Source: Candidatus Kapaibacterium sp.
GTDB lineage: Bacteria; Bacteroidota; Ignavibacteria; Kapaibacteriales; Kapaibacteriaceae
Direction: 5' to 3'
Assembly (NCBI GenBank): GCA_018883125.1
Contig: VEQR01000023.1
Span: forward strand, 1 to 33,380
Length of the DNA: 33,380 bases
Shown: one piece after another, positions 1-33,380 of the stretch
Layout of the letters: every line of letters starts with the position of its first letter
Position numbering within the stretch: the first letter of the stretch is position 1
Notes under the pieces: generated by a model
Seen by the model: the letters and a program-made list of their open reading frames with translations, nothing else
Database searches by the model: none
Told to the model about the DNA's origin: nothing
Position numbers and translations under genes: made by a program

Positions 1-245
1 ATCAGTCATCAGTCATCAGTCATCAGTCATCAGTCATCAGTCATCAGTCATCAGTCATCAGTCATCAGTCATCAGTCATCAGTCATCAGTCATCAGTCAT
101 CAGTCATCAGTCATCAGTCATCAGTCACCAGTCATCAGTCATCAGTCATCAGTCATCAGTCATCAGTAATCAGTAATCAGTAATCAGTAATCAGTAATCA
201 GTAATCAGTAATCAGTAATCAGTAATCAGTAATCAGTCATCAGTC
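1..245. repeat. 7-bp tandem repeat, 35 units (ATCAGTC / ATCAGTA)
   Basis: Uninterrupted heptanucleotide array, cut by the window start. Units 1-161 are ATCAGTC (23 copies, one of them ACCAGTC at 127-133). Then come ten ATCAGTA units (162-231) and two more ATCAGTC units (232-245). The array reaches the stop codon of the minus-strand aldo/keto reductase at 247-249 and may contribute a base pattern to it. There are no spacers, so it is not a CRISPR array. Since 7 is not a multiple of 3 and the minus-strand unit contains TGA, all three minus-strand frames are closed by it. The block structure suggests expansion by slippage after a single C-to-A change. Function unknown. Confidence 0.97.
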
Positions 246-246
246 A

Positions 247-1218
247 TCACCACGCATACGCCTCCGGTGCTTGGTTGCCCGGACCCGGCCAGATGCGATC
301 CAGTTCGGCGAGTGTTTCTACATCAAGCGTAAGATTCATCGACGCAACGTTGGCGTCGAGCTGTTCAACCGTGCGGGGGCCAATGATGGGGCTCGTAACA
401 CCGTCACGCTGCAGCAGCCATGCAAGGGCAACGTCGGCACAGTCGATGCCGAGCTTGGCGCAGAGAGCTTCATAGCGTTCAACCTGCGGACGGAGCTTTT
501 CGGCGGCTTCGATGAGTTGCGGACGCTTGCGTCGCAGTGTGTCGGACTTTGAGAAGATGCCGGCCAGCAAGCCCCCTCCAAGCGGACTCCATGGGATCAT
601 TGCCATGCCGTAGGCTTTCGCGGCGGGGATGACCTCGAGTTCTACATGACGATTGCGAAGAGAGTACACGCTCTGCTCGCTGACGAGTCCGAGGAAGTGA
701 CGCTGTTTGGCCATTTCGTTGGCTTGTGCCATGTTCCATGCAGCAAAGTTGCTCGAGCCCACATAGAGGATCTTTCCTTCACGCACGAGCTGCTCCATGG
801 CCTGCCATACTTCCTCCCACGGAGTTGCCCGGTCGATATGATGCATCTGATAGAGATCGATGTGATCGGTCTTGAGTCGACGTAGCGAATCCTCGCAGGC
901 CTTCTTGATGTGGTAGGCCGAGCATCCGCGGTCATTCACGCCATCGCCCATTGCAGTGTAAAGTTTTGTGGCAAGCACGATCTTGTCGCGTCGAGACGGA
1001 TCCTGGCTGAGCCAGTTACCGATGACTTCTTCGGTGCGCCCCTTGCCCTTATCCCATCCGTATACATTAGCCGTGTCGAAGAAGTTGATGCCATGTTCAA
1101 GAGCCCGACTCATGATCGGGAACGAATCTTGTTCTTCGATCCAGTATCCGAAGTTCATGGTGCCAAGGCATAGCTTCGAGACTTTGACGCCGGTGCGTCC
1201 GAGGTTGACGTAGTTCAT
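247..1218 (-). CDS. Aldo/keto reductase family oxidoreductase
   Basis: The 323-residue product has the usual length of NAD(P)H-dependent aldo/keto reductases, cytosolic TIM-barrel enzymes that reduce aldehydes and ketones. The catalytic tetrad is visible: Asp48 in NFFDTANVYG, Tyr53, Lys85 in LATK and a His at 126/127 in QMHH. The C-terminal cofactor-binding segment is present (SPIIGPRTVEQLDANV). The start is the ATG at 1216-1218, giving MNYVNLGRTGVKVS, the normal family N-terminus; the frame stays open upstream but that extension has no family resemblance. The physiological substrate cannot be told. The gene diverges from the acyltransferase gene at 1331, and its stop codon lies against the heptamer array at 1-245, so its transcript would run into the repeat. 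Confidence 0.93.
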   Translation of the reverse strand: MNYVNLGRTGVKVSKLCLGTMNFGYWIEEQDSFPIMSRALEHGINFFDTANVYGWDKGKGRTEEVIGNWLSQDPSRRDKIVLATKLYTAMGDGVNDRGCSAYHIKKACEDSLRRLKTDHIDLYQMHHIDRATPWEEVWQAMEQLVREGKILYVGSSNFAAWNMAQANEMAKQRHFLGLVSEQSVYSLRNRHVELEVIPAAKAYGMAMIPWSPLGGGLLAGIFSKSDTLRRKRPQLIEAAEKLRPQVERYEALCAKLGIDCADVALAWLLQRDGVTSPIIGPRTVEQLDANVASMNLTLDVETLAELDRIWPGPGNQAPEAYAW

Positions 1219-1330
1219 GGTGATTATTCGATTGTTGAGATATCCACTTATCAAGTTACGGCTCGTCGTGTTTCCAATTCTTAGCCGATAGCACAACACT
1301 ATCGTAATACTACCGTTGTAACGTCGCGTC
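1219..1330. promoter_or_regulatory. Divergent intergenic region with inverted repeat CGATAG-N7-CTATCG
   Basis: This 112-bp gap separates the divergent aldo/keto reductase and acyltransferase genes, so it should hold promoters for both. A perfect 6-bp inverted repeat with a 7-nt spacer lies at 1286-1291 / 1299-1304. It has the size of a dimeric regulator operator, but could be chance. No clear TAnnTTTG box is visible on either strand; a weak match (TAACGTCG) lies 4 nt before the GTG at 1331. Confidence 0.35.
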
Positions 1331-3136
1331 GTGCCAAACTCAAACCCAGCGGCGGGTTTCCGTCGCAACCTCGTGACGACTGACCAACTGGCCTCAATGC
1401 TTGGGCTTTCGAGCAGCAACCCCCTCGTGAGGATTGCTTGGAATACTCTCAGTCTCTCGCAGATCAATGACCTCTATTCGGCAGTCGCACACCTCAAGGG
1501 CGATACGTTTCTCGACGAGTTCTTCTCGACGATGAACATTGATTTGAGTTTCGACCAAGCTGAGCTTGAACGGATTCCTGATCAGGGTCCGGTGTTGATT
1601 GTGTCAAATCATCCGTTCGGAGCCGTGGATGGGCTGGCACTCATCTCACTTGTTCGAAAGCGTCGTCCTGACGTACGCGTGATGGCCAATGGTATCCTAT
1701 CAATGGTGGAACCACTTTCTGATGTCGTGATCTCTGTCGACCCCTTCCGCCGCGTCTCATCCCAAGGGGCCAACACGAGCGGAATGCGACAATGTTTGAG
1801 ACATGTGAGGCAGGGCGGAGCGTTGATCGTTTTCCCGGCTGGGGAAGTGTCAGCACCTCAGGGATCAGAAAGCGATCCACTCGACAAGCCGTGGGACATT
1901 TCGGTGATGAAGCTTATTCAGAAGACCTCTGCAGTAATCGTTCCAGTCCATATTCCGGGCAGAAACTCCGAGATGTTCTATCGAGTGGGCAAGATTCACC
2001 CGCGACTACGAACGGCGTGGCTTCCTCGCGAACTCTTGAAGAAGCGTAACTCAAGAATCGACGTCACTATTGGCCGGTCCGTCGATCGACAAATCCTGGC
2101 GCGCCTTTCTGATCCCGAGGAGTTGGGACGTTATCTGCGTGCGCATGTGTATGCTCTGGCCAACAGATTTGACAAGGGATGTCGTCGAGCAGCAGTGAGA
2201 GTATCACCCCAGCATGATATCGTTGAGGCTCTCGACCCGCGCTCTGTTGCCAACGAAATTTCCTTGCTTGCCTCTTGCAAGATCATCGAACAAGGCGGCT
2301 TTGAATTGTACCTACTGAATGGAGACGCCGCGCCAGCGGTGCTTCACGAAATCGGACGGCTTCGTGAGATAACATTCCGTGACGTTGGAGAAGGCACTGG
2401 TAATTCAATTGATGTCGATTCCTTTGATCGCCACTATCAGCATCTGGTACTCTGGCATCCCGAATCGTCGATGATCGTGGGTGCCTACCGCCTCGGTCAT
2501 GGTGCTCAGTGCATTAAGCGCCACGGAGCAGCCGGAATGTACATTTCGACTCTCTTCTCTATAGATGAACAGGGACGAAAACTTCTGCAATCGAGCCTGG
2601 AGTTGGGTCGCTCATTTGTTCGCAAAGAGTTTCAGCGTCACCGACTACCCCTATTCCTTCTTTGGCGTGGGATCCTTCAGTACGTCTCGCAAAACCCAGA
2701 GATACGCTCGATCATTGGACCGGTCTCGATTAGTGCAGACTACTCCGATGTATCAAAGGTTCTGATGATCGAGTTCTTCCAACGTCAGGCACAGTCATCG
2801 GCATTCTGCGGGCATGTCGTTCCCGTACAGAGGTACGTCCCACAGCGGACAGCCGGAGTCGACCTCAATGCCCTCTTGGCACCTGTTGGTGGTGAATTGC
2901 GCCAGCTTGACCGAGTTATCGGTCAACTCGAGGCATCCTTGCGGACAACTCCGGTGTTGATTCGCAAATACTGTGCACAGAACGCCAAGATCGTTGCTTT
3001 CAACGTCGATCCGAACTTCAATAATGCCCTCGATGGATTCATGGTCCTTGACGTGTCCGACATTCGGAGTGAGCTTGAGGAGATGACGCGCTGTCGGATT
3101 TCCAGCTCGATCGAGCAGGAACCGCAAAGGCCCTGA
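1331..3136 (+). CDS. Two-domain acyltransferase, OlsF-like (ornithine lipid synthesis)
   Basis: A 601-residue fusion. The N-terminal half (about 20-290) is a lysophospholipid/1-acylglycerol-3-phosphate acyltransferase (PlsC-type) domain, with His94 and Asp100 in SNHPFGAVDG and the FPAGEVS block at 168-174. The C-terminal half (about 320-600) resembles the GNAT-fold OlsB family (FDRHYQHLVLWHP, IVGAYRLG, YISTLFS). In characterised OlsF proteins the N-terminal domain does O-acylation and the C-terminal domain N-acylation of ornithine, making ornithine lipid at the membrane; that role is inferred here from domain order. The start is GTG at 1331; GTG at 1373, just before the conserved TTDQLA segment, is an alternative. 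leuS follows 20 nt downstream. A different amino-acid substrate (glycine, lysine) is possible. Confidence 0.72.
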   Translation: MPNSNPAAGFRRNLVTTDQLASMLGLSSSNPLVRIAWNTLSLSQINDLYSAVAHLKGDTFLDEFFSTMNIDLSFDQAELERIPDQGPVLIVSNHPFGAVDGLALISLVRKRRPDVRVMANGILSMVEPLSDVVISVDPFRRVSSQGANTSGMRQCLRHVRQGGALIVFPAGEVSAPQGSESDPLDKPWDISVMKLIQKTSAVIVPVHIPGRNSEMFYRVGKIHPRLRTAWLPRELLKKRNSRIDVTIGRSVDRQILARLSDPEELGRYLRAHVYALANRFDKGCRRAAVRVSPQHDIVEALDPRSVANEISLLASCKIIEQGGFELYLLNGDAAPAVLHEIGRLREITFRDVGEGTGNSIDVDSFDRHYQHLVLWHPESSMIVGAYRLGHGAQCIKRHGAAGMYISTLFSIDEQGRKLLQSSLELGRSFVRKEFQRHRLPLFLLWRGILQYVSQNPEIRSIIGPVSISADYSDVSKVLMIEFFQRQAQSSAFCGHVVPVQRYVPQRTAGVDLNALLAPVGGELRQLDRVIGQLEASLRTTPVLIRKYCAQNAKIVAFNVDPNFNNALDGFMVLDVSDIRSELEEMTRCRISSSIEQEPQRP

Positions 3137-3145
3137 CAAGCCCCC

Positions 3146-3153
3146 TATATTTG
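3146..3153 (+). promoter_or_regulatory. TAnnTTTG promoter box 3 nt before leuS start
   Basis: TATATTTG matches the Bacteroidota -7 element exactly. It ends 3 nt before the leuS ATG at 3157, so transcription would begin at or beside the start codon, giving a leaderless mRNA. No TTG is seen at the expected -33 distance. Confidence 0.5.
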
Positions 3154-3156
3154 CGG

Positions 3157-5706
3157 ATGCACTATCCATTCGCATCCATCGAAGAAAAGTGGCAGCGTCA
3201 CTGGGCCGACAACGCCACGTATCGGGTTTCTGACGACCACTCAAAGCCGAAGTATTACGTACTCGATATGTTCCCGTACCCTTCGGGGGCAGGCCTCCAT
3301 ATCGGTCATCCGGAAGGATACACGGCCACGGACATCGTAAGTCGCTTTAAGCGCATGTGCGGATTCAACGTTCTGCATCCTATGGGCTTTGATGCCTTTG
3401 GTCTGCCAACGGAGCGCTACAGCATGACGACGGGAATCCACCCTTCGATCGCTACGGCCAACAACATCGAGACATTCAAGCGTCAGCTCAATGCCATCGG
3501 CTTTGACTACGACTGGTCGCGCGAGGTCAACACAACTCTTCCGGAATACTACCGCTGGACGCAGTGGATGTTCCTTATGATGTACAATTCGTGGTTCGAT
3601 CGATCGGTCGGCAAGGCGCGTCATATCGACGAACTGCCGATCCCTGTGGATGTGACGTCGGCTGCAGACATCGAGACCTATCGTGATGCTCATCGTCTCG
3701 CCTACATCGCCTATAGCCCCGTGAACTGGTGCGAAGCACTCGGCACAGTATTGGCCAACGAAGAGGTAGATGAATGGAAAGAGAAGGGCTACACCGTCGA
3801 ACGACGTCCAATGCGCCAGTGGATGCTCCGCATCACGGAATATGCCGAGCGTCTGCTTGAAGATCTGACGCTGCTTGACTGGCCATCGTCGACGCTTGAA
3901 ATGCAGCGCCACTGGATCGGAAAGAGTCAGGGGGCTGAGGTACACTTCCCCGTTCAGGATCACGAGCACACCATAACGGTATTTACCACTCGTCCGGACA
4001 CGCTTTTCGGTGCCACATACTTGGTGGTTGCTCCCGAGCATCCGATCGTTGATCATATCGTGGCAGATGCCCATCGCACTGATGTGCTGTCCTATCGGGA
4101 GGTAACCGCGCTCAAGAGTGACCTCGAGCGGACCGAACTGAGCAAGGTCAAAACAGGCGTCTTCACTGGCGCGTATGCGATCAACCCCGCCAATGGAGTG
4201 GCAGTGCCGATCTGGGTAGCCGATTACGTGCTGGCCCATTACGGTACAGGTGCCATCATGGCCGTGCCCGGACATGACGAGCGAGACCACGAATTCGCCA
4301 CATCCTTTGGCCTGCCGATCGTGCAAGTGGTGACACCGATCGACGGCTCGACGGCTGATGTAGCTGTTTCCGCTTTCTCGGACGACGGCATCGGCATGAG
4401 TTCGGAGAACTCTCATGTCTCACTGAACGGTCTGCCCACGGCCGATGCGAAGTCCACGATCATCGCGTGGCTTGAATCGTCCGGTGCGGGCAAGGAGCGC
4501 ACCCAATACCGCCTGCGCGACTGGCTCTTTTCACGTCAGCGCTACTGGGGCGAACCAATTCCGATCATGTTCTTCGAAGATGGCACAAAGCGCGCACTCG
4601 AGGCCGATGAGCTTCCGTTGCTACTGCCCGATGTGGCCGAATTCAAGCCGGCCGGCACGGGCGAGTCGCCCCTTGCCACCGTTGAGTCGTGGGTCAATTT
4701 CGTCGATCCCAAAACAGGCAAGAAGGCGCGCCTTGAGACCAACACCATGCCTCAGTGGGCTGGTTCCTGTTGGTACTACCTGCGCTACTGTGACCCACGG
4801 AATGCGGAGATCTTCTGTGCATCGGATGCGGAGAGATATTGGATGGGCAAGGATGGAGTGGACCTCTATGTTGGAGGGGGCGAGCATGCCGTACTCCACC
4901 TTCTCTATGCCCGATTCTGGCACAAGGTCCTCTATGACTTCGGCTACGTGTCAACGCCTGAACCATTCAAGCGGTTGTTCCACCAGGGCCTGATCATGGG
5001 CGAGGACGGACGGAAGATGTCGAAGTCGCTCGGTAATGTGGTCAATCCCGACGAAGTGATCTCTGCTCACGGTGCCGATGCTCTGCGTCTCTACGAAATG
5101 TTCCTGGGTCCACTCGAGGCCTCCAAGCCATGGAACACCACCGGTATCGAAGGAGTCACACGATTTCTGAATCGCACGTGGCGCATGATAGCCACCGAAG
5201 ATGGTGCTCTCTCCCCTGCCGTGCAGGATGTGTCTCTGCCGAATGATTCCGAGCGCGTGCTGCATGCGACCATCAAGAAGACACGCGAAGATGTTGATGC
5301 TCTGAGTTTCAATACAGCCATCGCGCAGCTCATGATCTTCGTCAATGAGTTTACGAAGCTCGAGGTACGTCCACGATCGGCCATGATGCAGTATTTGCAG
5401 TGCCTTGCCCCTTTCGCTCCTCATATCACTGAAGAGCTCTGGCAGATCCTTGGCTGCCATGGATCAATACATACGTCGTCATTCCCCGAGTATGATGCAT
5501 CAAAGCTTGTACTCGACGAGATTGAGATTGTTGTACAGATCAGCTCGAAGATCCGGGGCAAGGTTATCGCGCCGCTGAACGCCGATGCGGCAACAATCGC
5601 CTCGCTGGCGCGCCAGGACGAGGCCATTGCCAAGCATCTGGAGAACAAAGAGATCGTCCGAGAGATCTTTGTCCCAAACAAACTGATCAACTTCATCGTG
5701 AAGTAA
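3157..5706 (+). CDS. leuS: Leucine--tRNA ligase
   Basis: Class I aminoacyl-tRNA synthetase that charges tRNA-Leu in the cytosol. The 849-residue product has the HIGH motif (GLHIGHPEGYT), the CP1 editing domain (TTRPDTLFGATY, later TGAIMAVPGHDERD), the KMSKS loop (DGRKMSKSLGNV) and the C-terminal anticodon-binding region (LAPFAPHITEELWQ). The ATG at 3157 gives MHYPFASIEEKWQ, the usual start of the family; a TTG two codons earlier lies inside a promoter-like box and is less likely. There is no Shine-Dalgarno sequence, in keeping with the leaderless arrangement. The secreted-protein gene at 5710 begins 3 nt after the stop. Confidence 0.98.
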   Translation: MHYPFASIEEKWQRHWADNATYRVSDDHSKPKYYVLDMFPYPSGAGLHIGHPEGYTATDIVSRFKRMCGFNVLHPMGFDAFGLPTERYSMTTGIHPSIATANNIETFKRQLNAIGFDYDWSREVNTTLPEYYRWTQWMFLMMYNSWFDRSVGKARHIDELPIPVDVTSAADIETYRDAHRLAYIAYSPVNWCEALGTVLANEEVDEWKEKGYTVERRPMRQWMLRITEYAERLLEDLTLLDWPSSTLEMQRHWIGKSQGAEVHFPVQDHEHTITVFTTRPDTLFGATYLVVAPEHPIVDHIVADAHRTDVLSYREVTALKSDLERTELSKVKTGVFTGAYAINPANGVAVPIWVADYVLAHYGTGAIMAVPGHDERDHEFATSFGLPIVQVVTPIDGSTADVAVSAFSDDGIGMSSENSHVSLNGLPTADAKSTIIAWLESSGAGKERTQYRLRDWLFSRQRYWGEPIPIMFFEDGTKRALEADELPLLLPDVAEFKPAGTGESPLATVESWVNFVDPKTGKKARLETNTMPQWAGSCWYYLRYCDPRNAEIFCASDAERYWMGKDGVDLYVGGGEHAVLHLLYARFWHKVLYDFGYVSTPEPFKRLFHQGLIMGEDGRKMSKSLGNVVNPDEVISAHGADALRLYEMFLGPLEASKPWNTTGIEGVTRFLNRTWRMIATEDGALSPAVQDVSLPNDSERVLHATIKKTREDVDALSFNTAIAQLMIFVNEFTKLEVRPRSAMMQYLQCLAPFAPHITEELWQILGCHGSIHTSSFPEYDASKLVLDEIEIVVQISSKIRGKVIAPLNADAATIASLARQDEAIAKHLENKEIVREIFVPNKLINFIVK

Positions 5707-5709
5707 TCT

Positions 5710-6891
5710 ATGAGACAACTCAGCGTGCGGCTGCTTATCGTGCTTGCCGTGGCTACGGCCTATGCGCAGGATGCTCCGCCGTACTTCGGCGGACCCTTTG
5801 TGGTTGGCACGACCCCTCTGAAGGATCTTCCGGAGGTGTCCGGCCTTGCAGCGTCGTCTCTGAATCCGGGCCTGATCTGGATGCACAACGATTCCGGTGA
5901 TGAGCCGCGCGTCTATGCGGTAATCCTGCCGGGACGGATTGCGGCCCGGGTGCGATTGCAGGGGGCTACCCATATCGACTGGGAGGACATCGCCCGAGGT
6001 CCGGGACCAGAACCTGGCGCAAGCTACCTGTACGTGGCCGACATCGGCGACAACTCCGCCAAGCGCAGCAGCGTGACGGTGTATCGGATCCATGAACCGC
6101 GCATCGACACCTCTCAGCGAGATGTGCAGATGATGATTCCATCGGACTCTGTGGAGAGATTCACGCTGCGCTACCCCGACGGTGCGCGTGATGCGGAAGC
6201 ATTGCTGGTCGATCCTCGTACGGGCGACATTGTGATCGTGACCAAGCGAGAGCAGCGCTGTAGGGTCTATTCAGTGAGCGGTCCACACCAGAATGGAAGT
6301 GACCGACCTCTCACCTATCACGGTGAGATCCCGTTGCAGCTTGTCACCGGTGGCGATGTGTCGCCCGACGGATCGATGATCCTGCTGAAGACCTACATGC
6401 AGATACGCCTTTGGAAACGCGCCGACCAATCGTCACTGGCGTCGGCGATCACCGGTGCCGGCTTGCCCCTTCCCTACATGCCGGAGCGTCAGGGAGAGGC
6501 GATCGGTTTTACGGCCGCGGGCGACTGCTACTACGCCACGTCGGAATGCGAGAATGGTGGACCGGCGGCTGCGATCATGCTCTATCCATCAGCACCAAGT
6601 AGGGCTGCGGCCGAGGCTGCGCGCGACGTGCGCCTACCGTCCATCCAGGTCAGGCGAATGCTCCCGACAGGCACAACATATCGCGTGCGATATTCTGTGC
6701 CCGAGGTCGAGCGTGTAACACTGACCGTTCATAATGCGGCAATGTTCAAGATCATGACGCTGGCCGAGGACACGGCTGAGTCCGGCCCTCAGGAGCGCAC
6801 CTTCGATGCGGCCAAGCTTCCGCCGGGAATCTATGCCGTAGTGCTGGAAACAACCTCTGCCCGCGTGGCAACGACTGTGGAGATCCGATGA
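5710..6891 (+). CDS. Secreted phytase/esterase-like beta-propeller protein
   Basis: 393 residues with a signal peptide (hydrophobic residues 5-17, likely cleavage after AYAQ around residue 20). The body has the pattern of secreted proteins annotated as esterase-like activity of phytase: SGLAAS, WMHNDSGDEPRVYAV, DWEDIA, YVADIGDNSAKR, then DAEALLVDPRTGDIVIVTK. Such proteins are thought to form beta-propellers, and substrates are mostly unproven. A C-terminal beta-rich tail of about 70 residues (VRYSVPEVERVTLTVHN to GIYAVVLETTSARV) resembles a T9SS sorting-type domain, weaker than those in the proteins ending at 20350 and 27683. The gene starts 3 nt after leuS and overlaps the next gene by ATGA, so the two secreted proteins are probably co-expressed. 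Confidence 0.68.
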   Translation: MRQLSVRLLIVLAVATAYAQDAPPYFGGPFVVGTTPLKDLPEVSGLAASSLNPGLIWMHNDSGDEPRVYAVILPGRIAARVRLQGATHIDWEDIARGPGPEPGASYLYVADIGDNSAKRSSVTVYRIHEPRIDTSQRDVQMMIPSDSVERFTLRYPDGARDAEALLVDPRTGDIVIVTKREQRCRVYSVSGPHQNGSDRPLTYHGEIPLQLVTGGDVSPDGSMILLKTYMQIRLWKRADQSSLASAITGAGLPLPYMPERQGEAIGFTAAGDCYYATSECENGGPAAAIMLYPSAPSRAAAEAARDVRLPSIQVRRMLPTGTTYRVRYSVPEVERVTLTVHNAAMFKIMTLAEDTAESGPQERTFDAAKLPPGIYAVVLETTSARVATTVEIR

Positions 6892-8177
6892 AACGATCAC
6901 TGCAACGGGGCTATGTGCTTGCCCTGTCTCTGTTCATGCTCGTGCCAACAATGGCAATTGGCGACGATGCCGCCGTTAAGCGTCGGCTCGATGAGGTCTG
7001 CACCATTCTTTCCGGTGGACCGGTTCTGTATGAGTCGATATTCACTGCGGAATTTCTCAAGCAAGTACCACCGGCCAAGCTGACGATGCTTGCCGGACAG
7101 CTCGCCGGCGATGCAGGGCCGTGCACCGGCATGCGGATCGTTGAACGTCGCTCGGGATATCAAGTATCGGCCGAAGCAACCACGAAAAATGGATACACCA
7201 TTCCGGTGTTGCTCACCATTGAAATGCAGGCCCCCTACCGCATTGCCGGACTCTTTCTGCGTCCACCAGTAAAGGCCGTTGCCTCTCTGGAGTCGCTCAG
7301 GAAGGAATTTGAGACGCTCCCCGGACGTGTGTCATTCCATGCGGTAAATCTTGGCGGTGGGGTAAACATCTGTTCTCTTGCCCCCTCGGAACAACTGCCG
7401 ATCGGCTCGACCTTCAAGCTGTATGTTCTCGGAGAGCTCGTAAGATCTATCCGAAAGAAGGAGCGCAATTGGACCGACGTTGTCAAGCTCGACTCCGCAT
7501 GGCGTTCGCTTCCATCCGGCCGACTGCATACATGGCCCCATGGGTCACCATTGACGCTGCACTCTCTGGCCACGATGATGATCTCTGAGAGTGATAACAC
7601 GGCCACAGACGCGCTCATCCGTTTGCTCGGTCCGAATCGCATCTCCCAGCAGATGTCGGCCATGGGTCATGACCGGCCCGACCTGAATCTACCCTTCGTT
7701 ACAACGTTGCAAGCATTCAAACTGAAATACGCCGATGCATCGACCGGCAAGCGTTTTGCCGCCGCCGGTTCCGACGAACGCAACGTTATCCTGCGCCAAA
7801 TTGATACCTCGATCACGTACGACTCGATCACCCCGGCAACCGAGCCCGTATTGTCAGACAAGGTCGAATGGTTTGCCTCAACGGCGGATCTGTGCCGCGC
7901 TATGGATTGGTTCCGAGCCGATGCCGTGATGCAGAAAGACTTCTCCGCTCTCGACATTCTTGGGGTCAACCCCGGTATCCAGAACGCAAAGGTGTGGAAA
8001 CACGTCGGCTTCAAAGGGGGCTCAGAACCGGGTGTGATCAACCTGACCTATCTGCTCGAGCACCCCAACGGCAGCTGGTACGGCATCAGCGGAACCTGGT
8101 CCAACCCCAACGGCACCGTTGAAGAGATGCGATTCGTCGGCCTGCTCGAACGTGCCGTGCAGTTACTGGAGAAGTGA
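6888..8177 (+). CDS. Secreted serine hydrolase, class A beta-lactamase fold (ORF12/Cpe-like layout)
   Basis: 429 residues: signal peptide (about 1-25), an N-terminal helper domain (about 28-125) and a beta-lactamase2-type domain (about 140-429). The SxxK motif is Ser174-Thr-Phe-Lys177 and the SDN motif is Ser235-Asp236-Asn237. The third motif reads KGG (376-378) instead of KTG. The omega-loop segment RPDLN (263-267) lines up with the EPELN of class A enzymes but has Arg where the deacylating Glu166 should be. The layout matches the LpqF/clavulanate ORF12 group, where a small N-terminal domain precedes an esterase-like serine hydrolase. True beta-lactamase activity is therefore doubtful; periplasmic esterase or amide hydrolase is more likely. 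It overlaps the upstream gene by 4 nt. Confidence 0.78.
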   Translation: MKRSLQRGYVLALSLFMLVPTMAIGDDAAVKRRLDEVCTILSGGPVLYESIFTAEFLKQVPPAKLTMLAGQLAGDAGPCTGMRIVERRSGYQVSAEATTKNGYTIPVLLTIEMQAPYRIAGLFLRPPVKAVASLESLRKEFETLPGRVSFHAVNLGGGVNICSLAPSEQLPIGSTFKLYVLGELVRSIRKKERNWTDVVKLDSAWRSLPSGRLHTWPHGSPLTLHSLATMMISESDNTATDALIRLLGPNRISQQMSAMGHDRPDLNLPFVTTLQAFKLKYADASTGKRFAAAGSDERNVILRQIDTSITYDSITPATEPVLSDKVEWFASTADLCRAMDWFRADAVMQKDFSALDILGVNPGIQNAKVWKHVGFKGGSEPGVINLTYLLEHPNGSWYGISGTWSNPNGTVEEMRFVGLLERAVQLLEK

Positions 8178-8195
8178 GATGCCCTTTGTGTCGGG

Positions 8196-9374
8196 CTAAA
8201 ACTTTGCGACTTGCCGCAACAGAAACAGGCCGAAGAACGGCACTGTGAAATCGATAAGGCCGTACGAGGGGCTGTAGATCATCCCCTTTTCGATAAGGCG
8301 AGCGCGAGTTACCGCAAGCTCCTGGCCAGACTCCCCAAGAGATTCCGAAACATCTGCCGTTTCGAAGGGGCCGTTTCCGAGTTTCGCCATCGCCATCAGG
8401 TACTCGCGTTCTTTACCTGATACCCGATCAAGCCGAACCCCGAAAAAACTCGTGTCTAGTGAATATCGAGCAAGTTGCTGGGCGCGTTCGACGTCCACCA
8501 GTTCGATCGGCGAGCGCTTCGCGCAGTTCCATGCGTGCTTGCCCCATTCCTGAAGAAAGTACGGATAGCCCTGCGTGTCCGATAGAATGAGTTCGAGTGC
8601 ATCATCGGAGATCATTACACACTCGGCCTCTAAGGGAATGCGAATAGCATCAGCTGAATCGCTCCGCTTGAGCGTTGAGAGTTCCGTGAATTCAAACAGA
8701 CGCTCTGAATAGGTCTTCGCATTCCCGATACGTCCCCGCAGCTGAGGAAGCCCAGCACCTACCAAGATGACTGGCTTTCGCCGCTGCGAACATCGGTGAA
8801 GTGCCGAAACGAGTGGTCCGAGCTGAGACGTCTGAACGTACTGTAGCTCATCCACCAGAAGTACAAATGTCACGCCAGCCGCCTCTGCCGCCGTACCGAC
8901 GGTCTCCATCAGCACCGCAAGATCGTGTTCAAGATCGCCGGCATCGGCCAAGCCAACCTCTGGCTCAACATCGAAGGAAACCTCGACGTCCTTGTACTTC
9001 AGCTTCATAGCTGAAGCAAAGCCCGCAAGTGCTTGCAATCCCCGCTTTGCCAGGTCCCGCGCAGGTCCAAGAAGCGAGAACCGCACAAGGGCAAGACGCA
9101 GCTCCGGGATCAGCGCGGCCGGCAAAGACTTCCGCTCCGGCGCTTCGATCATCACGGCGATGTGTCCTGCATCCTCAGCACGCCGACGGATCTCCTCTAG
9201 AAGTACGGTCTTCCCTACACCCCGTAACCCGAGAAGAACATGACTCTTAGCAGATCGGCCAAGTGCCAACCTGCCAATCGATGTGGCTACCTCTTCCAAC
9301 ACAGCATCCCGACCGGCAATGGCATATGGTCGCGTTCCGGCACCGGGAGCAAAGGGATTTCGCAGTGAGTCCAT
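8196..9374 (-). CDS. Orphan AAA/STAND-type ATPase
   Basis: 392 residues from the ATG at 9372-9374 (a TTG two codons upstream sits inside the promoter box). After a short NPFAPGAGTRPYAIAGRD lead come Walker A GLRGVGKT (49-56), Walker B VLLVDE (171-176), a sensor strand PVILVGAGLP, and a C-terminal winged-helix-like region (LNGPFETADV-type segment, then LIEKGMIYSPSYG). This resembles widely scattered prokaryotic ATP-binding proteins related to archaeal Orc/MoxR-like and STAND ATPases, whose function is unknown. There is no partner gene: it converges on the serine hydrolase (18 nt apart) and diverges from miaE. With repeats at its 5' side it looks like a mobile single gene, but that is inference. 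Confidence 0.75.
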   Translation of the reverse strand: MDSLRNPFAPGAGTRPYAIAGRDAVLEEVATSIGRLALGRSAKSHVLLGLRGVGKTVLLEEIRRRAEDAGHIAVMIEAPERKSLPAALIPELRLALVRFSLLGPARDLAKRGLQALAGFASAMKLKYKDVEVSFDVEPEVGLADAGDLEHDLAVLMETVGTAAEAAGVTFVLLVDELQYVQTSQLGPLVSALHRCSQRRKPVILVGAGLPQLRGRIGNAKTYSERLFEFTELSTLKRSDSADAIRIPLEAECVMISDDALELILSDTQGYPYFLQEWGKHAWNCAKRSPIELVDVERAQQLARYSLDTSFFGVRLDRVSGKEREYLMAMAKLGNGPFETADVSESLGESGQELAVTRARLIEKGMIYSPSYGLIDFTVPFFGLFLLRQVAKF

Positions 9375-9377
9375 GAC

Positions 9378-9385
9378 CAAATATA
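9378..9385 (-). promoter_or_regulatory. TAnnTTTG promoter box 3 nt before the ATPase start
   Basis: On the minus strand this reads TATATTTG, identical to the leuS box, and it ends 3 nt before the ATG. It partly overlaps the left arm of an inverted repeat, ATATATCC-N9-GGATATAT (9381-9388 / 9398-9405), which could be an operator. No TTG lies at the -33 distance. Confidence 0.45.
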
Positions 9386-9405
9386 TCCGATTATCATGGA
9401 TATAT
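9381..9405. promoter_or_regulatory. Inverted repeat ATATATCC-N9-GGATATAT
   Basis: Perfect 8-bp arms at 9381-9388 and 9398-9405, over the start region of the ATPase gene. The position suits a repressor site controlling the ATPase, perhaps autoregulation. A third GATATA word at 9414-9419 may extend the site. AT-rich sequence makes chance matches easier. Confidence 0.35.
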
Positions 9406-9427
9406 CATTGATTGATATACTTTCAAA

Positions 9428-9587
9428 GGTTTTGGGTTTTGGGTTTTAGGTTTTGGGTTTTAGGTTCTAGGTGGCAGCATTTGCTCTTGCTCAAATGACA
9501 GACCAACCTCACACCCAACACCCAAAACCTAAAACCCAACACCCAACACCCAACACCCAACACCCAAAACCCAAAACCTAAAACCTA
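9428..9587. repeat. Heptamer repeats in inverted orientation
   Basis: The left arm 9428-9469 is six units of GGTTTTR (the last is GGTTCTA). The right arm 9514-9587 is ten units plus CCTA of the complementary family CCCAACA / CCCAAAA / CCTAAAA. A 44-bp spacer (9470-9513) separates them. The two arms can pair, so the region could extrude as a long imperfect hairpin. It lies between the divergent ATPase and miaE genes, ending 8 nt before the miaE promoter box. The unit length is again 7 bp, as in the array at 1-245, although the sequence is unrelated. Confidence 0.93.
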
Positions 9588-9594
9588 TTCTCGG

Positions 9595-9602
9595 TACTTT
9601 TG
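9595..9602 (+). promoter_or_regulatory. TAnnTTTG promoter box 4 nt before miaE start
   Basis: TACTTTTG matches the Bacteroidota -7 consensus and ends 4 nt before the miaE ATG at 9607, predicting a leaderless transcript. The -33 position falls in the CCCAAAA repeats and has no TTG. This is the only obvious promoter for the gene string that follows. Confidence 0.45.
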
Positions 9603-9606
9603 CCCC

Positions 9607-10182
9607 ATGCTTTGCCTAGAATGTGAATCCAATCCCGAGTGGATTGGCGTTGCGAACGACCATCTCATCGAAATCCTGATCGACCACGCGCACTGTGAGA
9701 AGAAAGCCGCGGCCTTTGCGTTGGCGATGATCAACCGCTATCCGGAGCGCACACGGCTGGTGAAGGACATGATCGAACTGGCCAAGGAGGAGATGGATCA
9801 TTTCGAAATGGTCGTTAAAGAGCTGGAATCACGGGGCGTGGCATTGACGCATGATGCCGGCAATCGCTACGCACAGATGCTGCACGATCACATTCGCAAG
9901 AGTGAGCCCCATCGCCTGCTGGACTCGCTTGTCGTGGGAGCATTCATCGAGGCACGGTCATGCGAGCGCTTCTCTCTATTAGCCGAACATGCAACCACGC
10001 AGGACATGCGGGCTCTCTACAAGAGTCTGCTTGCCAGTGAAGCCGGACATTATCGTGCCTATACGGATATCGCCCGTGAATACTTCCCGGTGGAAGACGT
10101 CAGGCAGCGTCTGAAGGAATTCGGCAAAATCGAAGCTGAGATCATCCGCTCGATGACCAATCAACCAACGATGCACGGCTGA
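9607..10182 (+). CDS. miaE: tRNA-(ms2io6A37) hydroxylase MiaE-like
   Basis: 191 residues of a ferritin-like four-helix diiron fold. Likely ligands are Glu31 (HCEKKA), Glu62 and His65 (EEMDHF), Glu115 (FIEARSCERF), Glu145 and His148 (SEAGHYR), in the order expected of MiaE. The enzyme hydroxylates the isopentenyl side chain of the modified adenosine 37 next to the anticodon, using O2. It is first in a tightly packed rightward gene string; its TGA shares one base with the ATG of fmt (TGATG). There is no Shine-Dalgarno sequence; a promoter box lies 4 nt upstream of the ATG. Confidence 0.9.
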   Translation: MLCLECESNPEWIGVANDHLIEILIDHAHCEKKAAAFALAMINRYPERTRLVKDMIELAKEEMDHFEMVVKELESRGVALTHDAGNRYAQMLHDHIRKSEPHRLLDSLVVGAFIEARSCERFSLLAEHATTQDMRALYKSLLASEAGHYRAYTDIAREYFPVEDVRQRLKEFGKIEAEIIRSMTNQPTMHG

Positions 10183-11126
10183 TGTCATCGATCATCTTCA
10201 TGGGTACTCCGGAGTTTGCTGTACCGGCTTTGGAAGCTCTACACCGCGAGTTTGGCGTGTCAACCGTAGTGACCGTGCCGGACCGTCAGAAGGGACGTGG
10301 ACTTCAGACGCAGCCAAGTGCCGTGAAGGTGTCGGCAATGGAGCTCGGCATCACCGACATTCTGCAGCCCGCTTCACTACGAGATGCCGACTTTGTCGAA
10401 CAGATCCGTCAGCGCAAGCCCCTTATCATTTGCGTAATAGCTTTCCGGATACTTCCCCGCGCGGTATACACACTGGCAGAGCGTGGAGCCTTTAACGTGC
10501 ATGCCTCGCTTCTGCCGAAGTATCGCGGCGCTGCGCCGATAAACCATGCCATCCTGAATGGCGAAACAACATCGGGAGTTACGTCATTCCTCCTGAACGA
10601 TGTTGTTGATACCGGCACCGTCATCGAACAACGTACGACGGAGATCCGTGACGAGATGGCGGCCGGTGATCTCTATGAAGCACTTATGCCTCTTGCTGCC
10701 GACTGTGCGGTATCGACAACGAAGAAGTTGCTTGCAGGGGGCTCAGTATTCCTTCCGCAGGATGATTCCCTTGCAACGCCGGCCCCGAAGATCTTCCGCG
10801 AGCAGGCCGGCATTGACTGGTCCAGCTCGCGCGAGCACGTGCGGAACTTCATCCGGGCGCATTCGCCAACGCCGGCAGCATGGACCGTCTGGAACGGTGA
10901 TGTCCTGAAGATCACCGCCGCCTCGCGCTCGCAAGAACCCCTACGCCCCGGTGAGTGGCGCGTGGTTGGCGAACAACTCATTGCCGGCTGCGCCGATGGC
11001 GCACTTTCTCTCGATGAAGTGCAGCTACCCGGAAAGCGCCGCATGCATTTTGCCGATATTGTCCGCGGTTACCGAGGTTTGCCGAACGGCACATTTTCAT
11101 CATCGCTTCCGGAGAAGCATCAATGA
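10182..11126 (+). CDS. fmt: Methionyl-tRNA formyltransferase
   Basis: 314 residues, the usual length. It transfers a formyl group from 10-formyl-tetrahydrofolate to initiator Met-tRNA. The N-terminal formyltransferase domain shows MGTPEFAVPALEAL at the start, the catalytic Asn and His in FNVHASLLPKYRGAAPI, and the Asp of the VVDTGTVI loop. The C-terminal OB-fold-like tRNA-binding domain begins near residue 205 (AGIDWSSS...HSPTPAAWT). Its ATG overlaps the miaE stop by one base and its own stop overlaps the next gene by ATGA. Peptide deformylase, a common neighbour of fmt, is not here. Confidence 0.96.
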   Translation: MSSIIFMGTPEFAVPALEALHREFGVSTVVTVPDRQKGRGLQTQPSAVKVSAMELGITDILQPASLRDADFVEQIRQRKPLIICVIAFRILPRAVYTLAERGAFNVHASLLPKYRGAAPINHAILNGETTSGVTSFLLNDVVDTGTVIEQRTTEIRDEMAAGDLYEALMPLAADCAVSTTKKLLAGGSVFLPQDDSLATPAPKIFREQAGIDWSSSREHVRNFIRAHSPTPAAWTVWNGDVLKITAASRSQEPLRPGEWRVVGEQLIAGCADGALSLDEVQLPGKRRMHFADIVRGYRGLPNGTFSSSLPEKHQ

Positions 11127-11899
11127 TCCCATTCAACGAGTTCGTTGAAGAAAACTCCTTCGTCGTTTGCGCGCACCGCGGCGCTTCCGGGATCGCCCCG
11201 GAGAACACCGTGGCTGCCGTTGAACGTGCTCTGGAATCCGGAGCACCGATGGTGGAGATCGACGTTCAGTACACGCGGGATCGTCAGATGGTGGTGTTTC
11301 ATGATGACACTCTCGAGCGCACAACGAATGGCACCGGCCTCATCACCGACCGTTCGCTTGACGAGTTGCAGGAGCTTGATGCCGGTTCGTGGTTCAGCCC
11401 CGACTTTGCCGGAGAGCGCATACCGAAACTTGTGGACGTGCTCGAGCAGATGCGCGGACGCGCCTACGTGAACATTGAGATCAAACCACGTCCGGCCTCT
11501 GAGCAGACGGCCCGCGAAATGGCTGAACTGCTGAACCTGGTCCGCTCGGTGGAGATGTTCAACAAGTGTGTCTTCTCCTCATTTGACCATGCAGCACTTG
11601 TCTATATCCGCTCCATCGCTCGTGATGCTCGCACCATTGCGCTGAATGTGCCGGGCGACATGCGCTCACCGGCCCGAGTGGTTGGCGCATGCGGGGCCGA
11701 CGGATTTGGCTGCTCACTGGAAGAAGTCAACCGTCAGCGAGCCGACATCTGTCAGCATTTCCGCATACCATACGGCGTCTATACCGTCAATACCCCACAG
11801 GAACTGGAGTTCGTGCTTGACCATGGGGCAAGCGGCATCGTTACCAACATGCCCCATGTGATCATCCCGCACTACCGTACCATTTCTTCTACATCATAG
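11123..11899 (+). CDS. Glycerophosphodiester phosphodiesterase
   Basis: 258 residues, a single GDPD TIM barrel. Active-site residues are visible: His18-Arg19 (AHRGASGIAPENT), Glu45 and Asp47 (VEIDVQYTRD) and His60 (VVFHDDTLERTTNGTG). The family hydrolyses glycerophosphodiesters to glycerol-3-phosphate and an alcohol, recycling phospholipid head groups with a divalent metal. No signal peptide is seen, so it is probably cytosolic (UgpQ-like). Translation is coupled to fmt through the ATGA overlap, and the SemiSWEET gene begins 6 nt after its stop. Confidence 0.94.
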   Translation: MIPFNEFVEENSFVVCAHRGASGIAPENTVAAVERALESGAPMVEIDVQYTRDRQMVVFHDDTLERTTNGTGLITDRSLDELQELDAGSWFSPDFAGERIPKLVDVLEQMRGRAYVNIEIKPRPASEQTAREMAELLNLVRSVEMFNKCVFSSFDHAALVYIRSIARDARTIALNVPGDMRSPARVVGACGADGFGCSLEEVNRQRADICQHFRIPYGVYTVNTPQELEFVLDHGASGIVTNMPHVIIPHYRTISSTS

Positions 11900-11905
11900 G
11901 CCAAC

Positions 11906-12190
11906 ATGACGCTTCCTTTTGACCCCGTCACCGCGCTAGGACTGCTTGCTGGATGCTGCTCAACATTCGCACTCGCACCGCAGGCAATGCGCGTTTGGCG
12001 CACCCAGGAAGTTGAACAACTCAGCGTTGGCATGCTCTGGCTGATGATCACGGGCTGCATCCTATGGCTCAGCTACGGCCTGATACGTATGGACGTGAGC
12101 ATTGTATGGGCCAACGGCGTGGCCTTCATCTTCATCACCTACATGCTGACAAAGAAGATGCAGGACATTCGCACCACGGGACGCCGATGA
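11906..12190 (+). CDS. SemiSWEET / PQ-loop family transporter
   Basis: 94 residues with three hydrophobic helices (about 8-28, 41-61, 67-83) and the conserved Pro25-Gln26 of the PQ loop (FALAPQAMRVWRT). Size and pattern fit bacterial SemiSWEETs, which form dimers in the inner membrane and move sugars down a gradient. The substrate cannot be told. Its stop overlaps the next start by ATGA. Neighbours are not sugar genes, so context adds little. Confidence 0.9.
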   Translation: MTLPFDPVTALGLLAGCCSTFALAPQAMRVWRTQEVEQLSVGMLWLMITGCILWLSYGLIRMDVSIVWANGVAFIFITYMLTKKMQDIRTTGRR

Positions 12191-12654
12191 GCTCTGATGT
12201 GCTGCCACCGCTGATCTTTCCGTCCTTCGAGATGAAGATCTCTCATGATGGCGTGGCAACCCGCATCTACGATCCTGTTCGACGCGCCAACGTGGTGCTC
12301 ACTCCCGAAGAGTGGGTTCGCCAACACTGTCTGCACTGGCTTCTCTCAAGGGGCTACCCGCTTGGTCGCTGCAGCATTGAGCGAGCGGTTGATTCAGCCG
12401 CCTCGCAGAACGCACAAAGGTTCGACCTGCTCTGGCGAGATGAACATCTCAATCCCTTTCTGCTGGTGGAATGTAAATCAGCATCCACGCCGATCAACGA
12501 TGCCACTCTTCGTCAGACTGCCTGGTATAACTTGTCCCTTAAAGCCCCCTACGTGCTCCTGACCAATGGCGTAACAGCCTTCTGCGGGCGGGCAGAAAAC
12601 GATGGCAGCATCCATCCATTAGCCGATATCCCAGACTATTCACTTTCTGTCTAA
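12187..12654 (+). CDS. Small PD-(D/E)XK-like protein, HSDR_N_2 family
   Basis: 155 residues. It resembles the stand-alone type I restriction R-subunit N-terminal family that is widespread in Bacteroidota: a start like LPPLIFPSFEMKI, then TPEEWVRQHCLHWLL. Nuclease-type residues are present: Asp80 (RFDLL), Glu95-x-Lys97 (LVECKS) and a QxxxY pair, Gln110 and Tyr114. The pattern suggests DNA or RNA cleavage or binding, but no member's role is established to my knowledge. The start at 12187 is chosen for the ATGA overlap with SemiSWEET; a longer upstream frame lies inside that gene. pyrC begins 3 nt after the stop. No HsdM/HsdS genes are near, so it is not part of a restriction system here. Confidence 0.8.
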   Translation: MSSDVLPPLIFPSFEMKISHDGVATRIYDPVRRANVVLTPEEWVRQHCLHWLLSRGYPLGRCSIERAVDSAASQNAQRFDLLWRDEHLNPFLLVECKSASTPINDATLRQTAWYNLSLKAPYVLLTNGVTAFCGRAENDGSIHPLADIPDYSLSV

Positions 12655-12657
12655 GCC

Positions 12658-13656
12658 ATGGAAATTGTTCTTCATTCACCACTCGACATGCATCTGCACG
12701 TGCGGCAGGATGCAATGCTGGACGTGGTTGCCCCGCTCACGGCGCAGCACTTTGCCGGCGCCGTCATCATGCCGAATCTTCTGCCACCGGTCGACAGCGT
12801 CGAGCGTCTGCACTGGTACACTTCGGAAGTGCGCCGCGCAACAGCGGGGTATGCATTTGACCCCTTCATGACGTTGTTCTTCCGCGACTACACGCGCGAG
12901 GAGCTGCTGGCCGCACGCGACCACATCATCGGCATTAAGCTCTACCCTGCCGGGGCTACAACGAACAGCGAAGCCGGTGTGCGCGAAGTGCTGGCCATGG
13001 ACCACGTCTTCGCGATGATGGAGGAGCTTGGCATTCCGCTGCTTGTGCATGGCGAAACGCACGGCTTTGTGATGGACCGCGAGGCGGAGTTCTGTGAGGT
13101 CTACCGAGAACTTGCTACGCGATATCCGAAACTGCAGATCACCATGGAGCACATCACAACGGCCAAGGCCGTAGGCTTGCTTGATGAGTTCGACAACCTT
13201 AAGGCAACGGTTACGCCCCATCATCTGATCATCACTCTCGACGATGTGGCAGGGGGCCTTCTGAACCCGCATCTGTTCTGCAAGCCTATCGCAAAGCGTC
13301 CGGAAGACCGCGAAGCACTGCTGAATGCTGCGCTGATGGCACATCCGAAGCTGATGCTTGGTAGTGATAGTGCCCCGCATCCGCGCGACAAAAAAGAAGC
13401 CCCGGGCTGCGCCGCAGGTGTCTTCACAGCACCCATTATTCTGCCAATGCTTGCCGAACTCTTTGTGCGGCACGGAGCCGAAGGCCACCTGCAGGCCTTT
13501 GTCAGCGACAATGCCCGGAGACTCTACAACGTCAGCCCGCCGGCAACAACTGTGCGACTTGTCGATGAGCCGATGCAGATCCCGATGTCGTACGGTGATG
13601 TGGTTCCGATGTGGGCCGGCCGGACGCTGTCGTGGAGTGTGGCGGAGGTCCTATGA
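12658..13656 (+). CDS. pyrC: Dihydroorotase (PyrC type)
   Basis: 332 residues, near the usual length of the homodimeric E. coli-type enzyme. It closes carbamoyl-aspartate to dihydroorotate in pyrimidine synthesis. The binuclear zinc site is complete: His12 and His14 (DMHLHVRQ), the lysine to be carbamylated, Lys94 ([13 protein letters not shown]), His131, His165 (MEHITT) and Asp237 (GSDSAPH). No other pyrimidine genes are in the window, so pyrC is dispersed here, as is common in this group. It begins 3 nt after the upstream stop and overlaps the next start by ATGA. Confidence 0.97.
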
Positions 13657-14459
13657 TGCGGTGGGGCAAGCACTCATTTCTCAGCGCGATCATCCTGCTG
13701 CTGTCCTTGCAGCAGACAACCTATTCGCAGTCGACCTTTGACACGTGCTCAGCTGAGGGCAATGCCGTGCGCGGTGATGCGCAGATGCTGAATCGCAAGA
13801 AGAACCGCGAAGGTTTTCCAACTGATGCGCAGATCAACCGCTCAATATCCTTTGCGAAACTGCTCGCTGCCGGAGAATCGCCCTCGGGCTTTCGCGAAGG
13901 CGATGGCGCCGAGATAACGGCCTACGTTGCCGATGTGAAGATCGGCGCTATTGAGACGGTCAACTGTAAGGCGAAGGATCCGTGGCATCGTGACACGCAT
14001 ATTGAGTTGACGCTGGATCCGAATGATGTGAACAATGCAACGAAGCTGATCGTTGTTGAGGTTACCCCGCGATTCCGACAGGCCATGAAAGAGCGCGGTG
14101 TTGACTGGTCGCAGCAGGCCTTGCGGGATCGATTCCTTGGACGCTGGGTTACGGTGCGGGGCTGGGTATTCTACGATGCCATGCACGCCGACGAATCGGC
14201 CGGCTCGGGGAATAGTCGGATCTGGCGCGGATCAGCGTGGGAGCTGCATCCGGTAACGGACATCAAAGTAACCACTCGTCCAACCTCCGTCGAGACGGTT
14301 GTTCCGTCCGCCGTGCAGAAGCAACCGCAGGCGCAGCAGCCTTCCCAGTCACCGTCAAACGCTGTCTCCTCGCAGTGCCAGGGAATCACGGCCAAGGGCA
14401 CACGGTGCTCACGCATGACCAAGGACCCAAGCGGATTCTGCTGGCAGCATCAGCGTTGA
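13653..14459 (+). CDS. Secreted protein with C-terminal DUF5763-like Cys/His motif
   Basis: 268 residues. The signal peptide spans about 1-25 (hydrophobic core [11 protein letters not shown], likely cleavage after TYSQ). A beta-rich middle domain (about 75-210) contains [21 protein letters not shown] and SAWELHPVT and looks OB-fold-like. A Gln/Pro/Ser-rich linker (about 225-240) leads to a 29-residue tail, with Cys in QCQG, Cys in GTRCSR, Cys in GFCWQH and a His, which has the C-C-C-H spacing of DUF5763 and may bind zinc. Function unknown. ATG at 13653 overlaps the pyrC stop; a second ATG at 13656 is equally possible. Confidence 0.72.
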
Positions 14460-14468
14460 TTTCGACCG

Positions 14469-14476
14469 TATCTTCG
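14469..14476 (+). promoter_or_regulatory. Possible TAnnTTTG-type box before the M16 peptidase gene
   Basis: TATCTTCG differs from TAnnTTTG at one base and ends 5 nt before the ATG at 14482, the same geometry as the boxes before leuS, the ATPase and miaE. It would allow separate, leaderless transcription of the M16-addA pair inside the longer string. Confidence 0.3.
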
Positions 14477-14481
14477 CCGCC

Positions 14482-15774
14482 ATGAACCTCCAACGTCCAC
14501 GATCCGTATGGACGCCCCCTAGCGATATCACTTTGCCCAATGGAATCCGCGTTGTGTGCGACCCGGTATCGCACGTCGACTCGGCAGCCATCGGCATTTG
14601 GGTCAAGGCTGGCACGCGTGATGAGCCCCGTGGTCACCGCGGCGTTGCACACTTCGTCGAGCACACCTCATTCCGGCGGACGCGGCATCGCACGGCATCA
14701 AAGATCTCCAAGGACTTCGAGAACCGTGGTGCCTATGCGAACGCCTACACCACAAAGGAAGAGACTTGCTACTACGTCCGAACGCTGAGCGAACACATCG
14801 ATCAGGTCATGGATACGCTGGTGGATGTGGTTCTCTGGCCGGTGTTTGCTGAAGCGGACATCGAGAAGGAACGCTCGATCATTACCGAGGAGATCCGTTC
14901 CTACGAAGACGAACCCGAAGAACACATCTTCGATGTCGGCGAGCTGCAGATGTTCCCGCGCCACTCGCTGGGTTCTCCGATCGTTGGAACCGTGGACGAT
15001 GTTCAGCGCATCACCACGGATCAGGTGTCGGCCTTTCATCGTCGGCATTACCATAGTGGGTCCATCGTTGTGGCCGTCAGCGGTCGGTGTGACCCGCAGC
15101 ATGTCGCACGTCTGACAGAGAAGCTTATGCATGCTGCTCCGGCACGCAAAGCACCGCCACGCCGAACGTCACCATCGCCTCGTGCAGCGTCGCACATGTC
15201 CATTGAGCGTGCATCGCAACAGACACACCTGCTCTGGCAAGCACGCACCACCGGATGCCGGCACGAAGACCGCCATGCACTGCAGATCCTGAACGTGGTG
15301 CTCGGAGATGGCATGTCTTCGCGGCTGAACGTGCGGCTGCGCGAATCACGTGGACTCACCTATTCGGTGTACTCTCAGCTACAGCTCTTTGCCGATTGCG
15401 GACTCATGGCGATTTACGCCGGCGTCGATGAGCAGAATCTCGGTAAGGCCGAAGGGGCCATCCGCCGCGTTCTCGAAGAGATCGCATCATCGGGAATCAC
15501 AAGCGCCGAGTATCGCCGTGCTATTGCGCAGCTGCGCGCCGGCAAGCTGATGTCACTGGAGTCCCTCACGGCACGCATGACGCTGTTGGGGAAGGGCGTG
15601 ATGGAAACAGGTCAGCCGGAAGACCCCGCGTCAACCATTGAAGCTCTCAACCAGGTAAGCCTTGATGATGTGGCTCGTGTTGCATCGCAGTACTGCGATC
15701 CCGGTCTTTGGAGTACATGCACGATCAGACCCGCGGCTGGATCCGATCATAATCTTTCTGATGATACCGACTGA
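14482..15774 (+). CDS. M16 family zinc metallopeptidase
   Basis: 430 residues, matching the single-chain bacterial processing-peptidase-like group. The inverted zinc motif HxxEH is His57-Phe-Val-Glu60-His61, and the distal Glu ligand is Glu137 in TEEIRSYEDEPEE. The C-terminal half carries the usual inactive M16_C domain (SSRLNVRLRESRGLTYSVYS). No signal peptide is seen, so it acts in the cytosol or leaves by another route; peptide or processing substrates are unknown. The alignment begins right at the start (LPNGIRVV). Its stop shares one base with the ATG of the addA-like gene, an unusual pairing of a peptidase with a repair nuclease. Confidence 0.93.
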   Translation: MNLQRPRSVWTPPSDITLPNGIRVVCDPVSHVDSAAIGIWVKAGTRDEPRGHRGVAHFVEHTSFRRTRHRTASKISKDFENRGAYANAYTTKEETCYYVRTLSEHIDQVMDTLVDVVLWPVFAEADIEKERSIITEEIRSYEDEPEEHIFDVGELQMFPRHSLGSPIVGTVDDVQRITTDQVSAFHRRHYHSGSIVVAVSGRCDPQHVARLTEKLMHAAPARKAPPRRTSPSPRAASHMSIERASQQTHLLWQARTTGCRHEDRHALQILNVVLGDGMSSRLNVRLRESRGLTYSVYSQLQLFADCGLMAIYAGVDEQNLGKAEGAIRRVLEEIASSGITSAEYRRAIAQLRAGKLMSLESLTARMTLLGKGVMETGQPEDPASTIEALNQVSLDDVARVASQYCDPGLWSTCTIRPAAGSDHNLSDDTD

Positions 15775-18700
15775 TGCTGAACGATCAGCAGATCGCCGCC
15801 CTTGACCGTCACGTTCATCTTGCCGTTGTTGCCAACGCCGGCTCCGGCAAAACGTCCGTCCTCGTAGAGCGCTTCATGCGCATCCTTCTGCTGGATTCCG
15901 TGCGACTCGACCAAGTGGTGGCCATTACCTTTACCCGCGCTGCTGCCGCTGAAATGCGTCAGCGTTTACAAGAGAAAATCGATTCGATCAGCGCCAGTGA
16001 GAAGGAGCAGCTCCCCTACCTCGAGCATGTTTCCTTGTCGACCCTGAAGGCAAGGCTGCGCGCGCTGTCGGCACAGATCGGCACGGCACGCATAAGCACG
16101 TTTCACAGCTTCTGTGCAGGTCTCGTTCGACAATTTGCAGATGTGGTTGGCAGATCCAGCGATGTGCGCGATGCCGATTCACGGCTCGCTGCCGAATTAC
16201 TCTCCGAGGCCGTTGACCGGGCGATGAAGGGGCTCCTTGGTCCGAGTTCGATCAATGATCCCGACATCCAACAGATGCTTGATGTGATCACGCCGTGGAC
16301 GGTTTCCACGTTGGTGACGCAGATGACCCGTAGTTCCGCACAGCGGCGCGAATACCTTGCATCGTGTGCACTGCCCATGGAAGAGCTACGGGCCCAGCGC
16401 GAGCGTTCTCTGGTGCAGATACAGCTTGAGGTCGGCATTGAACTGGCTGCTCGGCTTCACGCACACATACAGCCGTACCGCGCGAGTTTGCCGGCGCTTG
16501 ATGCTCTCTGTGAGCAGCTCCGCGACCTACAGTGGCGCTGCTCGCAAAGTGATCCCACGGCGCCTGCTGAACTTGTTCACCTTCACGACAAATGGTTCAC
16601 GCAAAAGCGCGAGATCCGTTCTGCGGCAATCCCGAAGGACCAACGTGGGCCGGAACTGCCAAGCCCCTTTTCGAACGATCTGAAGCTGAATCTGACCATC
16701 CTCTCAACACCATGGGACGACGCTGTAGAACAACGTCAGATCCAGGTTATGCGTGCCCTTGGCAAACTTGCTGAGGCTGCCGCACAGGAGTACGCAGAGC
16801 TGAAACACCGTCGCAATGTGATCGACTTCGACGACATGATCGACGATGCGATGCAGCTGCTGCGTCACGAGGACACGTCGAGTGTGATCCGTCAGTCCAT
16901 TGCCTACGTGATGATCGATGAGTTTCAGGACACCGATCCCACGCAGTACGAGTTGCTGGAACTATTGGCTCCGGCGCTCTCCGGATGCGATGCATCCGGA
17001 CCGAATGTCTATGTGGTTGGCGATGACAAGCAAAGCATCTATGGCTTCCGTGATGCCGACGTGCGACTGTTTCGTAGAGCACGCCGTGCGATACGGATGG
17101 CAAATGCGATCGGTTCGCAGGCTGACAGTGGCATTCGTCCTCTGGCAATGTCGTTTCGTATGCATCAGATGCTCATCGCCGGCATCAACGACGTCTGTCG
17201 TCATGCGTTCGGAAGTGTTGCCGCTCCCGACGAGGATGATGAGGTATCCTACGACGTTGCCTATCTCGATCTCGAGGCCGGCATTGTGCGTGACGAGTCA
17301 CCGTCACTGGCTTCGGTGCGTCTTGTTGAGATCGCTCCGGAGGATCTGCGAAAGCAGGGTGAGTTTGCTGCCGTTGCTCGGCAGGTCGCATACATCTTGC
17401 ATCCAACGTCCGGTTCTATGGTGTTTGATAAGGAACATCCGGCACGCGCTCCGCGCCCGGCAGATGTAGCGGTGCTTGTTCCGCGTAATGCCGACAAAGC
17501 AATGATGGCAGAGGCTCTGCGCGAGTATGGGATACCCTACAAGGTCTATGGCGGACGCGCGTTTTTCTCCCGTCCGGAGATCGCCGATATCCGTGCGGCC
17601 CTTACCGCCGCGGCCGATCCGCTGAACGATCTTGCCACGGCAACGGCATTGCGCTCGAGTCTGCTCCGCTGCTCGGATGACGACATCCTAGCTGCCTCGC
17701 TTCTCGGACGAACCACAAGCCTCCAGGATGGTCTGGAAATTCTCGCTGCCTCCGGCGAAGCTTCGCCCGAGGTCATCAAGGCCTCATCATTCTTCGATCA
17801 TCTGCGCACGATGCTGAGCCTGCATCCGGTAAGTGAGGTGATCGGCCCCATGCTCTCGCGTTGCAACTGGTACAATCTGATTACCCATGAGCCCCGCTCG
17901 CAACAAATGATGGCCAACGTTGAGAAGCTCATCGCGATCTGTGCTGACCATGAACAGACGCAGTCTGCCTCTCTGGCCGATGTACTGCGGGCCATAAGCG
18001 TACCGGCGGAAGATCTTGAGGCCGAGGAGGTTGTCCTTGGAGATGACAATGCCGTTCACCTTATGACCATCCACGGTTCCAAGGGGCTGGAGTTTCCGAT
18101 CGTTGCTCTTGCCGGACTGAACACACAGCTCAAGATGCCGTCCGCGATCACATCTCATCAAATGGGCCCGACGTTGAGCTTCCCGGAAGAGCAGGTCGAT
18201 CCGACTGATCTACTGCAGACGCTAAGTTTGCCGCCTGTCCTGTCGCACACCGTCAACAAGTTTATTTTCCGCCGACGCGAAGAAGCGCAGGACCGACGTC
18301 TGCTTTACGTTGCTCTCACCCGCGCGAAGTCTCACCTGATACTTGCCACAGCTCCTTCGGATGATGTTGCTAAGGCTAGCGGTCTGCTTTCAATCCTCAT
18401 GAATGCGATCTCACACAAGGGGGCTTGGGAGATCTGGCGGGCACCGGATATCACGGATGAATTGACCGCTTACACACAACAAGCTGACGCTGTCACCCCG
18501 ACAGGGGTCGACGCAACGCCCCTTGCCCCACCGACACCGGAACTGATGACGGCTAGCCAGCTTGCTCTGCGCCATACCTCGGCGGCAACGCAGCAGTCTG
18601 CACGTCGAATCATTACCACAGATACCTCCTCACCTGCCTATGGTTCGGCCGTACACAGCGCTCTGTCAGAGGTCATCCGTATGGACCCGGAAACTGAATC

Positions 18701-19166
18701 GGACGAGATCACACAACGCATCATCAGCATCCTCTCGCATACGGAGCTGAGTCGCACGGAAGCACTACGAGCGCTGAACGAAGTGACGTCGGTTCTCACC
18801 ATGCCAATCGTGGCGGAACGTCGCGCAGACATTTCCTCCGCTGTTATCGAGGGCACACTGCTTGCCCTTCACGGGGACACCGTTGTTGAAGGTGTGCTTG
18901 ATGTTCGATTTGTACCAAAGGACGGTGTTGTAGAAGTCTGGGACTGGAAGACGAATCATGTGCGGTCGGCAGACCATTTGTCCATGCTTTCCGATCACTA
19001 CAAGGTGCAGATGCAGACCTATGCGTGGCTGTGTTCAAAGGCTGTGCCTGACTGTCGGCGCGTGGTGACGCGGCTCATTTTTACCAAGGCTATTAACGCA
19101 GGAATTGATGCCTGCGACGTTGTTCACCAATGGTCTATCGACGATATCACGTTGCCTGAGTGTTGA
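15774..19166 (+). CDS. addA: AddA-like UvrD/RecB-family helicase-nuclease
   Basis: 1130 residues. All superfamily 1A helicase motifs are present: Walker A NAGSGKT (21-27), Ia AITFTRAAAAEM, II MIDEFQDTDPTQ, III VVGDDKQSIYGFR, V MTIHGSKGLEFP and VI LLYVALTRAKSHL. A RecB-type nuclease closes the protein: Asp1043 (GVLDVRF), Asp1057 and Lys1059 (WDWKTN), and Gln1079/Tyr1083 (QxxxY). This fits AddA, which with AddB processes double-strand breaks for RecA loading. No addB gene lies in the window, so the symbol rests on architecture alone. The start overlaps the M16 stop (TGATG). The 3' end overlaps the convergent flavoprotein gene by 20 nt. Confidence 0.85.
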   Translation: MLNDQQIAALDRHVHLAVVANAGSGKTSVLVERFMRILLLDSVRLDQVVAITFTRAAAAEMRQRLQEKIDSISASEKEQLPYLEHVSLSTLKARLRALSAQIGTARISTFHSFCAGLVRQFADVVGRSSDVRDADSRLAAELLSEAVDRAMKGLLGPSSINDPDIQQMLDVITPWTVSTLVTQMTRSSAQRREYLASCALPMEELRAQRERSLVQIQLEVGIELAARLHAHIQPYRASLPALDALCEQLRDLQWRCSQSDPTAPAELVHLHDKWFTQKREIRSAAIPKDQRGPELPSPFSNDLKLNLTILSTPWDDAVEQRQIQVMRALGKLAEAAAQEYAELKHRRNVIDFDDMIDDAMQLLRHEDTSSVIRQSIAYVMIDEFQDTDPTQYELLELLAPALSGCDASGPNVYVVGDDKQSIYGFRDADVRLFRRARRAIRMANAIGSQADSGIRPLAMSFRMHQMLIAGINDVCRHAFGSVAAPDEDDEVSYDVAYLDLEAGIVRDESPSLASVRLVEIAPEDLRKQGEFAAVARQVAYILHPTSGSMVFDKEHPARAPRPADVAVLVPRNADKAMMAEALREYGIPYKVYGGRAFFSRPEIADIRAALTAAADPLNDLATATALRSSLLRCSDDDILAASLLGRTTSLQDGLEILAASGEASPEVIKASSFFDHLRTMLSLHPVSEVIGPMLSRCNWYNLITHEPRSQQMMANVEKLIAICADHEQTQSASLADVLRAISVPAEDLEAEEVVLGDDNAVHLMTIHGSKGLEFPIVALAGLNTQLKMPSAITSHQMGPTLSFPEEQVDPTDLLQTLSLPPVLSHTVNKFIFRRREEAQDRRLLYVALTRAKSHLILATAPSDDVAKASGLLSILMNAISHKGAWEIWRAPDITDELTAYTQQADAVTPTGVDATPLAPPTPELMTASQLALRHTSAATQQSARRIITTDTSSPAYGSAVHSALSEVIRMDPETESDEITQRIISILSHTELSRTEALRALNEVTSVLTMPIVAERRADISSAVIEGTLLALHGDTVVEGVLDVRFVPKDGVVEVWDWKTNHVRSADHLSMLSDHYKVQMQTYAWLCSKAVPDCRRVVTRLIFTKAINAGIDACDVVHQWSIDDITLPEC

Positions 19167-20343
19167 TCAGATGATCAGCTGCGGCAACTGCCGAAGACCA
19201 TGCCCACTGGAAGTTGTATCCGCCAAGCCAGCCCGTTACGTCCACCACCTCACCAATGAAGTAGAGTCCCTTCTGAAGGGTGCTCTCCATCGTCTTTGAC
19301 GAGATCTTCGACGTGCAGACGCCCCCTGACGTCACCTCGGCCTTAGCATAGCCTTCGGTGCCATTCGGTGTGATGCGCCACGACTTCATATTGATGATGA
19401 ACGCTTCGATCTCTCGTCGTGCAGAAGCGTTCACGGGCCTATCCAACAGGGGGCTTTCCCACACCTCCAGCAGACGCTGCGGCAGAGTCTCGGCAAGCAC
19501 CCGCCGCAGGTGACGTCGCTCTGCAGGGTAGTTGTCGATCACGGCATCAGCCTTGACACCCGGCAAAAGGTCGACCTCGATCGTCGGCTCATCGCGAAGG
19601 TAACTGGAGATCTGAAGGATCGACGGACCACTTAGCCCGCGGTGCGTAAACAGCATGCTCTCGCGGAACCGTGCCCGACTTGTTTGAACTTCGGCCTCGA
19701 GCGATACACCCGAGAGCACACCAAACCGCCTCGTGAAATCCGATGAGAACGTCAGCGGCACGAGTGCCGGCAATGGTTTGATCATTGGATGGCCGAAATG
19801 TTCGGCGATGCGATAACCAATGTCCGATGCGCCGAGCGTTGGTATGCTCAGTCCACCAGTTGCTACGACCACAGCCCTGGCCTGAACTGTTTGAGCCGAG
19901 CCGTCAGCCTCGAACTCGACCGAATAAACGCCATTCTGCCTGCAGTGCTGCACCCGTGATTGATAGGCAAACGTCACCCCTGCACGCAGACATTCACCGA
20001 TCAACATGTCGATGATCTGCTGTGCCGATCCATCGCAAAAGAGCTGACCAAGAGTCTTCTCATGCCAGGAAATGCCGTAGGAGTCCACCAGCTCGATGAA
20101 GTCCTCCGGTGCATACCGAGCCAGGGCCGAGCGGGCGAAGTCGGGGTTCTGACTCAGAAAGTTCCGATGCGTCACAACACGGTTTGTGAAGTTACATCGC
20201 CCCCCTCCCGAGATACGGATCTTCTTGCCCGGACGGTCATTATGCTCGAGCACAAGCACACGGCACCCTCCGCTGGCTGCGCGTGCCGCACACATGAGTC
20301 CGGCGGCGCCCCCTCCAAGAACGATAACGTCGTAGGTCTGCAA
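19147..20343 (-). CDS. BaiN/HI0933-type FAD-dependent oxidoreductase
   Basis: 398 residues, the full family length. An N-terminal FAD-binding Rossmann motif (DVIVLGGGAAGLMCAARAA) is followed by the family signature PGKKIRISGGGRCNFTN, an internal VVATGGLSIPTLG and a C-terminal GLYFIGEVVDVTGWLGGYN segment. YhiN/HI0933 proteins are broadly conserved flavoproteins; most have no proven substrate, although BaiN was linked to bile-acid dehydroxylation. The start appears to be TTG at 20343, because the Rossmann strand begins four residues later and no ATG/GTG is placed well. It follows the giant T9SS protein gene by 6 nt on the same strand and converges with addA, overlapping it by 20 nt. Confidence 0.92.
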   Translation of the reverse strand: MQTYDVIVLGGGAAGLMCAARAASGGCRVLVLEHNDRPGKKIRISGGGRCNFTNRVVTHRNFLSQNPDFARSALARYAPEDFIELVDSYGISWHEKTLGQLFCDGSAQQIIDMLIGECLRAGVTFAYQSRVQHCRQNGVYSVEFEADGSAQTVQARAVVVATGGLSIPTLGASDIGYRIAEHFGHPMIKPLPALVPLTFSSDFTRRFGVLSGVSLEAEVQTSRARFRESMLFTHRGLSGPSILQISSYLRDEPTIEVDLLPGVKADAVIDNYPAERRHLRRVLAETLPQRLLEVWESPLLDRPVNASARREIEAFIINMKSWRITPNGTEGYAKAEVTSGGVCTSKISSKTMESTLQKGLYFIGEVVDVTGWLGGYNFQWAWSSAVAAADHLINTQAT

Positions 20344-20349
20344 CGGGGC

Positions 20350-23300
20350 TTACTTGGCGATCACCAGTGGAACCGATGAGTTGAACACGCCGGCGCTGAT
20401 TCGGAGCATATACACTCCCGATGAGAGATCAGCCGTATCGAAGCGAAGCGAGTACTCTCCGCCACTGAGCGTCACTGAACCGTCGAGCACAGTCCGAACA
20501 ACCGTGCCACGCGCATCAACAACGTCGATAAACACCGGTACAGTTTCCTGCATCCGGAAGCTCACCAGCGCCTCGCTGACGGCCGGCTGCGGGAAGATCT
20601 CAACGCGTGCCTTACCACCGGGGGCAAACTTCACAACCGTGATGTTACACTTGCCGGATGATTCCACGGGCGAGCTACCCGACTTGGGCGCAACGTCCAG
20701 GAACTGCAGACTATCAGAGGTGTATCCGTTGGAACTCACGCTGATTGATGTTGAGGAGAGCTCGGGAGCAGTCATCACGAACTGCAGCGTCAGCAGAGGA
20801 CCCGCTCGAAGTGTGTCGGCCCCGCGGACCTCAACGCCGATCTGTCCGAGCGTTGGAAGGACCGTTGTGTTGTTCGGCTTTGCCTGTGAGGCAATTCCAA
20901 TGTACTTCAATGAACGGGGCTCGTAGGTGACCGTAGCATCGAAGTTGAGGCCGTTGAGGAAGTACGTCACACCGTTGTAGGTGGCCGAGATGTCCTTATC
21001 GATCATCACCGGAACCTGAATCGTATCGCCGATAGCCCCCTTGAATGGAGAGGACACAAAAAACGTTGGGGTTGGCAGCAAACTCAGATCAAACTCAGGT
21101 GCATATCCCCATCCTTCGGCAAACGATGTATCGCGCACATCGCATGGATATCCGCTCACCGCGCGTGGCGTCGATGTGTCGCGCTGTTCCTTCCGCGGAC
21201 AATACCGCAGGGTGAACACGGCTGAGTCGCCCGGAGCGATGGAATCACCCATTGGCGGAACAGAGCCTACGATCGTCGTAGAGGCCGGCAGGTCCAAGAG
21301 CTGTGTCACGGCGTTGTACACATCGCCGGTATTGGTCACCGTGATCGTTCGGTCCGCACATTCAAGGATCCGCACTGAATCGAAGTCTGTTGGTGCCTTG
21401 ATCATGATGTCGGACTTGGCCGCGATGATCGTCCCCTTGTCGCCGGCGGCGATCAGTCGGTAAAGGATCACATCCTCCGTGTCAAAGCTTATGCTGTCAA
21501 TCGTCAGGCGGCTATTGGCACGGTTGTTATTCAGCGTCACAAATCTGAGTACGGCAAACGATTTCAGCGAATCAACACCGCAGAAGTTCTTCAGGCTCAC
21601 GCTCTGTCCGCCGTATGGAGAGGGGGCGAAGCTCAGCGACGGTGTGAACTTCACACCACCCGTCTGCGAGGTGCACTGGTTTGCCAACAGCGTTGATGTA
21701 ACATCCAGAAGGCGCAGCTGGGTGGAATCGAAGTCCACACGCATGCCGATGTTAACGACCGATGCGTCGATCTTGATCGAGCTGTAGAGAGGCACGTTCA
21801 GCGTGTCACACGAGACCATTTTGAATGTATCCGGTATCGGGCGCATCAGGTCGAATGCAAACTGCAGACCCTTGGTCTGTGCAAAGCCCCCTCCTCGCAC
21901 GAGCACTGTAGTATCCCAGCCAGTGCAGGGTGAGGAGAACCAAAACTTCAAACGTGTACGGTAGTCGCGTGGAGCGCGCGGACGCTGACGAAGCTGCACC
22001 ACAAGCGAGTCACCCGGCTTGATCACCTGTGGCCAGGTTGTGGGAGCAGACACGGTAAATATTCTGTCGTCGGGAAGGAATGTCACAGAATCGACCGTGA
22101 CAATATCCTGACTCGGATTGAGCCGGTAGTCAGGGATCTTGAGCACAGTAGTCAGGATCTGCGGACTGAGCACATCGACCACACCATACGGGAACTGCAC
22201 CGCTGTTGGTGCCGGCCGGAACGTCAGCGATCGCTTGCCCACGAGGAAGGTCTCAAGCGTATTGCTCCATTGTGATCCCGATGCTTTGATGTGCAGTGCG
22301 GCGCGGCACTCCATGAGCGCGGCATCAGCCGGCGTGCGCGGGCAGAATGTTAGCAGAACCGTATCGCGCTCTCCGGGTGGAACGGTATAGGGGACCGTAC
22401 CATTCGGCGAGAACTTCGACTTCCATGAATAGAATTGCGGCTTACCTCCAGGTACACCTGCCGAGTCGATCCAAAGCTTCTCAACCGACATATCAAACTT
22501 GAGCGAACCATTCAGAAGTTCGATCGAGCGCTCAACGCATTCACACGGGCGCACGTAGCCGAAGTTTACCAGGGAGAGTGCGCTCTCAAGCTTTACGATG
22601 ATACCACGTCCGGTGAGCGGACCCGTTCCCGTGATCACGCATGGGTCCGACGAATACGCCGTAAGCGCACCAGAATATCCCTTCGCCGCATCTGGTGCAA
22701 ACTCCACCTCAACGCGTATCGAATCGCGCGGGGCAAGCGTCAGCGGAACCACCCGGCTGGTACTGATGATGCGGAAGCCGGCACTGATCGTGAGCGAATC
22801 AACGCGCACCGGCAGAGACGACGTGTTTTCAACGATCATCTGCATGCGCTTTGTATCGCCAACTTCAACAGTTCCAAAGGCCGTGTTCTGTGAAATGTAG
22901 AGTTTAGGAGCAACCGACGTTGCGATGAGCTGCACCTGCCATTCGGCGCGGCTCTCATCTCGGAACCGGATGTACGCTCGGTCTGCCCGGTCACGCGTCG
23001 GATCTGCCGGAGTGTAGCGCGTTCGAAAACGCGCCGAATCTCGCGCCGGGATAGTAAGCGCAGTTCCATTGATCGATGTTGGCGGATCGATGATGGCAAT
23101 GCGACCACCCGACTGATCAACGAACTGAAGCGAATCGATTCGTCGCGGTGAATTGGTAGCGTTGATAATGAACACAGAATCCTCGCGTGCTTGGCACGAG
23201 ATCACATTCTGTGTTTCCATGACAAGGGGCTGGAAACGGAAGATCTCCATTCTGCCGCGTCCCTTGAGATCGATACAATCCGTGACGTAACAGCGTGTTT

Positions 23301-25389
23301 CGAAGAGACACAAGCGGTCGATATAGTTCAGCGAGTCCGTTGGACGGAAGGTGATCGGGATGGTGGTCGAATCTCCAGGATTGATCGTACGGCTTGTACC
23401 ACCGAGCAGGGCAAACGATTCGCCCCTTTCAACGTACAGCGCAACCGTGAGGGCATCGATCTTGCTGTTGTTTTTTGCGCGCACGTTGATGGTCTTCTGC
23501 TGACCAACAAGAACATCGCCAAAGTCCACAAGTCCGTTTACCGACCATTGCACCTTGTTATCGAGTCCACGACCGGTGACGTAGATCTTCTTCTCGATCT
23601 TGCAACCCTGTATCTGTGTTTTGATGATGATCGAATCAAACACCGTTCCCGGCTGCCGCGGCAGGAACCGCACGGAATTGAATGGATAACCGGTCTTCGG
23701 CAAAAGTGTGAATGGGAATCGAATACGATAGTGTGTAAAGTCCTTCGGGACGATGATCGTGTCGATGACAAGATTGGACAGCGTAAGGTTTTGCCACGTG
23801 TAATTCTGCGGATTACTGAGCAACCCGGGGCAGGTCGGTTCAAAACGCATTGTGTCAATACGACGGCTGCCGGCAGTATTCCTGATCGCGATCACCTCCT
23901 GCGTTCGTCCCATCAGCTCCACGGTGATCGGCGTTTTTTGACACTGATCATCGGTCACGATCCGCAGCGTGTCTTTGTAGTCTGCCGTAGTGTCTCGCAC
24001 ATAGGAACGAACCACGAGCGTTGTGCACTGTCCCGGCTGCAGCCTGATCGGATACGTCACACCCACCAATGCAAAGCCCTTGGGCTCGGTTGTCCATGTA
24101 CGCTGGATGGTCAATACGCGGGGACGTCCAAGCACATCCGACGTGTTACAGACGATGATGGTCGAGTCGAACTGCGTATTGTCAACGCACCCAACCCAGA
24201 GAGTGTCGAAGAGAATACCCCGACGGTTGATACCGGTTTCCGTGATGCGGTTGAGCTCCATCCGAACCTGGATGTTGGGCAGGCCACAGCGATTTGTCGG
24301 ACGGATCTCAAGCGTATCAATGAAGGTACCCACAAGAGTACCCCGGAACGTCACCGTTACCACCTGCGGAATGCCGCCGGTAAGGTTGACACTTGTCGGA
24401 GAGATAGTGAACAGACTTGCATCAGGTCCACGCATTACCAGATTTGCCGTGCTTCCGCAAATGGCCGCATCGGTGAGGGTGAACTGCCACTGTTTGACTG
24501 TGTCGCAGAGGATGTCTTCCTTAACGGATGACGGGCTGACCGTGAGCGTTCGGCCGACCGTACGGTCGGACCGTTGGTTGGAAGCGCCCGAGCGGAGCAG
24601 TCCCGTATGCGCATTACCGGTGGCGTCGCACATTGTTGAGATATTGCCAACGCCCTCGTTACAGCGCAGATAGGCACGAAGTCCGGACTCATTGCCATTG
24701 AGCGAACGATCTTTCTGGCACATGATCGTTGTTGAATCCAGTGCCCGGTCCCAGATGCGGATCTCATCGACAAGGCCCTTCAGCGTGCGATAGGTGTTCT
24801 GGTTATCCGCCACGCCATTGCACGAGCCGATCAAGAACGGAAGATCGGGTCGATCAAGGTTCTTCAGGTAGCTGGTCGGATATTGACTATTACGAACAGG
24901 GCCAACGGCAAGAAGTCCATCGATGTAGATGTATGCGCTTTGCTGCGCGCCGTCGAACACGAACGCGACGTGGTGCCAAGCCCCATACAGAGATGCTGCC
25001 GACGTGCGAGCGATGGTGTTATCTACACCCTTGAGCTGCCCGACATCACCGTTGATCTCGAACACGAGATCATCATCGGTATCAATGTAGGCTACGAAAA
25101 CATCATTGAAGTCGGAGTTTGGTCCCCAAAGGCCGCCGACAAACTGACGCTGATTGGCCTGCTTTTCGATCTTCGCCCACATTTCGAAGGTAACGGCCGT
25201 TTGGCGTGCCTTAACAGGATTCTTCTGCAGCTCGATAAAGTGCTGACTCCGACCACTGGTCGTAGTGAACTGAACGGCGTTGAAAATGCAATCTTTCCGG
25301 CCGTCGCACGATGCCGGGAACTGCGCCGAGGATTGCGCAATGCCCACCACCAGAGCCGCCAGAACAAGAATGAGACGCTGAAGCTTCAT
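20350..25389 (-). CDS. Giant T9SS-secreted LamG / Ig-like repeat protein
   Basis: 1679 residues. Signal peptide 1-23 (LILVLAALVVGIAQSSAQ). A LamG/concanavalin-like domain at about 36-250 (TFEMWAKIE, GAWHHVAFVFD, AYIYIDG, GLVDEIRIWDRAL). Many Ig-like modules of about 100 residues follow, of the ASPM-SPD-2-Hydin / choice-of-anchor-D kind, with the recurring pattern VxFGxVxVG...NxSxxxxxV...PGDSxxxxxxFxP (e.g. VDFGDVLVGQQKTINV, AFGTVEVGDTKRMQM). One or two cohesin-like domains precede a C-terminal T9SS sorting domain (VEIFPQPAVSEALVSF ... SSGVYMLRISAG ... VPLVIAK). It is probably exported and attached to the cell surface, acting as an adhesin or matrix protein. The start is ATG 25389, directly before the signal peptide; the open frame upstream lacks one. 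Confidence 0.9.
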   Translation of the reverse strand: MKLQRLILVLAALVVGIAQSSAQFPASCDGRKDCIFNAVQFTTTSGRSQHFIELQKNPVKARQTAVTFEMWAKIEKQANQRQFVGGLWGPNSDFNDVFVAYIDTDDDLVFEINGDVGQLKGVDNTIARTSAASLYGAWHHVAFVFDGAQQSAYIYIDGLLAVGPVRNSQYPTSYLKNLDRPDLPFLIGSCNGVADNQNTYRTLKGLVDEIRIWDRALDSTTIMCQKDRSLNGNESGLRAYLRCNEGVGNISTMCDATGNAHTGLLRSGASNQRSDRTVGRTLTVSPSSVKEDILCDTVKQWQFTLTDAAICGSTANLVMRGPDASLFTISPTSVNLTGGIPQVVTVTFRGTLVGTFIDTLEIRPTNRCGLPNIQVRMELNRITETGINRRGILFDTLWVGCVDNTQFDSTIIVCNTSDVLGRPRVLTIQRTWTTEPKGFALVGVTYPIRLQPGQCTTLVVRSYVRDTTADYKDTLRIVTDDQCQKTPITVELMGRTQEVIAIRNTAGSRRIDTMRFEPTCPGLLSNPQNYTWQNLTLSNLVIDTIIVPKDFTHYRIRFPFTLLPKTGYPFNSVRFLPRQPGTVFDSIIIKTQIQGCKIEKKIYVTGRGLDNKVQWSVNGLVDFGDVLVGQQKTINVRAKNNSKIDALTVALYVERGESFALLGGTSRTINPGDSTTIPITFRPTDSLNYIDRLCLFETRCYVTDCIDLKGRGRMEIFRFQPLVMETQNVISCQAREDSVFIINATNSPRRIDSLQFVDQSGGRIAIIDPPTSINGTALTIPARDSARFRTRYTPADPTRDRADRAYIRFRDESRAEWQVQLIATSVAPKLYISQNTAFGTVEVGDTKRMQMIVENTSSLPVRVDSLTISAGFRIISTSRVVPLTLAPRDSIRVEVEFAPDAAKGYSGALTAYSSDPCVITGTGPLTGRGIIVKLESALSLVNFGYVRPCECVERSIELLNGSLKFDMSVEKLWIDSAGVPGGKPQFYSWKSKFSPNGTVPYTVPPGERDTVLLTFCPRTPADAALMECRAALHIKASGSQWSNTLETFLVGKRSLTFRPAPTAVQFPYGVVDVLSPQILTTVLKIPDYRLNPSQDIVTVDSVTFLPDDRIFTVSAPTTWPQVIKPGDSLVVQLRQRPRAPRDYRTRLKFWFSSPCTGWDTTVLVRGGGFAQTKGLQFAFDLMRPIPDTFKMVSCDTLNVPLYSSIKIDASVVNIGMRVDFDSTQLRLLDVTSTLLANQCTSQTGGVKFTPSLSFAPSPYGGQSVSLKNFCGVDSLKSFAVLRFVTLNNNRANSRLTIDSISFDTEDVILYRLIAAGDKGTIIAAKSDIMIKAPTDFDSVRILECADRTITVTNTGDVYNAVTQLLDLPASTTIVGSVPPMGDSIAPGDSAVFTLRYCPRKEQRDTSTPRAVSGYPCDVRDTSFAEGWGYAPEFDLSLLPTPTFFVSSPFKGAIGDTIQVPVMIDKDISATYNGVTYFLNGLNFDATVTYEPRSLKYIGIASQAKPNNTTVLPTLGQIGVEVRGADTLRAGPLLTLQFVMTAPELSSTSISVSSNGYTSDSLQFLDVAPKSGSSPVESSGKCNITVVKFAPGGKARVEIFPQPAVSEALVSFRMQETVPVFIDVVDARGTVVRTVLDGSVTLSGGEYSLRFDTADLSSGVYMLRISAGVFNSSVPLVIAK

Positions 25390-25595
25390 ACGACATCCCC
25401 GTCGTCTGTGAACAGTAGCCAAGATCCGCAACGTGCTCGGCAAGATCAATTCACCCCATCGTCGCACGCATGGGTGAAAGATACGGGTTGCGGAGTGTTT
25501 CACCGTATTGCTACGCGTCGTAACTTTTCAGCACAAATGGGGCGAGGTATCGCCCATGTAGCTGACTTTTTTCATATCCGCCTTGGTACACCGTT
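25390..25595. promoter_or_regulatory. Divergent intergenic region between two T9SS cargo genes
   Basis: 206 bp separating two divergent secreted-protein genes, so it should hold both promoters. I found no good TAnnTTTG box with a -33 TTG for either. The nearest match on the minus strand is TATCTTTC (plus-strand 25476-25483), one mismatch from consensus, with no -33 element. No inverted repeat or terminator stands out. Confidence 0.3.
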
Positions 25596-27683
25596 ATGCA
25601 TTCAATCCTTCGCCCCCTTCTGCCGGTTGCCGTCCTCATTGCCGCTACTCTGCTGGCCCCCGCTCAGGCGCCGACTCCGCGCGACTTCGGCCTGGCCCTG
25701 AACGCTAAAGTCACCGGCGGCGCGCAGCCCAAGATCACGCTGCGCTGGAACAAGGACGATAACCAGCAATCGGTCTACATCTGGAAGAAGCTGAAGGATG
25801 TTGCCCGCTTCGAGGCGGACGTCTATGACTCCGTGATTGGCAAGGGGCTTGAGTGGACCGATACTCAGGTCGAGGTAGGCCAATCATACGAATACCGAGT
25901 GTTCCGCTTGGTTGCGCGCACCGGAGCTACGCCGGCCACGTTCTACGGAACGGGTTATATCAACGCCGGGATCGAAGCGCCCCCTGCCCCCCGCGAACGA
26001 GTACTTGTGCTGGTGGATTCGACCATGCGTCAGCCCCTTGCAAACCAGCTAACGACGTTCGAGCAGGACCTTATCAACGAAGGTTGGGAGGTAACGATGC
26101 TGTCCGTTCCGCGAGCTACGTCTTTCGACTCCGGCAAGGTGAACCAGGTTCGGGCGCTGATCAAGCGGGAATGGAATTCTGTGCAGAATATCGGTGGTAT
26201 CGTCCTTGTGGGGCGCGTTCCTGTTCCTTACTCCGGCATCATCGCGCCGGATGGACACCAGGATCACCTAGGTGCATGGCCGGCCGACGGTATCTATGGC
26301 GACCACAACGGCAGTTATACAGACCGGACTGCGAGTCAGCTAAACACATCCCGTCCGTCAAACAACAACGTAGTGGGCGACGGGAAGTTTGACCAGAGTC
26401 TCTTTAGTACCGATGTTGACATTCCTGTGGGGCGCATCGATTTCTACAATCTTCCACAGTTCAGCAAGAGCGAAACGGACCTCCTGAAGAACTACTTCAA
26501 GAAGAACCACGACTACCGCACTGGCGCGTGGAACGTAACCATGGGTGGCATCATCGACGACAATTTTGGTACCTACGGCGAGGTCTTTGCTGCCTCGGCA
26601 TGGCGGATGTTTAGCGTTTTTGGACCCGATACTGCCGTCAAAGCTGGGGACTTTTTTGCCGACCTGAATGGACCGAACACGATGCTTCTTGGCTACGGCT
26701 GCGGAGGCGGCACGGATGTGTCTGCCGGGGGCGTTGGCACAACCACGGATCTGTCGACAAAGCCAGTACACGCGGTGTTCACCTTTCTGTTTGGAAGCTA
26801 CTTTGGGGACTGGGACACCAAGAATAATTTCCTGCGCTCAGCACTTGCCACTGACCCTCGCGTTCTGACATGCTCGTGGTCTGGACGTCCTCACTGGTAT
26901 ATCCATCACATGGCACTCGGCGAGACAATTGGCTATAGTGCGCGTTTGGCCCAGAATAACATGCCTATCGTTTCCAATCAGCTTGGCAATTACATACCGA
27001 ATGCCACTGTCGGCACAAACGGTATGAGCATCGCATCCGCCGGTGACCGCCAGATCCACATAGCCTTGATGGGCGATCCAACGTTGCGTGCCGTTCCGAA
27101 GCCAATAGCTGTCGTCAACACCCTTACCGGATCAACAGAGCTTCCGGACAAGGTCAACCTTACATGGCTAAAGCCATCGGGGTCAGCGGACGCATTCACC
27201 GTCTATCGTCGTAAGCAAGGCGTTAAAAAGTGGACGCTTCTCACGTCCCGTCCCATCACAGCAACAACGTTCCGCGACTCGCTCAAGAGCGAAGGCACAC
27301 TTGAGTACATGGTCCGCACCTGCGCTCTCCGCACCACAGCCAGTGGAACCTACTATGACATGGGTAAAGGGGCTGTATGCAGCGTCATCACAACCGGCAT
27401 TACCGAGGACGCACCCGTTGCCGGCCAGGTGCTGGCAACGGTTCATCCCAATCCTGCATCGGACAACCTGAGCATTGAGTTCACGGTCACCCGTTCGGGC
27501 GAGACAATTGTCGACCTTTTCGACATCACCGGCCGCAGCGTAGCCCGCTTCAATCCCGGAATGCTTGCCGCCGGTTCTCACCGCACGTCGTTTGATGTCT
27601 CAGCGCTCCCAACCGGTACGTACACACTTTCGGTTAAGGGTGCCGGCGAGAGCACAACGGTTCCGGTGATGGTCGTACGATAA
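25596..27683 (+). CDS. Gingipain-like (C25 fold) T9SS-secreted protein, catalytic residues apparently replaced
   Basis: 695 residues: signal peptide (1-24), a fibronectin-III-like domain (about 30-125), a C25 peptidase-like domain (about 135-500), a second FN3-like domain (about 515-610) and a T9SS sorting domain (about 615-695; VHPNPASDNLSIEF to GTYTLSVKG). C25 landmarks are the VLVLVDSTM strand, GGIVLVGRVPVP, DGIYGD and DIPVGRIDFYN. By eye, the GHG of gingipains aligns with GYG (Tyr367) and the CVNGDF nucleophile with SYFGDW (Ser401), so the His-Cys dyad is missing. It may be a binding protein rather than a protease, or use Cys369 differently. It diverges from the giant T9SS protein. Confidence 0.82.
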   Translation: MHSILRPLLPVAVLIAATLLAPAQAPTPRDFGLALNAKVTGGAQPKITLRWNKDDNQQSVYIWKKLKDVARFEADVYDSVIGKGLEWTDTQVEVGQSYEYRVFRLVARTGATPATFYGTGYINAGIEAPPAPRERVLVLVDSTMRQPLANQLTTFEQDLINEGWEVTMLSVPRATSFDSGKVNQVRALIKREWNSVQNIGGIVLVGRVPVPYSGIIAPDGHQDHLGAWPADGIYGDHNGSYTDRTASQLNTSRPSNNNVVGDGKFDQSLFSTDVDIPVGRIDFYNLPQFSKSETDLLKNYFKKNHDYRTGAWNVTMGGIIDDNFGTYGEVFAASAWRMFSVFGPDTAVKAGDFFADLNGPNTMLLGYGCGGGTDVSAGGVGTTTDLSTKPVHAVFTFLFGSYFGDWDTKNNFLRSALATDPRVLTCSWSGRPHWYIHHMALGETIGYSARLAQNNMPIVSNQLGNYIPNATVGTNGMSIASAGDRQIHIALMGDPTLRAVPKPIAVVNTLTGSTELPDKVNLTWLKPSGSADAFTVYRRKQGVKKWTLLTSRPITATTFRDSLKSEGTLEYMVRTCALRTTASGTYYDMGKGAVCSVITTGITEDAPVAGQVLATVHPNPASDNLSIEFTVTRSGETIVDLFDITGRSVARFNPGMLAAGSHRTSFDVSALPTGTYTLSVKGAGESTTVPVMVVR

Positions 27684-27727
27684 ACGCACTGCATCGTGCG
27701 AAGCCACGAATCACAGCAAGGCTGTTC

Positions 27728-29179
27728 TCAGCGTCGCGAGCGCCAAACCATATACACCGGAACTCCGCTTGCCACGATCAGCAGACCCGGCCAACTATAG
27801 TTAGGCTTGTAGATCAGCAGGCAAACGCAGATCGTCAGGGCCAGCACGATGTAGAGCGCCGGCAGCACAGGATAGCCAACGGCTTTGATCGGGCGAGGTG
27901 CGTCCGGCCGTGTTGTCCGTAGGCGGAAAATGCCGAGGATCGTCAGCACATAGAAGATCAGCACGGCAAAGACAACATAGTCGAGCAGGTCGCCATACTT
28001 ACCACTCAGACACAGAGCGGAAGCCCAAACGGCCTGCATCCAGAGGGAGGCAGCAGGAGCCCCATTCCTGTTAAGCGTGGCGGCTTTGCGGAAGAACATC
28101 CCGTCGTTAGCCATGGCATAGTAGGCGCGAGATCCGCTAAGGATGATCCCGTTATTGCACCCGAAGGTAGAGATCATGATGAGGACAGCCATGATGAGGC
28201 CGCCCGAAGGGCCAAAGATCACATCGGCCGCAGCGGCACCAACGCGATCGTTGGTGGCAAATGCAATGCCGCGCCCCAGTGACGTTGGAGCGTCAGGCGA
28301 ACCACCAATAGGCATCACCGAGATATAGGCGAGATTTGTCAGGAGATACAGAGCGGTCACGAGGGCCACACCCATGATGAGTGCCCGGGGAATGGTTCGT
28401 TCCGGACTCTTCACTTCCGAGGCAGCGAAAGTAATGTTGTTCCAGGCATCGCTGGAGAACACCGAGCCCACCATTGAGACGGCAACAATGGCCAGAAACG
28501 GCATGCCGTATCGACTGGCAAAACCGTACGACGTCTGCTGATCAGGGGTAAGCATCGGCACCGCTGATGAAACTCCATCCGTCCAGAGAGACCCCAATGC
28601 AGACGCGAGGGTACCGTTGGAGAGGCCATACACGATTCCGGCAGTGGCAAGAGCCACAACACTGACGATCTTGGTGGTTGTGAAGGTGTTCTGTACCAGC
28701 TTACCCAGACTTACGCCACGGGCGTTAAGGGCCGTTAACGCAATGATCGATAGGATCGCAAAGGCCTGTGCCGCGTTGATCGAAAAGCCCCCTGCCGAAA
28801 TCAGAATGTGAGTCTCCCCTACGCCCGGGAACACGGCCGACGTATACTTGGCAAAGGCCATCGCTACTGCGGCTATCGTTCCGGTCTGTATCACCGTAAA
28901 GAGCGTCCACCCGTAAAGGAACCCTGCAAGAGGACCAAACGCTTCGCGCAGATACACGTACTGTCCACCGGCATGGGGCAACAGACCAGCCAGCTCGCCA
29001 TAGGACAAAGCGGCGATCATCGTTAACAGACCCGTGACAAGCCAAACAACAAGCAACATGCCCGGCGAGCCAACGGAGCGAGCAATGTCGGCACTCACTA
29101 AGAAAACGCCGGACCCAATCATGGATCCGGCGACGATCATCGTAGAGTCGAATAGTCCGAGCTCGCGCTTGAAACTCAT
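27728..29179 (-). CDS. APC-superfamily amino acid permease (LAT/SteT-like)
   Basis: 483 residues with about 12 hydrophobic segments and the APC signature in helix 1 (GSMIGSGVFL) preceded by the short LGLFDSTMIV lead. It should move amino acids across the inner membrane by exchange or proton symport; the substrate cannot be read from sequence. The start is ATG 29179, preceded by an AGGGAG Shine-Dalgarno sequence; a longer upstream frame overlaps the neighbour and has no family likeness. It overlaps the stop of the upstream permease by ATGA, so the two are translated together. No transcription terminator is obvious in the 44-nt convergent gap at 27684-27727; only a 5-bp hairpin lies at 27713-27725. 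Confidence 0.92.
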   Translation of the reverse strand: MSFKRELGLFDSTMIVAGSMIGSGVFLVSADIARSVGSPGMLLVVWLVTGLLTMIAALSYGELAGLLPHAGGQYVYLREAFGPLAGFLYGWTLFTVIQTGTIAAVAMAFAKYTSAVFPGVGETHILISAGGFSINAAQAFAILSIIALTALNARGVSLGKLVQNTFTTTKIVSVVALATAGIVYGLSNGTLASALGSLWTDGVSSAVPMLTPDQQTSYGFASRYGMPFLAIVAVSMVGSVFSSDAWNNITFAASEVKSPERTIPRALIMGVALVTALYLLTNLAYISVMPIGGSPDAPTSLGRGIAFATNDRVGAAAADVIFGPSGGLIMAVLIMISTFGCNNGIILSGSRAYYAMANDGMFFRKAATLNRNGAPAASLWMQAVWASALCLSGKYGDLLDYVVFAVLIFYVLTILGIFRLRTTRPDAPRPIKAVGYPVLPALYIVLALTICVCLLIYKPNYSWPGLLIVASGVPVYMVWRSRR

Positions 29180-30627
29180 GCCGCTCCCTTGCGAACGAGG
29201 GAGTTCTTCTTTCCATAGACCTGATAGACGACCAGACCAATGGCAAGCCACACAACCAGTCGCATAAAGTGCAGATAGTCGCTCAGACACAGAGACACCA
29301 GCAATGCTCCGCACGAAAGAATGCCAAGAATCGGCACCAGCGGAACGAGCGGCGTCTTGAATGGTCGCTCGCGGTTGGGCTCCTTGTACCGCAGGATGAG
29401 AACAGCCGCACACACCACAACGAAGGCGAACAGCGTACCGACCGACGTCATCTCACCGACAAGGGCGATAGGAGCAAAACCAGCAAACAGGCTGACGACA
29501 AAGGCAAAAAGCAGGTTCGACTTCCATGGAGTCTTGTACTTCGGATGCGTATCCGAAAAGAGTTTCGGCAGTAGGCCATCCTTGGACATGGTATAAAACA
29601 CCCGAGACTGACCAAGAAGCATCACCAGGATCACACTTGAGTATCCGGCGATGATGGCAAGGTTGATTGCCGGTGCCAACCAGCTTATACCCATCTTTTC
29701 GATTGCCACTGCCACCGGAGCTGCCACACCAGCAAACTCCTTGTAATTCGCAACGCCCGTCATCACAAAGGAGAACAGCACGTATAGAATGGTACAAATG
29801 ACCAAAGAACCGAGGATACCGATGGGCATGTCGCGTTGTGGATTCTTCGCCTCCTGAGCGGCCGTTGAAACCGCGTCAAATCCGATGAAGGCAAAGAAGA
29901 CCATGCCGGCTGCCTTCAGGACTCCACTCCAACCGAAGTGACCAAACTCTCCCGTGTTGGCCGGGATGAATTCAGCGTAGTTGTCGGCATTGATGTAGGC
30001 AAAACCGAGGCCGATGAAGATGATCACAACGGCAACCTTGAGCGCCACGATAAACGCATTGGCGCGCGCCGACTCTTGGATACCGCGGATGAGGAGAAGA
30101 GAAACGACAAAGACGATGAACATTGCCGGCAGATTCACCAATCCGTGCTCTGTCGATCCCGGCGGTGTTTGCCAGTAGGACATTGCGAAGGATGTTGGCA
30201 ATGTGACGCCGTAGTATGCGAGGAACTTGGATAAATACGCTGACCACGAAACCGCCACCGTCGAGGCACCCACCGCATACTCAAGAACAAGGTCCCAGCC
30301 GATGATCCAGGCAAACAGTTCACCCATTGTAGCATAGGCATACGTGTACGCGCTACCGGCTACAGGAATCATTGCCGCAAACTCTGCATAACACAGCCCG
30401 GCAAACGCACAGCCAATGGCGGCAATCACAAAAGAAAGCGACACAGCGGGGCCGGCATGCTCCGCGGCGGCTATACCTGTAAGCGAAAACAGCCCTGCAC
30501 CAATGATCGCGCCAATGCCGAGATTGATGAGATTACCTGCCCCAAGTGTGCGCTTCAGCTCAGTATTGTGAACTGCATCGCTTTGTAACTGCGAGATATC
30601 CTTACGGAATCGTAGCTCAAACGCCAT
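29176..30627 (-). CDS. APC-superfamily permease, cationic amino acid transporter type (YfnA-like)
   Basis: 483 residues, about 12 to 13 membrane segments. The N-terminus (RKDISQLQ ... [24 protein letters not shown]) and later blocks ([45 protein letters not shown]) are typical of the CAT/YfnA group of amino acid importers. The ATG at 30627 has a GGGGAG Shine-Dalgarno 8 nt upstream. It is the first gene of a two-permease operon, and the second starts inside its stop codon. The two proteins are of the same length but different subfamilies, so they are more likely complementary than recent duplicates. Confidence 0.94.
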
Positions 30628-30775
30628 CAGCGTCTCCCCTTTTGATTACGGATTTTTCGGCCTCGCAATATACATGTGGGAACGTGATAGCACCCGCAGA
30701 TTGTTCTTCCGAGTGCGTACGTTTGCACCTTCCTTGAAGGAGTCATTTTTTATCGTCAACAATTTGGAGATCCCT
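30628..30775. promoter_or_regulatory. Divergent intergenic region (permeases / peroxiredoxin)
   Basis: 148 bp between the divergent permease operon and the peroxiredoxin gene. It carries the Shine-Dalgarno sites of both (GGGGAG on the minus strand near 30636-30641; GGAG at 30766-30769 for the GTG start at 30776). No clear -33/-7 promoter pair is visible. Confidence 0.3.
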
Positions 30776-31246
30776 GTGGCACTTGCCGTTGGAACCCCCG
30801 CACCAGATTTCACACTCGTCGGCACAGACATGAAGCCGGTTTCTTTATCCTCATTCGCTGGCAAGAATGTTGTGGTTGCCTTCTTCCCGGCTGCTTTCAC
30901 GGGCGTCTGTCAAGATGAGCTGTGCACCTTTCAAGGGGCTTTGCAGCGCCTTAATGGTGTGAATGCTGCTGTATTGGCCATCACGGCCGACATTCCGTTT
31001 GCTAACAAGGCCTTTGCTGACGCAAATGGTCTGCAGTTCCCACTCCTTTCGGACTTCACGCTGGCAACGATCAATGCGTACGATGTAGCATTCGAGAACT
31101 TTGCCGGAATAAGCGGCCTGACGCGCTCACACCGCGCTGTCTTTGTTGTTGGCCCTGACGGTACGATCTCCTATTGCGAGGTCACCGAGAATCCGGGCGT
31201 GCTGCCAAACTTCGACGCTCTGTACGCCGCTCTCGGCGCTGCCTGA
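30776..31246 (+). CDS. Peroxiredoxin, Bcp/PrxQ-like atypical 2-Cys
   Basis: 156 residues. The active site PxxxTxxC is Pro38-Thr42-Cys45 ([10 protein letters not shown]) and the catalytic Arg is Arg120 (SHRAVFVV). A second cysteine, Cys50, gives the C-x4-C spacing known in Bcp/PrxQ, where it resolves the sulfenic acid. It reduces peroxides using thioredoxin or similar donors. The GTG at 30776 is chosen because GGAG lies 6 nt upstream and the protein then starts [12 protein letters not shown] as the family does; the frame is open further up to 30674 without homology. A strong hairpin follows the gene. Confidence 0.93.
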
Positions 31247-31266
31247 GCCCCCTGACACATACGACG

Positions 31267-31307
31267 TAAACAGAAACGGCCATCCTTTCGGATGGCCGTT
31301 CTGTTTA
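31267..31307. terminator. Hairpin terminator between convergent genes
   Basis: An 18-bp stem with one bulged A: left arm 31267-31285, loop TTTC 31286-31289, right arm 31290-31307. The stem core is ACGGCCATCC / GGATGGCCGT. The base carries TAAACAG/CTGTTTA, so A- and T-rich flanks lie on both sides and it could stop transcription from both the peroxiredoxin and the minus-strand gene at 31386. Confidence 0.85.
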
Positions 31308-31385
31308 GCGATGTTTCCGCAAGGCGCACGTCCTCTTTATGCTCCATGCCTTCCCCCAAAGTCATGTCATGCGGAAACCGTCACA

Positions 31386-31754
31386 TTACTCTGCTTGCAA
31401 ATCCTTCCTCGGACGCCCATAGCGTCGTTCCGACTTCTTCTTCATGCCCAGTTTCGCAATCTCATCGGAGTCGTCGCCATACTGGGCGATGACCTGCCGT
31501 TTGACGCCGAGCACAAGGTCATGGAAAGAGTTTTCAATCGCAATTGCTTCATCGCGTGCCTTCGCTGCCGCTTCCTGGGCTGATTGCTCAGCGAGAATGG
31601 CAGCCTCGACGTTCTTGAGCGCTTCCTGCAACTTGACAACCGTGAACTCCTTGTTTGCAGGGTTATAGTCCTTGAGACCGAGAACAGCTTTCGCCACCTC
31701 CCGATCCTGAGCAAGGGTCTTTTGGGTCACCCTGATGGTTGTTCGACGTGCCAT
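31386..31754 (-). CDS. Small charged coiled-coil protein, function unknown
   Basis: 122 residues, cytosolic, no membrane segment. The middle (about 38-75) is an Ala/Glu/Gln-rich helix likely to form a coiled coil (VKLQEALKNVEAAILAEQSA), followed by HDLVLGVKRQVIAQYGDDSDEIAKLG and a basic tail (KKKSERRYGRPRK). I recall similar short proteins, with the VLGVKRxVIAQ-GxDSxE pattern and a lysine-rich end, as hypotheticals in several environmental phyla; none has a known function. The basic tail suggests nucleic acid binding. It has its own canonical promoter (31841-31871) with a leader of about 80 nt. Confidence 0.85.
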   Translation of the reverse strand: MARRTTIRVTQKTLAQDREVAKAVLGLKDYNPANKEFTVVKLQEALKNVEAAILAEQSAQEAAAKARDEAIAIENSFHDLVLGVKRQVIAQYGDDSDEIAKLGMKKKSERRYGRPRKDLQAE

Positions 31755-32174
31755 TGATCGCAGATTCCCCGAAGCACTCGTGAATTAGGACTTATGCTGC
31801 ATGCCTACCGAATTCTGTCCGCGCTGTTACAACTACAGCACAAAGATAAGTGACATTCTATTCCATGCAAACAATCATGCAATCATTTTTTCGACCAAGG
31901 GTCATGCAGAAATTCACTCTGCAGTATACGAATCGACTTTTTAACCAACTTGAGTCAGATATACAGGGCTTGATAAACAATACCCGCCATCAGAAGGCTC
32001 CTTTGCCTCTATCGAACTCATGAATCTGCTCGTCGAAGTCTGATCGACCAACGGGCAACGTCATTATTTTGCCGACCAAGCAACTGCGATGTCCCCCTAC
32101 TACACTATTTTCGTGGTGTTCTCGACATCACCACAGTCCACATACGACAATTACCGAATCACGCCGGAGCTTTC
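31755..32174. other. 420-bp intergenic region with opposing promoters
   Basis: Contains the Bacteroidota-type promoter for the minus-strand coiled-coil gene (31841-31871), three CATGCA words (31864-31869, 31876-31881, 31903-31908), a 6-bp inverted repeat TGCAGA-N7-TCTGCA (31905-31923), a possible -7 box TATTTTCG (32106-32113) and a Shine-Dalgarno GGAG (32165-32168) for the secreted-protein gene at 32175. The stretch 31930-32100 shows no gene or structure I can support. Confidence 0.6.
31841..31871 (-). promoter_or_regulatory. Bacteroidota-type promoter (TTTG-N19-TATCTTTG)
   Basis: On the minus strand TTTG (plus-strand 31868-31871) is followed by exactly 19 nt and TATCTTTG (plus-strand 31841-31848). 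This matches the -33/-7 consensus TTTG-N19-TAnnTTTG of the Bacteroidota primary sigma factor. It drives the coiled-coil gene whose ATG is at 31754, with a leader of roughly 80 nt. CATGCA words overlap and flank the -33 element. Confidence 0.8.
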
Positions 32175-32606
32175 ATGAAAACGATTGCCATTTCCATAGT
32201 TGTTGTTGCTGTGATGGCGGCTACCGTGCCTGCGCCCGCGCAGACGACAACAGATAGGATCACCCTTCAAGGCGGTCCGACGGCGGACGATATGCTGAAG
32301 CCAGCAATGAAGGTCGGTCAGATCAAGACTGCTGTTGCCCTTTTGCCTACCGTCGAGATTCGGATGACCGAACTCGATTCGTATCTCGATCTTCGGAACG
32401 TCCTCACGAGCTCACTCGACAAGGCAACGTCGGCCAAGAAGTCGGACGATGACGCCCTGACGGTAGAAATGCGCGGCAGTCAGCTATTTGCTCTTTCCGT
32501 TCTTCTGACGCGTATGGACAACAAGAGTGCCGACTCCACCACAATCAAGGATCTTGGGAAGTCGCTGAACGAGGCGGTGACCGGGTGGAAACCTTCCAAA
32601 AAGTGA
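32175..32606 (+). CDS. Small secreted protein, tandem paralogue 1, unknown family
   Basis: 143 residues with a signal peptide (MKTIAISIVVVAVMAATVPA, cleavage near PAQ, residue 23). The mature part is helical and charged. It shares with the protein at 32650 the blocks MKxxxxK, VEIRxxExxxxLDxRxVLT (about 59-77) and KxDDDALTxEMRG (about 88-100), so the two are duplicates. There are no cysteines in the mature part and no lipobox. I do not recognise the family. GGAG lies 6 nt before the ATG. The second copy begins 43 nt after its stop. Confidence 0.85.
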   Translation: MKTIAISIVVVAVMAATVPAPAQTTTDRITLQGGPTADDMLKPAMKVGQIKTAVALLPTVEIRMTELDSYLDLRNVLTSSLDKATSAKKSDDDALTVEMRGSQLFALSVLLTRMDNKSADSTTIKDLGKSLNEAVTGWKPSKK

Positions 32607-32608
32607 CG

Positions 32609-32616
32609 TAGATTTG
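32609..32616 (+). promoter_or_regulatory. TAnnTTTG box between the two paralogues
   Basis: TAGATTTG matches the -7 consensus and begins 3 nt after the first paralogue's stop; the second paralogue's ATG is at 32650, so the leader would be about 30 nt. No TTG at the -33 distance. The second gene may be transcribed on its own. Confidence 0.35.
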
Positions 32617-32649
32617 CACAGTTTTTCTCACAATTATCACACGAGTACA

Positions 32650-33066
32650 ATGAAGATCTTCGCAATTATCGCACTGGTTGCCGGCACGCTGTTCGCAAGC
32701 GTTGATGCCTCTGCACAAGGCAGCCTCACACCAGCTGCTCAAGCACCTACGGTCATCAAGCCAAAGATGAAGCTCGCCGAAGTCAAGGGCGTTGTTCAGT
32801 TCCTTGGTGGAATCGAGATTCGCGGCGGCGAGGTGGAAGCATTCCTAGATACCCGCAAGGTTCTTACGGATGCAATTGACGCTGCAACAAAGGCGAGCAA
32901 GAAGGACGACGATGCGTTGACGCTGGAAATGCGCGGCGATCAGGTTCAAAACCTCTTCACGCTGATGCAGCGCGGCAGCCTCAAGGGTGCCGAGGCAGAC
33001 ACATTCAACAACATCGTAACGGCTCTCAAGGACGCTGTCAAGGCAGCCCAGCCGAGCGGCAAGTAA
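32650..33066 (+). CDS. Small secreted protein, tandem paralogue 2, unknown family
   Basis: 138 residues, signal peptide about 1-23 (MKIFAIIALVAGTLFASVDASAQ). The mature protein begins with a low-complexity Ala/Pro/Thr stretch, then repeats the blocks of its neighbour: MKLAEVKGVVQFLGGIEIR, FLDTRKVLTDAIDAATKASK and KDDDALTLEMRG. The ending is AVKAAQPSGK where paralogue 1 has AVTGWKPSKK. The ATG at 32650 starts directly before the signal peptide; the frame is open from 32614 without a signal. Function unknown; secreted, periplasmic or surface location expected. A strong terminator follows. Confidence 0.87.
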   Translation: MKIFAIIALVAGTLFASVDASAQGSLTPAAQAPTVIKPKMKLAEVKGVVQFLGGIEIRGGEVEAFLDTRKVLTDAIDAATKASKKDDDALTLEMRGDQVQNLFTLMQRGSLKGAEADTFNNIVTALKDAVKAAQPSGK

Positions 33067-33087
33067 ATCCCACGCACGATTCTCTGC

Positions 33088-33124
33088 AAAGCCCCATGAG
33101 CTCATCGTTCATGGGGCTTTTCAT
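33088..33124 (+). terminator. Rho-independent terminator
   Basis: A 12-bp perfect stem, AAAGCCCCATGA (33088-33099) with TCATGGGGCTTT (33109-33120), a 9-nt loop and a T-rich tail (TTTTCATTT). It ends the tandem secreted-protein genes 22 nt after the second stop. Confidence 0.9.
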
Positions 33125-33134
33125 TTCTCCAGCT

Positions 33135-33380
33135 ATGGATATCATCGACATCTGTGATCACTGCCTATCCTTGGAAGGCGCAGAGCAAACATTCCCATTC
33201 GGACCCGACGTAATTGTGTTCAAAGTCGGCGGGAAGATATTCTGCCTCGTTCCGCTCGATAGTCCCACGCAGCAATTCAACGTCAAATGCAACCCCGAGC
33301 ATGCCATCGAACTACGCGAACAGTACCCGTGCGTTGTGCCGGGCTACCACATGAATAAGAAGCACTGGAATACGATCGTC
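33135..33380 (+). CDS. MmcQ/YjbR family protein, cut by the window end
   Basis: The first 82 codons of a gene that continues past the window. The protein (CLSLEGAEQTFPFGPDVIVFKVGGKIFCLV ... FNVKCNPEHAIELREQ ... VVPGYHMNKKHWNTI) has the MmcQ/YjbR pattern; whole proteins are about 115-120 residues, so some 35 residues are missing. The family has a CyaY-like fold with a double-wing motif and is called DNA-binding, though evidence for the function is thin. The ATG at 33135 is the natural start; it lies just after the terminator, so its promoter must overlap that region. Confidence 0.9.
   Translation, partial: MDIIDICDHCLSLEGAEQTFPFGPDVIVFKVGGKIFCLVPLDSPTQQFNVKCNPEHAIELREQYPCVVPGYHMNKKHWNTIV

Follow-up and report, generated by a model that had tools for sequence, protein, structure and literature searches.

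ARGGGGC(T/G), a candidate Chi-like genome word with strand-specific spacing in an uncultured Bacteroidota lineage

The octamer ARGGGGC(T/G) is strongly over-represented genome-wide, is balanced between strands, repels further copies on its own strand, is conserved beyond its surroundings, and comes in genus-specific dialects within a bacterial family that carries AddAB genes. We interpret it as a selected, non-palindromic Chi-like signal that is read on one strand, with AddAB as the most likely reader, and would put the probability of this interpretation at roughly 0.45. From the pattern of sites and the genes of the family, we infer both that AddAB reads the word and what would follow from such reading.

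An over-represented word with lineage dialects

In the window (the whole stretch of 33,380 nucleotides that was analysed), all 23 ARGGGGCT coordinates of the initial annotation are exact, comprising 13 AGGGGGCT and 10 AAGGGGCT starts. AGGGGGCT is found on the forward strand at 3929..3936 (in the LeuS gene), 5960..5967, 8015..8022, 10736..10743, 18418..18425 (in addA), and 19448..19455 and on the reverse strand at 570..577, 3139..3146, 12543..12550, 21034..21041, 21885..21892, 28786..28793, and 31246..31253. The forward-strand copies of AAGGGGCT lie at 12348..12355, 16227..16234 and 18081..18088 (both in addA), 23224..23231, 25842..25849, 27367..27374, and 30933..30940, those on the reverse strand at 10417..10424, 16662..16669 (in addA), and 26032..26039. 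A third-order Markov model predicts 0.59 copies of AGGGGGCT and 0.79 of AAGGGGCT, and the earlier composition estimate of about three for the pair is correct (1.55 + 1.22). ACGGGGCT had been counted twice and in fact occurs five times, while ATGGGGCT, absent from that annotation, has six copies; those at 33090 and 33111 form a pair that resembles an ordinary terminator.

Other forms of the word accompany these copies. A second form, AAGGGGCG, is found on the reverse strand at 1037..1044, 4667..4674, 18517..18524, and 23421..23428, and AGGGGGCG lies at 4875..4882 and 21621..21628 on the forward strand and at 14513..14520, 19320..19327, 20307..20314, 25611..25618, and 25978..25985 on the reverse strand. 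Weaker forms are AAGGGGCA (5406..5413 and 6464..6471) and AGGGGGCA (7379..7386), all on the reverse strand, and the weakest in the window are AAGGGGCC (1764..1771, 8365..8372, and 15452..15459, forward strand) and AGGGGGCC (7229..7236 on the reverse and 13251..13258 on the forward strand).

The initial annotation had made its case hinge on whether the count stays close to the third-order Markov expectation, and in the 489 kb readable sample of this genome (G000), which includes the window, AGGGGGCT and AAGGGGCT together are far above it (368 observed versus 22.8 expected). This corresponds to a roughly 15- to 16-fold excess and, for ARGGGGCT, to a density of 0.68 per kb. Across the whole genome, there are 981 + 990 = 1,971 copies versus 106 of the reversed control word, which bears out the claim of a genome-wide word that is short, asymmetric, and strongly over-represented, as Chi-type signals are. 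In a comparison bearing on core versus acquired DNA, the 9 most codon-atypical genes of 276 hold 3 ARGGGGC sites in 9.5 kb versus about 14 at mean density, for a cut chosen post hoc and genes that are also lower in G+C.

The signal consists of A-R-GGGGC plus an eighth base that varies by lineage; variants at the tolerant positions 2 and 8 are enriched, and flanking-base preferences extend to about +17, for which we know of no parallel among Chi sites. Its core is strict, given that the 36 core one-mismatch words show no enrichment over third-order expectation (ratios of 0.82 in G000, 0.81 in G014, and 0.91 in G010) and stay at 0.90, 0.86, and 1.12 of second-order expectation in the same genomes. 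A-R-GGGGC is enriched in 21 of the 23 genomes of one family, with dialects by genus in which both the eighth base and the flanks vary (G014 takes T alone as eighth base, G015 R, and G016 C), and ARGGGGCT is enriched in none of 37 genomes from other families of the same order. The word is also not enriched in the two genomes of genus g3 of the same family. A substitute, ARGGCGGC, was considered for this genus based on G012 (45 copies versus 8.6 second-order expected, in 108 kb) and is at most a lead, as G017 of the same genus has just 22 versus 17.8; its spacing in G012 (4 same-strand and 9 opposite-strand pairs, 4.5 expected each) is uninformative.

The word occurs on both strands and in all frames, so that a single codon pair is not the explanation, in agreement with the initial annotation. 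ORFs chosen by hand from the ORF list give the same gene-context split as had been reported for the window, with 15 copies in sense, 6 in antisense, and 2 between genes. In the larger sample, AGGGGGCT has 104 sense versus 53 antisense copies and AAGGGGCT 63 versus 82, with 66 of its 168 copies in one antisense frame. Similarly, the view that the word is no strongly polar signal stands: The strands are used evenly whether copies are sorted by contig, by GC skew, or by chromosome half, and polar signals (KOPS-like or classical Chi) are rejected on these grounds. On the single contig of G014, ten pieces between 140 and 1,438 kb carry +37/-39 copies and another ten from 1,560 kb onward +50/-51, and neighbouring copies in G000 lie 127 times on the same and 208 times on the opposite strand.

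Selection and same-strand repulsion

The word is kept by selection: At 73% identity of the surroundings, 6 of 6 sites are retained versus 13% of random 8-mers. Compared with L040, the sites at 3139, 8015, 4667, and 4875 are conserved, the one at 3929 reads AAGGGGCT, and the one at 5960 reads AAGGGGCG, i.e., with the core kept and the free positions differing. The site at 14513 is conserved in L209 and not in L208. Among 3 relatives compared further along the window, the sites at 18081 and 19448 are conserved in all and those at 16227, 16662, 18418, 18517, 19320, and 20307 in none.

In three independent samples, same-strand sites repel each other inside about 400 to 600 bp, and opposite-strand sites do not. 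Same-strand ARGGGGCT pairs closer than 400 bp number 19 versus 54.6 expected in G000, 4 versus 16 in G014, and 2 versus 8.4 in G010, whereas opposite-strand pairs in the same bins reach 0.98 to 1.96 of expectation in these genomes. When strand labels were permuted, none of 20,000 permutations was equally low in G000 or in G014, and 11 of 20,000 were as low in four further genomes pooled. The effect is gone at 1 to 2 kb (G000) or 2 to 4 kb (G014). The two ARGGGGCT words rank lowest in same-strand ratio among 22 common 8-mers of G000; taken by itself, the G form shows repulsion only below 200 bp and clustering beyond, and the A form shows none at small numbers. Seven broken-core words served as comparison, all with small numbers, of which five show no same-strand depletion relative to the core word and two show ratios of 0.72 and 0.75. 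This same-strand-only repulsion suggests a directional enzyme that reads one strand.

AddAB as the candidate reader

The window encodes an addA-like helicase-nuclease, the proposed reader subunit (15774..19166, forward strand), whose best solved match is 3u44_A, a helicase/nuclease subunit A (E 9.7e-51), and an AddB-like partner is found on a separate contig (G000:C2:2830-5901, reverse strand). The cognate enzyme expected for a Chi-type signal is present in the family as AddAB genes, with AddA in 22 of 23 genomes, AddB in 22 of 23, and RecC in none. The count for AddA is our own reading and leaves out G020, the genome richest in ARGGGGCT, where the search gave related helicases and nothing beyond. 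The AddB search had no match in G006, and both absences are perhaps assembly gaps. A sequence search for a solved AddB structure gave no match.

In the proposed mechanism, AddAB would load at a break and degrade DNA up to a correctly oriented word, where its activity would change to producing a 3' single-stranded end for RecA. Leftward- and rightward-moving enzymes would each require their own set of sites, so that the two strands would come to carry independent, evenly spaced, and equally dense sets. A second same-strand copy just past the first would bring little gain and be lost, leaving the same-strand gap. Published passages on AddAB describe a Chi array inserted in DNA as acting in a single orientation, with a recognition of about 0.23 and the authors' suggestion that clustered Chi sites are perhaps not recognised independently (PMC5443536). 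Missing polarity is compatible with an unpolarised Chi-like signal, which is favoured because the spacing is strand-specific, and the equality of the strands suggests that selection acts mainly through two-ended breaks or incoming linear DNA rather than through collapsed forks.

Several observations count against this interpretation, among them the behaviour of the G and A forms and of two broken-core words described above and the reach of the flanking preferences. Chi motif calling, as outlined in part of its published description, uses replication polarity and same-strand neighbours (PMC8022716), whereas ARGGGGCT shows the reverse, i.e., alternating-strand neighbours in G000 and no polarity between the halves of G014. 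Furthermore, both genomes of genus g3 keep AddA and AddB and lack the word, which argues against AddAB as its reader.

Alternative explanations

The loss of the word in g3 despite its AddA and AddB matches would be compatible with a strand-specific reader other than AddAB or uptake, such as a nuclease, motor, or self-marking system not yet described that would require a site in a given orientation at intervals of one to a few kb on each strand. Strand-specific spacing and dialects in the eighth base and flanks would also be compatible with such a reader. However, no gene present in the 21 carriers and missing from g3 was found among AddA, AddB, RecC, ComEC, PilT, and PF01555, and we regard this explanation as rather unlikely.

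It is likewise unlikely that the word serves in DNA uptake like the sequences of Haemophilus or Neisseria. In that model, fragments of free DNA that bear the word are bound by a surface receptor, and their uptake and recombination lead copies to build up. Its over-representation at the density given above, strand balance, lack of polarity, and even spacing do resemble uptake sequences, as do the genus dialects and weak flanking bases when compared with excerpts of PMC1939737 and PMC3630211, and matches to the inner-membrane protein ComEC are found in 57 of 60 genomes (G000 not among them). Yet a type IV pilus-type machinery is not apparent, given that the PilT-family ATPase (TIGR01420) is over cut-off in 0 of 23 genomes with one marginal match; in a control search, 13 of 14 named genomes gave a match, which was over cut-off in 5. 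Near matches of the core are in no excess in the three genomes studied, whereas one DUS dialect is described with 21% extra one-off copies in a section of PMC3630211, and close inverted pairs (starts 18 to 22 bp apart) are few, at 4 among 368 sites. Uptake in H. influenzae is indifferent to orientation according to part of PMC1939737, and orientation-blind uptake would presumably give strand-blind repulsion, whereas the observed repulsion is confined to the same strand. The initial suggestion of an uptake-like sequence is weak on all these counts, and the data agree better with a Chi-like site read by AddAB than with a sequence for pilus-type uptake.

The further suggestion of a HIP1-like mutational word, made and protected by a methyltransferase or biased repair without any reader, fares worse and appears very unlikely. 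The all-or-none core and lineage alternatives do recall HIP1 and its alternates, but HIP1 is described, in passages of the same source, as palindromic and accompanied by cognate methyltransferases (PMC4390886). Our word is non-palindromic, and a mutational process offers no evident cause for same-strand repulsion. Of the 23 genomes, 11, including 1 of the 2 g3 genomes, have a match to PF01555, the sole methyltransferase family tested (over cut-off in 9), and 11 of the 21 carriers have none; a link to this family is rejected, as it does not track the word.

Finally, a compositional, codon, or terminator artefact is barely conceivable, even though AGGGGGCT is biased towards the sense and AAGGGGCT towards the antisense orientation and some GGGGCT-core copies, such as those of ATGGGGCT at 33090 and 33111, pair into terminator hairpins, since the excess stands against ratios of 0.81 to 0.91 for core one-mismatch words under the identical model, every frame on both strands is used, inverted pairs are too few for a terminator origin, and the order's other families show no enrichment.

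Implications

Few species have a Chi or Chi-like word identified so far, as stated in part of PMC8022716. Tentatively, the word may be an undescribed strand-read self-recognition word whose reader is neither classical polarised Chi-RecBCD nor pilus uptake, i.e., either a new directional reader or AddAB with an unpolarised code suited to incoming DNA and two-ended breaks. If so, the per-strand spacing rule would provide a general computational test that separates strand-reading from strand-blind enzymes. Such a comparison of same- and opposite-strand pairs could be extended to any over-represented genome word. A strict core, dialects, one word-less genus, and strand-specific spacing come together in this uncultured Bacteroidota lineage and thus form a natural series for questions of reader specificity, bearing on the residues by which AddAB (or a different reader) specifies its word and on whether Chi function requires polarity.

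Comparison with known systems

HIP1 of cyanobacteria is GCGATCGC. Like HIP1 as portrayed in the passages cited above (PMC4390886), the present word is an octamer that occurs very often, is all-or-none, and has alternatives in particular lineages; it differs in being no palindrome and in not being tracked by PF01555. With the USS of Pasteurellaceae and the DUS of Neisseriaceae, it has in common its copy number, its balance between strands, an even spacing, genus dialects, and weak flanks. Unlike these, it has few inverted pairs, repulsion confined to the same strand, and no near-match excess, in a family without a PilT-family ATPase over cut-off.

Known Chi sites include GCTGGTGG of E. coli with RecBCD and GCGGTGGT of Caulobacter with AddAB. 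The present word differs from Chi in lacking replication polarity, in tolerating R at position 2 and a lineage-dependent position 8, and in its flank preferences, and its reading by AddAB is something that we infer. It is also denser than E. coli Chi, for which part of PMC8022716 gives one site per 5 kb. Like Chi, it is short, G-rich, asymmetric, over-represented, and lineage-specific, its spacing suggests reading of one strand, and the genes of a cognate enzyme are present in the family.

Abundance and shape of the word

The octamer ARGGGGCT (R is A or G) is one form of a word made of ARGGGGC and a variable eighth base. All 23 starts listed for the window in the initial annotation proved exact on recount, and its division into 15 sense, 6 antisense and 2 intergenic copies was reproduced; the sister word ACGGGGCT, put there at 2 copies, has 5, and ATGGGGCT has 6. 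Under a third-order Markov model the window should hold 0.59 copies of AGGGGGCT and 0.79 of AAGGGGCT, and it holds 13 and 10, respectively. Across the whole genome (G000; 2,901,579 bases in 199 contigs) we count 981 + 990 = 1,971 copies of ARGGGGCT and 106 of its control, the same word reversed and uncomplemented. Our genome sample (39 stretches plus the window, 500,912 bases, 489,294 readable with masked stretches excluded) contains 200 copies of AGGGGGCT vs 9.9 expected and 168 of AAGGGGCT vs 12.8 (third-order), so the proposed over-representation stands and the counts are not near Markov expectation.

Position scans of this sample reveal a strict core of A1, G3-G6 and C7, with 34 of 36 altered-core words at 0.0-1.4 of second-order expectation and the other two at 1.8 and 2.4. 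Pooled, these 36 words reach 322 copies in G000 vs 394 expected at third order (0.82; 0.81 and 0.91 in the comparison genomes G014 and G010), and the second-order ratios are 0.90, 0.86 and 1.12 for G000, G014 and G010. Position 2 favors R, with C and T still enriched about 4.8 fold, and enrichment at position 8 follows T > G > A > C. Flanking preferences are weaker than the core: G000 prefers GG at -3/-2, joined in its T form by C at +17. In all six genomes profiled, no base is enriched at -2 of ARGGGGC as strongly as G, and at +11 G015 has G in 93% (41 sites) and G016 in 85% (26 sites).

Distribution and conservation

ARGGGGCT was counted in 60 genomes including G000, comprising the 23 of its family and 37 from nine other families of the order, and within the family counts were also made for eighth-base patterns C and R. 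For 21 of the 23 family members, the strongest pattern outnumbers its reversed control by a factor of 6.9 or more, with T/C/R counts of, e.g., 1971/296/1695 in G000, 1871/66/367 in G011, 1360/100/212 in G014, 457/207/1031 in G013, 158/124/1131 in G015, and 104/679/268 in G016. The two genomes of one genus, g3, have all three patterns under their controls (0.5-0.92; 68/59/238 in G012 and 121/110/253 in G017). The T pattern stays at or below 1.8 times control in all 37 genomes of other families. In a survey of 296 genomes of the phylum (10 from the same family), the top density outside the family was 0.16 per kb (336 copies in 2.1 Mb, control 183), close to the 0.14 per kb seen in G003, the poorest genome of the same genus; ratios of 3-8 fold appeared in a few genomes whose controls were very low, at no more than 178 copies. 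Among the best 80 of 587 loci, the closest matches to the LeuS of the window come from metagenome-assembled genomes under the names Ignavibacteria bacterium (amino-acid identity 86% and 70%), followed by Bacteroidetes bacterium and Candidatus Kapaibacterium (65% each), so G000 probably represents an uncultured lineage of Bacteroidota of this sort. The matches listed in the open-licence literature included no paper on ARGGGGCT, AGGGGGCT or AAGGGGCT, and none on Chi or uptake words in the Kapabacteria/Ignavibacteria lineage.

A different word, ARGGCGGC, occurs 45 times vs 8.6 expected in the G012 sample (108 kb) and could be a replacement in genus g3, though G017 shows only 22 vs 17.8. Separately, the window carries heptanucleotide tandem arrays at 1-249 (ATCAGTC x35.6, at the contig end), 9427-9472 (AGGTTTT x6.6) and 9511-9578 (ACACCCA x9.7); the G000 sample (489 kb) has 28 period-7 rows, some overlapping and with recurring units, and samples of G014 (420 kb), G010, G012 and G017 have none.

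When window 3136-8580 is aligned with a relative's locus, L040 (73% nucleotide identity), all six ARGGGGCK sites (K is G or T) are kept vs 12.7% of random 8-mers, two of them with different free positions around an unchanged core; reciprocally, 6 of 9 L040 sites are found in the window. Four alignments at 59-63% identity keep 2/9, 3/9, 2/8 and 4/8 sites of the first sequence and reciprocally 2/13, 3/11, 2/6 and 4/10 (random 8-mers, 5-7%), and two between relatives at 66-69% keep 7/13 and 5/11, reciprocally 7/11 and 5/6 (random 8-mers, 9-10%). The L231/L233 alignment (41% identity, masked bases, 0/6 in both directions) was left out of this tally. Since conservation exceeds that of random 8-mers yet is incomplete, the sites are maintained while turning over.

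Strand-specific spacing

Of the neighboring ARGGGGCT pairs along G000, 127 share a strand and 208 do not (z -4.4), because same-strand sites repel each other. Same-strand pairs below 400 bp number 19 vs 54.6 expected in G000, 4 vs 16 in G014 and 2 vs 8.4 in G010, while opposite-strand pairs in bins below 400 bp reach 0.98 to 1.96 of expectation in these genomes. When strand labels were shuffled over fixed positions for 20,000 rounds, none was equally low for G000 (<400 bp) or G014 (<600 bp), and 11 were for ARGGGGCK pooled over G010, G011, G006 and G021 (<500 bp); with pairs below 100 bp dropped to remove hairpins, these values become 0, 0 and 97. The strand effect is absent at 1-2 kb (G000, ARGGGGCK) and 2-4 kb (G014). 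Smaller samples, counted below 500 bp in each genome's own dialect, gave same-strand pairs of 1 vs 3.4 expected (G015; opposite 4), 0 vs 4.3 (G011; opposite 5), 4 vs 8.1 (G006; opposite 5) and 1 vs 1.9 (G016; opposite 0). Same-strand gaps are also steadier than random, with coefficients of variation of 0.8 (ARGGGGCK, G000) and 0.67 (ARGGGGCT, G014).

The effect differs between forms. In G000, ARGGGGCG alone shows repulsion only below 200 bp (2 vs 7.8) and 1.4-1.8 fold clustering at 200-600 bp, and repulsion was not seen for the small numbers of ARGGGGCA alone. Measured against the core word at 30-400 bp, same-strand ratios are depleted for ARGGGGCA (0.55) and ATGGGGCT (0.57), more weakly for ARGGGGCC (0.77) and ACGGGGCT (0.76); broken-core words, each with only 9 to 18 sites, lie at 1.09-1.78 in five of seven cases and at 0.72 and 0.75 in two. 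When 22 8-mers present 100-400 times in G000 were compared, several overlapping the motif, the median same-strand ratio below 400 bp was near 1.3; the lowest two are AGGGGGCT (0.19) and AAGGGGCT (0.64), and AGGGGGCG is at 1.2.

On a larger scale the strands are balanced. Ten 20-kb pieces of G014, a single contig of 2.84 Mb, taken from 140 to 1,438 kb (GC skew negative in nine, positive in one) carry 37 sites on the plus and 39 on the minus strand, and ten more from 1,560 kb onward (positive in all) carry 50 and 51; these sums leave out the contig-start piece (6 plus, 2 minus). G000 pieces above 4 kb have 137 plus and 120 minus sites at positive skew and 51 and 58 at negative skew. The initial annotation's argument against a strongly polar Chi-type signal is thus borne out, with no replication polarity in either genome.

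Candidate readers and alternative explanations

If copies of the word are mutually redundant only on the same strand, the simplest cause would be a reader confined to one strand or to one direction of travel. We consider it most likely that the word works like Chi, with AddAB as the putative reader. An AddA-like gene lies in the window at 15774-19166 (UvrD-type helicase and PD-(D/E)XK nuclease); the best NCBI model of its product is AddA, though under model cut-offs, and among solved chains the best match is 3u44_A ("ATP-dependent helicase/nuclease subunit A", E 9.7e-51), which we take to be Bacillus AddA. Another contig of G000, C2, encodes an AddB-like protein with a PDDEXK_1 domain over cut-off; three AddB/RexB models and a "probable DNA repair protein" model also match it, all under cut-off. 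Within the family, 22 of 23 genomes have AddA-type matches, some partial at contig ends (G020, with related helicases only, was excluded from a raw 23/23), and AddB matches in 22 of 23 (all except G006). RecC was found in none of the 23, with the control search positive only in E. coli. The main weakness of the AddAB reading is genus g3, which has AddA and AddB but lacks the word.

A rival reading is a DNA uptake sequence (USS/DUS), and ComEC matches are indeed present in 57 of 60 genomes, missing from G000, G003 and a single genome outside the family; no PilT family protein exceeded cut-off in the 23 family genomes (one marginal match). DNA uptake in H. influenzae is reported in PMC1939737 to be orientation-independent, so the spacing of an uptake sequence should be strand-blind. 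PF01555 methyltransferases occur in 11 of 23 family genomes (9 over cut-off) and do not track the word. As a side observation, window 12064-12654 encodes a 196-aa protein consisting mostly of an HSDR_N_2 domain (type I restriction R-subunit N-terminal).

A coding origin is rejected: with genes covering 83% of the G000 sample (simple custom gene caller), its 368 ARGGGGCT sites divide into 167 in sense and 135 in antisense orientation, plus 59 between genes and 7 on gene boundaries, and all frames are occupied, in line with the differing codon phases noted initially. Orientation within genes is 104 sense vs 53 antisense for AGGGGGCT and 63 vs 82 for AAGGGGCT, of which 66 of 168 copies fall in a single antisense frame. 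A terminator origin is dismissed, as just 4 neighboring inverted pairs among the 368 sites have hairpin orientation with starts 18-22 bp apart. An inverted ATGGGGCT pair at window 33090/33111 (33090-33118) makes a hairpin with a trailing T run and resembles an ordinary terminator.

Comparison with known systems

Known Chi motifs were called partly by polarity, according to PMC8022716, and the word differs from them in this respect; we therefore liken it to Chi and do not class it as such. A predominance of two-ended breaks or of incoming linear DNA would account for the strand balance. In Caulobacter, as described in PMC5443536, an inserted Chi array was active in one orientation only and recognition was about 0.23; clustered Chi sites, its authors propose, may escape independent recognition. 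Redundancy of the same-strand kind fits Chi sites read by AddAB as in that bacterium.
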